A stretch of 64,000 nt of DNA from Neoarius graeffei (lineage: Eukaryota; Chordata; Actinopteri; Siluriformes; Ariidae). The notes under the pieces are model-generated. The model saw nothing but the letters and a program-made list of their open reading frames with translations. It was not told the DNA's origin and ran no database searches. Each line of letters begins with the position of its first letter. The stretch's first letter is position 1. Shown here piece after piece: positions 1-64,000 of this stretch. The stretch spans positions 1,640,287 through 1,704,286 of the forward strand of contig NC_083578.1 of the NCBI RefSeq assembly GCF_027579695.1, written 5' to 3'. The translations under genes and the position numbers were made by a program.

Positions 1-719
1 AGACATTCTGTCACATGTCCCAGACCCGGTGAAATGTAACTGAATTGTCTTGGCCAGCCCTAAGGGTCCCATTTGCATCTCATCATTGCTGAGGAGTGTG
101 CTCCCATCACCCAATCAAGCATCCAGCCAGAGCAGGTCATGATATATTTTACCATATTAACATGCCATTGTTGTGTGTTATGCCTGATGTAAAGACTCTC
201 GTCTCTGCGAGCCTACCACACAGATTTAATACTTGTCATTTTTAGGGCATACCTAACAACGTGTTTTCTTTCTCTCTTTCTTCCCCCCCAATCTGTCCCT
301 CTGAGTTACATGTTGATCCTGGGATTGAGATGCTGGCCTCTTCTGCCCCTCGGACCTGCTTGGTCCATCCTGGTGCCCTGTATCTGGTTGGAGTTTTATT
401 GCACCACTCCTGTGAAGGACGGCCCCATGAGGACAGTTGAGGGTTATACCTGTTAAAACTGTTAATATTATAGTCAGGCTGTCTGTTGTTGCCCAAATGA
501 GGATGGGTTCCCTTCTGAGTCTGGTTCCTCTCGAGGTTTCTTCCTCATGTCGTCTGAGGGAGTTTTTCCTTGCCACCATCGCCACAGGCTTGCTCATTGG
601 GGATAGATTAGGGATAAAATTAGCTCATGTTTTAAGTCGTTCAAATTCTGTAAAGCTGCTTTGCAACAATGTTTATTGTTAAAAGCGCTATACAAATAAA
701 CTTGATTTGATTTGATTTG
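1..719 (+). mobile_element. L2-type LINE, 3' end only (cut by window edge)
   Basis: This stretch matches, in reverse complement, the 3' untranslated tail of the full-length L2-type LINE at 41595-47097 (the part near 41595-42330). It ends at about 719 with AAATAAACTTGATTTGATTT, a pentameric (TTGAT) tail in place of poly(A), as is usual in this LINE group. Only the 3' UTR is inside the window, so whether the coding part exists to the left cannot be seen. It shows no long open frame of its own. Confidence 0.85.
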
Positions 720-1899
720 ATTAATATGAAGCTCTAGCTCTCTTTGGAGGATGGGTTCACCTTTATCTCCAACAGTAGTCAAAATTTTACACAGACAGCT
801 TAAGAAAAAAATCCTTGTCATAGCAAAAAGAATGTTGTCTATTACTGAGAATAGTTTGTAGTCATAAAGTGCTGGTCTATATAGTTTATATGTCAAAAGG
901 TCAGTGTGTGATTTTGTGTAAAAGGTCTCGGGATGTGAAGGCATCCAGGCATTAAAACATTGTCCCTGGTGGTTAGGAGGGGTACAATATAAACTTACAT
1001 TTAAGAATCGAGTTATTTTATAAAAAAAAAAATCACAGCAGTAGGTTATAGGTTTGAAGCTTCTGAACTCGTCTCTGAAACAGTGCGCTCTGGGAAGACA
1101 AAAGCAGATAATAAATGAATTTGGAGTTGAGATTGGAATTAGTTTAAGCATCACAAATGGCTTTGTGTTACGTAACATCTTTGTGTTACCTAAAGATATC
1201 GACTGTGACGTTGGTTCTGCAGGACATTCTGGAAAGAAAGATAAAGATAAAAACATACAGCATAAACAAAAACGCTGATGTCACAACATGAAATCAAGAA
1301 CAGAGATTCCTGCGAATTCTTAAAAAATGTCCATGTCCAAAATTATTCAACCCCTATTTTGTACATTTGTTATACTTTATAATCTCGAATAAGCCTTTTT
1401 GGTAGGACCACACAGGCTTCCAACACCTCTCTATTCAAATATTAAACTCATTAATGTTCCTTGATTTTCATGCTACAACAGATTTCTTTTAATCCCATCA
1501 AAGATATTCAAAGGAACTTCATCCAGGGATTGAGATGGTACTTTCCAGGACTGATTCCTGAAGGGAGCTTTGGTTGACTTGGACATGATGGTTGGGATCA
1601 CTGAGTCTTGTTTATCAAAGTTTTAGTAAATTTGTGTGTAAGTGTTTCTGATAAGCCAAATGGAAATAAAAATTTCTGCCAGATTTATGAAAGTTTTGGA
1701 AAGGCTGATTCTCTTCATACTAGCGTACATATTTTTGATGAATGTTATGAATGCATGGCATATCTGATCTCCGTCTGGTGACTTTAAATGGTACTTTTGT
1801 GGTTGTGATGTTTGGCTGAGGAAGGCCTTTTGTTATGCTGTGAGGTATGAAGACAATAAAATTAATCTGAATTCAGTTTCATTGAAATGTTAGTTTATT
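720..1899. other. No gene recognised; AT-rich flank with old repeat remnants
   Basis: No convincing exon was found. The words around 1335-1365 resemble the ends of degraded fish DNA transposons, but no terminal repeat pair could be closed. This interval lies downstream of the class II beta transmembrane exon and may hold its last exon and 3' UTR, neither of which could be identified. Confidence 0.4.
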
Positions 1900-2583
1900 C
1901 TCTCTGTACTGACCTCTACAGCTCAGCATGTAATAAAGAAATCCAGCAATGGCCAAAACGATTCCAAACGCCAGGAAAAAAATGCCGATAATCAGCTTAT
2001 TCCTCTCAGCCTCAGGAAGTGAAGCCTCTATCAAATCAACAAGAAACACAAAAGGCAGAACACTAACTGGTTAGTTGTGTTTCAAATCATTGTAAATGAT
2101 CTAAATCTCCTGTTACACACTGAGTTCATGCAAACAGTGAGTAAATAATAACCGAACATAATAATAACCGAGATGTTTTCTCTAGGTCTCGGTCTGTACT
2201 CGAGATAACTGTGCATCTGATAGTACCAGTCTCCATTTGAAAGCTCACCGGTGGAGGAGCCATCACAGTGATGGAGGCCATCACTGATGACCTCGCCATT
2301 TCTCAGCCATGACACTTTGATTCCTTTGGGGTGATAATCATACGCACTGCACACCAGCACCGCTGGTTCAAGGTCAACCTCGGCCCTCAGTAACCTCACA
2401 AGGACCTCAGGTTTCACTGAGAAACACAAGGACCAACAATTAAAGTCTAAAGTTGAAATGGTCTGTGTTTAAAATGTAGATGATCTGAAACTATATGTAA
2501 ACCAAATGTTTAAACAGAACAGGGTAAGAGTTTGTATTGTTCTGATTTTATATAATAAAACACTTAAAATGGCTTCACTCTAC

Positions 2584-2847
2584 CTGTCTTCAGGATGTCG
2601 TTATAGTATTTATTTCTGTATTCTAAGCAGATTTCTCCAACCAAGAAAGAGAGGCTGTTACTGGGGTCTTGATTCAACTGCTCCACCACCGACACCATGC
2701 TGTCTGTGAATCCCATGTATTTATCTGAAGTGCTGTTGTACCTCAGATATTCTAAGTTGTTGAAGTACCAAGAGTAAATGAATTCAACGGTGCTTACATT
2801 CTGAGAGAAGTAGCACAGGAAGTACTGATGTCCATAGTAACCATTCA
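2584..2847 (-). CDS. Class II beta exon 2 (beta-1 peptide-binding domain)
   Basis: This 264-nt exon lies between an AG acceptor (TTATTTTGACAG) and a GT donor and is open throughout. It encodes one beta-1 domain with the usual pair of cysteines (YFLCYFS near the start, GEICLEYR near the end), the strand FIYSWYFNNLEYLRYNST, and a helix region with SVVEQLNQDP. The bases that join it to exon 1 complete a valine codon, so the phase agrees. Confidence 0.8.
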
Positions 2848-3459
2848 CTGTCAAAATAACAGATTTAACTATTAAAATCAGAACAACTGTGAGGAACATG
2901 CACAGAGAGTGGACCAGGCGCTGGGCTGATTCACCCATACTGTATGTATGTGAAGAACAAAGAAAGAAGGAAATAAATAAATAAAGAAAAATGCTTCTTT
3001 AAAGATATTTTATCTTTTTAATGGTTTTATCAGTGTTTTAGTGAAATCTTTCAGTGAAATTGAAATGCAATGTTAAATGTGACTTTCCCAGATTAAAATA
3101 TTAGAACTTTACATTATGTTGAGGAAAAAACTGTAATTTTCACAACTGAATATAACAAGAGACATTGAAGTGTCCCCATGTGAAGGTCTTTTCCAAACCA
3201 CTTTATTTCTGTTCATACTTTACACACTTTTTTTTTTACATTTTACACAGTCTTTAACTCAGACATCAATCATGTCTTTAAATTTTGTTATTATTTTACT
3301 CTTCTTTACTATTAAAATTGAGTAAAATTCGGATTCAGTTTTAAAAACTGAGTAAAGTTCTGATTCTGATGACGGGAGAGATTAATGAGAGAAAAAACAC
3401 TGTAGCTACAACACAACAGAAATAAATGAACACAGCAGTGATTTATTCTCATCACTTAC

Positions 3460-3520
3460 CTGCTTTCAGTGTGAATAAAACCTGCATTATGCAGAGAAAG
3501 GAAACAGCACACAGCCGCAT
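3460..3520 (-). CDS. Class II beta exon 1 (signal peptide)
   Basis: The ATG at 3520-3518 opens a 20-residue hydrophobic leader, MRLCAVSFLCIMQVLFTLKA. The exon ends in phase 1 at a consensus donor (GTAAGT). The ATG lies 72 bp from the Harbinger target duplication at 3592-3594, so that element sits in the 5' UTR or core promoter. Confidence 0.75.
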
Positions 3521-3530
3521 GGTCTCTCGT

Positions 3531-3532
<2 letters not shown>

Positions 3533-3576
<44 letters not shown>
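3533..3576. repeat. (CA)n microsatellite
   Basis: An almost pure CA run just upstream (on the minus strand) of the class II beta start codon. It lies in what would be the 5' UTR or core promoter. Confidence 0.95.
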
Positions 3577-3581
<5 letters not shown>

Positions 3582-4311
3582 TAAATAAGACCAGGGGCCT
3601 CATGTACAAAGACCTGCGTGGATTTCCCACTAAATATGTGCGCACGTCAAAATTGGGAAATTTGCGTACGACCAAAAAAATCCGGATGTATCAATCAGTG
3701 CGTACGAAGGTTTCCACGCACTCTCCTGTTGTACATCCCAATCAACGTGGAATTCGGCGCACATGCACGAGCCCCGTTCCCCACCCCGTCTCCTCCCTCA
3801 ATTATTCCACACTGAATATGTTAATTAGTATAAATAGACCTGCAGTAAGGCCCGCGTTAGGTAAAAGGCATGGCAACTTTTACTAACGCGTTAATGTTAA
3901 TTAAATGTTAGAAATCTCGCGTTAATCAAATTAACATTTAACATTTATTATTAACATTTAACATTAACATTTATTCGCGTTAATCCCTGCCTTTAGCACA
4001 GTGTAATAGAATTCACATACATCACTTAATTGTTCTGTCACCTCCAATTAAAGTGATGTTCAAAGTGTATGCTATGAGACATGCAGCGGTCACTGATTGT
4101 ATGCCACTGAATGTGAATGTAGCCTATATCAAGGTAACGGTATGATTCGCATCGTCCGCAGTGCCTGCGCCACAATGAGTGTCTATTTGAGTTACATGGG
4201 TTTTGAAAACAAAAAAACACCTTTAGTGCTCTAATGTGTACATTTTTTCAGGGACACCCTATATTTGAGGAAATGTCTTCCTCTCTTAGTAGGCCCAATA
4301 TTCCTAGCCAC

Positions 4312-7300
4312 TGTTAGGGTTTTGCTGGGATTCGAACCTGGTTCGTTGGTGTGATAATCCAGCAAACCCCCACCAGGGAGATGACTCAAATGCAGAGGTG
4401 TGAGGCAGAAGTAGAAAAAGTATCAAAAAGGTTTATTTCCAATATGTATAAAAAATATCCAAAAAGTAAAAATACAAAAACGCTCAGAAGATATAAGGGA
4501 AAAAATAAAAAATCCAAAAGTACAAAACAAAAGCCAAAAAAACAGAAAAGAAAAGGCAAAAATACCAAAGCTCAGAAGATCCAAAAAACACAGTAACTAC
4601 TAGGTCCAAAAGAAAAGCAAAATGCAAAATAAAGAACACGGTACAGAGGAAACTGGAGATAAACATAACAGCACAAAGACTCCGTGACAAGAGGACTGAA
4701 CTCAGGGGGTATAAATACACAAACTAAATTGAACACAGGTGAAGATAATCAGGACTAAACAGGCAATTAACACAAACACAAAACACAGGAACAGTGGTGG
4801 CCTCTAGAGGCCAAAATAAACATGACATGAAAAGGAAATAACAGCGGCCTCTAGAGGCCAAAACAGTCCTAGTCCTAACAGGACCCCCCCCCCCCCCTAG
4901 GAGCGTCTCCTGACGTTCCCAGGGCGATCTGGATGGGCCGAATGGAAGTCCCGACACAGTTCTTTATCTAGGACATCCCGAGCAGGAACCCAGCAGCGCT
5001 CCTCAGGACCATAGCCCTCCCAGTCCACCAGATATTGCAACCTGCCGCGGACCCGGCAGGAGTCAAGCAGGCGATGCACAGTGAACACAGTCTGACCCTG
5101 GAAGATGCGGGGGGGGGGGGGTGGGGGGTTCCTAGGGGCAGGGGCATACGTAGATGTCAGTACAGGCTGCAACAGGGAAACATGGAAAGTGGGGTTGATC
5201 CTCAGAGTCCGGGGCAACTGGAGCCGGTAGGAGACAGGGTTCACCCTGCGCACCACCTTGAAGGGGCCAATGTAGCGAGGAGCAAGCTTGCAGTTCTCCA
5301 CCCACAGAGGAAGGTCCTTAGTGGACAGCCAAACCCGCTGCCCAGGGCGGAAAGCGTGTGCAGGTCTTCTATGGCGGTTGGCCTGAGTCTGGTTGGTTCT
5401 GGAGGTCTGTATGAGGGTCTTCCTGACCTTGCTCCAGGTCTTGCGACACCGTCTCACATATTGGTTGACCGAGGGCACCCCCGCGTCCTCCTCCTGGTCC
5501 GGGAACAGAGGTGGCTGGAACCTGAATTGGCACTGGAATGGCGACAGCTTGGTGGCCGATGACTGCAGGGTGTTGTGGGCGTACTCTGCCCATGGCAGCC
5601 AGGTGCTCCACGATGTCGGGTTATCCATAGCCAGGCCTCACAGGGTGGTTTCCAGGTCCTGGTTGAGCCTCTCCGTCTGACCACTGGACTGTGGGTGAAA
5701 CCCAGAGGAGAGGCTGGCAGTGGCTCCGATGACCTTGCAGAACCCGTGCCACACTCGGGAGGAGAACTGGGGCCCTCAGTCTGAGATGATGTCCTGTGGA
5801 AGACCAAAGACTTGGAAGACATGATTAAACATAAGTTTCGCTGTTTCAAGAGCAGAGGAGAGTTTGCACAGTGGTATGAAGCGGCAGGCCTTGAAGAATC
5901 TGTCAACTATGACCAAAATGACCGTGTTACCTTGTGACTCAGGGAGACCCGTGATGAAGTCGACTGCCACGTGGGACCAGGGACGCTGGGGAATGGTCAG
6001 AGGATGCAGGAGACCCTGGGGACGCTGTCGTGGGTTCTTGGTTCTGGTGCAAACCTCACAGGACAGGACAAATGACCTTACTTCCTTCTCCATGTTAGGC
6101 CACCAGAAGCGTCTTTTCAGGAAGTCCAGGGTCCTCCGAGCTCCCGGGTGGGCGGTGAGAGGGGAAGAGTGACCCCACTGGAGAACCTTGGCCCGGGCTT
6201 GATGTGGGACGTACAAGAGGCCCGGTGGCCCCGTCCCAGGACCGGGGTCCTGGCATTGGGCTCGTCGGACAGCCTCCTCAATACCCCAGCGGACAGGGGC
6301 CACAATCCGGGATATAGGAATGATAGGCCCAACTTCACTCTCCCTGTTGTTGGGCAAGAACAGCCTGGAGAGCGCATCTGGTTTGGTGTTCTTAGAGCCC
6401 GGGCAGTATGATAGGGTGAAGCTGAAATGGCTGAAAAGCAAAGCCCACCTAGCCTGTCGTGGGTTCAGCCTCTTGACTTGCTGGAGGTACTCAAGGTTCT
6501 TATGGTCCATCCACACCAGGAATGGATGTTGCGCTCCCTCCAGCCAGTGCCTCCACTCCTCAAGGGCTCGTTTGACCGCTAGCAGTTCCCAATCCCCCAC
6601 ATCATAGCGGGACTCCGCAGGGCTCAGGCGGTGGGAGAAGTAAGCACAGGGGTGCAGCTTCCCTTCCGAGCATTGAGAGAGCACCGCGCCGACACCACTG
6701 TCCGAGGCATCCACCTCCACGATGAATGGTTGGGAGGTGTCCGGGAGAACCAGAATGGGTGCCATGCGAAAGCAGTGTTTTAGGTCATTAAACGCCTCTT
6801 CCGCCTGAGGGGACCAGACATAAGATCCACCTGTCCCTTTGGTGAGGTCCGACATGGGTGCTGCTACAGAAGTGAAGTCCCTGATGAACCTGCGGTAGAA
6901 GTTAGCGAATCCTAAGAACCGCTGAACCTCCTTAACAGACTTGGGAGTAGGCCAGTCCCGGACGGCCAGGGTCTTGGCAGGGTCCATTTGGAGTTGGCCT
7001 GTCCATACAATAAATCCCAGAAAGGAGACCTCGGGAACATGAAATTCGCATTTCTGGGCCTTGGCGAACAGATTGTTCTGTAGCAGCCTCTGGAGAACCT
7101 GGCGGACATGGTGGCGGTGCTCCTGCATGGTCTTGGAAAAGATAAGGATGTCGTTGAGGTAGACAAAAACGTACAGGTTAATCATGTCCTTTAAGACGTC
7201 GTTGATTAGGGCCTGAAAAACAGCTGGTGCGTTACTAAGTCCGAAGGGCATCACCTGGTATTCGTAGTGCCCAGATGGGGTGTTAAAGGCAGTCTTCCAC

Positions 7301-9752
7301 TCGTCTCCCTGTCGGATACGGATGAGGTGGTATGCGTTCCGTAGTTCCAACTTGGTGAAGACGGTGGCGCCTTGGAGCAGGTCGAAAGCAGTGGACATCA
7401 GCGGAAGGGGATATCGGTTGCACACAGTGATCTTGTTCAGGCCCCTGTAGTCAATACATGGTCGGAGCCCCCCATCCTTCTTGCCGACAAAGAAGAAGCT
7501 GGCACCAGCAGGTGAGGTGGAGGGTTGAATGAACCCAGAGACCAGGGCGTCTTTGAGGTATTCCTCCATGGCCTTGCATTCTGGCTGAGAGAGGGAAAAC
7601 AGTCTGCCACGAGGAGGGGTAGTCCCAGGGAGCAAGTCGATGGCACAGTCGTAGGCCCGGTGCGGAGGAAGAACGGCGGCCCTGCTCTTGCTGAATACCT
7701 CCTTGAGATCCCAGTACTCTGTGGGAATTTGAGATAACTCGGTGAGATCAGGGGGCTCGGCAGGAGACACAGGAGAGCTAGAGAGCAGACAAGAGGCATG
7801 GTATGCAGGGCCCCATTCCACAACCTGGCTTGTTACCCAGTCTATGCGAGGGTTGTGGCGAGTAAGCCAAGGAAGGCCTAGAATAACTGGGAACTCAGGT
7901 GAAGGAATCAGGTGCAGGGATATTTCTTCCTTGTGACCTTGAGACTGGAGGAAGACTGGAGAAGTAACTTGGGTGACTCTTCCATCACCTAACACTTGGC
8001 CATCGAGGGCAGACACAGACAGTGGGACTTCAAGAGGTGCAGTCGGAATATTGATGCTTTGGGCGAAGTGAATATCCATAAAGTTCCCAGCCGCCCCTGA
8101 GTCTAACAAAGCTTGACAAGAGTGGATGGACTCACCCCAGGAGATGGAAACCGGGATGTAGATTCCTTGGCCAGGGAGTCCAGGAGAGAGGGTAGGCCCC
8201 GTCACAACCCTCCCTCGGCTGGACGGGGCGGTCCTTTTCCCAAGAGTTCGGGACATGATGCTTGGAAGTGACCAGGCTTGCCACAGTAGATGCAGCACTT
8301 GTCCCTCCTTCTGCGCTCCCTCTCAGATGCGGAGAGGCGAGTACGACCCACTTGCATGGGTTCTGGACAGTCACTGAAGGAGGTAGACGGTCTCCAGGTA
8401 GAGGTAGGGAGGCTGGGGGGGCTCAAGGCTTGGTGGCATTCTCTCATCCTGTTGTCCAGACGAATAGCATGTGAGATGAGGGTTTCGAGGTCACTTGGGC
8501 ATCAAGTAGAGGCCAGACCGTCCTTGATGGGGTCAGACAGACCATGGTGGAAGGCTGACACCAGGGCAGTCTCGTTCCATCCACTTACTGCTGCGAGCCT
8601 CCGGAACGAGATGGCGTAATCTGCGACGCTTCCTCCTTGCTGGATGGACATGAGCTTTCGGGCTGCGTCGGTACTGATGTCCGCCTGATCGAAGACCCGA
8701 AGCATCTCTTCAGAAAACAGCTGGAAATCAAGGCACTCAGGTCCCTGTCTTTGCCAGATAGCAGTAGCCTTACCAGCTAATAAGGTGATCACAAAGGCAA
8801 TCTTGCGGCGATCCGTAGTGTAGGTGGTAGGCTGAAGCTCAAAGGTGAGTTGACACTGGGTAAGGAACTCCCGGCACTCACTGTGCTTGCCGTCGTACCT
8901 CTGTGGTGCAGGAAGGCTGGGTTCGCAAGGTGAAGAAGGCAGCATGGCAGGAGGCACAGGAGCAGGAGATGCAGGAAGAGATGTCAGCTGTGCCAGGGTT
9001 TTCCCAATTTGCTGAAGCAGTTCCTCATGGCAAGCAAGGGCCTCACGTTGGCTGGTGAGCGTACGTCCATGAGCATCCATGGTCGCTCCGAAGCGTGTCA
9101 AAGCTGCCGTAATTCCCTGAAGGTTGGCCAGGTAGACAGTTGAAGCAGCCTCTGCTGAGTCAGTCATGACGGAGTCTTTCTGTTAGGGTTTTGCTGGGAT
9201 TCGAAGCTGGTTCGTTGGTGTGATAATCCAGCAAACCCCCACTAGGCCACCAGGGGGATGACTCAAATGCAGAGGCGTGAGGCGGAAGTAGAAAAAGTAT
9301 CAAAAAGTTTTATTTACAATATGTACAAAAAATATCCAAAAAGTAAAAATACAAAAACGCTCAGAAGATATAAGGGAAAAAATAAAAAATCCAAAAGTAC
9401 AAAACAAAAGCCAAAAAAACAGAAAAGGCAAAAATACCAAAGCTCAAAAGATCCAAAAAACACAGTAACTACTTGGTCCAAAAGAAAAGCAAAATGCAAA
9501 ATAAAGAACATGGTACAGAGGAAACTGGAGATAAACATAACAGCACAAAGACTCCGTGACAAGAGGACTGAACTCAGGGGGTATAAATACACAAACTAAA
9601 TTGAACACAGGTGAAGATAATCAGGACTAAACAGGCAATTAACACAAACACAAAACACAGGAACAGTGGTGGCCTCTAGAGGCCAAAATAAACATGACAC
9701 GAAAAGGAAATAACAGCGGCCTCTAGAGGCCAAAACAGTCCTAGTCCTAACA
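4312..9752 (-). mobile_element. Gypsy LTR retrotransposon copy A (sushi-like chromovirus), broken
   Basis: The LTRs lie at 4312-4880 and 9181-9752, with TG...CA ends and a perfect 5-bp target duplication GCCAC (4307-4311 and 9753-9757). On the minus strand the order is gag (9167 downward, ending in a CCHC zinc knuckle near 8290), then protease, reverse transcriptase, RNase H, integrase and a C-terminal chromodomain near 4900-5000. Reading frames are broken in a few places. By eye the LTRs differ by roughly two percent, so the insertion is fairly recent. It is one of three copies of one family in the window (see 32895 and 51156) and sits inside the Harbinger element. Confidence 0.92.
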
Positions 9753-9825
9753 GCCACATGTAACCAGAAATAAAACATGTGCACATATTTTCCACGATAG
9801 GATTTTAATGACAAATGTATTCTAG

Positions 9826-10100
9826 CAGGGTGCCAGGGAACAACAGGAGGCCCCCAGTCCATCCCACCCGAGCAGGAAGAGGACCCCCAGCCGAGCGGAT
9901 CCAGCATCACTGTCACCTGCCCCCCTTCTCCACCGCCTGCCCCTGTCGCCGGGTCCACAGGCCGGGTGCTGACGCGCGCGGTCCTTGAGTCGCAGTGGGA
10001 AATTTTAAAGGGGATAGAGGCAATTAACGACAACCTCGAGGGAATCCGCGAGGAATTGAAGGAACTGAATAACACATTAAAAGAATATCTTAAAAAATGA
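9826..10100 (+). pseudogene. Harbinger accessory (Myb/SANT-like) protein, last exon
   Basis: The frame opens after an acceptor-like TGTATTCTAG at 9825 and runs to TGA at 10098-10100. It encodes a proline- and acid-rich linker (PPEQEEDPQPSGSS), then a predicted coiled coil (LKGIEAINDNLEGIREELKE) ending in LKKEYLKK-type basic residues. That layout matches the tail of the Myb/MADF-like DNA-binding partner in PIF/Harbinger elements. The DNA-binding exon upstream was not found; the Gypsy insertion and decay may have removed it. Assignment rests on context plus the coiled coil. Confidence 0.55.
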
Positions 10101-10126
10101 ATGGTGTCCCGTCTGTCCTTACCTTT

Positions 10127-10366
10127 TCACATTGTGGCTATTAAGCGCTGCCGGGTTTGTATGCCATGTCGCTGTGGCACCTCGTTGTGAGGCCCAGGGT
10201 CTGGGTCCTCCGGCAGGTCTCGCTCCATTATTGGCACGCCGTGCCGCTGCTCCACATTGTGTAACACGCCACACACCGCGGTTGTGTCTGATTTGTATGC
10301 ACTTGGAAATCGTTTCATATATTGATCTTGGTAATTATGTGATAAGGCTACCCCACGCAACATCAA
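10127..10366 (-). pseudogene. Harbinger (HARBI1-like) transposase, C-terminal fragment
   Basis: This short minus frame encodes the end of a PIF/Harbinger nuclease: CGVLHNVEQRHGVPI, an acidic PEDPDPGPHNE stretch and a final RQRLIATM. The C-x-LHN motif and the basic RQRLI tail are conserved in HARBI1-type transposases. The DDE core that should lie upstream (10366-10904) is not recognisable. It faces the accessory gene tail to tail. Confidence 0.65.
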
Positions 10367-10907
10367 CTAATAATATTTCAGTCTGACACCTCACGGCAAA
10401 TGCGCGAGGAAGATCTATTAAGCTAGCTGCAATGCATGGTCCTGCATGTGCATTCTTTAATTTAATTAATTAACCAATAGTCAATGGGAATAATATCGAA
10501 ATGATATTGCTGGGGTTTCTCATTTCCCGTAATTACAATATGGAAGGGATGGTTGATGGATCTGTTGGCATTTACCCAACAGTCTCGCATTATGTGTCTC
10601 GACAATGTCGTATGACTGACATACATTTCAATTCACGCATCCTGATGTTCCGATGCATTTTTGGATGCCTCTTATCGCCATGTCATGACTCTTGACCGAG
10701 TAGGCCTAAATGTAGTTGCGTTGCTCTGCCTCTAAGTGTCGCCAAGTACCAAGATGCACCAGAAATGTGCGTATGCCAGCCATGAGGTTTGCGTAGAGTA
10801 CGGCACTTTTCCACGCCAAGTCAATCTTTGTACATACGAATGTTTGTGCAGAAAGTGACGTACGTAGCTTTTTTGTGCGTACGCAAGCTTTGTACATGAG
10901 GCCCCAG

Positions 10908-11726
10908 GACTTTAAAAAACTCAAAGCAACAAGTCAAACCTGTCTTCTTTCCTCCAGTTACATATTGCCATGCAACTGTGGAATTTGGACTGAAAGTTTC
11001 CCTGCAGCTACGCCGGGCTTTTTTGGATCAGACAAGGGGGAAGGAAAGGGCTGGAGGAGGAGATCACTGAACAAACACAGGCTGGACACTCCTCATCAAA
11101 CCCAGGTTATTTTCCTAACAGATCCTGAGCAGACCAAAGCTGTTCTTTTGGGCCTTGTTTTGATCACTCCATGGTCTTTATGTTCATGGAGTTTCACAAC
11201 ATGGCCGTGTGTTCTTTAACTCTGAGTTCATCCATAAACAGGTATATTTACACTGAGATCAGGAGACTCCATTCAGCTAATTATGTGACTTCTGAAACAC
11301 TGAACCGTTAATTTCGGAGTTTCACAGAAACAGGGGTAAATACTTATACAAATCACAACCTTTATGAATTTTGTAAACTATACCCCACTTCAGTATGTGC
11401 AATTTTGTGTAGCTAGATTCATAACATAAAAAGTCCATTTCAGTTCAGCACTAAAAATGAGGAGAATTAAAGGCACTGTATTTATTTGTGACTAGTTTAC
11501 TAGCTGCATCTATTACTCTTTAAAAAATCCTACAACATTCACATAAACCAGTTTTATTCCAAATAACGCCGTCTTCTTCATTTTATTTAGAACATTTTCA
11601 TTATAGTGATTTCCTCGAAGAAGACGAGTTAAAATATGTCCAATCAGATAGACACAGAGACTCGAAAAACTTCCTGCTCTATTAGAAAAATTAACTTCAA
11701 TAAGAGACCCAGTCAACAAGTGATTT
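10908..11726. other. Probable former upstream region of class II beta; no gene
   Basis: No open frame with recognisable content was found. If the Harbinger element is removed, this DNA joins directly to the class II beta leader. Near 10967-10980 lies ATTGCCATGCAAC, close to the palindromic RFX/X-box type (GTTGCCATGGCAAC). It would fall about 135-145 bp before the ATG, a normal distance for a class II X box. No clear Y box (ATTGG) sits beside it. Confidence 0.35.
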
Positions 11727-12326
11727 TTTTTTTATTGAGGTTTGCCACAATAAATACATAAATAACAAAAATAACAAAAGTGGCAGGAGAAGAATACAGG
11801 GCAAAGCCCCAATGAACATTCAACCCCTAACAAGATACAAAACATATTTAGACGATTAAAAACAAGAAAAGCAATAAATATAAAAAATAATTGTCAATCG
11901 ACTAAGTAACAAGAATATCCAAGTTAAATAAATATAGGTCATGGTGCCCGGTATGAGTGCAATCTTGAATTATAATGGCTACGAAGTAGATTTTTGAGCT
12001 TAGGAACTGACATAGACTGCTTTATATAACTGGGGAGACTGTTCCATAATTTTATAGTTCGAGGAAAATATGAGTTAGTGAAATAATCTTGCTTATGTGA
12101 CGTAAGAGGACAAAAGTTGTTAAAATCATAGTTACAAGTTCTATAATGGCTGGTTGCAGGTGACAAAAAGTTGTCAAAATTTGCTGTTGTTATCCCAACC
12201 TTGAATTTGAATAGGAGGACTAAGTCATGTATCTCCCTACGGAAGTCTAGAGGGAGTAAATTTAGCTTACACAGCCTGTCATTGTATGTTAACTCTGTGG
12301 CCAGTGTTACAAACTGATGTAGCAGT

Positions 12327-14255
12327 GTAACATCGATGACAAAAGTCACAGGGCTCATTTAAGTCTAGGGGGTATTTTATTGTAAAATACAGTGGTGCTT
12401 GAAAGTTTGTGAACCCTTTAGAATTTTCTATATTTCTGCATAAATATGACCTAAAACATCATCAGATTTTCACACAAGTCCTAAAAGTAGATAAAGAGAA
12501 CCCAGTTAAACAAATGAGACAAAAATATTATACTTGGTCATTTATTTATTGAAGAAAATGATCCAATATTACATATCTGTGAGTGGCAAAAGTATGTGAA
12601 CCTTTGCTTTCAGTATCTGGTGTGACCCCCTTGTGCAGCAATAACTGCAAATAAACGTTTCTGGTAACTGTTGATCAGTCCTGCACGCCGGCTTGGAGGA
12701 ATTTTAGCCCGTTCCTCCATACAGAACAGCTTCAACTCTGGGATGTTGGTGGGTTTCCTCACATGAACTGCTCGCTTCAGGTCCTTCCACAGCATTTCGA
12801 TTGGATTAAGGTCAGGACTTTGACTTGGCCATTCCAAAACATGAACTTTATTCTTCTTTAACCATTCTTTGCTAGAACAACTTGTGTGCTTAGGGTCGTT
12901 GTCTTGCTGCATGACCCACCTTTTCTTGAGATTCAGTTCATGGACAGATGTCCTGACCATTTTCCTTTAGAATTCGCTGGTATAATTCAGAATTCATTGT
13001 TCCATCAATGATGGCAAGCCGTCCTGGCCCAGATGCAGCAAAACAGGCCCAAACCATGATACTACCACCACCATGTTTCACAGATGGGATAAGGTTCTTA
13101 TGCTGGAATGCAGTGTTTTCCTTTCCCCAAACATAACGCTTCTCATTTAAACCAAAAAGTTCTATTTTGGTCTCATCCGTCCACAAAACATTTTTCCAAT
13201 AGCCTTCTGGCTTGTCCACATGATCTTTAGCAAACTGCAGATGAGCAGCAATGTTCTTTTTAGAGAGCAGTGGCTTTCTCCTTCCAACCCTGTCATGCAC
13301 ACCATTGTTGTTCAGTGTTCTCCTGATGGTGGACTCATGAACATTAACATTAGCCAATGTGAGAGAGGCCTTCAGTTGCTTAGAAGTTACCCTGGGGTCC
13401 TTTGTGACCTCGCCAACTATTACATGCCTTGCTCTCAGAGTGATCTTTGTTGGTCAACCACTCCTGGGAGGGTAACAATGGTCTTGAATTTCCTCCATTT
13501 GTACACAATCTGTCTGACTGTAGATTGGTGGAGTCCAAACTCTTTAGAGATGGTTTTGTAACCTTTTCCAGCCTGATGAGCATCAACAATGCTTTTTCTG
13601 AGGTCCTCAGAAATCTCCTTTGTTCGTGCCATGATACACTTCCACAAACATGTGTTGTGAAGATCAGACTTTGATAGATCCCTGTTCTTTAAATAAAACA
13701 GGGTGCCCGCTCACACCTGATTGTCATCCCATTGATTGAAAACACCTGACTCTAATTTCACCTTCAAATTAACTGCTAATCCTAGAGGTTCACATACTTT
13801 TGCCACTCACAGATATGTAATATTGGATCATTTTCCTCAATAAATAAATGACCAAGTATAATATTTTTGTCTCATTTGTTTAACTGGGTTCTCTTTATCT
13901 ACTTTTAGGACTTGTGTGAAAATCTGATGATGTTTTAGGTCATATTTATGCAGAAATATAGAAAATTCTAAAGGGTTCACAAACTTTCAAGCACCACTGT
14001 AATAACAAACCAAACCAAGGGAAAACCAACAAAGAATTAAAGTATATACAAAGGGGAAACCAACCACAAAGGAGAAACAAGCAGGCATCAAAGAGACATG
14101 GAGCCAGCCCCCGAGGAGAGAGAGCGTGTGTTCAGACTCCCACCCTAGTATTTATAGAGGAGACATCATTGGCTCTACACCAACCACCTGTGAAACAATT
14201 AAGTGCAACAACCAAACAAAAATGTACCAGGGCCCCTAGTGGTAGGAGGACGTAA
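12327..14255 (-). mobile_element. LTR-like insertion split by a Tc1 (possible solo LTR)
   Basis: About 300 bp (12327-12389 and 14000-14255) interrupt the LINE coding region and have no coding content. On the minus strand the piece begins near TGTTACGTCCTCC, has a TATA-like CTCTATAAATACTAG, and ends near CGATGTTACA, as an LTR might. GTAAC appears at both junctions, which makes the exact ends and target duplication ambiguous. It could also be another short mobile repeat. Confidence 0.35.
12390..13999 (-). mobile_element. Tc1/mariner transposon, transposase broken
   Basis: Inverted repeats of about 210 bp begin CAGTGGTGCTTGAAAGTTTG, and TA is duplicated outside (12388-12389, 14000-14001). The minus-strand transposase is in three frames, 13647-13435, 13357-12938 and 12960-12610, so about two frameshifts. 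It has an N-terminal helix-turn-helix (SIVDAHQAGKGYKTISKEFG) and the catalytic segments VLWTDETK, QQDNDPKHTS and NPIEMLWKDLK (DD34E). It sits inside an LTR-like piece within a LINE and is the youngest of that nest. Confidence 0.93.
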
Positions 14256-15620
14256 CAGCCAGATAGTTTAGAATAAACTTTGTGGTGTGACGCTGGATGT
14301 TTTCCAACAGCTTTCGATGTTTAACTGTATAAGGGGACCACAAAGGCGATGCATATTCTAATATTGGCCTAACTAAAGTCATATACAGTAACTGCCTAGT
14401 TGATACATCGTAAATATCACGCCCACAAATGCGCTTCACAAGACCTAACACTTTGTTTCCCTTAGCACAAAGTTCTTCAATATGGGTAGCCCACGTGAGC
14501 TTATTAGAAACAACCACCCTGAGATCGAAAGTTTCAGAGGCTGTTTCCAATGCCTTCCCAGCTAGTTGATAATTATTTGGAGTCCCTTTATGTGATCTCA
14601 GCTTTGACATGTGCAAAACCTTGCATTTAGAGATGTTAAACTGCATGCCATGATCCATACTCCAGTCATGGAGACAGTTCAAGTCGCTCTGCAAAGAGGC
14701 GCCGGAACTTGCAGATTCGATAGGGCAATAAAGCTTGCTATCATCTGCAAAGAGGTCGAGGCTTGACCCGTACTCAAGATACCTTGGCATATCATTAGCA
14801 TATATCAAAAACAGTAATGGACCCAAAATGGATCCCTGAGGGACTCCAGAAGTGACGGGCAACCACTCCGAAAATGTGCCGTCAAGAACAACCCGTTGAT
14901 GCCTGTCCATCAAGTAGCTTTCAAAACACTTTAAAAGCGACCCAGAGACACCATAACAACTAAGCTTGGACAACAGGAGGTAATGAGGGACTTTATCAAA
15001 TGCCTTGGATAAGTCTAGATGTAAAACATCAACCTCCTGTCCCCCAGCTAGTAAGTCTAAGATGTGATGATCGACTTCGAAGAGCTGAGTTACAGTAGAT
15101 CTACCTCGCAAGAAACCATGCTGCAGGTGATAAAGGAATGGTATAAAGTGTGGATAACAATGACCAAAGACACAGCGTTCAAGGACTTTTGAAATGATAC
15201 AGAGTAGAGATATTGGTCTATAATTCTCTGCCAAGGTGGGGTCACCCTTTTTAAAAACAAGTGAGACATTTGCGCGCTTCCATGCTGAGGGAATGGAACC
15301 CAAAGACAAGGACATGTTGAACAATTTACACAATGACGGTGCTATCTCACTAGCAATGTTCGTAAGCAGAGATCCAGGGATACCATCAGGTCCACATGCT
15401 TTATTTGGATCCAAGCTCATTAGGACGTCATTCACCTCAGACACTGTAAGTTGTATAAAGTCAAGCTGATCATGAATGGCGTGCAAAGTCTGGGAACTAG
15501 GAAATGATGAAGACGATACTTGGCTAAACACAGAATGGAAAAACTTGTTTAGCAGGGTTTATTCAATACATTATCACTGAGCGGTATATGTTACCACAGT
15601 GATGTAAAGACTGACACCTA

Positions 15621-17225
15621 CAACCCCAATTCCAAAAAAGTTGGGACAAAGTACAAATTGTAAATAAAAATGGAATGCAATGATGTGGAAGTTTCAAAAT
15701 TCCATATTTTATTCAGAATAGAACATAGATGACATATCAAATGTTTAAACTGAGAAAATCTATCATTTAAAGATAAAAATTAGGTGATTTTAAATTTCAT
15801 GACAACAACACGTCTCAAAAAAGTCGGGACAAGGCCATGTTTCCCACTGTGAGACATCCCCTTTTCTCTTTACAACAGTCTGTAAACGTCTGGGGACTGA
15901 GGAGACAAGTTGCTCAAGTTTAGGGATAGGAATGTTAACCCATTCTTGTCTAATGTAGGATTCTAGTTGCTCAACTGTCTTAGGTCTTTTTTGTTGTATC
16001 TTCCGTTTTATGATGCGCCAAATGTTTTCTATGGGTGAAAGATCTGGACTACAGGCTGGCCAGTTCAGTACCCGGACCCTTCTTCTACGCAGCCATGATG
16101 CTGTAATTGATGCAGTATGTGGTTTGGCATTGTCATGTTGGAAAATGCAAGGTCTTCCCTGAAAGAGACATCGTCTGGATGGGAGCATATGTTGCTCTAG
16201 AACCTGAATATACCTTTCAGCATTGATGGTGTCTTTCCAGATGTGTAAGCTGCCCATGCCACACGCACTAATGCAACCCCATACCATCAGAGATGCAGGC
16301 TTCTGAACTGAGCGCTGATAACAACTTGGGTCATCCTTCTCCTCTTTAGTCCGAATGACACGGCGTCCCAGTGTTCCATAAAGAACTTCAAATTTTGATT
16401 CGTCTGACCACAGAACAGTTTTCCACTTTGCCACAGTCCATTTTAAATGAGCCTTGGCCCAGAGAAGACGTCTGCGCTTCTGGATCGTGTTTAGATACGG
16501 CTTCTTCTTTGAACTATAGAGTTTTAGCTGGCAACGGCGGATGGCACGGTGAATTGTGTTCACAGATAATGTTCTCTGGAAATATTCCTGAGCCCATTTT
16601 GTGATTTCCAATACAGAAGCATGCCTGTATGTGATGCAGTGCCGTCTAAGGGCCCGAAGATCACGGGCACCCAGTATGGTTTTCCGGCCTTGACCCTTAC
16701 GCACAGAGATTCTTCCAGATTCTCTGAATCTTTTGATGATATTATGCACTGTAGATGATGATATGTTCAAACTCTTTGCAATTTTACACTGTCGAACTCC
16801 TTTCTGATATTGCTCCACTATTTGTCGGTGCAGAATTAGGGGGATTGGTGATCCTCTTCCCATCTTTACTTCTGAGAGCCACTGCCACTCCAAGATGCTC
16901 TTTTTACACCCAGTCATGTTAATGACCTATTGCCAATTGACTTAATGAGTTGCAATTTGGTCCTCCAGCTGTTCCTTTTTTGTACCTTTAACTTTTCCAG
17001 CCTCTTATTGCCCCTGTCCCAACTTTTTTGAGATGTGTTGCTGTCATGAAATTTCAAATGAGCCAATATTTGGCATGAAATTTCAAAATGTCTCACTTTT
17101 GATATTTGATATGTTGTCTATGTTCTATTGTGAATACAATATCAGTTTTTGAGATTTGTAAATTATTGCATTCCGTTTTTATTTACAATTTGTACTTTGT
17201 CCCAACTTTTTTGGAATCGGGGTTG
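15621..17225 (-). mobile_element. Tc1/mariner transposon, complete in outline
   Basis: The terminal inverted repeats (~200 bp) start CAACCCCAATTCCAAAAAAG, with TA duplications at 15619-15620 and 17226-17227. Each repeat has an outer and an inner copy of a short direct repeat (AAAAAAGTTGGGACAAAGTA outside, AAAAAAGTYGGGACAAGGCC inside), the IR/DR arrangement bound by Tc1 transposases. It holds one long transposase frame. A second copy of the family, torn by insertions, spans 39245-51106. Confidence 0.95.
15790..16917 (-). CDS. Tc1-family transposase, full-length open frame with stop-loss extension
   Basis: The enzyme cuts and pastes its element into TA sites in the nucleus. The likely start is the internal ATG at 16863 ([20 protein letters not shown]) rather than 16917. 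N-terminal paired-like helix-turn-helix: [20 protein letters not shown]; second DNA-binding segment with [16 protein letters not shown]; catalytic triad [29 protein letters not shown] with 34 residues between the second D and the E. No internal stop or frameshift is seen. The frame runs about 19 residues past the usual VSQW terminus into the inverted repeat, because the TAA present in the sister copy (near 49363) reads GAA here. The tail [10 protein letters not shown] is therefore translated repeat. Activity is unknown. Confidence 0.88.
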
Positions 17226-17227
17226 TA

Positions 17228-18388
17228 TAACTTTTGCATATATGCTAAAAGAAATAGCTAAGATTAATAGTTAAAATAATCTATTAAAATGGACATGATG
17301 TGGAATATTCCTCTGCATCACATGACTATAAGATCAGTTGGACTGTGACAATCAGAGCGCCCTGTTTACAGGATCAGATCTTTTGTAAAAAAGGTTTTCA
17401 CACTCCAGTGAAACGAGCTTCCAGTACACCAAGCCCCGAAACACGAGTAGCTGAAGTGTATCAGGTTTCACTGTGTTTCAGATGAAACATTGACTGCATA
17501 ACTCTATGTGTGTTTTGGCAACAATCAGTGACTCCAGTCATATGAGAAGAGTTTGAATAAGTAACATGTCTCAGGCATCCCAAGTCTCCCGGAAGTTCCA
17601 GGAGTCTCCCGCATATTGATCATGGCTCCCTGATGTCCGCAAATTCCATACAATCTCATGGAATCTAGAGCAAGCTTCATCCCAAATGGGCCAGATGCAA
17701 ACTTGTGTACGTCACAGTAGCAGCCCACGAAGCCTGGGGTGTGGTGGCACACTATTGAGTAGGGTAGGGTGCGATTTAGGATGCGGCCAATTTCACAACA
17801 TGTATTTCCAGCTTAAGAAAAGAAAAAACAAAAACAAGTGTACGCGCGTGCCCTCTCGTGCTTCATATGTGTGTGCACGTGCTTGCAATGTGGCAGCGAC
17901 GGCACGTGAGGCATGTTTTCTCCCACCTGTGTGTGTGCTGTTTGGCCAAAGCAGTGGAGAGAAGAGATGAACCGGCCGCCATCTTCCGTGCACTTCTCCC
18001 TCTAACAATGATTCAGTCAGTCAGTGCAGAGAAGCATCAGTGTCATGGCAGAGGCAGAGTGCCCCAGGAAACGAAAATATAAGACACATTTTAAAGCAGA
18101 CTACACAAAAGTGAACCCTTGTCTGATAAGAGTAAGGAATACTCTGGGTGTCCAGATTCAGTTAGTAAGGAGCTTAATATATGGCACATTGTAGTTATCA
18201 TAGTTTATGGGTTGGGGGCAGCTAAGTGCCCAAGTCAGGATGTCAGCTATGAATCTGAGTGAACTCAGGTACTGTTCATCTCCAAAAGGCCACCCCAAAA
18301 TCCACCAGAATGCAGAAAATCACATCAACCAAATCCAAAATTTTCTGGGGGAGAACCCCCATACCTTCCGGCAATGTATTTGTTCCAA
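17228..18388. other. No clear gene; degraded DNA-transposon-like sequence
   Basis: It contains words seen in old hAT-type fish repeats (AGTCTCCCGCATATTGATCA near 17605, CTGGGGGAGAACCCCC near 18345), but no inverted-repeat pair was closed. A short basic frame at 18045-18194 is listed separately. Confidence 0.3.
18045..18194 (+). pseudogene. Short basic frame resembling the N-terminus of a transposon-derived zinc-finger protein
   Basis: A 49-codon frame from ATG 18045 starts MAEAECPRKRKYKTHFKADY and goes on TKVNPCLI before losing character. The motif of a basic block, then FKADYTK, then a hydrophobic pair, resembles the start of hAT- or BED-type proteins common in fish, where a C2H2/BED finger would follow. 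No finger follows here. It may be chance. It lies 3' of a GC-rich stretch that could be an old promoter. Confidence 0.2.
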
Positions 18389-18423
18389 AAATAATAATAA
18401 TAATAATAAATAAATAAATAAAT
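18389..18423. repeat. (AAT)n/(AAAT)n microsatellite
   Basis: About nine AAT-type units merge into AAAT units. It lies between unassigned sequence and the L2 fragment. Confidence 0.9.
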
Positions 18424-18845
18424 TCCCCAAAGGGAGGGGAGGGAGACCTCCCTGAAATGAATTTTGTCAGGTTGAGATGTCTTATGTCTTAACAAAGGTT
18501 TTCAAAGAACAAGCAAGTGGATGTGTTTAGTAGATTTTCTGACATGACCATAAATCCATACCCAGGGCCAATTATTGACTTGTTTGGCGGCAGAGCATAT
18601 GATCTCAGGTTTACCTTCACATAGAATTCCTTCAGAACTGTGGCTTGATTTATTGTTTTATTTTGTTTTGTTTTCCTTTGGTACCAACACTCAAGCAGCG
18701 AAGAACAGCACTTATTTTTAGACGCATAGCATTACATCGTGCAGGAAAACCTGCTAAGAAGGAGCTGGTTTTGTATAAGAAAGTTTTTAGCCATTAAATT
18801 TTAGGCATGAGATGTGCTTCAACTTGTGTACTAGATCCCTTAGCT

Positions 18846-20175
18846 ACATGACTCTTCAAACAGATAATACCAGAAGCAATCAAACCTCTTATAAAAATAA
18901 TCAGTTCTTCCCTCAGCACTGGCTATGTACCCAAATCCTTTAAACTAGCAGTTATCAAACCCCTGATTAAAAAACCTGACCTCGATCCCTGTCAGCTGTC
19001 CAATTATCGGCCAATATCAAACCTCCCCTTTATCTCCAAGATCCTTGAAAAAGCTGTGGCACAGCAGTTATGCTCATATTTACATAGGAATAACATCCAT
19101 GAAATGCATCAGTCAGGATTTAGACCTCATCATAGCACAGAGACAGCACTGGTTAAAGTAGTAAACGACCTACTGTTGGCGTCTGATCAGGGCTGTGTCT
19201 CACTGCTTGTGTTGCTTGACCTTAGTGCAGCATTTGATACCATTGATCATTCCATTCTTCTGGACAGACTAGAAAATGTTGTGGGAGTTAAGGGAATGGC
19301 CCTCTCCTGGCTCAGGTCTTATTTAACTGATCACTATCAGTATGTTGATGTAAATGGTGATATTTCTAGACATACTGAGGTAAAGTTTGGTGTTCCACAA
19401 GGTTCTGTCTTGGGTCCACTGCTTTTTTCTTTATATATGTTCCCTCTGGGTGATATTATTCATAAACATTGTATTAGTTTCCACTGTTATGCTGATGACA
19501 CACAGTTGTATGTTTCTGCAAAACCTTATGAGAGACACCAGCTTAATAGAATTGAGGATGCTTATTAACTTCCTTCTGCTTAACTCTGACAAGACTGAAG
19601 TACTTGTAGTCGGACCACATGCAGCTAGCAGTAAGTTTTCTGATTCCACAGTAACTCTGGATGGCCTTTCTGTTTCTTCACGTGCAGCAGTAAAAGACCT
19701 CGGAGTGATTATTGACCCCAGTCTTTCATTTGAAACTCACATTGATAACATTACCCGGATAGCTTTCTTTCATCTCAGAAATATTGCTAAGATAAGAAAT
19801 TTAATGTCACTACATGACACGGAAAAAGTAGTTCATGCTTTTGTTCCCTCCAGGTTGGATTATTGTAATGCCTTACTGTCTGGATGTTCCAATAAGTGCA
19901 TAAACAAGCTCCAGTTAATTCAAAATGCAGCAGCAAGAGTCCTTAATAGAACTAGAAAATATGACCACATCACCCCTGTCTTATCCACACTGCATTGGCT
20001 CCCAATCAAATTTCATATTTTTAATAAAATACTACTGTTGACCTTTAAAGTACTGAATGGTCTCGCACCACAGTACCTGAGCGAACTTCTGGTCCTTTAT
20101 GACCTGTCACACCTACTTAGATCAAAAGGTGCAGATTATTTGTTGGTACCTCAAATAGTGAAGGCTACAGCAGGG
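18846..20175 (+). mobile_element. L2-type LINE fragment (reverse transcriptase)
   Basis: This is the same family as the full-length copy at 41595-47097 but in the opposite orientation and truncated at both ends. It shows [33 protein letters not shown] (motif A with its catalytic aspartate), [17 protein letters not shown] (motif B) and [11 protein letters not shown] (motif C), plus the C-terminal [10 protein letters not shown]-type region. One frame covers 19056-19568 and another 19387-20241, so there is at least one frameshift near 19560. It ends abruptly near 20175 without the 3' tail. Confidence 0.9.
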
Positions 20176-20603
20176 GGCGGAGCAATATATAGTAATAAGC
20201 AAAAAATTTATCTGACCGAAAAGTTTCAGTTTGTTTATTAAATATGACTGCTGTGTAATAGTGTAAATGAGACAATCATGAGAAATAATAGAATAAAATA
20301 AAAGATACCCAGTATTAAAGGAACTAAAGCCAAGCTGGAACAAAGCTGATAACCATCACAGTATTCCAACATCAGACTCGTGGCATGAAGTTTTACCTGC
20401 TCAGAATTTCCCTCCATTTTTTACTGGAAGTACTGACAAATCTCAGGTGAGTTCCGAGATACAAATATAAATCTGGACTCTGATTGGTCAGAAGGTGTTG
20501 ATTAATTCTCTATAACAGCAGCTCTGACAGTAGTGCAGGTTTATATTAATGAACTCATTCTCATGCATTATGGTTTCTATAGTAGCTCATTCACAGGGAC
20601 GTG
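20176..20603. other. Intergenic DNA with a MITE end
   Basis: 20176-20455 shows nothing recognisable. From about 20465, TGATTGGTCAGAAGGTGTTG begins the left part of a common fish MITE, which continues into the direct repeat at 20604. The same end appears inverted at 28885-28985. Confidence 0.45.
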
Positions 20604-21171
20604 GACAGCAGATGCTCCACTGATAATAAACAGATGAAAAAAGTGTGTAATTGTTGATATGGTGAAGTTTTCTGTAATGTGTTTATGTGACGTTTCTGTA
20701 AGGAGTCTCCAGTGTCAATGCTGTGTAACAGTCAGAGGTGAAGCTGGAGCTTTAAGTTTTATGACATCTTCAGGACAGAGGAGTTTACACTTCTTTACAG
20801 TTTCTCAGGAACATGACAAACTGTGTTTTTTTCTTATTAATTTTAAGAGAGAGAATAAAGAGAGACTGATGAAGGAACTACTGTTTATAGCTGCTATAAT
20901 GTTAGCGACAACAGGAACTCACTTGGTTCAAAATTGTAATCATTGCTGTGGTAACTGTTAGAGGAATAAATCACAAGGGGACATGCTGTTAAGGAAACTA
21001 ATCTTCAGGGTCATAACAGTCACTTAACAGGAACATGATGCTTTAATGACGAAGAACATTCCTATAGCTAATCCCAGTATTCCAACAGCAATTCCCACTG
21101 CAAACACCACCGTTGGAGTTACACTCTGAATTACCACTGGTTCATCTGTGGAACACACACGCACACACACA
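20604..21171. repeat. Direct repeat, copy 1 (left flank of the RLE LINE)
   Basis: 568 bp nearly identical (about one percent difference) to 23649-24213. It starts GACAGCAGATGCTCCACTG and ends in the CA repeat beside the class II alpha membrane exon. It contains MITE sequence plus that exon. Copy 1 ends exactly where the LINE's 3' end begins, and copy 2 starts exactly at the LINE's 5' end. Confidence 0.9.
21024..21145 (-). pseudogene. Duplicated last exon of MHC class II alpha
   Basis: The minus reading gives an acceptor AG, then DEPVVIQSVTP, the membrane helix TVVFAVGIAVGILGLAIGMF, a short tail FVIKASCSC and a stop. It matches the exon at 24188-24067. It is cut off from the rest of the gene by the 2.5-kb LINE. 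The nearer copy would normally be used, so this one is probably redundant. Confidence 0.85.
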
Positions 21172-23648
21172 TTGAATTCTTTTATTTGAACCCACAATTT
21201 AAAATATATATACAGGATTCAAATAGTTGTCAGAGGCAACACACAGGAAATCATGGGTACAAATAGCATCACCTACGCCACACAGCAAGGCTACCTATTG
21301 CAGCTGATATTGAGCAAAATTTTGCAAGCTGTTTTGCTCTTGCTTTAGGAAGCCCCACCATTCTCAGTCCACTTACAGTTTGTTTATGCACATGCCCCAG
21401 GCTACCAAATATTAGGACAATAAGTCTGCAGGAGTAGCCACTACTGGTGATGGTTGTCAGTAGGGGCTGATATTTGGCCATTTTATCCTGAAAAGCCATG
21501 TCCATGTATGTGTCAAAGACACAACCTACTTCCAGTAGTACAGCCTGCCTTCTGTCCATATCCTGAAACACAATGTCTGGTGTGTTAGGGATGTCATTAA
21601 ACACATCTTCAGTGCTGTTGAACCACTCTGCCATTATGCGTGAGTGTTTGTGCATGGCAACATTGCTTGGGAAGAGTGGTCCAACAGCACTGGCAATAAG
21701 ATCCACAATGCGGTCATGGCGTGCAATGTAGAGCGGTTTATACATGCTGCATCCATTCATGATATGGGCAACTGATTCAGGGTGCACGTCATGCCCAGGG
21801 TGCATAATGCAGTGTGGTTGATGGTGGTCTGGGTACCACACTGCCAAGTTGTATTTTGTTGGTAGCACCTGCAGCCTGGCCTTGACTATGAAACAAAGGA
21901 TGTCCTCCCCCACAGAGGCGTTCCTGTACATACAATGGGACAAAGAGTGGTCAGCAGAGTCAAGGGCAGCCAGCTTTCCCTGCATCCTCAATCCTGCCCA
22001 ACGCTGTTTTATTGACATCTGCTTGTTGTTGAGGAGAACTCTCCTCGCTGATGTTATATGGAGAATTTGATGTAATCCATCATTGTAGACAGAGGCCTCC
22101 ACAGGGATGGATGGGTCTGTGACCACTGTGTCAGGTGGCCCAGCTTGGTTGTTAATACCCTCTGTCCATTTCAGGTTGACGTCCATCCTGTTGCACAGGT
22201 CATTTAGGTCCGGCCAGTCAGAGCGGACCCCAAAACCTGTGACCTGTGTGTCAAGTTTCCCATTGTTTTTCCTCCTGAAACCAAGGAAGCCATCTTGGCT
22301 GCCCATAGCTGGGGGCACCTTTCTCTTCCGTAGGTCCAGGAGGAGGGAGGATCTTGCTAACTCTCTCACTGCAGCATCATCATTGTTGAGCATGCTGAGG
22401 AGATGTGTCAGCCTTGTTGCACTGTATATCCACTCAACATTAGGCACACCAAGGCCCCCCTCCCTGTGAGACAGATGGATAATGTCCCGCGTGGTGTGTG
22501 TGTTTAATCCCAGCCATTTCCTGACAGCACTCACAGTTGTATTGTCCAGGTCTTTCAGGACATTTTGGGGAATGTGGACATTAGCAAACAGATGTTGAAT
22601 CTTTGCGAGGGCCACCTCCCTAATGGCCTGTACTTTCATAACAATTGGGAGTGGGGAGGAGTCAATCAAAGAGATTCGGGTCTTATAGGCACAGGACAAC
22701 TCCTGTACCTGTTCACTCCACTCTCCTGCGATGTTAAACTTGTGGCCAAGGTAAGTGTATGTCTCATGGCGTGAGTACACTCTGATGGTCTGTCCTGTGA
22801 TTGTAAAGGAGGGGGGTTTGTCGCTCTTGGATTTATACCAGCGGTTGCCACCGCTGCGGCGCTCGTATAAAGCTGCGCACTTGGAGGGCTTCACTTCCAG
22901 TTTTGACCACTGGAGGAATTTGTCAGTGCGGGCTAGCATGTCTGTGATGACACTTTCATCCCTGGATGATATCTGGACGTCATCAGCATATCCTTGCACA
23001 GGGTTTGGGGACCTTAGTTGGGGAGGTGCACACTGGCAGAGCCACTTCAGCCACTGGTTGATGGCCAGGATAAAGTTCACAGCACTCCAGGGGCAGCCTG
23101 TTTTTATTCCCACCTGTAGAGGTATTGGCTATGTCAGCTGCTTCCCACAGATGACTTGTAGGAAAGATCCCTGGTATACATCTGTGATGATGTCCAGGAA
23201 GGGCTGAGGTAGATGGATTTCCTCCAATGCACGAAGCATGACGTTGTGAGAAAGTGTCCCAAAAGCATCTCGAAAATCCAGAAAGACAGTGTAGAATTTG
23301 CAGGATTCATGCTTAAAATCATCAATGGCTGTTTTTAGGCAGAACACATGCTCATTCATGCCTTGTCTATCTATGTAGGCTTTTTGTTTGGGTGACAGAA
23401 TGTTTGCATCCACGAGCCATGGGAGGATGCGAGCTAGTATACACTTCATAAAGACCTTGTAAACAGTGGGGAGGAGAGAGATGTCTCTCCATGTGGATGG
23501 GTCATTTGGGATATTGTCCTTTTTTGGGATTCTGTGAATGAGGGCCCCCTTCCAGGAATCTGGCACCTTTCCATTTATTAAACAAATATTAAATATATTG
23601 GTCAGCATTTGTGTTGACCAGGATTTTGTGGCCTTAAGTGATTCATAT
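21172..23648 (-). mobile_element. RLE-type non-LTR retrotransposon (R2/R4 group), 5'-truncated
   Basis: On the minus strand the frame enters within the reverse transcriptase: PDSWKGALIHRIPKK, STWRDISLLPTVYK, TVFLDFRDAFGTLSH (motif A), GCPWSAVNFILAIN (motif B), VQGYADDVQISS (motif C). Downstream is a Cys-His knuckle region (CIMHPGHDVHPESVAHIMNG), then a restriction-like endonuclease domain (RHDRIVDLI; PDIVFQD; LLEVGCVFDTYMD) in place of an AP endonuclease. That architecture defines the RLE group (R2, R4/Dong, Rex6, Hero); which clade was not resolved. One in-frame TAG at 23131-23129 splits the frame (GKQLT before, PIPLQVGIK after). The 3' end lies in a CA run beside the alpha membrane exon. 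The flanks are direct repeats of ~565 bp. Confidence 0.88.
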
Positions 23649-24213
23649 GACAGCAGATGCTCCACTGATAATAAACAGATGAAAAAAGTGTGTAATTGTT
23701 GATATGGTGAAGTTTTCTGTAATGTGTTTATGTGACGTTTCTGTAAGGAGTCTCCAGTGTCAGCGCTGTGTAAGTCAGAGGTGAAGCTGGAGCTTTAAGT
23801 TTTATGGCATCTTCAGGACAGAGGAGTTTACACTTCTTTACAGTTTCTCAGGAACATGACAAACTGTGTTTTTTTCTTATTAATTTTAAGAGAGAGAATA
23901 AAGAGAGACTGATGAAGGAGCTACTGTTTATAGCTGCTATAATGTTAGCGACAACAGGAACTCACTTGGTTCAAAATTGTAATCATTGCTGTGGTAACTG
24001 TTAGAGGAATAAATCACAAGGGGACATGCTGTTAAGGAAACTAATCTTCAGGGTCATAACAGTCACTTAACAGGAACATGATGCTTTAATGACGAAGAAC
24101 ATTCCTATAGCTAATCCCAGTATTCCAACAGCAATTCCCACTGCAAACACCACCGTTGGAGTTACACTCTGAATTACCACTGGTTCATCTGTGGAACACA
24201 CACGCACACACAC
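23649..24213. repeat. Direct repeat, copy 2 (right flank of the RLE LINE)
   Basis: 565 bp matching 20604-21171, with a small length difference and a few substitutions. It holds MITE-derived sequence (23649 to about 24040) and the working-position class II alpha membrane exon. Together with copy 1 it looks like a target duplication around the LINE, but far longer than normal. Confidence 0.9.
24067..24188 (-). CDS. Class II alpha exon 4 (connecting peptide, membrane helix, tail)
   Basis: The acceptor AG is at 24190-24189. The first codon is completed by the last base of exon 3 (D). DEPVVIQSVTP is followed by a ~22-residue membrane helix with a GxxxG-type pattern (VGIAVGILGLAIG, as in class II alpha chains), then FVIKASCSC and TAA at 24069-24067. 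It is duplicated at 21145-21024. Confidence 0.88.
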
Positions 24214-24291
24214 ACATACACACACACACACACTGAGTCAGTGTTATGAAGTAAAATAAAGTGAAATAAATCCAGTGAAGCTGTTTCTCAC

Positions 24292-24573
24292 CCCATGTTC
24301 TAGTCTGAGGTGAGTCCAGAGCTTCATGCTCCACCGTGCAGCTGTATTCATCTCCTTCAGTCGGAGAACTCGTCAGGATGGAGAATGAATTGAAGGTTCC
24401 ATCTGTGTTCATTGAATGCTGGCTGTTGTACACTCCCTCTGTCACTGACTCACCGTTCCTCATCCAGTTAACTTTGATGTGTGGAGGATAGAAATTCTTC
24501 ATAAAGCAGATGAAGTTATTTTTTACTCCAGGCACCACATTGTGTTTTGGGTAGATGCTGACCTCTGGAGGCT
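24292..24573 (-). CDS. Class II alpha exon 3 (alpha-2 immunoglobulin domain)
   Basis: A 282-nt C1-set Ig domain: EPPEVSIYPKHNVVPGVKN, first cysteine in NFICFMKNFYPP, WMRNGESVTEG, second cysteine in YSCTVEHEAL, ending TRTWG. The acceptor is TTTTTTGTTCAG and the donor GTGAGA. Both cysteines, the tryptophan and VEH are intact and the frame is open, so this exon is well preserved. Confidence 0.92.
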
Positions 24574-24823
24574 CTGAACAAAAAAGCAAGTCACATTTTT
24601 AGACAAAACATAAGCAAGTACAGATACAAGGTTAAATGTTCCTAATAAAGTGTCCACTGAGTGAACATCTATTTAACACTGAGCACACTCTGAGTATTAT
24701 TTTTTTTATTATACAGTGAGAATAGTTACACATGAACAATGTCAAGCTTTTGTTTTGGTTCAAATGTTGGCTATAAAATATGGGAGGAGAAAACAAGAAA
24801 ATAATGTCAGTTAAAAATCATCA
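24574..24823. other. Remaining native intron 2 sequence next to alpha-2
   Basis: About 250 bp of AT-rich DNA between the alpha-2 acceptor and the first Gypsy LTR. No repeat or coding content was recognised, so it is probably original intron. Confidence 0.4.
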
Positions 24824-26680
24824 TGTAGTAGCATGGGTGTGGTCAAGCATCAGCTGTGGGCGGTGAGGAGTCAGGTAGACCCAGCAGGTAACGCGTGATG
24901 AGTTGTACCTGTGTGTGGCAGCAGGGGCGTGGTCAAGTGTCGGTCTGTCAATGGAGGGCAGAGTCAGGGAAGGTAAGTGGCAGAATCACTGCACCTGATG
25001 TGAGTTAACCTGTGTTTGTGTGTCTTCCCCAGTGACCGCGCCCTATAAAAGGAGAGAGAGAGCAGAGAAAGGGAGCTCTCTCCTGACCCGAATGCATGTG
25101 TGAGAGACTGAATGAGCTGAAAAGCCACACATCATTAGAAATAGAAGAGTTTCTGAGAACTCAGTTCTGGCCTGTCGTGCTTCTGTGCTCCACCCACCTG
25201 CTTTGGTTCTACAGTGGTGCCGAAACCCGGGATGGAGCGCAGAAGGAGACAGCCCCATGGAGTCCTCCCCCTTCAAGGACCTGGTCCATGCCCTCGCCTC
25301 GGCCCAACAGAGCCAGCACCAGGCGCTGGTCGCACTCCAGAAGGAGCAAGAACAATGGTTTGAAGCCCTGGTGCTGGCACAGCAGGAACATCGCCAGGCA
25401 TTCCGGCACCTGCTCGCGTCGGCGGGGTCCACCATCACCACTGCCACGGACCCTCCCCACCTCACCCTAACGAAGATGGGTCCGAACAATGACCCCGAAG
25501 CCTTCCTCGCTCTTTTTGAGCAGGCAGCAGAGGCGTGGGTTTGGCCGGTAGAACAGCACGTGGCGCGCCTCCTCCCCCTGCTAACGGGCAAGACGCAGCT
25601 GGCCACCCTACAGCTCCCCGCTGACAGCCGGCTGGTCTACGCCGACCTCTGCAGGGCCATCCTCCAATGTGTGGGGCTCACCCCGTAGCAGCAACGGCAG
25701 CGCTTCTGCACACTGCGCCTGGAGGAGGTCGGCCAGCCGTTCGCGTTTGGCCAGCAACTCCGGGATGCCTGCTGGCGGTGGCTGAGGGCTGACAACTGTG
25801 ACGCCGAGGGAATCATCGACCTGGTGGCGCTGGAACAATTCATCGCCCGACTTCCGGAAGGAACAGCAGAGTGGCTCCAGTGCCATCGCCCGGCATCACT
25901 GGTTCAGGCCATCGAGCTGGCGGAGGACCATACGGTGGCTGTTCCGATGGCAGGCCAGCGTGTCTCCTCTTCTCCCCTCTCTTCTCTCTCTCTCTCTCCC
26001 CTTCTGTTTCTCATCCTCACCCCATTCCCCCAATGCGGAGGCGGGGGCCAGCTCCACCCCAGCCGGCCCACCACACCAGCGGTGCCCTACCATTTCCTAT
26101 TTCCATGTCTGTGTCTTCCCCCCCTCAGGTGAGTGAGCTCTGAAACACCAGTGCAGAGGGAGAGCCTGGGCCAGTATGCTGGCACTGCAGGGAGCTGGGG
26201 CACCTCCAGCATCAGTGCTCGGCGATGGAGCTGGGCGCGGTGGTCCGGATCCCCGATGCACCAGAGACCGCCCTTGATCGGGCCGGAGCGTATCGCATAC
26301 CGGTGAGTATCCAAGGGGATACGTATCAGGCTTTGGTGGACTCCGGTTGTAATCAGACCTCAATCCACCAAAGCCTGGTGCAAGATGAGGCATTGGGGAA
26401 AGCACAATTGGTGAAGGTGTTGTGTGTGCACGGGGATGTTCACAACTACCCTTTAGTGTCGGTCCACATTCTATTTCGAGGGGAGAAATTTAGAGTAAAG
26501 GTGGCGGTTAATCCTCGCCTTACCCACTCGATAATTTTGGGGACTGATTGGTCGGGATTTTGTCAGTTTGGGAGTTTGGCAGTTTGGGTCACTCACCAAG
26601 GTGTTGTGACAGTACTCCTCCTACTCCTGTTTCAGATGTGTCCACCTCCACAAACCCTTTATCAACATCAGTAATTGAGA
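24824..26680 (+). mobile_element. Gypsy-type LTR element fragment (first family), broken
   Basis: A probable 5' LTR at 24824-25214 (TG...CA, TATA-like CCCTATAAAAGG near 25041) is followed at once by TGGTGCCGAAACCCGGGA, a tRNA primer-binding site. Next come a gag region (25257-25688: coiled coil with AQQSQHQALVALQKEQEQ, then a SCAN-like capsid part) and an aspartic protease (26225 onward: ALVDSGCNQTSI, IILGTDW). The element stops near 26680, where a different Gypsy family begins. Reverse transcriptase is absent. It is broken in a few places. Confidence 0.8.
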
Positions 26681-28874
26681 GTTCCTAGCGGTTAATTAGC
26701 TCTAGAAGAGTGGAGACACTGGTTGGAGGGCACAGCACACCCATTCATGATCCTGATAGATCATTGGAACCTCGAGTACTTGAAAACAGCAAAACGTCTG
26801 AACCCCTGTCAGGCCAGATGGGCCTTGTTCTTCACACAATTCCAGTTTATCATCTCCTATCATCCCAGTTCCCAGAATACCAAGGTTGATCCTCTATCCT
26901 GAATCCACTCATCCTCACTGCACTTGTCAGAACCTACCACCATCTTGCCACCTGAATGCTTCCTACAAACTATAACCTGGGACGCAGATAAATAGATCAG
27001 ACTGGCACAACCCACAAACCCTTCTGAAAATTGTCCGCCTGGACTGTTACATGTTCTGCCCAGACTTCGAGGCAAACTCATCACCTGGGCAAACTCATCT
27101 CCTGCCACTGGACACCCCAGCAGCCATCGCACTTACTTGCTCCACCAAATCAAGTATTGGTGGGAAAACATGATTTCTGACATTAATCATGACATTTCCT
27201 CATGCTCCGTCTGTGCCCAAGCCAAGGTTCCCAGAGATCCTCCCACTGGCAAACTAAGTCCTCTCTCAGTACCCCAGCAGCCCTGGTCACACATCACTCT
27301 TGACTTCATAATTGACTTACCCCAGTCACAAAGCAACACCGTCATCCTGGTCATCATTGATAGGTTCTCAGAGACACTCAGACTCATCCCACTACCGGGT
27401 GTACCCACTGCACTGGAAACAGCTGAATTGCAATTCACTTACATCTTCCATTACTATAGTATCCCCGAGGACGTTGTCAGTGACCGGGGCCCCCAGGTCA
27501 TCTCAAGGTTATGGTCATGATTCATGGACAAGCTGGGAGTATCAGTTAGTCTCACATTTGGATAACACCCCCAGTCCAATGGCCAAGCAGAATGAGCTAA
27601 TCAAGAAGTAGGCTGATTCCTCCATATATACTGCATGAGAAACCAGAAGGATTGGGCATAATTCCTTCCCTGGGCTGAGTATGCACAAAACTCTCTTAAA
27701 CATTCAGCCTTTCAGCTAACCCTGTTCCAGTGCATACTCAGATACCAACCTCCATTCTTTCCATGGGACGTCACCCCTATGCAAATTCCAGCCATTGACT
27801 CCTGGTTCCAGAGGAGCCAACAGATATGGGAGGAGGTACATCAAAGACTGGAGAACATCAATGCCAAGTACAAACACTATGCCCACAAACACAGAAGCAC
27901 CACTCCCGAGTATGCCCCAGGTAATAGAGTATGGGTTTCCACCAAGGACTTCAGAAGTCCCGACTCCTGTAAGAAGCTACAAGCCAGGTTCATCGGTCCG
28001 TTCAAGATAACATGCAGCATTAACAAGGTCTTGTACAGGCTCACGATTCCTCCTCACAGCAAGATGGCACCCACATTTCACATCTCATGCCTCAAACCTG
28101 CTATCCAAGGTCCCCTAGCCTCAGACACACCCACCCAAGAAACCCCCTCCCCAGACATTAAAGGCGAATTAATCTACCAAGTCAAGGAGATCCTCAATTC
28201 CCACCGCAGATGGGGACAACTCGAGTACTTGGTCAACTGGGAGGGCTACGGCCCTGAGGAGCAATGTTGGGTCAGCTCCAGAGACATCTTAGACTCCCTG
28301 CTTAGTCAAGAGTTCCACAGCGAGCACCCTGAAAATTCTGCACCGAAAAAGAGAAGTTGACCAAGGAAGGAAGTTGCTCCCAGAGGGAGCTTCTCCGGGG
28401 GGTGTTTCTGTCAGTAACAGTGTTGAAAACCTGAGTTCGGAGCAGCCTCCAAACATGGCCACTCCGGATTACACTTCCCAAGAGCCACAGCGCCCCCTAT
28501 CACTGGAATTCTCATGACTTCACCTGCAGCCAATTACCCTGCAATCACCAACCCTACTTAAGCTCAGCATTCACAAACACACCTCACGAAGTATCATTCT
28601 GTGTCCCATACCTGACTATACCAAGCTGTTTGTTTTCCTGACTGACTTCCTGATAAAGACCACTGTTTCATTACCTTCTGACCTTATTTCCTCGTCTCTC
28701 CTGCATTGCCCTGTTTACTGATCAATCGACCTGCGTCTGTTTCCTGACCATGATTTCTGCCTCGCAATTTGGCTACAGCTGCAGTTTGTGCTGCACCTGC
28801 TCTCCCCTGCATCTTTATCCATAAGTGCCTGCGTTCTAACACATACAAATAAACTGACTTCACTAGATTTGACA
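26681..28874 (+). mobile_element. Gypsy chromovirus fragment (second family), 3' half with LTR, broken
   Basis: It begins inside RNase H ([16 protein letters not shown]), followed by an integrase (HITLDFIIDLPQSQSNTVIL, DVVSDRGPQ) and a C-terminal chromodomain ([17 protein letters not shown]) near 28215-28260. A purine tract leads into the 3' LTR at 28409-28874 (TGTCAGTAACAG ... TTTGACA). It has several breaks and no 5' half, so it looks older than copies A-C. Its LTR is unlike that of the neighbour at 24824. Confidence 0.82.
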
Positions 28875-28884
28875 GAACATATCA

Positions 28885-28985
28885 GAATGAGTGCATTAAT
28901 ATGAACCTGTGCTAGTGTCAGAGCTGCTGTTATAGAGAATTAATCAACACCTTCTGACCAATCAGAGTCCAGAACGCAGTGTTGT
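28885..28985 (-). mobile_element. MITE end, inverted relative to 20465-20560
   Basis: CTGCTGTTATAGAGAATTAA and CAACACCTTCTGACCAATCA are the reverse complement of the MITE start near 20470-20520. This is the other end, or another copy, of a palindromic fish MITE. Confidence 0.6.
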
Positions 28986-30360
28986 GTGTATGTATATATG
29001 CACAGAACAGCTATAACATTAAACCCACTGACAGGTGACGTGAATAACACCGATTATCTCATTACAATGGCACCTGTTAAGGGGTGGGGTTTATTAGGCA
29101 GCACGGGAACAGTCAGTTCTTGAAGTTGATGTGTTGGAAGCAGGAAAAATGGGCAAGCATAAGGATCTGAGTGACTTTGACAAGGGCCAAATTGTGATGG
29201 TTAGAAGACTGGGTTTTAGCATCTCCAAAATGGCACATCTGGTGGAGCGTTCCCAGTATGCAGTGATGAGTACTGAACAAAAGTGATCCAAGGAAGGACA
29301 ACCAGTGAACCTGTGACAGGGTCATGGGTGTCGAAGGCTCATTGGTTTGCATGGGGCATGAAGGCAAGCCCATATGGTCCAATCCCACAGAAAAGCTTCT
29401 GCAGCACAAACTGCTGAAAAAGTTAATGTTGACACCTTTCTGTTTGAGCCATCATGCACTTTTTCAGCAGTTAGTTTGTGAACTAATAGGTAGGTACTAA
29501 CTACTGCATACTGGGAACACCCCACAAGATGTGCCATTTTGGAGATGCTCAGACCCAGTCATCTAGCCATCACAATTTGGTCCTTGTCAAAATCACTCAG
29601 ATCCTTATGCTTGCCTATTTTTCCTGCTTCCAATACATCAACTTCAAGAACTGACTGTTCTCTTGCTGCCTAATAAACCCCACTCCTTAACAGGTGTCAC
29701 TGTAATGAAATAATCAATGTTAATCTATCCACATTCACTGGATATGAGCAGTTGTGTGCTCTGGTTGGCTACTCTACTACTAGGCCATAGCTTGTATAGA
29801 CCCTTTTCAGTCACGTGACCTTCGTAAATGCGACCACCATTTTGGACATGTAGCGGACTTCGGCTCGAATTGGTTTGAATGCGAGGAAGGCGACAAACGG
29901 AGAACATACAAGAAAAAGGACCGAGATGCAGAAAACACCTTCACTATCCAGCGACGTAGGGCATTTACAGGGCGAGCAGAGGGAGAAATAACAACAGTAA
30001 CGACACATTAGCAACGCCGTACAGAAATAACGGTTTATGGCACAGACCCTTTCGGTTCTTGCTCATCTAGCTGCTACAATGACTGCTTAGACTGCAACAA
30101 TAATACCTAACACACATTTAAGTATCCGTCGTAAAGACGTGAAACTCATCGAGTGACGAGTGTGTTCATTGATAAGCTAACACAATCTAAAAGTAGACAT
30201 ACCATCACTCTGCCCTGGCGCTGTGTACAGTTTACCTTCTATGGTTTGTGCACTCACTATTTGCCATTACTTTCTCCAACCGTTGTTACAGATTACAGGG
30301 AACAGCCTGGATTTAAGAGACAAATACATGTTCCTCTTATTTTGAACACTTATTTGTAGG

Positions 30361-30741
30361 CAGTGCTTAATTTGTAAAGTGGGAGGTCCCGGAGCGCAGA
30401 GGATGAGCGGCTCCGGTGCGGGGAAAAAAGGGGGGGGAGGGGGGCGCGGCGCTGCGCTGCACTTCTGGGCATGTTTTGTAATAACACTGCAAATTAAGTT
30501 CATCTGCAGATATTTTGTGGATGTCGTTTCATGAGAGAAATCACCAACAAGACAGATATCAAAATCAGACATTAACACTAAATAAACTTGCATTTTTTAA
30601 TTTAATTATTTGTTGTTGTTTTTTTTTGTTACATAGTCAAAAGAGGTGTCGGATCACCGGATCCAGTGTAAATAGCTGCCGGAGCCAACGCCCGAGGTTC
30701 CGGAGCGCGCTCCGGCTTGCTCCCTCTCAAATTAAGCGCTG
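30361..30741. mobile_element. hAT-type MITE with perfect 8-bp target duplication
   Basis: 381 bp with ends CAGTGCTTAATTTG and CAAATTAAGCGCTG, and an internal inverted repeat around GGAGCGC. It is flanked by TTTGTAGG at 30353-30360 and again at 30742-30749. An 8-bp duplication and CAG-type ends are the hAT hallmark. It has no coding capacity and lies inside the THAP element. Confidence 0.9.
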
Positions 30742-30944
30742 TTTGTAGGACACTGCCTCTGATCTGTCCTACAGTCTACCAACAGCAAAGGAACACAATG
30801 CTAGCTAATGTCGTTAGCTAATAGCTACTACAGAAGAACAAAGAGGTTACAATGGGTTATTTTAGCCTATTTGGTTACACACTCGCCGCCACAGAATGTT
30901 AACAGCAATGTAATGCCTTTTCTGGCTAATTTTATTCATCTTAC

Positions 30945-31092
30945 CTCCAACAAAGTGGTCACTACACAAACGTTGGTATGCCGCTATCCATCTTCTCCAT
31001 CGGTCAGCATCTACCGGGATCCGATAAAATGATAACCCTTGCCTTGTTTGTTGATGGTTACTACATCCAGGTGCACAACAACATAGTGGCAT
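30945..31092 (-). pseudogene. THAP zinc-finger exon of a DNA transposon
   Basis: From ATG 31092: MPLCCCAPGCSNHQQTRQGL, then SFYRIPVDADRWRRWIAA and LCSDHFVGG, ending at the donor GTAAGA. This follows the THAP C2CH pattern (C-x4-C, the P of RIP, RW, C-SDHF). The helix between RRWIAA and LCSDHF is shorter than normal, so residues may be lost. THAP domains bind transposon ends. No second exon was identified. Confidence 0.6.
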
Positions 31093-31677
31093 GATGGAAG
31101 TCTTGCTGAAAATAAACACTTTCTTTGCTGCCGTTCCTCAATGTTGTTTGTGGTAAACTACTGGTAGTACATGTCCAAAATGGCGGCCGCGTTTGTCGTG
31201 ACATCACATGAAAAGTGTCCAGACCGGAGCATGTTGCTGAACCAACAAAGGACAAAATAAAAACTACTCGAAAACAAAACCCCCAAAAATACAAAAAAGC
31301 AACGAAATATGGAATAAAAGTATTTGATGATAAGAATGTATCTTTTTATTTTTCAAGAATTATTGCATTTTTCACAAATTGCTCCTGTCATTTTGCTGGT
31401 TTGTTTACATTCTAAGCGGAAATGATTTTGTCAAACATTTCGTATAAAGTTTTTATGGATTGAATTTGCAAAAAATAAAAATAAAAATGCTCTGTTTCTC
31501 AAAATCCAGTGAGTGTGAAGAGAATAAAACAGTTATTCCACTCAATCTTGTCATACACAGATTATAGCCAACTCGTGGTACGTGCCTTGTCAGCTATCAG
31601 CTCATGTATGACTCGATTTCATGGAATAACTGTTAAATATTCACTTCACCTGTCAGTGGTTTTCATGTTATGGCTAG

Positions 31678-31707
31678 TGTGTGTGTGTATGTATGTGTGT
31701 GTGTGTG
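31678..31707. repeat. (GT)n microsatellite
   Basis: A GT run with a TATG interruption at the right edge of the palindromic Tc element. Confidence 0.85.
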
Positions 31708-32292
31708 CATAGTAGTTGTAGCATGAATAGTGTAGTGAGAAACAGAGAAACAAGATGTGTTATCAGCTGCACACTATTGGCATTCTCTTAACCAGCTTCA
31801 TGAGGGAGTCACCTGGAATGCTTTTCAATTAACAGGGGTGTCTCGTCAGAAGGTAATTAGTGGACGAGTTTCTTGCCTTCTTAATGCGTTTGAGATCAAA
31901 CAGTAAATAGTAAATAATAAAAATTCATATAATAAAATAGCTCTATTCCACAACTGTAGTAATCCATATTATGTCAAGAAACGAATAACTGAGTAAAGAG
32001 AAACGACATCCATCATTACTTAAGACAGAAAATGACTTTCAATTCATAAAAATAAAGAAAAAAAACTGAATTAGAAGGTGTGTCTAAACTTGACTGGAAC
32101 TGTACCTAAACTTGTGCAGAATTCAAATAAGTGACTAAGGAACCACTGATTAAAGTTGCTTAAATGTTCAAAAAATATCACAGCTCCTGGGGTTTATGGG
32201 TAAATTACACTGTATACAATAACATGTTCTACTGGGCGTGTTTTAGTTCAGGTCATTAACTTCATAGCTAATAGGCATAGATTAATCTACAT
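31708..32292. other. No gene recognised
   Basis: AT-rich DNA with no supported frame. A faint Tc1-like word (GTGTCTAAACTTGACTGGAA, near 32080) suggests an old transposon end. Confidence 0.35.
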
Positions 32293-32307
32293 ATGTTTTG
32301 TTTGAGG

Positions 32308-32673
32308 GGCGGCATGATGGTGTAGTGGTTAGTGCTGTCGCCTCACAGCAAGAAGGTCCTGGGTTCGAGCCCCAGGGCTGGCGAGGGCCTTTCTGTGTGG
32401 AGTTTGCATGTTCTCCCCATGTCCGCGTGGGTTTCCTCCGGGTGCTCCGGTTTCCCCCACAGTCCAAAGACATGCAGGTTAGGTTAACTGGTGACTCTAA
32501 ATTGACCGTAGGTGTGAATGTGAGTGTAAATGGTTGTCTGTGTCTATGTGTCAGCCCTGTGATGACCTGGCGACTTGTCCAGGGTGTACCCCGCCTTTTG
32601 CCCATAGTCAGCTGGGATAGGCTCCAGCTTGCCTGCGACCCTGTAGAAGGATAAAGCGGCTAGAGGAGATGAG
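32308..32673 (+). mobile_element. tRNA-derived SINE, complete, with 15-bp target duplication
   Basis: The head has Pol III A- and B-box-like words (GGTGTAGTGGTTAGTGCTGT; GGTTCGAGCCC). A conserved body (TTTCTGTGTGGAGTTTGCAT, CCGGTTTCCCCCACAGTCCA) and a tail AAGGATAAAGCGGCTAGAGG follow. ATGTTTTGTTTGAGG is repeated at 32293-32307 and 32674-32688, a LINE-type target duplication. The head resembles the DANA/Mermaid group of fish SINEs. Related copies lie at 59521, 59933, 62793 and 63697. Confidence 0.92.
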
Positions 32674-33385
32674 ATGTTTTGTTTGAGGAGAGTCCAGTTG
32701 ATAGTTGAACCTCGGATTCAGGAGGAACAATGCAGTTTTCATCCTGATCATGGAACACTGGACCAGCTCTTTACCCTTGCAAGGGTACTGGAGGGTGCAT
32801 AGGAGTTTGCCCAACTGGTCTACATGTGTTTTGTGGACCTGGAGAAGGCTTACGACCGTGTCCTTCGGGGTGCCCTGTGGGGGCATGCATTAGGTGTTAG
32901 GACTAGGACTGTTTTGGCCTCTAGAGGCCGCTGTTATTTCCTTTTCATGTCGTGTTTATTTTGGCCTCTAGAGGCCGCCACTGTTCCTGTGTTTTGTGTT
33001 TGTGTTAATTGCCTAATTATCTTCACCTGTGTCCTTAATTAGTTTGTCTATTTATACCCCTGAGTTCAGTCCTCTTGTCACGGAGTCTTTGTGCTGTTAT
33101 GTTTATCTCCAGTTTCCTTTGTACTGTGTTTTTTGATCTTCTTAGCTTTTGAATTTTTGCACTTTGCTTTTCTTTTGGATTATACTCTTTGGTTTTTTTT
33201 TGTCTTTTGTTTTGCCCTGTATATAGTGTATATAGTTTAAATAAACCTTTTGATTCTTTTTCTACTTCCGCCTCACGCCTCTGCATTTGAGTCATCCCCC
33301 TGGTGGCCTAGTGGGGGTTTGCTGGATTATCACACCAACGAACCAGGTTCGAATCCCAGCAAAACCCTAACAGAAAGACTCCGTC

Positions 33386-34405
33386 ATGACCGACTCAGCA
33401 GAGGCTGCTTCAACTGTCTACCCGGCCAACCTTCAGGGAATTATGGCAGCTTTGACATGCTTCGGAGCGACCATGGACGCTCATGGACGTACGCTCACCA
33501 GCCAACGTGAGGCCCTCGCTCGCCACGAGGAACTGCTTCAGCAAATTGGGAAAACCCTGGCACAGCTGACATCTCTGCCTGCATCTCCTGCTCCTGATCC
33601 AGTTCCTGCTCCTGATCCAGCTCCCACTCCTGCTCCAGTGCCTCCTGCAATGCTGCCTTCTTCACCTCGCGAACCCAGCCTTCCTGCACCACAGAGGTAT
33701 GACGGCAAGCACAGTGAGTGCCGAGAGTTCCTTACCCAGTGTCAACTCACCTTTGAGCTTCAGCCTACCACCTACACTACGGATCGCCGCAAGATTGCCT
33801 TTGTGATCACCTTATTAGCTGGTAAGGCGCGAGCCTGGGCTACTGCTATCTGGCAAAGACAGGGACCTGAGTGCTTTGATTTCCAGCTGTTTTCTGAAGA
33901 GATGCTTCGGGTCTTCGATCAGGCAGACATCAGTACCGACGCAGCCCGAAAGCTCATGTCCATCCGGCAAGGAGGAAGCGTCGCAGATTACGCCATCTCG
34001 TTCCGAACACTCGCAGCAGTAAGTGGATGGAACGAGACTGCCCTGGTGTCAGCCTTCCACCATGGTCTGTCTGACCCCATCAAGGACGGTCTGGCCTCTA
34101 TTGGATGCCCAAGTGACCTCGAAACCCTCATCTCACATGCTATTCGTCTGGACAACAGGATGAGAGAACGCCACCAAGCCTTGAGCCCCCCCAGCCTCCC
34201 TACCTCTACCTGGAGACCGTCTACCTCCTTCAGTGACTGTCCAGAACCCATGCAAGTGGGTCGTACTCGCCTCTCCGCATCTGAGAGGGAGCGCAGAAGG
34301 AGGGACAAGTGCTGCATCTACTGTGGCAAGCCTGGTCACTTCCGAGCATCATGTCCCGAACTCTTGGGAAAAGGACCGCCCCGTCCAGCCGAGGGAGGGT
34401 TGTGA
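33386..34405 (+). CDS. gag: Gag protein of Gypsy copy B
   Basis: 339 residues, forming the particle that packages element RNA in the cytoplasm. The N-terminal half has a predicted coiled coil ([20 protein letters not shown]) and a Pro/Ala-rich linker made of DPAPTPAPV-type repeats. A Ty3/Gypsy-type capsid domain follows ([38 protein letters not shown]). A CCHC zinc knuckle ([16 protein letters not shown]) sits near the C-terminus. The start at 33386 is 14 bp past the LTR. It overlaps the pol frame. Confidence 0.93.
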
Positions 34406-37400
34406 CGGGGCCTACCCTCTCTCCCGGACTCCCTGGCCAAGGAATCTACATCCCGGTCTCCATCTCCTGGGGTGAGTCTGTCCACTCTTGTCAAGCTTTG
34501 ATAGACTCAGGGGCGGCTGGGAACTTTATGGATATTCACTTCGCCCAAAGCATCAATATTCCGACTGCACCTCTTGAAGTCCCACTGTCTGTGTCTGCCC
34601 TCGATGGCCAAGCGTTAGGTGATGGAAGAGTCACCCAAGTTACTTCTCCAGTTTTCCTCCAGTCTCAAGGTCACAAGGAAGAAATATCCCTGCACCTGAT
34701 TCCTTCACCTGAGTTCCCAGTTATTCTAGGCCTTCCTTGGCTTACTCGCCACAACCCTCGCATAGACTGGGTAACAAGCCAGGTTGTGGAATGGGGCCCT
34801 GCATGCCATGCCTCTTGTCTGCTCTCTAGCTCTCCTGTGTCTCCTGCCGAGCCCCCTGATCTCACCGAGTTATCTCAAGTTCCCACAGAGTACTGGGATC
34901 TCAAGGAGGTATTCAGCAAGAGCAGGGCCGCCGTTCTTCCTCCGCACCGGGCCTACGACTGTGCCATCGACTTGCTCCCTGGGACTACCCCTCCTCGTGG
35001 CAGACTGTTTTCACTCTCTCAGCCAGAACGCAAGGCCATGGAGGAATACCTCAAAGATGCCCTGGTCTCTGGGTTTATTCTACCCTCCACTTCACCTGCT
35101 GGAGCCGGCTTCTTCTTTGTCGGCAAGAAGGATGGGGGGCTCCGACCATGTATTGATTACAGGGGCCTGAATAAGATCACTGTGCGCAACCGATATCCCC
35201 TTCCGCTGATGTCCACAGCTTTCGACCTGCTCCAAGGCGCCACCGTCTTCACCAAGTTGGACCTACGGAACGCATACCACCTCATCCGTATCCGACAGGG
35301 AGACGAGTGGAAGACTGCCTTTAACACCCCGTCTGGGCACTACGAATACCAGGTGATGCCCTTCGGACTCACCAACGCACCAGCTGTTTTTCAGGCCCTA
35401 ATCAACGACGTCTTAAGGGACATGATTAACCTATACGTTTTTGTCTACCTCGACGACATCCTTATCTTTTCCAAGACCGTGCAGGAGCACCGCCACCATG
35501 TCCGCCAGGTTCTCCAGAGGCTGCTACAGAACAATCTGTTCGCCAAGGCCCAGAAATGCGAATTTCATGTTCCCGAGGTCTCCTTTCTGGGATTTATTGT
35601 ACGGACAGGCCAACTCCAAATGGACCCTGCCAAGACCCTGGCCGTCCGGGACTGGCCTACTCCCAAGTCCGTTAAGGAGGTTCAGCGGTTCTTAGGATTC
35701 GCTAACTTCTACCGCAAGTTCATCAGGAACTTCAGTTCTGTGGCAGCACCCATGTCAGACCTCACCAAAGGGACAGGTGGATCTTATGGCTGGTCTCCTC
35801 AGGCAGGAAAGGCGTTCAAAGACCTCAAGGACCGCTTCTGCACGGCACCCATTCTGGTTCTCCCGGACACCTCCCAACCATTCATCGTGGAGGTGGACGC
35901 CTCGGACAGTGGTGTCGGCGCGGTGCTCTCTCAACGTTCGGAAGGAAAGCTGCACCCCTGCGCTTACTTCTCCCACCGCCTGAGTCCTGCTGAGTCCCGG
36001 TACGATGTGGGGGATCGAGAACTGCTAGCGGTCAAACTGGCCCTTGAGGAGTGGAGGCACTGGCTGGAGGGAGCACAACATCCATTCCTGGTTTGGACTG
36101 ACCACAAGAACCTGGAGTACCTCCAGCAAGCCAAGAGACTGAACCCTCGACAGGCTAGGTGGGCCCTGTTTTTCAGTCGGTTTGACTTCACCCTCTCATA
36201 CCGCCCCGGCTCCAAGAACACCAAACCTGACGCACTGTCCAGACTGTTTTCTGCCACTAACAGGGAGAATGAAGTCGGGCCTATTATCCCTGTGTCCCGG
36301 ATTGTGGCCCCTGTCCGCTGGGGTATTGAGGAGGCTGTCCGACGAGCCCAACGCCAGGACCCCGGTCCTGGGACGGGGCCACCAGGCCTCTTGTACGTCC
36401 CACATCAAGCCCGGGCCAAGGTTCTCCAGTGGGGTCACTCTTCCCCTCTCACCGCCCACCCGGGAGCTCGGAGGACCCTGGACTTCCTGAAAAGACGCTT
36501 CTGGTGGCCTAACATGGAGAAGGAAGTAAGGTCATTTGTCCTGTCCTGTGAGGTTTGCACCAGAACCAAGAACCCACGACAGCGTCCCCAGGGTCTCCTG
36601 CATCCTCTGACCATTCCCCGGCGTCCCTGGTCCCACGTGGCAGTCGACCTTATCACGGGTCTCCCTGAGTCACAAGGTAACACGGTCATTTTGGTCTTAG
36701 TTGACAGATTCTCCAAGGCCTGCCGCTTCATACCACTGTGCAAACTCCCCTCTGCTCTTGAAACTGCGAAACTTTTGTTTAATCATGTCTTCCGAGTCTT
36801 TGGTCTTCCACAGGACATCGTCTCAGACCGAGGGCCCCAGTTCTCCTCCCGAGTGTGGCACGGGTTCTGCAAGGTCATCGGAGCCACTGCCAGCCTCTCC
36901 TCTGGGTTTCACCCACAGTCCAATGGTCAGACGGAGAGGCTCAACCAGGACCTGGAAACCACCCTGCGAGGCCTGGCTATGGATAACCCGACATCGTGGA
37001 GCACCTGGCTGCCATGGGCGGAGTACGCCCACAACACCCTGCAGTCATCGGCCACCAAGCTGTCGCCATTCCAGTGCCAATTCGGGTTCCAGCCACCTCT
37101 GTTCCCGGACCAGGAGGAGGACGCGGGGGTGCCCTCGGTCAACCAATATGTGAGACGGTGTCGCAAGACCTGGAGCAAGGTCAGGAAGACCCTCATACAG
37201 ACCTCCAGAACCAACCAGACTCAGGCCAACCGCCATAGAAGACCTGCACACGCTTTCCGCCCTGGGCAGCGTGTTTGGCTGTCCACTAAGGACCTTCCAC
37301 TGCGGGTGGAGAACCGCAAGCTTGCTCCTCGCTACATTGGCCCCTTCAAGGTGGTGCGCAGGGTGAACCCTGTCTCCTACCGGCTCCAGTTGCCCCGGAC

Positions 37401-37704
37401 TCTGAGGATCAACCCCACTTTCCATGTTTCCCTGTTACGGCCCGTACTGACGTCTACGTATGCCCCTGCCCCTAGGAACCCCCCACCCCCCCGCATCTTC
37501 CAGGGGCAGACTGTGTTCACTGTGAATCGCCTGCTTGACTCCCGCCGGGTCCGCGGCGGGTTGCAATATCTGGTGGACTGGGAGGGCTATGGTCCTGAGG
37601 AGCGCTGCTGGGTTCCTGCTCGGGATGTCCTTGATAAAGAACTATGTCGGGACTTCCATTCGGCCCATCCGGATCGCCCTGGGAACGTCAGGAGACGCTC
37701 CTAG
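34309..37704 (+). CDS. pol: Pol polyprotein of Gypsy copy B (protease, RT, RNase H, integrase, chromodomain)
   Basis: 1131 residues in a different frame from gag, overlapping its end. Gypsy elements commonly reach pol by frameshift or read-through. Order: aspartic protease ([13 protein letters not shown] near residue 65), reverse transcriptase (GVGKKDGG-type start, [24 protein letters not shown]), RNase H ([24 protein letters not shown]), integrase with an HHCC-like zinc region (SCEVCTRTK) and a D-D-E core ([39 protein letters not shown]), and a C-terminal chromodomain ([17 protein letters not shown]). The chromodomain is thought to steer integration to marked chromatin. Confidence 0.95.
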
Positions 37705-40181
37705 AGGGGGGGGTCCTGTTAGGACTAGGACTGTTTTGGCCTCTAGAGGCCGCTGTTATTTCCTTTTCATGTCGTGTTTATTTTGGCCTCTAGAGGCCGC
37801 CACTGTTCCTGTGTTTTGTGTTTGTGTTAATTGCCTAATTATCTTCACCTGTGTCCTTAATTAGTTTGTCTATTTATACCCCTGAGTTCAGTCCTCTTGT
37901 CACGGAGTCTTTGTGCTGTTATGTTTATCTCCAGTTTCCTTTGTACTGTGTTTTTTGATCTTCTTAGCTTTTGAATTTTTGCACTTTGCTTTTCTTTTGG
38001 ATTATACTCTTTGGTTTTTTTTTGTCTTTTGTTTTGCCCTGTATATAGTGTATATAGTTTAAATAAACCTTTTGATTCTTTTTCTACTTCCGCCTCACGC
38101 CTCTGCATTTGAGTCATCCCCCTGGAGGCCTAGTGGGGGTTTGCTGGATTATCACACCAACGAACCAGGTTCGAATCCCAGCAAAACCCTAACATTAGGA
38201 GTATGGGGTTTGGGGCCCACTGTTGTGGGCCATTCGGACCCTGTATGACCAGAGCAGGAGTTTGGTTTGCATTGCTGGCAGTAAGTCGGACTTGTTCCCG
38301 GTGCATGTGGGACTCCACCAGGGCTGCCCTTTGTCACCGGTTCTGTTCATAACTTTTCTAGGCGCAGCCAAGGAGCGGAGTGTGTCCGGTTTGGTGGCAT
38401 CAGGATCACATCTCTGCTTTTTGTGGATGATGTGGTCCTGTTGGCTTCATTAATCTGTGACCTACAGCATGCGCTGGGACGGTTTGAAGCTGAGTGTGAA
38501 GCGGCTGGGATGAGGATCAGCACCTCCAAGTCCATGGCCATGGCGCTCAGCCAGAAATGGGTGGAGTGCCTACTTCAGGTCGGGGGGAGTTGCTACCTCA
38601 AGTGGAGGAGTTTAAGTATCTCAGGGTCTTGTTCACGAGTGAGGGTAAGGGGGGAGCAGGAATTGGACAGACAGATCAGAGCAGCATCAGCAGTGATGCG
38701 GACGCTAACCTGGTCTGTTCTGGTGAAGAGAGAGCTGAGCCAAAAGGCAAAGCTCCCAATTTACTGGTCCATCTACGTTCCCACCCTCACCTATGGTCAC
38801 GAGTTGTGGGTAGTGACCAAAAGAATGAGATCACAGATACACGCAGTCAAAATGAGTTTTCTCTGCAGGGTGGCTGGGCTCTCCCTTAGAGACAGGGTGA
38901 GAAGCTCGGTCATTTGGGAGAGACTCAGAGTAGAACCGTTGCTCCTCCACATCAAAAGGAGTCAGTTGAAGTGGTTTGGGCACCTTGTTAGGATGCCCCC
39001 TGGACACCTCCCAGGGGAGGTTCTCTGGGCATGCCCCACCGAGAGGAGACCCTGGAGCAGACCCAGGACATGCTGGAGAGATTACATCTCTCAGCTGGCC
39101 TGGGAATGCCCTGGTATTCCCCCCGGAAGAGCTGGTGGAGGTGGCTGGGAAGAGGGAAGTCTGGGTTGCTCTGTTTAGGCTGCTACCCCCATGACCCAGA
39201 CCTGGATAAGTGTCAGAAAATGGATGGATCAATGTTTTTGTTTACAACCCTGATTCCAAAAAAGTTGGGACAAAGTACAAATTGTAAATAAAAATGCAAT
39301 GCAATAATTTACAAATCTCAAAAACTGATATTGTATTCACAATAGAACATAGACAACATATCAAATGTCGAAAGTGAGACATTTTGAAATTTCATGCCAA
39401 ATATTGGCTCATTTGAAATTTCATGACAGCAACACATCTCAAAAAAGTTGGGACAGGGGCAATAAGAGGCTGGAAAAGTTAAAGGTACAAAAAAGGAACA
39501 GCTGGAGGACCAAATTGCAACTCATTAGGTCAATTGGCAATAGGTCATTAACATGACTGGGTATAAAAAGAGCATCTTGGAGTGGCAGCGGCTCTCAGAA
39601 GTAAAGATCACCAATCCCCCTAATTCTGCACCAAAAAAGAGTGGAGCAATATTAGAAAGGAGTTCGACAGTGTAAAATTGCAAAGAGTTTGAACATATAA
39701 TCATCTACAGTGCATAATATCATCAAAAGATTCAGAGAATCTGGAAGAATCTCTGCGTGTAAGAGTCAAGGCCAGAAAACCATACTGGGTGCCCATGATC
39801 TTCAGGCCCTTAGATGGCACTGCATCACATACAGGCATGCTTCTGTATTGGAAATCACAAAATGGGCTCAGGAATATTTCCAGAGAACATTATCTTGCAG
39901 CCACAGCTCCGAACAGCTGCGTCCACAATGGAGGTAGAGAACATGGTCCACTCAGACTCAATGTCCCCTGCCTCGCTCGGAAGCTGGGAAAAGCTCTCCC
40001 GGAGGTGGGAGTTAAAGACCTCCCCAACAGAGTGCTCGGCCAGATGTTCCCAGCAGACCCTCACCATACGTTTGGGCCTGCCAGGTCTGTCCAGCTTCCT
40101 CCTCCGCCAGCGGATCCAACTCACCACCAGGTGGTGATCAGTTGACAGCTCAGCCCCTCTCTTCACCCGAGTATCCAAGAC

Positions 40182-40823
40182 CTAGGGCCGGAGATCAGAT
40201 GAAACGACTACAAAGTCGATCATCGACCTCCGACCTAAGGTGTCCTGGTGCCACGTGCACTTATGGACACCCCTATGCTCGAACATGGTGTTCGTTATGG
40301 ACAAACCGTGACTAGCACAGAAGTCCAATAACAAAACACCACTTGGGTTCAGATCAGGGAGGCCATTCCTCCCAACCACGCCCCTCCAGGTGTCACTGTC
40401 GTCGCCCACATGAGCATTGAAGTCCCCCAGTAGCACAATGCAGTCCCCAGTCTGAGCACCCCTCAGTACCTCTCCCAGGGACTCCAAGAAGGCTGGATAC
40501 TCTATACTGCTATTTGGCCCGTCGGCACAAACAACAGCAAGAGCCCTCTCCCCAATCCGAAGGCACAGAGAGGCAACCCTCTCGTTCACTGGGGTAAACT
40601 CCAACACATGGCGGCTCAGCTGGGGAGCTATAAGCAAGCCCACATCTGCCCGCCACCGCTCACCACGGGCGACTCCAGAGAAGTGGAAAGTCCAGCCCCT
40701 CTCGAGGAGCTGGGTTCCAGAGCCCAGGCTGTGCGTGGAGGTGAGCCCGACTATCTCTAGCCGGTACCTCTCAACCTCCCGCACAAGCTCAGGCTCTTTC
40801 CCCCCAGCGAAGTGACATTCCAT
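40182..40823 (-). pseudogene. Rex3/RTE AP-type endonuclease (inverted 5' part)
   Basis: A 213-residue open frame on the minus strand. Motifs of the apurinic-like endonuclease are [54 protein letters not shown] and VVSSDL. This enzyme nicks target DNA to prime reverse transcription. The final SDH-type histidine motif is not present in this frame. The frame leaves the endonuclease at about 40182, and the rest of the linker continues to 39896. It faces opposite to its own reverse transcriptase because of the inversion. Confidence 0.85.
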
Positions 40824-42754
40824 GTCCCAACAGCCAGCCGCTGTGTCCGGGGATCAGGTCGTCGAGGCCCCTGCCTTCGACTGCCACCCATTCCACACTG
40901 CACCAAACCCCTACTGCTACCTCTGTGGGTGGTGAACTCACAGGAGGTTGGGCCCACGTCACCTCTTCGGTCTGAGCCCGGCCGGGCCCCATGGGCAAAG
41001 GCCCGGCCACCAAGCGCTCACATACGAGCCCCAACCCTGGGCCTGGCTCCAGGGTGGGGCCCCGGCTGCGTCCTACCGGGCGACGTCACGGTCCTGGATT
41101 TTTTCTCCATAGGGGTTTTTTGGTGAACTGCTCTTGGTCTGGCCTGTCACCTAGGACCTGTCTGCCTTGGGAAACCCTAACAGGGGCATAATGCCCCCGA
41201 CAACATAGCTCCTAGGATCATTCAAGCACACAAACCCCTCCACCTCAATAAGGTGGCAGTTCTAGGAGGGGCAGCCAACAGGTATCAGCAGGCCAGGCAT
41301 GCTGCAGCTCGGGCAGTTGCAGAGGCAAAAACTCGGAACTGGGAGGAGTTCGGGGAGGCCATGGAGAAGGACTATCGGTCGGCCTCGAAGAAATTCTGGC
41401 AAACCGTCCGGTGCCTCAGGAGGGGGAAGCAGTACTCTGCCAACACTGTTTACAGTGCGGGTGGGGAGCTGTTGACCTCGACTGGGGACATTGTCGGGTG
41501 GTGGAAGGAATACTTTGAGGATCTCCTCAATCCCACCGTCATGTCTTCCACTGAGGAGACTGAGGCTGATGACTCAGAGGTGGACTCGTCCATTAATCAA
41601 ATCAAATCAAATCAAATCAAGTTTATTTGTACAGCTCTTTTAACAATAAACATTGTCGCAAAGCAGCTTTACAGAATTTGAACAACTTAAAACATGAGCT
41701 AATTTTATCCCTAATCTATCCCCAATGAGCAAGCCTGTGGCGACGGTGGCAAGGAAAAACTCCCTCAGACGACATGAGGAAGAAACCTCGAGAGGAACCA
41801 GACTCAAAAGGGAACCCATCCTCATTTGGGCAACAACAGACAGCCTGACTATAATATTAACAGTTTTAACAGGTATAACCCTCAACTGTCCTCATGGGGC
41901 TGTCCTTCACAGGAGTGGGGCGATAAAACTCCGACCAGACACAGGGCACCAGGATGGATCAAGCAGGTCCGAGGGGCAGAAGAGGCCAGCATCTCAATCC
42001 CAGGATCAACATGTAACTCAGAGGGACAGATGGGGGGGGAGGGGGAAGAGAGAGAGAGAGAGAGAAAGAAAACACGTTGTTAGGTATGCCCTAAAAATGA
42101 CAAGTATTAAATCTGTGTGGTAGGCTCGCAGAGACGAGAGTCTTTACATCAGGCATAACACACAATGGCATGTTAATATGGTAAAAAATATATCATGACC
42201 TGCTCTGGCTGGATGCTTGATTGGGTGATGGGAGCACACTCCTCAGCAATGATGAGATGCAGATGGGACCCTTAGGCCTGGCCAAGACAATTCAGTTACA
42301 TTTCACTGGGTCTGGGACATGCGACAGAATGTCTGACGGCCGATTCCCTGCAGGCTACGATAGCCAGTCGAGGTCCCCACCATCTCCACCAAAAGATTTC
42401 CTGTTGACTCCATGTAACTCAGAGGGACAGATTTGGGGTGGGGGGGAGAGAAAGAAAAACACAGGTGGTTAGGTATGCCCAATGTCACCTGAATAAGTAG
42501 GAACAGTATACATATTGCACCGAGTACAAGCAGGGACTCCGGCAACTAACTATGACAGCATAACTAAAAGGAGAGAGCCAGAAGGTAACACAGGCATGAG
42601 GGAGCCCCGGGACATAAAGCAGCCAGCCACTACACTGTCAACAAACTCGAGTGAGCAAGCTAGTGGGGACTGACAGCATCCATACATCCCAGTTTACCAA
42701 AACACTCTATGTCTGAGGACCCTCCAGATCTACTCCTTTACCTCATAAACACCA

Positions 42755-45733
42755 TTAACACAAGGCCTGACTAAACAGATATGTTTTCAGCCTAGACTTA
42801 AATGCTGAGACTGTGTCTGATTCCCGAACATTACTTGGAAGGCTGTTCCATAACAGTGGGGCTTTGTAAGAAAAGGCTCTGCCCCCTGATGTAGCCTTCA
42901 CTATACGAGGTACCAGCAGATAGCCTGCACCTTTTGATCGAAGTAGGCGTGGCAGGTCATAGAGGAGCAGAAGTTCACTCAGGTACTGTGGTGCGAGACC
43001 ATTTAGTGCTTTAAAGGTCAATAGTAGTATTTTATAATCAATACAAAATTTGATTGGGAGCCAATGCAGTGAGAATAAGACAGGCGTGATGTGGTCATAT
43101 TTTCTAGTTCTAGTAAGGACTCTTGCTGCGGCATTTTGAACTAACTGGAGCTTGTTTATGCACTTATTGGAACATCCAGACAGTAAGGCATTACAATAAT
43201 CCAACCTGGAGGTAACAAAAGCATGAACTAGTTTTTCTGCATCATGCAATGACATTAAATTTCTTATCTTTGCAATATTTCTGAGATGAAAGAAAGCTAT
43301 CCGGGTGATGTTATCAATGTGAGTTTCGAATGAAAGACTGGGGTCAATAATCACTCCGAGGTCTTTTACTGCTGCACATGAAGAAACAGAAAGGCCATCC
43401 AGAGTTACTGTGTAATCAGAAAACTTACTTCTAGCTGTATGTGGTCCTAGCACAAGTACTTCAGTCTTGTCAGAGTTAAGCAGAAGGAAATTTATAAGCA
43501 TCAAGTGTCTAATGTCCTTAACACATTCCTCAATTTTATTAAGCTGGTGTCTCTCATCAGGTTTTGCAGAGACATACAACTGTGTGTCATCAGCATAACA
43601 GTGGAAACTAATACAATGTTTACGAATAATATCGCCCAGAGGTAACATATATCGAGAAAAAAGCAGTGGACCCAAGACAGAACCTTGTGGAACACCAAAC
43701 TTTACCTCGGTACGTCTAGAAATATCACCATTTATATCAACATACTGATAACGATCAGTTAGATAAGACCTGAGCCAGGAGAGGGCCATTCCCTTAACTC
43801 CCACAACATTTTCTAGTCTATCCAGAAGAATGGAATGATCAATGGTATCAAATGCTGCACTAAGGGCAAGCAACACAAGTAGCGAGACACAGCCCTGATC
43901 AGACGCCAACAGTAGGTCGTTTACTACTTTAACCAGTGCTGTCTCTGTGCTATGATGAGGTCTAAATCCTGACTGATACATTTCATGGATGTTATTCCTA
44001 TGTAAATATGAGCATAACTGCTGTGCCACAGCTTTTTCAAGGATCTTGGAGATAAAGGGGAGGTTTGATATTGGCCGATAATTGGACAGCTGACAGGGAT
44101 CAAGGTCAAGTTTTTTAATCAGGGGTTTGATAACTGCTAGTTTAAAGGATTTGGGTACATAGCCAATCATAAGAGAAGAATTTATTATTTTTAGAAGCGG
44201 TTCAATTACTCCAGGCATTATCTGTTTGAATAGATGTGTTGGTAAGGGATCTAGTACGCAAGTTGAGGCTTTTGATGTAGAGATTAATGAAAGTAATTCA
44301 GTTTCTTTTAGGGGAGTAAAACATTCTAACTGATGATCTGATACAGTTATATTGTTAACTACAAGGTCACTTTCATTGTCTAACCTTAAATTAGTAGTTT
44401 GAATTTTTTGTTGGATATTCTCAATTTTGTCATTAAAAAAATTCATGAAGTCGTTGCTACTACATACTGCAGGTGTGCATGTGTTGATAGTGGACTTATT
44501 CCTGGTTAATTTTGCTACAGTATTAAATAGGAATCGAGGATTATTTTTGTTATCTTCTATTAGGGAGGAGAAATATGTTGATCTCGCAGCACTAAGAGCT
44601 TTTCTATACTTCAGGAAGCTCTCCTTCCAAGCTAATTTGAACACTACCAATTTTGTTTGACGCCATTTACGTTCCAATTTTCGAGTGGTCTGTTTTAATG
44701 TGCGAGTGTCATCATTATACCAGGGTGCTAATTTTTTGTCTCTGACCATTTTCCTTTTTAGAGGAGCTACATTATCTAAAGTATGGCGGAATGTTGACTC
44801 TAAGCATTCAGTTGCCTGATCAAGTTCTGCAGGGGCTGACAGTGACCCAATCAAAGTTGACAGCTCTGGGAGATCATTTATAAAGCTCTGTGCAGTAGTT
44901 GACATGAAAGTACGTTTAATACAGTAGCGTGGTGAGGTGCATATATTATTACTCAGACATATTTTGAATGAGATGAGACAATGATCTGAGATAACTTCAG
45001 ACTGTGGAAGTATGACTATATTGTCTACGTTTAATCTGAATGTTAGTATTAGATCAAGGGTGTGACCACCATTATGGGTCGGTCCTATGACATTCTGCTT
45101 AATCCCGACTGAATCTAAGATGGACACAAACGCTGTTTTTAAAGGGTCTTCTGGGTTATCGAAGTGAATATTAAAATCTCCGACAACTAAAGCTTTGTCT
45201 AAGGAAATAACCAGATCTGAGATAAAATCTGCAAATTCAGAAAGAAACTCAGAATATGGCCCCGGGGGCCTGTAAATAATAAGCAATGGAATTAACTGGG
45301 TAGACTTATTTTTCAAGGCTACATACATTATATGAGTATGAAGAACTTCAAATGTATTAAATTTATAACCAGGTTTGTGTGTTACACCTAGATAATCGTT
45401 ATAAATAACCGCGACGCCTCCTCCTCTGCCACTTAGACGAGGCTGGTGTATATAACTGTATCCAGGAGGACTCGCTTCATTTAATGCTATATATTCATTT
45501 GGCTTAATCCATGTTTCTGTTAAACACAGTACATTAAACTCCTGATCAGTAATGAGTTCATTAACCATTAGCGCTTTAGATGTAAGAGATCTAATATTTA
45601 ATAGCCCCACCTTTAGATCAAAGGTGCTGGCAGCAGCTGTACAGTCAGTCTGATCTAATTTTATATTGATTAGGTTACTGGAACAAACTCTCTGAAAATT
45701 TCTACCTTTTTGTTGAGCTCGGGGAACAGACAC
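42755..45733 (-). CDS. L2-type LINE ORF2: endonuclease and reverse transcriptase
   Basis: 992 residues. AP-type endonuclease at about 38-260: [64 protein letters not shown]. Reverse transcriptase at about 525-800: [26 protein letters not shown] (motif A), [15 protein letters not shown] (motif B), [11 protein letters not shown] (motif C, about 712-716). A C-terminal domain follows with LHWLPIKFC and [13 protein letters not shown]. The position of the first catalytic aspartate in motif A (about residue 623, codon at 43867-43865) is GCC, alanine. The copy at 18846 has GAC, aspartate, there. Loss of that metal-binding residue should abolish polymerisation even though the frame is open. Confidence 0.93.
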
Positions 45734-45829
45734 AGTCTCGATGTAGTGGGCCCTGAGTGACGACTCTGTGCAGCTAGCAGACAGTCGGTTTAGCCTGTTT
45801 GTCTGCTCCCTGGCCTTGGCTCTGGATTG

Positions 45830-46759
45830 TCAGAAATTAACTAGGCCTGTTCTGAGACTATGACCTATGCTGCAGGAAATGAGAGCAGCACCTTCCCGAG
45901 TGGGATGGATACCGTCCCGCCCTAACAGGCCAGCAGTGCCCTCAAAATTAGCCGAATTATCTATAAAGCCCACACTGTTTTCAGAGCACCACCTGGACAG
46001 CCAGCAGTTCAGCGACCATAACCTGCTGTAAGCTACATCGCCACGCCGCATTGGGATGGGGCCAGAGCATACTACAGCATCGGACATCGCCTTCACTAAT
46101 TTAAACACCTCTACAAAGTTAGTCTTAGTAACCTCAGACTGACGAAGGCGTATATCATTAGCTCCTGCATGGATAACTATCTTTGAGAACCTGTGCTTGC
46201 CTAGGACCCTAAGATTACCTGCTATGTCCGGCGCCCTGGCTCCCGGTATACACCTGACTAAAGCTGCTGGTGCCCCTAAAGGCTGAGCTAATTTCACGTG
46301 CCGTATGATAGAGTCCCCTATAACCAGAGCTCTTTCAGGTTTCTCAGTGGGTGCATCACTAAGGAGAGCAAACCTGTTCGGCACGTGACGCGGAGAGGAG
46401 TGGTGCTCCCGTGGGCGAGCCTCAGCGGTAGCTTTGGCTCTACGCTTATGCCGCCGAGCCGTCACCCATTCGCCCCGCTGTAAGGGCTCTAATGCCGGAG
46501 TTGGGGGATTGCTAACTCCACCTAGGGCGTCCAGACTTTCCCTAACAGAAACTACACTGTTCTCACGCTCACTAACCTGCTCTAAAGCCTGGACACGCGC
46601 TTCTAGCACTGAAATCTTCTCCGTCAGAGAGCTAACTAATCTGCACTTATCACAAGTAAAGCTAATAGAGCTATCGCTAGTGACGGAGGAAGAATGACTA
46701 AACATCCTGCACTCAGCACACTGAACAGGCTGAAGGGGTGCCATGATGAAAAGATTCAT
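45830..46759 (-). CDS. L2-type LINE ORF1: CxxC zinc motif, coiled coil and SGNH esterase domain
   Basis: 309 residues. The N-terminus has two CxxC pairs (VQCAECRMFS and FTCDKCRLVS, about residues 12-40), then a leucine-rich coiled coil (LTEKISVLEARVQALEQVSE). A basic linker follows (TARRHKRRAKATAEA). The C-terminal half is an SGNH-hydrolase fold: ALVIGDSIIRHV (nucleophile serine block), IVIHAGANDIR (block III) and LLGRDGIHPTREGAALIS (Asp-x-x-His block). CR1/L2-group LINEs often carry such an esterase in ORF1; its role in transposition is uncertain. All catalytic blocks look intact. The ATG at 46759 has another ATG at 46744 (MAPLQPVQC), which may be the true start. Confidence 0.9.
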   Translation of the reverse strand: MNLFIMAPLQPVQCAECRMFSHSSSVTSDSSISFTCDKCRLVSSLTEKISVLEARVQALEQVSERENSVVSVRESLDALGGVSNPPTPALEPLQRGEWVTARRHKRRAKATAEARPREHHSSPRHVPNRFALLSDAPTEKPERALVIGDSIIRHVKLAQPLGAPAALVRCIPGARAPDIAGNLRVLGKHRFSKIVIHAGANDIRLRQSEVTKTNFVEVFKLVKAMSDAVVCSGPIPMRRGDVAYSRLWSLNCWLSRWCSENSVGFIDNSANFEGTAGLLGRDGIHPTREGAALISCSIGHSLRTGLVNF

Positions 46760-47109
46760 GTACCTTAAATGAAGATCTGTTTATATTAAAGCAGATCAGA
46801 TGGCCTCCGCTTGTGGACTTTACACAGGAGGAGAGAAAAAGAAAGCTTCCGGTCTCAGCGTTCTTCCAAAAAAAGAAAGAGAAAAAAACAGGAAAAAAAA
46901 AACGGAAAAAGGAAAGCGAAAGTGAAAAGTACAAAAATGAAAGCGACAGTATAATAAAAATGAAGAGGATACTGGAAATTTATTTACAGAAAAAAAGTTA
47001 AAAAAGGATTAGTAATTAACGCCGGCACTCGCGGGAAAAAGGACTCGGTGCGAACAACTCAGGAAACAGGAAGTGCATAAACCAGGAAGTGCGTAAACCA
47101 TTACCCAAG

Positions 47110-48613
47110 CCGAAGTCACTGAGGTGGTTTGCAAGCTCCTCGGTGGCAGGGCACCGGGGGTGGATGAGATCCGCCCTGAGTATCTCAAGTCTCTGGATGT
47201 TGTGGGGCTGTCTTGGTTGACACACCTCTGCAACATCGCGTGGCGGTCGGGGACAGTGCCTCTTGAGTGGCAGACTGGGGTGGTGGTCCCTCTTTTTAAG
47301 AAAGGGGACCGGAGAGTGTGCTCCAATTATAGGGGAATCACACTTCTCAGCCTCCCAGGGAAAGTTTACTCCAGGGTACTGGAGAGGAGAATTCGACCAA
47401 TAGTCGAACTCGGATCCAGGAGGAACAATGTGGTTTTCGTCCTGGTCGCGGAACACTGGACCAGCTCTATACCCTTCATAGGGTGCTCGAGGGTTCATGG
47501 GAGTTTGCCCAACCAGTCCACATGTGCTTTGTGGATCTGGAGAAGGCATTCAACCGTGTCCCCCGTGGTATTCTGTGGGGGGTGCTTTGGGAGTATGGGG
47601 TTCGGGGCTCTTTGCTAAGGGCTGTCCGGTCCCTGTACAAACGGAGCAGGAGTCTGGTTCGCATTGCCGGCAGTAAGTCAGACCTGTTCCCAGTGCATGT
47701 TGGACTCCGGCAGGGCTGCCCTTTGTCACCGGTTCTGTTCATAATTTTTATGGACAGAATTTCTAGGCGCAGCCAGGGGCCGGAAGGAATCCTTTTTGGG
47801 AACCACAGGATTTCATCTCTGCTTTTTGCGGATGATGTTGTCCTGTTGGCTTCTTCAAACCAGGACCTTCAGCATGCACTGGGGCGGTTTGCAGTCGAGT
47901 GTGAAGCGGCTGGGATGAGAATCAGCACCTCCAAGTCCGAGGCCATGGGTCTCGACCGGAAAAGGGTGGCTTGCCCTCTCCAGGTTGGTGGAGAAGTCCT
48001 ACCTCAAGTGGAGGAGTTTAAGTATCTCGGGATCTTGTTCACGAGTGAGGGAAGGATGGAGCGTGAGATCGACAGGCAGATCGGTGCAGCCTCCGCAGTG
48101 ATGCGGTCGCTTTACCGGTCCGTCGTGGTGAAGAAGGAGCTGAGCCAAAAGGCGAAGCTCTCAATTTACCGGTCGATATACGTTCCGACTCTCACCTATG
48201 GTCATGAGCTTTGGGTAATGACAGAAAGAACAAGATCGCGGATACAAGTGGCTGAAATGAGTTTCCTTCGCAGGGTGGCTGGGTGCTCCCTTAGAGATAG
48301 GGTGAGAAGCACAGTCACTCGGGAGGAGCTCGGAGTAGAGCCGCTGCTCCTCCACATCGAGAGGAATCAGCTGAGGTGGCTCGGGCATCTTTTTCGGATG
48401 CCTCCTGGACGCCTCCCTGGGGAGGTGTTCCAGGCATGTCCCCCCGGGAGGAGGCCCCGGGGAAGACCCAGGACACGCTGGAGGGACTATGTCTCTCGGC
48501 TGGCCTGGGAACGCCTCGGTGTTCTTCCCAAGGAGCTGGCCGAGGTGTCTGGGGAAAGGGAAGTTTGGGCTTCCATGCTTAGACTGCTGCCTCCGCGACC
48601 CGGTCCCGGATAA
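47110..48613 (+). pseudogene. Rex3/RTE reverse transcriptase and C-terminal domain
   Basis: 47110-47420 carries the fingers (GRAPGVDEIRPEYLK; VPLFKKGDRRVCSNYRGIT). From 47483 a 376-codon frame runs to 48613: FVDLEKAFNRVPRG (motif A), GLRQGCPLSPVLFIIFMDRI (motif B), LLFADDVVLLAS (motif C, intact FADD), EVLPQVEEFKYLGILF, the thumb LTYGHELWVMTERTRSRI, and the basic RRPRGRPRTRWRDYVSRLAW tail. At least one frameshift lies between the two frames near 47420-47480. The other catalytic positions look sound, so the copy is moderately young. Confidence 0.88.
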
Positions 48614-48642
48614 GTGGAAGAAGACGACGAAGACGATTAACT

Positions 48643-49365
48643 GTGAACACAATTCACCGTGCCATCCGCCATTGCCAGCTAAAACTCTATAGTTCAAAGA
48701 AGAAGCCGTATCTAAACATGATCCAGAAGCGCAGATGTCTTCTCTGGACCAAGGTTCATTTAAAATGGACTGTGGCAAAGTGGAAAACTGTTCTGTGGTC
48801 AGACGAATCAAAATTTGAAGTTCTTTATGGAAATCAGGGACGCCGTGTCATTCGGACTAAAGAGGAGAAGGACGACCCAAGTTGTTATCAGCGCTCAGTT
48901 CAGAAGCCTGCATCTCTGATGGTATGGGGTTGCATTAGTGCATGTGGCATGGGCAGCTTACACATCTGGAAAGACACCATCAATGCTGAAAGGTATATCC
49001 AGGTTCTAGAGCAACATATGCTCCCATCCAGACAACGTCTCTTTCAGGGAAGACCTTGCATTTTCCAATATGACAATGCCAAACCACATACTGCATTAAT
49101 TACAGCATCATGGCTGCGTAGAAGAAGGGTCCGGGTACTGAACTGGCCAGCCTGCAGTCCAGATCTTTCACCCATAGAAAAGATTTGGTGCATCATAATA
49201 CGGAAGATACGACAAAAAAGACCTAAGACAGTTGAGCAACTAGAATCCTACATTAGACAAGAATGGGTTAACATTCCTATCCCTAAACTTGAGCAACTTG
49301 TCTCCTCAGTCCCCAGACATTTACAGACTGTTGTAAAGAGAAAAGGGGATGTCTCACAGTGGTAA
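48643..49365 (+). pseudogene. Tc1 transposase, C-terminal two thirds
   Basis: A 240-codon frame continuing the Tc1 torn at 39895: [54 protein letters not shown]. All three catalytic acids are present with 34-residue spacing. It ends at VSQW and TAA, the family's normal terminus. The N-terminal DNA-binding part lies 8.7 kb to the left and is damaged by stops (39554-39895). Confidence 0.88.
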
Positions 49366-49404
49366 ACATGGCCTTGTCCCAACTTTTTTGAGATGTGTTG
49401 TTGT

Positions 49405-50459
49405 TGTAGGGACAGTCACATCTCGTCTAAGAACTACAGATCCCATCAACCAATTTCCACGATGACCTACGTCACGCCTAGGCAGGATCACCTACGTCAC
49501 TTCCTCCATGACTCTATAAGTGACCCAGAAACTTCCAACTCAGCCTCTTTGGTGCTGTGAATCTCGCCACGGACCGGAGCGTTCCACAGACATAAAGAGG
49601 CCCGCTCACCAGAACATCTAAAACCAAGACGTCTGCTTTGCAAGAAAGAATTCAGCGTGCTTTCATTTACCACTGGCCACGGTAAACTTCCAAAATCGCG
49701 CGATCTAACTCAGATTGAGTTACAACTGGTTTCCTTTCATTTGTTCATTAAGTAACATTACGACTGCAGCCCAAAGCAGTTAATTTAAAGTTAGAAGTGA
49801 CCGGATTCCTTCTGACTAAAGCGCTGTGCACATTGTTTGATCAGAGACTTTTCCTCACGAACGCTGAAGTTCAGACCAAGAATTCTCTGCTTTTCCATGG
49901 AAGCGACCCATGTGCTCCAGTGAACTCCAGAAGTTTCGGAACATCTCAGCATAATCTTGCATATAAGCAAGATACTGGAAGTAAGACTGGCATTTTGGGC
50001 AAAACTAGTCTTAGGAATTAGCTTTATGAAGTAGTGTGAATTTAAACTCAGGAACGGTTTAATTGTGCACACTGTAGACACTCAGGGTGTTGAATTGATC
50101 ATTGTTCTATTTTTGTTCTCTCAATTGTTAATAGATAGGCTGTTGCATGCTTTGCTATCCTTTCTAACATCCTTTAATTTCATTATTACACATATTTTGA
50201 CCTCATCAAGATTTCAGTGGATTTAGTAACGTTATAAGCTAGTGGAATTAGCTGCTATGGCTAATTCTTTTGTCTCATTAGCATCCAGGGCTAATTCTAT
50301 TGTCTCAAGGGACCACGAGGTTGTCACCCTCCCCAACACACACACACACCTTAGATAACATTCCAAGCCCTGATTCATTTCAACCTTTACAGCGCATTTT
50401 CCCGTGCTCACATTCAAACCCTTTTTGTCTCCTCCTTCCCATACTGCGCAGTCATGTAC

Positions 50460-50504
<45 letters not shown>

Positions 50505-50921
50505 CTTTGCTCTCTCTCTCCCCTCGCACACACACACACACACAGACACACGCACACATATACACACACACACATATGTATTGCTGATCATATTTGAATG
50601 TATTCAACTGCTATTACTCATTTTTTTCCATTGTTATAATAAATTCAATTATTCTGAAAACTGAGATTGTCTGTTTTTGCTGATATCCTTGAAGTCATCC
50701 AATCTCAAAGAATTCCAAGGTGTATGAGTGCTATTGGCTGTAGTTTGGTAAGTGATACATTATTGCTGCATTGGTAGTGATCATAATAATTTGGAATATA
50801 CCATAATTTAGCTGTTTTGATAATTTATTATTAAGCACCAAAATTAAAGGTATTATTACTGAGACTGATTTAATGAGACTGATTTAATGAGATTGATCAC
50901 TTAGGACCAATCACACCCACA
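49405..50921. mobile_element. Probable solo LTR (about 1.5 kb) inside Tc1
   Basis: It starts TGTAGGGACAGTC, ends CACACCCACA, and is flanked by TTGT at 49401-49404 and 50922-50925. The Tc1 sequence is continuous once it is removed. It has no coding frame of note. It contains TATA-like CTCTATAAGTGACC near 49513, CA repeats at 50463-50574 and an AATAAA signal near 50638. The TG...CA ends and short duplication fit an LTR left by recombination. The family is not known and no internal region is in the window. Confidence 0.55.
50463..50574. repeat. Two (CA)n microsatellites
   Basis: CA runs at 50463-50503 and about 50527-50574, separated by a CT-rich spacer (TTTGCTCTCTCTCTCCCCTC), within the probable solo LTR. 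Confidence 0.92.
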
Positions 50922-51155
50922 TTGTCATGAAATTTAAAATCACCTAATTTTTCTCTTTAAATGATACATTTTCTCAGTTTAAACATTTGATATGTCATCT
51001 ATGTTCTATTCTGAATAAAATATGGAATTTTGAACCTTCCACATCATTGCATTCCGTTTTTATTTACAATTTGTACTTTGTCCCAACTTTTTTGGAATCG
51101 GGGTTGTATTATTACCTACAAAATGACAATATTTATGTTTCATATTTGCCTCAGT

Positions 51156-54100
51156 TGTTAGGGTTTTGAACCTGGTTCACTGGTGTGATAATCCAGCAAA
51201 CCCCCACTAGGCCACCAGGGGGATGAATCAAATGCTGAGGCGTGAGGTGAAAGTAGAAAAAGTATCAAAAGGTTTATTTACAATATTTACACTATTTACA
51301 ATCTAAGGCAAAAACAAAAGTATAATCCAAATGCTCAGAAGATAACCAGGAAAAAAACAAAAGTTCAAAGAAACAAAGAGCCAAAAAACCAGAAAAGAAG
51401 AGGCAAAAATACAAATGCTCAGAGGATCCAAAATGGTAAACACAAAGTCTAAAAAGTCCAAAAGAAAGCAAAGTACAAAAACCACAAAGACACGGGCGAG
51501 GAAATCGGAACAGAGGTAACTGGAGCTAAACATAACAGCACAAAGACTCCGTGACAAGAGGACTGAACTCAGGGGTATAAATACACAAACTAATTAAGGA
51601 CAGGGCGGGGCAGGAAACAGGCAATAAGACAAAAACAAAACACAGAACACAGTGGTGACCTCTAGAGGCCCAAAACAAACATGGTCAGAAAAGGAAATAA
51701 CAGTGGCCTCTAGAAGCCAAAACAGTCCCAGTCCTAACAGGACCCCCCCGCCCCTCAGGAGCGTCTCCTGATGTTCCCAGGATGATCAGGATGGGCCGAA
51801 TGGAAGTCCCGACAAAGTTCTTTATTGAGTATGTCCCAAGCTGGGACCCAGCAGCGCTCCTCAGGGCCATAGCCCTCCCAGTCCACAAGATATTGGAGGC
51901 CCCCGCGAACCCGGCAGGAGTCCAGCAGGCGGTGCACGGTGAACACAGTCTGACCCTGGAAGATGCGGGGGGGCAGGGGGTTCCTAGGGGCAGGGGCATA
52001 CGTGGACGTCAGTACAGGCCGCAACAGGGAAACATGGAATGTGGGGTTGATCCTTAGCATGCGTGGTAACTAGAGCCAGTAGGAGACAGGGTTAACTCTG
52101 CGTACAACCTTGAAGGGGCCAATGTAGCAAGGAGCAAGCTTGCGGTTCTCCACCCGCAGCGGAAGGTCCTTGGTGGACAGCCAAACCCGCTGCCCAGGGT
52201 GGAAAGTGTGGGCAGGTCTCCTATGTCGGTTGGCCTGAGTCTGGTTGGTACTGGAGGTCTGGATGAGTGTCCTCCTGACCTTGCTCCAGGTCTTGCGACA
52301 CTGTCTCATGTAATGGTTGACCGAGGGCACCCCAGCGTCCTCCTCCTGGTCCGGGAACAGAGGTGGCTGGAACCCGAATTGGCATTGGAACGGTGACAGC
52401 TTGATGGCCGATGACTGCAGGGTGTTGTGGGTGTACTCTGCCCATGGCAGCCAGGTGCTCCACGATGTCGGGTTATCCATAGCCAGGCCTCGCAGGGTGG
52501 TTTCCAGGTCTTGGTTGAGCCTCTCCGTCTGGCCATTGGACTGGGGGTGGAACCCAGAGGAGAGGCTGGCAGTGGCCCCGATGCTCTTGCAGAAGCCATG
52601 CCATACTCGCGAGGAGAACTGGGGACCCCGGTCAGAGACGATGTCCTGAGGGAGACCAAAAACTAGGAAGACATGAGTGAACAACAATTTAGCAGTGTCA
52701 AGGGCAGAGGGGAGTTTGCACAGTGGAATAAAGTGGCAGGCCTTGGAGAATCTGTCCACTATGACCAATATGACAGTGTTAACTTGAGACTCAGGGAGAC
52801 CCGTGATGACGTCGACCGCCACGTGGGACCAGGGACGCCGGGGAATAGGCAGAGGATGCAGGAGACCCTGGGGACACTGTCGCGGGTTCTTGGTTCTGGT
52901 GCAGACCTCACAGGACAGGACGAATGACCTCACTTCCTTCTCCATGTTAGGCCACCAGAAGCGTCTTTTCAGGAAGTCCAGGGTCCTCCGAGCTCCCGGG
53001 TGGGCGGTGAGAGGGGAAGAGTGACCCCACTGGAGAACCTTGGCCCGGGCTTGACAAGGGATGTACAGGAGGCCCGGTGGCCCCGTCCCAGGATCAGGGT
53101 ACTCAAGGTTCTTATGGTCCGTCCACACCAGGAATGGATGTTGCGCTCCCTCCAGCCAGTGCCTCCACTCCTCAAGGGCTCGTTTGACTGCTAGCAGTTC
53201 CCGATCCCCCACATCATAGTGGGACTCCGCAGGGCTCAGGCGGTGGGAGAAGTAAGCGCAGGGGTGCAGCTTCCCTTCTGAGCGTTGAGAGAGCACCGCG
53301 CCGACACCACTGTCCGAGGCGTCCACCTCCACAATGAATGGTTGGGAGGTGTCCGGGAGAACCAGAATGGGTGCCATGCGAAAGCAGTGTTTTAGGTCAT
53401 TAAACGCCTCTTCCGCCTGAGGGGACCAGACAAAGAAGCCACCAGTCCTTTTGGTGAGGTCCGACATAGGTGCAGCTATGGAACTGAAGTTCCTGATGAA
53501 CTTGCGGTAGAAGTTAGCGAATCCTAAGAACCGCTGAACCTCCTTAACGGACTTGGGAGTAGGCCAGTCCCGGACGGCCAGGGTCTTGGCTGGGTCCATC
53601 TGGAGTTGCCCCGTTTGTACGATAAATCCCAGGAAGGAGACCTCAGGGACATGAAACTCACATTTCTGGGCTTTAGCAAACAGATTATTCTGCAAGAGTA
53701 TCTGGAGGACTTGGCAGACATGGTGGCAGTGCTCCTGTAAGGTCTTGGAGAATATAAGAATGTCATCGAAGTAGACGAAAACGTATAGATTAATCATATC
53801 CCTCAAGATGTCATTGATAAGGGCCTGAAAAACAGCTGGTGCATTGGTGAGTCCGAAGGGCATCACCTGGTACTCGTAGTGCCCTGACGGGGTGTTAAAG
53901 GCGGTCTTCCACTCGTCTCCCTGTCGGATACGGACGAGGTGATATGCGTTCCGTAAGTCCAACTTGGTGAAGATGGTGGCGCCTTGGAGCAGGTCGAATG
54001 CTGTGGACATCAGCGGAAGGGGATAGCGGTTGTGCACGGTGATCTTGTTCAGGCCCCTATAATCAATACATGGCCGGAGACCCCCATCCTTCTTGCCGAC

Positions 54101-56403
54101 AAAGAAGAAGCCGGCACCACCGGGTGAGGTGGAGGGTTGAATGAACCCAGAGGCCAAGGCTTCCTTGATGCACTCCTCCATGGCCTTGCGTTCTGGCTGA
54201 GAGAGGGAGAACAGACGGCCCCGAGGAGGAGTAGTCCCAGGGAGCAAGTCGATGGCACAGTCGTAGGCACGGTGCGGAGGAAGAATGGCAGCCCTGCTCT
54301 TGCTGAAGATCTCCTTGAGATCCCAGTACTCTGTGGGAACTTGAGATAACTCGGTGAGATCAGGGGGCTCGGCAGGAGACACAGGAGAGCTAAAGAGCAG
54401 ACAAGAGGCATGGTATGCAGGGCCCCATTCCACAACCTGGCTTGTAACCCAGTCTATACGAGGGTTGTGGCGGGTAAGCCAAGGAAGACCTAGAATAACT
54501 GGGAACTCAGGTGAAGGAATCAGGTGCAGGGATATTTCTTCCTTGTGACCTTGAGACTGGAGGAAGACTGGAGAAGTAACTTGGGTGACTCTTCCATCAC
54601 CTAATGCTTGGCCATCGAGGGCAGACACAGACAGTGGGACTTCAAGAGGCGCAGTCGGGACATTGATGCTTTGGGCGAAGTGGATATCCATAAAGTTTCC
54701 AGCCGCCCCTGAGTCTAACAAGGTTTGACAAGAGTGGACGGACTCACCCCAGGAGATGGAGACCGGGATGTAGATTCCTTGGCCAGGGAGTCTGGGAGAG
54801 AGGGTAGGCCCCATCATAACCCTCCCTCGGCTGGACGGGGCGGTCCTTTTCCCGAGAGTTTGGGACATGATGCTCGGAAGTGACCAGACTTGCCACAGTA
54901 GATGCAGCACTTGTCCCTCCTTCTGCGCTCCCTCTCAGATGCGGAGAGGCGAATATGACCCACTTGCATGGGTTCTGGACAGTCACTGCCGGAGGTAGAC
55001 GGGCTCCAGGTAGAGGGGGGCCAGGGAGGCTCAGTACTTGGCAGCGTTCTCTAATTCTGTTGTCCAGACGAGTAGAATGTGAGATCAGTGTTTCGAGGTC
55101 ACTTGGGCATCCGATAGAAGCCAGACCGTCTTTGATGGGGTCAGACAGACCATGGTGGAAGGCTGACCAATCCACTTACTGCTGCAAGCGTCCAGAACAA
55201 GATGGCATAGTCTGCGACGCTTCCCCCTTGCCGGATGGATATGAGCTTTCTGGCTGCGTCTTTACTGATGTCTGCTTGATCGAAGACACGCAGCATCTCC
55301 TCAGTAAACAGCTGGAAATCAGAGCACTCAGGTCCCTGTCTCTGCCAGATAGCAGTAGCCCAGGCTCGCACCTTACCAGCTAACAAGGTTATCACAAAGG
55401 CAATCTTGCGGCGATACGTAGTGTAGGTGGTAGGCTGAAGCTCAAAGGTGAGTTGACACTGGGTAAGGAACTCTCGACACTCACTGTGCTTGCCGTCATA
55501 CCTCTGTGGTGCAGGAAGGCTGGGTTCGCGAGGTGAAGAAGGCAGCATGGCAGGAGGCACTGGAGCAGGAGCAGATGGTGGAGCAGGAGTAGAATCAGGC
55601 GGAGGAGATGGGGGCAGAGAAGTCAGCTGTGCCAGGGTTTTCCCAATCTGCTGAAGCAGTACCTTGTGGCGAGCAAGGGTCTCACATTGGCTTGTGAGAG
55701 TCCGTCCATGAGTGTCCATGGTGGATTAACGCAGCCGTCATTCCCTGAAGGTTGGCCAGGTAGACAGATGAAGAAGCCTCTGCTGAGTCAGTCAGGACGG
55801 AGTCTTTCTGTTAGGGTTTTGCTGGGATTCGAACCTGGTTTGCTGGTGTGATAATTCAGCAAACCCCCACTAGGCCACCAGGGGGATGAATCAAATGCTG
55901 AGGTGTGAGGCGAAAGTAGAAAAAGTATCAAAAGGTTTATTTACAATATTTACACTATTTACAATCCAAGTCAAAAACAAAAGTATAATCCAAACGCTCA
56001 GAAGATAACCAGGGAAAAAAACAAAAGTTCAAAGAAACAAAGAGCCAAAAAACCAGAAAAGAAGAGGCAAAAATACAAACGCTCAGAGGATCCAAAATGG
56101 TAAACACAAAGTCCAAAAAGTCCAAAAGAAAGCAAAGTACAAAAACCACAAAGACACGGGCGAGGAAATCGGAACAGAGGTAACTGGAGCTAAACATAAC
56201 AGCACAAAGACTCCGTGACAAGAGGATTGAACTCAGGGGTATAAATACACAAACTAATTAAGGACAGGGCAGGGCAGGAAACAGGCAATAAGACAAAAAC
56301 AAAACACAGAACACAGTGGTGACCTCTAGAGGCCCAAAACAAACATGGCCAGAAAAGGAAATAACAGTGGCCCCTAGAGGCCAAAACAGTCCCAGTCCTA
56401 ACA
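51156..56403 (-). mobile_element. Gypsy LTR retrotransposon copy C (sushi-like chromovirus), broken
   Basis: The LTRs lie at 51156-51739 and 55809-56403, with a perfect 5-bp target duplication TCAGT (51151-51155 and 56404-56408). It has the same layout as copies A and B, on the minus strand: gag from about 55720, zinc knuckle near 54900, protease, reverse transcriptase, RNase H, integrase and chromodomain near 51860. It is broken in roughly four or five places, including an internal loss in pol. It lies in class II alpha intron 2, about 210 bp from the alpha-1 exon. Confidence 0.93.
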
Positions 56404-56616
56404 TCAGTGAAATTTAGGGTGTTAAGAAAGCACCACTGCTTATTCTTTGCTTTAAATCATGTATCATTGAATAATAATGATGAACTGGAAACATTTATTA
56501 ATTCATTTTGGCTCACTGAATAAGAAAAAAGTGTTGCACTCAGATTCATGAAGCATCTCTACTTTAGGAATATTATAGCAAACTGCTTTAAACAATAATA
56601 AAATGTTTTTCATTAC

Positions 56617-56868
56617 CGCTGTACTCAGGTGAACTGCCAATCACTGCTATCGCATAATTCATGTCCTGAAGACAGTCATATCTTTCAATAATGGTGAACT
56701 CATTCAATTGTGAAAAATCAACTGGGTCTGCAAACGGAGGAAGTCGGCTGATTTGCTGCATGGTGGTGTAATCTGCAAAGATTATTTCATTCCCATCCAG
56801 AGTAAATAATTATTGAGATTCATTTACAGAGTCACTGCATGTGATCAGACGAGTGAACTTGTACACAA
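56617..56868 (-). pseudogene. Class II alpha exon 2 (alpha-1 domain) with in-frame stop
   Basis: 252 nt between acceptor CCCTTCTCCAG and donor GTAATG. It reads VYKFTRLITCSDSVNESQ, then a TAA (56812-56810), then LFTLDGNEIIFADYTTMQQI, SRLPPFADPVDFSQLNEFTI and RYDCLQDMNYAIAVIGSSPE. The two domain cysteines, the LDG-E--ADY core and the FADP turn are all recognisable class II alpha-1 features. Apart from the stop the domain is complete, so inactivation may be recent. Confidence 0.85.
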
Positions 56869-56975
56869 CTGGAGAAGGGAAAAAAACACATTTAAAAATC
56901 AGGTTTATGGCTTAAAAACTTAAATGTGATAAAGTGTTATAGTTATTCTATTCTATTCTATTTTTCACTACTTAC

Positions 56976-57030
56976 ACTCAGCGTTCACTGGCAGAATCAT
57001 TGCAATGACAAGAATCACACAGAGCTTCAT
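56976..57030 (-). CDS. Class II alpha exon 1 (signal peptide)
   Basis: ATG 57030 opens MKLCVILVIAMILPVNAE, a typical leader, ending in phase 1 at donor GTAAGT. The phase joins correctly to the exon at 56868. Confidence 0.82.
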
Positions 57031-57074
57031 TGTGTTCGACTCCACTTTACAGTAATGTGTTCAACCTGTCAGAG

Positions 57075-57131
57075 TCTTCACCTCATACACACACACACAC
57101 ACACATACAGAGAGAGAGAGAGAGAGAGATC
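57075..57131. repeat. (CA)n and (GA)n microsatellite
   Basis: A CA run, then a GA run, between the class II alpha start codon and its candidate TATA box. It is therefore likely 5' UTR. Confidence 0.92.
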
Positions 57132-57139
57132 AGATATAC

Positions 57140-57180
57140 TTCCTTATACACCAACCAATCACACTCTGTTTCCTGTATCT
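57140..57180 (-). promoter_or_regulatory. Candidate class II alpha promoter: Y box (CCAAT) and TATA
   Basis: On the minus strand, GTGATTGGTTGG (CCAAT at 57155-57159 on plus) looks like a class II Y box, the NF-Y site. About 10 bp nearer the gene is GTATAAGG, a TATA-like box. They lie about 110-130 bp before the ATG. An X-like word (ACAGGAAACAGA, near 57164-57175) is too close for the usual two-turn X-Y spacing, so the X box is not assigned. Confidence 0.4.
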
Positions 57181-57181
57181 A

Positions 57182-57600
57182 CGAGAACATACTGTAGGTT
57201 CCAGGGAAAATTAACCCTCATCACTTTTCACATTTGCTTTGTCCTTGTTGAAGAAGTGTTTTAAAACCTTGAAACTTCATTCACTTGAATTAATTTTGGC
57301 TTAATTACCACAAAACATGAAAGGCCACATTCTCAGCTGTACCCAGGTAATGGTCTGACTTTCACCCAAACTCCAACAAACTGAATTATTCATAATGACT
57401 AAGAACACAGTTAAAGCCCCAGTAACACATAATGCTTTAATGAACAATCATTCTTCTCAAGCTCTTTTACTCAAGAGTCTATTTTAAATCACCCCCAGCT
57501 GCAAGATGCACTGTTATGTGCCAATAAAATCCAATCAAATCTTGGAAAATAACTAACAAAGTAACCTATTTTACTCAGGCTAATAGTCAGCAGTATCATC
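57182..57600. other. Class II alpha upstream region; nothing further recognised
   Basis: AT-rich DNA with no coding frame or terminal repeat pair. A distal X or S box could lie near 57195-57220 (CCTGGAACCTACAG on the minus strand), but this is weak. Confidence 0.3.
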
Positions 57601-57607
57601 ACTGTGA

Positions 57608-57830
57608 AGACGTCAAGATTCAAGATTCAGAATTCAAGAGAGCTTTATTGTCAATACGTCCATATAAAAGTATACAGTGCATTAAAACAGTGTTTCCTTC
57701 AAACTCCCAACAGGGCATTTAACAAAACAGGGTATATAAATACCTCTATCTACAGCTATCTCAGGAAACATGTAGCTATCGAAACATCTATCTATTTAAA
57801 CATATGGCTATCTAAGTACAATAAACAACA
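57608..57830 (-). mobile_element. LINE 3' tail remnant
   Basis: AAGATTCAAGATTCAGAATTC followed by AAGAGAGCTTTATTGTCAAT is the complement of a common fish LINE 3' end with a short tandem tail. No coding sequence remains. A Tc1 inserted directly to its right. Confidence 0.45.
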
Positions 57831-57832
57831 TA

Positions 57833-59458
57833 CAGTGCTCAGCATAAATGAGTACATCCCCTTTGAAAAGTAACATTTTAAACAATATCTCAATGAACAC
57901 AAACAATTTCCAAAATGTTGAAAAGACAAAGTTTAATATAACATCTGTTTAACTTATAATGGGAAAGTAAGGTTAATAATATAAACTTAGATTACACATT
58001 TTTCAGTTTTACTCAAATTAGGGTGGTGCAAAAATGAGTACACCCCACAACAAAAACTACTACATCTAGTACTTTGTATGGCCTCCATGATTTTCAATGA
58101 CAGCACCAAGTCTTCTAGGCATGGAATGAACAAGTTGGCAACATTTTGTAACATCAATCTTTTTCCATTCTTTAACAATGACCTCTTTTAGTGACTGGAT
58201 GCTGGATGGAGAGTGATGCTCAACTTGTCTCTTCAGAATTCCCCATAGGTGTTCGATGGGGTTCAGATCAGGAGACATACTTGGCCACTGAATCACTTTC
58301 ACCCTGTTCTTCTTCAGAAATCCAACAGTGGCCTTAGATGTGTGTTTAGTCATGTTGGAAAAGTGCACGACAACCAAGGGCACGGAGTGATGGTAGCATC
58401 TTCTCTTTCAGAATAGAGCAATACATCTGTGAATTCATGATGCCATCAATGAAATGCAGCTCCCCGACACTAGCAGCACTCATGCAGCCCCACATAAGGA
58501 CACTGCCACCACCATGTTTCACTGTAGGCACCATGCATTTTTCTTTGTATTCCTCACCTTTGCGACACCATGCAGTTTTGAAGCCATCAGTTACAAAAAC
58601 ATTTATCTTGGTCTCATCACTCCAGAGTATAGAGTCCCAGTAGTCTTCATCTTTGTCAGCATGGGCCCTGGCAAACTCTAGGAGGGCTTTTTTTGTGCCT
58701 GGGCTTTAGGAGAGGCTTCTTTCATGGACAGCATCCATGCATGCCATTCCTCTTCAGTGTATGCCGTATTGTGTCACAGGAAATAGTCACCCCAGTTTGG
58801 CTTTCTACTTCTTTAGATAACTGCAGTGAACTTGCATGCCGATTTTCTTCAACCCTTCTCATCAGAAGATGCTCCTGTTGAGGTGTTAACTTCCGTGGAT
58901 GACCTGGACATCTCTGTGAGATGGTTGCAGTTCCATCTTTCTTAAATTTTTGTATCACGTTTGCTACAGTATTCTGACTGATAAGTAAAGCTTTGCTGAT
59001 CTTCTTGTAGCCTTCACTTTTGTGGTGTAAAGAAATTATTTTCTTTGGGGAATTCTGAAGAGACAAGTTGAGCATCACTCTCCATCCAGCATCCAGTCAC
59101 TAAAAGAGGTCATTGTTGAAGAATGGAAAAGAATTGATGTTGCAAAATGTCGCCAACTTGTTCATTCCATGCCTAGAAGACTTGGTGCTGTCATTAAAAA
59201 TCATGGAGGCCATACAAAATACTAGATGGAGTAGTTTTTGTTGTGGGGTGTACTCATTTTTGCACCACCCTAATTTGAGTAAAACTGAAAAATGAGTAAT
59301 CTAAGTTTATATTATTAACCTTACTTTCCCGTTATAAGTTAAACAGATGTTATATTAAACTTTGTCTTTTCAACATTTTGGAAATTGTTTGTGTTCATTG
59401 AGATATTGTTTAAAATGTTACTTTTCAAAGGGGGTGTATTCATTTACACTGAGCACTG
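57833..59458 (-). mobile_element. Tc1/mariner transposon with duplicated inverted arms
   Basis: Ends CAGTGCTCAGCATAAATGAG and CACTGAGCACTG, with TA on each side (57831-57832, 59459-59460). Unusually, the inverted repeats are about 400 bp (57833 to about 58233 and 59059-59458) because the right arm is an inverted copy of the left, including the transposase C-terminus (GAVIENHGGHTKY on the left, GAVIKNHGGHTKY on the right). The transposase reads 59078 to 58066 on minus in at least three pieces: helix-turn-helix KSEGYKKISKALLISQNTVA, then VKHGGGSVLMWGCM, then SPDLNPIEHLWGILK. Its first residues are junction sequence, so the true N-terminus is missing. Confidence 0.9.
58066..59078 (-). pseudogene. 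Tc1 transposase, broken
   Basis: DNA-binding part at 59078-58722 (LTPQQEHLLMRRVEENRHAS; VTISCDTIRHTLKRNGMHG). The catalytic first D lies near 58620 (WSDET-like), the second D region at 58352 is split by a frameshift inside the QHDN-PKHTSK motif, and the E is near 58264 (NPIEHLW). At least two frameshifts plus N-terminal replacement make it inactive. Confidence 0.85.
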
Positions 59459-59520
59459 TAAGCTCCATGTAGTGACAAATGATCATCTTCATTGTGTAGC
59501 CATGTCCTAAAGGTTAGAGG

Positions 59521-59859
59521 AGCAGCTCATTTCATTATCTCTAGCTGCTTTATCCTGTTCTACAGGGTCGCAGGCAAGCTGGAGCCTATCCCAGCTGACT
59601 ACGGGCGAAAGGCGGGGTTCACCCTGGACAAGTCGCCAGGTCATCACAGGGCTGACACATAGACAACCATTCACACTCACTTTAGAGTCACCAGTTAACC
59701 TAACCTGCATGTCTTTTGGGGAAACCAGAGCACCCGGAGAAAACCCACACGGACAACATGCAAACTCCACACAGAAAGGCCCTCACCGGCCACGGGGCTC
59801 GAACCCAGACCTCCTTGCTGTAAGGCAACAGCACTAACCACTACACCACCGTGCTGCCC
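59521..59859 (-). mobile_element. tRNA-derived SINE (same family as 32308)
   Basis: Reverse complement of the family: the tail (CTGCTTTATCCTGTTCTACAG) comes first, the body GACATGCAGGTTAGGTTAAC is recognisable, and the tRNA-like head ends at 59859. It is slightly degraded. It is repeated in tandem with the next copy as part of a ~412-bp unit. Confidence 0.88.
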
Positions 59860-60358
59860 TAGAGAAGCAGCTTTGGGACCAAAATGTCACTGGTTTGATT
59901 CCTTAGACCAGCAGGAATGGCTGAAGTCTCCTCTCATCGCCTGTAGCCGCTTTATCCTTCTACAGGGTCGCAGGCAAGCTGGAGCCTATCCCAGCTGACT
60001 AGGGGTGAAAGGCAGGGTTCACCCTGGACAAGTTGCCAGGTCATCACAGGGCTGACACATAGACACAGACACCCATTCACACCTACGGTCAATTTAGAGT
60101 CACCAGTTAACCTAACCTGCATGTCTTTGGACTGTGGGGGAAACCAGAGCAAACCCACATGGACAATATGCAAACTCCACACAGAAAGGCCCTCACCAGC
60201 CACGGGGCTCAAACCCGGACCTTCTTGTTGTGAGGCAACAGCACTAACCACTACACCACCGTGCTGCCCTAGAGAAGCAGCTTTGGGGCCAAAATGTCAC
60301 TGGTTTGATTCCTTAGACCAGTAGGAATGGCTGAAGCGCTCTTGAGAAAGGTACCTAA
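59860..60358. repeat. Tandem ~412-bp duplication of SINE junction
   Basis: ACTACACCACCGTGCTGCCC followed by AGAGAAGCAGCTTTGGGACC and CAGGAATGGCTGAAG occurs at 59841-59925 and again at 60253-60337. The unit contains a minus SINE (59933-60272) plus about 70 bp of the head of a second SINE type. Unequal exchange or slippage is the simple explanation. Confidence 0.75.
59933..60272 (-). mobile_element. tRNA-derived SINE, second tandem copy
   Basis: Same layout as 59521-59859. The tail CGCTTTATCCTTCTACAGGG is to the left and the tRNA-like head to the right. The two copies differ at only some positions. Confidence 0.88.
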
Positions 60359-61911
60359 AGCCTCACTCACAACCCGCCATACGGGCTGTCTACGGTAAAA
60401 TATTTGGCAAAACTGTGCTTGAGACTTGCGTGGCACTTGCGTGTGTTCAGTGCCGTAGAAGGTCGCAGACTGCCCGTGGAGACTTTTGGTCCTGTACATG
60501 GAAATTCTACGGGTCTTGCAACAGATCAAGAACGCATACACTACGTACGGGACCTATACTCCTTTTGTACACCTGAACCAAGTCAGCAGCGCGGCTAGTA
60601 GAGGCTTTTTGCGATGACAGTAAGACGCACGAGTGACGCACGGTCATTGTATAAGTGATGTGCCTCAGAAATACTACACAAGTATTCTGCACTTGCTATT
60701 TGTGCGGCGCGCAAGACAGAAGTACATGTCACTTTCTACCCCTATGTGTGGCGACCTGCACGCAGCGCACGCGACCTGCACGCAACACGAGGGTCAAGAC
60801 TCTGAGTATATATATTGGGGAGGAACCAAAGAACCGATCATGTAATGTGTAGCATTGTAGAAAGGAAGAAGACCACATCATTTGCTGTTTTTATTTGAGT
60901 GTATGTTAATTTACCATGCACATGTCAAATAATAAAACATGAGTATAAGGGAATAACACATTTTATTACATTGTAAAAAATCCCAACTAAATAGCCCAAC
61001 AGTTTGAGCACTGAAACACACTTTGACTCTGAGCTGCTGTCCTGCTCCTGCTGAGTGGTGGGACGGGGTGTCGGGATGTCCTCGTCCTCATCACTGAGCA
61101 TGGCACAATGACCTGACAGCGATGATGGGATTGCAGTGTCCTCACTTCTGGGTGTCGTTAGCTGAAACATACATGAAAATCAGCATCTATAATATTAATC
61201 ACATAAGCATATAGATACTGAAATGAATGTTTAAAGCATGTGTATTTACCTGTGGAAATCCCTCTGGCAGGCTGCTGTGCCTTCTGCCGGCTTGAAGGCA
61301 AACTTCTCCCTGTCCATGCAGAGCTCACCGGTGCTGCTACCATCATCATCATCATCAAATTCTTCCTCCTCCTCCCCCTCTGCTGTTTCAGGCTGGGTTA
61401 CTTCACTTTTGCTCGCTTCTTCTTGGGTCCCATTTTCTAAACTTTACACTGAAATTTTTTTAATTTTTCCCACAAAATATCCAATGTTCTTCAGTCAAAA
61501 GACAGACGCAGAATGCTGCAGACACACTGGTTTTATACCCACTCCTGGCATCACACGCAAGTTATGAGTGATTGTAACGTGCTAATCACATGCGTCACAC
61601 ACGCTTCACAAGTGCGGCCTGAACTCGTAGCGCAGGAAACTGGTAAAATGCAAGTCACACACACTCCACACTCACTGAACACACACACTGATCACACGCG
61701 TCAGATATACGCTTTCCATGGGCTAACGGCGCAATTTTTCCCACGCCTCGAGGAAGTCAGGCGTGCAGCCTGTACTTGACAAGTACTTTGCCTGGACTCC
61801 TCCCCCAAACTTTCCCCCGGGTTCACCGCGACCCTGCGGCACGGCTTCGAGCTACCAAACCCTGCGACCCGTGCGTGTCCAAAAGACTTACGGCGGGTTG
61901 TGAGTGAGGCT
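60359..61911 (-). mobile_element. Harbinger-like DNA transposon inside a SINE
   Basis: Perfect 20-bp inverted ends AGCCTCACTCACAACCCGCC, with TAA at 60356-60358 and 61912-61914. A 3-bp TAA/TTA target duplication suggests PIF/Harbinger. Exon-like frames lie on the minus strand (61438-61252 and 61166-60925). No transposase core was recognised, so it is non-autonomous or badly decayed. Confidence 0.75.
60925..61438 (-). pseudogene. Acidic two-exon frame within the Harbinger-like element
   Basis: The first segment (about 61438-61252) reads ENGTQEEASKSEV, the acidic run GEEEEEFDDDDDG, then MDREKFAFKPAEGT, to donor GTAAAT. The second (61164-60925) follows a TTTCAG acceptor: LTTPRSEDTAIPSSLSGH, MLSDEDEDIPTPRPT, QQEQDSSSES. 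Acid- and serine-rich tails like this occur in the accessory Myb-like protein of Harbinger elements, but no DNA-binding motif is visible. The splice phase between the two would give an early stop, so exon limits are uncertain. Confidence 0.35.
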
Positions 61912-62015
61912 TAACCCCCAATTGCTCCCCAGGCTGCCCATTGCTGTGGGTGTCTCAGAGTCCTGTTATCCTATCCTGCTCTGCATAAGAGCATCTGCTA
62001 AATGCCTGTAATGTA

Positions 62016-62790
62016 ATTTTCAAAATTGTTAATAAATAAGCAAATAGAATGAAATACTTTGAGTAAGAATCAGGACCACTGAGACACAATAATGACAGAA
62101 TGTTTGTCTTATTCATTTTATTTCTTTTATTTTTATTTGAGTTTGGATGAACATGCTTGAGAAGCAATGGCAGCTCATCCATAGGGGCAGGTGATGCAGA
62201 GCCACCGTTTCTTGCTAGGTGGTGTATGCAGTCACTTACACTTGTGGTGTAAGTGGTCGCCCCCAGAGCACCAAGGCAGCCCCATGATATTTAGGCATGT
62301 GTAAAGAAATGTTGTAAAGCTAAGATGCTTTCAAAACTAATTAAATTAAACATTTTTAAATAAAGAGCAATAAATAAATAAAGTCAATATTTTTGGTGTA
62401 ATAACCCAGTAGTAGGGCTGGGAGTTGATACTACAAAGAACTGATTCCTCAAGTCCAGCCATTTAGAGTTTGAGAGTCAACCTCAAAGCTCTGGAATTTA
62501 TTCCAGAGAGTAACACTGTACTAGTCTGATATAGGCTAATTTATCACTTTATGTCATTAGCTATTACTTAGCTGCACCTAGAGTATGCTGCCAATACTTT
62601 TTTTGGACAGATCTGTCTTCTCTAATGCTAATTCACAATATTAGTTCAAAGCCATTCCATGCACATTTGGTATCAATTTCATACTTATTTCTTGGTCAAA
62701 AATGTGGTAATATTAAAAGTACTGTTCAAGTTTAGAAAATAACACAATATGACTATATTTTGAAACCTTTTCCCATTGTTTCCCAAACTT
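62016..62790. other. No gene recognised
   Basis: AT-rich sequence with no supported frame, RNA gene or terminal repeat pair. Confidence 0.4.
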
Positions 62791-62792
62791 AT

Positions 62793-63168
62793 GCCATCCA
62801 TCCATCCATTATCTATGCCACTTACCCGTCAGGGTCACGGGGGAAGCTGGAGTTAACCCCAGCTGACTTCAGGTGAGAGGTGAGGGGTTCACCCTGGGCA
62901 GGTCACCAATCTATCACATGACTACACACAGAGGAACAACCATCACACTCACATTCACACATATGGGGGATTTAGAGGAGCCAGTTGACTGAATCCACTT
63001 GTCTTTGGACAGTGGGAGGAAACGGGAGTACCTGGAGGAAACCCACACAGACATGAGGAGAACATGCAACTCCACACAGAAAGACCCCAGTCAATTGGCA
63101 TATTCGATCCCAGAACCTTCTTGCTGAGAGGTGACAGTAATAATCACTGCACCATCATGCTGCCCCTA
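62793..63168 (-). mobile_element. Old tRNA-derived SINE copy
   Basis: A diverged reverse-complement relative of the SINE at 32308. Recognisable words are CACGGGGGAAGCTGGAGTTA, GTTCACCCTGGGCAGGTCAC and GTGGGAGGAAACGGGAGTAC, and the head ends near 63168. It is more decayed than the other copies. Confidence 0.7.
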
Positions 63169-63612
63169 ACTCATTCCCAGGAACTGAATGAGTGTATGAC
63201 ACATTGGGGTGAGTTTGCCAAGTTGGGGATCCATCATGGTATAAAGTACATTGTGTCTCTCCCATTTGATAGTCTGGTCATTGCATGTAAATTTATATTT
63301 CAAAAGAGGCGTATGGGATACATAGAGTGTGAGAGAGATCTAGGAGGAAGATCTGGATGGAGAGACTGTTCCATCTAGTCTTGATGGAAGACTTGATCTC
63401 TCTCCAATACAATACCATTGGCATCCTATGCCTGCATCTCTGTCCATTCCAATTCACTGACTCTGTAGGTTCTTTACCCCATTTTTTACTTTGAGTACTT
63501 TCTATTTTTATTTGTGCTTTGTATAATAAGCTATTTTTCTATGTTATCACAAAAAATAGTTTTCTAGTTGATGTTTTATTATGTACAGGTTTTCTGACAA
63601 CTGTATGTGTTT
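63169..63612. other. No gene recognised
   Basis: About 440 bp with no supported frame or repeat. Confidence 0.35.
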
Positions 63613-63684
63613 ACCAGGATGGCTGAGTGGTTAAGGTGTTGGACTTAAGATCCAATGAATGTGGGTTCAAACCCCACTCCAGGT
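63613..63684 (+). tRNA. tRNA-Leu(UAA)-like gene, degraded (variable arm missing)
   Basis: ACCAGGATGGCTGAGTGGTT, anticodon region TTGGACTTAAGATCCAA (anticodon TAA), T arm GTGGGTTCAAACCCCAC and acceptor TCCAGGT. The A box (TGGCTGAGTGG) and B box (GGTTCAAACCC) are close to consensus. The long variable arm of class II leucine tRNAs is cut to about four bases, and the acceptor stem has an A-A mismatch. It is therefore probably a pseudogene or a tRNA-derived repeat head rather than a working tRNA. Confidence 0.7.
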
Positions 63685-63696
63685 AAAATTACATTT

Positions 63697-64000
63697 TGGG
63701 CAGCACTACTGGTGTAGTGGTTAGCACTGTCGCCTCACAACAAGAAGGTTCTGGGTTCAAGCCCAGCAGCCGGCGAGGGCCTTTCTGTGTGGAGTTTGCA
63801 TGTTCTCCCCATGTCTTTGTGGGTTTCCTCCGGGTGCTCCGGTTTCCCCCACAGTCCAAAGACATGCAGTTAGGTTAATATGGGGCAGCCTTGGGCTGAA
63901 GTGCCCTTGAGCAAGGTACCTAAGCCCTGACTGCTCCCCGGGCGCTGTAGTGTGGCTGCCCACTGCTCTGGGTGTGTGTGTGTGTGTGTGTTCACTGCTT
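63697..64000 (+). mobile_element. Composite tRNA-derived SINE, running off the window
   Basis: Head and body as at 32308 (GGTGTAGTGGTTAGCACTGT; GGAGTTTGCATGTTCTCCCC) to about 63876. It then passes into the other SINE type's body (GGGCTGAAGTGCCCTTGAGC; CTGACTGCTCCCCGGGCGCT) and a GT run at about 63973-63990. Either the second SINE was inserted next to the first or this is a fused family. Confidence 0.8.
63973..63990. repeat. (GT)n microsatellite
   Basis: A short GT run within the terminal SINE sequence. Confidence 0.85.

Follow-up and report, generated by a model that had tools for sequence, protein, structure and literature searches.

The window, here the whole 64-kb stretch of DNA that was analysed, holds a major histocompatibility complex (MHC) class II alpha gene and, further downstream in the same orientation, a class II beta gene. 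The alpha gene lies on the minus strand in four exons. The first (56976-57030) encodes the signal peptide, with 18 codons plus one nucleotide ahead of a GTAAGT donor. Exon 2 (56617-56868; 252 nt), bounded by splice sites, encodes the alpha-1 domain and matches Pfam MHC_II_alpha (PF00993) with an E value of 1.3e-7 and 31.7 bits against a cut-off of 23, when the TAA stop that it contains is written as X for the search. Exon 3 (24292-24573) encodes an intact alpha-2 domain of the Ig C1 type that covers the Pfam C1-set profile from position 1 to 86 of 86 (E 9.7e-24; 84 bits). The connecting, membrane and cytoplasmic parts, together with the final stop, are encoded by exon 4 (copy A, 24067-24188). 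All junctions are in phase 1 with GT-AG splice sites, and the joined exons amount to 711 nt, or 237 codons. The four exons were therefore correctly placed by a preliminary description of this DNA, on a common strand and in a joinable order. The Pfam matches of alpha-1 and alpha-2, together with the phase-1 junctions, place both domains in the class II alpha family.

The frame of this gene is open for 37 codons only. Codon 38 of 237 is an in-frame TAA (56810-56812, minus strand) within alpha-1, and the normal chain of 236 residues previously claimed for the gene was counted straight through it. The stop falls in a conserved part of the domain, where a PDB search pairs it with the Tyr of GQYTFEFDG in mouse I-A alpha, as judged from three class II alignments among those listed, all of them I-Ak. 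Apart from this one stop, read from a single assembled sequence, the other 236 codons of the alpha frame show no lesion, with the start codon and final stop kept. The gene descends from the class II alpha family and is not an intact coding member of it, having no open frame from start to stop. Its loss looks recent because the rest of the frame is intact; alternatively, the stop reflects a null allele or an error. If the TAA were a rare null allele or a miscalled base in the assembled individual, this could be a functional class II alpha gene with an extremely long intron, which would suit a sequence with a single lesion whose splice sites, alpha-2 domain, membrane exon and phases are all intact. 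This explanation is unlikely, however, as the TAA lies outside any homopolymer run (by eye) and the linked beta gene has a lesion of its own.

The beta gene (1914-3520, minus strand) was delimited by eye and with Pfam. Its signal exon (3460-3520) and membrane exon (1914-2027) were recognised by eye, and the beta-1 exon (2584-2847) matches Pfam MHC_II_beta with 21.2 bits, just above the cut-off of 20.9. The beta-2 exon starts at 2416, and its homology is lost past about 2170. Whereas alpha-2 covers the C1-set profile from 1 to 86, beta-2 covers positions 13-68 of 86 only, and the I-A beta matches shown end within about four residues of this break. Read by eye, the exon has lost both its second Ig cysteine and a frame-preserving donor. 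The evidence for this truncation of beta-2 thus comes from Pfam, from PDB alignments and from reading by eye. The missing end was not found further downstream by eye, in a reading made without a query holding the missing part. Each gene consequently carries a disabling lesion of the kind that marks a pseudogene, namely the stop in alpha and the end of beta-2 homology before the second Ig cysteine. Given the stop at codon 38 and the broken state of the linked beta gene, it can no longer be assumed that the gene is otherwise normal. The alpha and beta genes are possibly not true partners.

The available text of Dijkstra et al. (2013; PMC4219347) divides teleost class II genes into the groups DA, DB and DE and describes paired pseudogenes in salmon. 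The CSDS of alpha-1 here resembles the DA motif GCSDXDG, given in the legend to Figure 3 of that paper. The candidate assignment to teleosts rests on this CSDS motif and on the repeat families of the window. Markers of classical (DA) class II molecules are N62 and N69 in the alpha chain and H81 and N82 in the beta chain, and the absence of His-Asn at beta-81/82 and of Asn at alpha-62 is tied in the same text to non-classical molecules (PMC4219347). In alignments with mouse I-A read by eye, alpha-62 is not Asn, and the residue at alpha-69 depends on the alignment. Beta-1 is without His-Asn at beta-81/82 in either register tried (alignments by eye), making a classical function doubtful and counting further against a working gene.

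The membrane exon occurs twice. A second copy of exon 4 (copy B, 21024-21145, minus strand) encodes 40 residues identical to those of copy A. Both copies lie in a duplication (20604-21171 and 23649-24214, minus strand; 20604-24214 overall) of 566 bp that differs by four substitutions over 566 sites and by one 2-bp gap, corresponding to a K2P distance of 0.007. The duplication flanks a LINE (21172-23648) that looks 5′-truncated, with two frames matching RVT_1 (E 2e-10 and 6e-10). From this arrangement, it looks as if a LINE had inserted at the TG repeat in intron 3 and had thereby duplicated 566 bp of target sequence. Such a length is long for a target duplication.

A tblastn search with the window's own exon peptides, which could miss a much diverged copy, found one alpha-1 exon, one alpha-2 exon and two membrane exons in the 64-kb window. 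The union of the two halves into one gene thus stood up to a check for a separate gene containing either of them, in that tblastn revealed no other alpha-1 or alpha-2 exon in the window. On the same grounds we rejected the idea that the window has a complete class II alpha gene at another site; the further alpha-2 hits belong to the beta gene (E 3.5e-6) or are weak matches with E values of at least 0.78.

Intron 2, between alpha-1 and alpha-2 (24574-56616, minus strand), measures 32,043 bp. Mapped mobile elements account for 30,745 of these (about 96%), with element limits set by hand from self-comparison and good to a few bases. The remaining 1,298 bp fall into seven stretches, each of 24 to 615 bp, among them 213 bp at the alpha-1 end and 250 bp before alpha-2. 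The long intron built from transposons (Gypsy, Tc1, LINE, SINE and THAP-type) is therefore real in the assembly, as first described. Teleost class II introns are normally short, as both general background and the miiuy croaker indicate. In this one comparison species, introns 1, 2 and 3 of the class IIA gene are given as 172, 525 and 1046 bp (PMC3162010), so that an intron 2 of 32 kb here stands against one of 525 bp.

Nearest to alpha-1 lies Gypsy E3 (51156-56403, minus strand), which is in the sense orientation of the gene and bears the target-site duplication TCAGT on both sides. It is separated by 47 bp from a Tc1-like transposon (39243-51108, plus strand) with a DDE_3 domain, which is interrupted twice. 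The three Tc1-like pieces (39243-39895, 48636-49404 and 50922-51108) together make up positions 1-1609 of a relative at 15619-17227, with 11 gap bases in the first piece. The larger interruption, N1 (39896-48635, no strand assigned), has RVT_1 and endonuclease domains, the endonuclease match at 40182-40853 being weak, and would be LINE-like. It holds a second LINE (42755-46780, minus strand). N2 (49405-50921, no strand assigned) is 1.5 kb long with TG..CA ends and is possibly a solo LTR. The flank repeats of these two insertions are weaker than the other duplications, amounting to 7 bp with one mismatch for N1 and the 4-bp TTGT for N2.

Towards alpha-2, a LINE fragment (32701-39218, plus strand) is split by Gypsy E2 (32895-38194, plus strand; target-site duplication TTAGG), and both of its sides are collinear with 47400-48622. 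Beyond it follows a SINE-like repeat (32308-32673, plus strand) with a 15-bp target-site duplication, ATGTTTTGTTTGAGG, recognised by eye. A DNA-transposon-like unit (28994-31690, no strand assigned) has inverted ends of 53 nt that are 81% complementary, and it holds a palindromic unit at 29042-29725 and a THAP domain at 30862-31137.

The insertions of the window differ in age, to judge from their sequence divergence. The two LTRs of E3 are 0.030 apart by K2P (17 substitutions over 579 sites), those of Gypsy E1, which lies outside intron 2 (4312-9752), are 0.020 apart (11 over 564), and those of E2 are 0.002 apart (one over 478). Each of these three elements is flanked by identical 5-bp duplications, that of E1 being GCCAC. 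Nesting places the Tc1-like element before N1 and N2, and the LINE fragment before E2. The suggestion that the intron preserves the order in which its insertions arrived accordingly holds in part, for the steps that nesting makes readable.

The element closest to alpha-2 is a chimeric Gypsy (24824-28879, plus strand; LTR limits by eye) composed of two families. Its left part consists of an LTR and a protease (gag-asp_proteas, E 1.9e-6) preceded by a frame without a Pfam match, which is gag by position only. The right part contains pol from residue 585 of the E2 pol used as a yardstick, an integrase, a chromodomain and an LTR. The two LTRs were considered as diverged copies of each other and rejected, as their local alignment score of 18 is at the level of shuffled sequences (n = 200; mean 18.4, maximum 26), compared with 555 for a control pair, the LTRs of E1 and E3. 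Between the two parts lies a scar (26601-26695, minus strand) made up of an inverted pol piece of about 80 bp (26601-26681) and a short unassigned remainder. The inverted piece corresponds to pol residues 524-551 (26681-26601; E about 3e-4). The left part matches the E2 pol pieces weakly up to 26599 (E 0.012), and sense pol resumes with residue 585 at 26696 (E 3e-33). From this structure, two Gypsy elements appear to have been fused with an inverted scrap, in the manner of break repair.

This joint at 26.60-26.70 kb is the one positive sign of a join between the two gene halves, and it would be the scar of a rearrangement or, with lower probability, an error of assembly. If it is a scar, the halves could come from different class II alpha copies that were fused by ectopic rearrangement via Gypsy elements in their second introns. 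The union of two Gypsy families with unrelated LTRs over an inverted scrap is what such an event would leave behind. The same scar would result, however, if the sequence between two Gypsy elements of one intron had been deleted, and this is its simplest cause. In addition, the outer flanks of the chimeric element, CATCA and TATCA, match at four of five positions (by eye), which would suit one insertion site; by our own arithmetic such a match is expected in about 1.6% of cases by chance, provided that 24824 is the left end, and a second stretch resembling an LTR start occurs at 24914. That no second alpha-1 or alpha-2 was found in the window also speaks against a fusion of different copies, which we regard as rather improbable.

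An assembly misjoin at the chimeric Gypsy is very improbable. The only positive joint sign of intron 2 does sit in repeat DNA, and the window contains no N, so that nothing flags a gap. In our judgement, however, the inverted scrap of about 80 bp looks like break repair and unlike a join made by an assembler, and much of the remaining intron is held together by nested elements. Across 32.3-56.6 kb, split elements collinear with their relatives, along with the duplications, support the view that this part, excluding its short gaps between elements, would be one true layered stretch. The possibility that the halves had been misjoined, raised at the outset, is thus opposed by the nested elements in 32.3-56.6 kb, and the chimeric joint at 26.6-26.7 kb is where it may still apply.

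Intron 2 also abounds in polyadenylation signals. AATAAA occurs 18 times in the sense orientation, whereas 100 first-order Markov sequences averaged 5.9. The antisense count is 22, and the sense excess is therefore without direction. The first sense signal (56499) lies outside the mapped elements, while the second (55941) is located in an LTR of E3, 676 nt past exon 2. The sense-oriented E3, with this signal in its LTR, may end transcripts early.

With separate lesions in its alpha and beta genes, the pair has most likely died or is dying. The locus is probably an MHC class II alpha/beta pair of teleost type at an early stage of decay. Such a locus would have been freed, or nearly freed, from selection and would then have collected its Gypsy, Tc1, LINE, SINE and THAP-type insertions. 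Intron 2 may have grown to 32 kb stepwise and by nesting, one of the steps being a rearrangement in which two distinct Gypsy elements became fused. The alpha gene would make no protein and its message would presumably be degraded. A long intron is much less surprising in a dying gene than in a working class II gene.

The locus can be compared with several known systems. Like teleost class II alpha genes, it has a four-exon layout, an Ig C1 alpha-2 domain, a membrane exon and a beta gene nearby on the same strand, but it differs in the stop at codon 38 and in the truncated beta neighbour. Decayed class II duplicates with alpha and beta pseudogenes in one region are also known from Atlantic salmon as DFA-psi and DFB-psi; these, however, belong to the DE group and have a partial alpha gene, according to the available text, whereas all four alpha exons are kept here (PMC4219347). 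Teleost class I U-lineage genes are likewise described as having a large intron that separates their first two extracellular domains, and this intron is assumed to permit shuffling of alpha-1 (the available text of PMC4810163). This precedent for a large intron between alpha-1 and alpha-2 lends some credit to the unlikely case of a working gene. The U-lineage genes are class I, in contrast to the class II locus here with its transposon-built intron and stop codon. A literature search returned no paper that joins the class II alpha chain, intron 2, fish and retrotransposons, and a search for class II, long introns and transposable elements returned none on fish by title.

These results correct the earlier view that a functional MHC gene here carries an extreme intron. 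Were the halves nevertheless of different origin, the locus would be an MHC class II gene whose exons had been shuffled through transposons, with a stop codon sealing it afterwards. As a decaying pair, it offers a partial order of insertions at an apparently dying class II locus, a test bed for whether introns grow before or after the loss of function. Under automatic annotation, such loci could inflate MHC gene counts.

The structure at 20604-24214 consists of a LINE with a 566-bp near-perfect duplication on either side, and the duplicated segment takes in the entire last exon of the MHC class II alpha gene. The LINE is apparently 5′-truncated, and one boundary falls within a TG repeat. Target duplications of LINEs are usually far shorter than 566 bp. 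Within intron 2 of the same gene, the first ORF (45830-46780) of a further LINE, on the minus strand, encodes a GDSL-lipase/acylhydrolase domain (Lipase_GDSL_2, E 1.6e-11). Just upstream of the gene lies a Tc1-like element (57831-59460) whose inverted ends, 96% alike over 418 bp, are unusually long for elements of this type.

Three Gypsy elements, E1 outside intron 2 and E2 and E3 inside it, carry stretches in their LTRs that resemble tRNA boxes. A stretch resembling TGGCCTAGTGG, with up to two mismatches allowed, is present in five of the six LTRs (e.g., 33304-33324 and 55857-55877) and looks like a tRNA A box. Close to the LTR edge, GGTTCGAATCC was spotted by eye, which we take to be B-box-like. 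Neither Rfam nor ARAGORN called a tRNA at these box-like stretches. A tRNA-Leu (TAA) gene is found at 63612-63686 (Rfam, 64 bits), directly adjoined by repeat sequence at 63698-63878.

In the class II beta gene, the open frame of the beta-1 exon (2564-2998, minus strand) extends upstream of its acceptor. In this upstream part there is an ATG, along with hydrophobic sequence that resembles a leader (MGESAQRLVHSLCMFLTVVLILIVKS...) and may constitute a second one.
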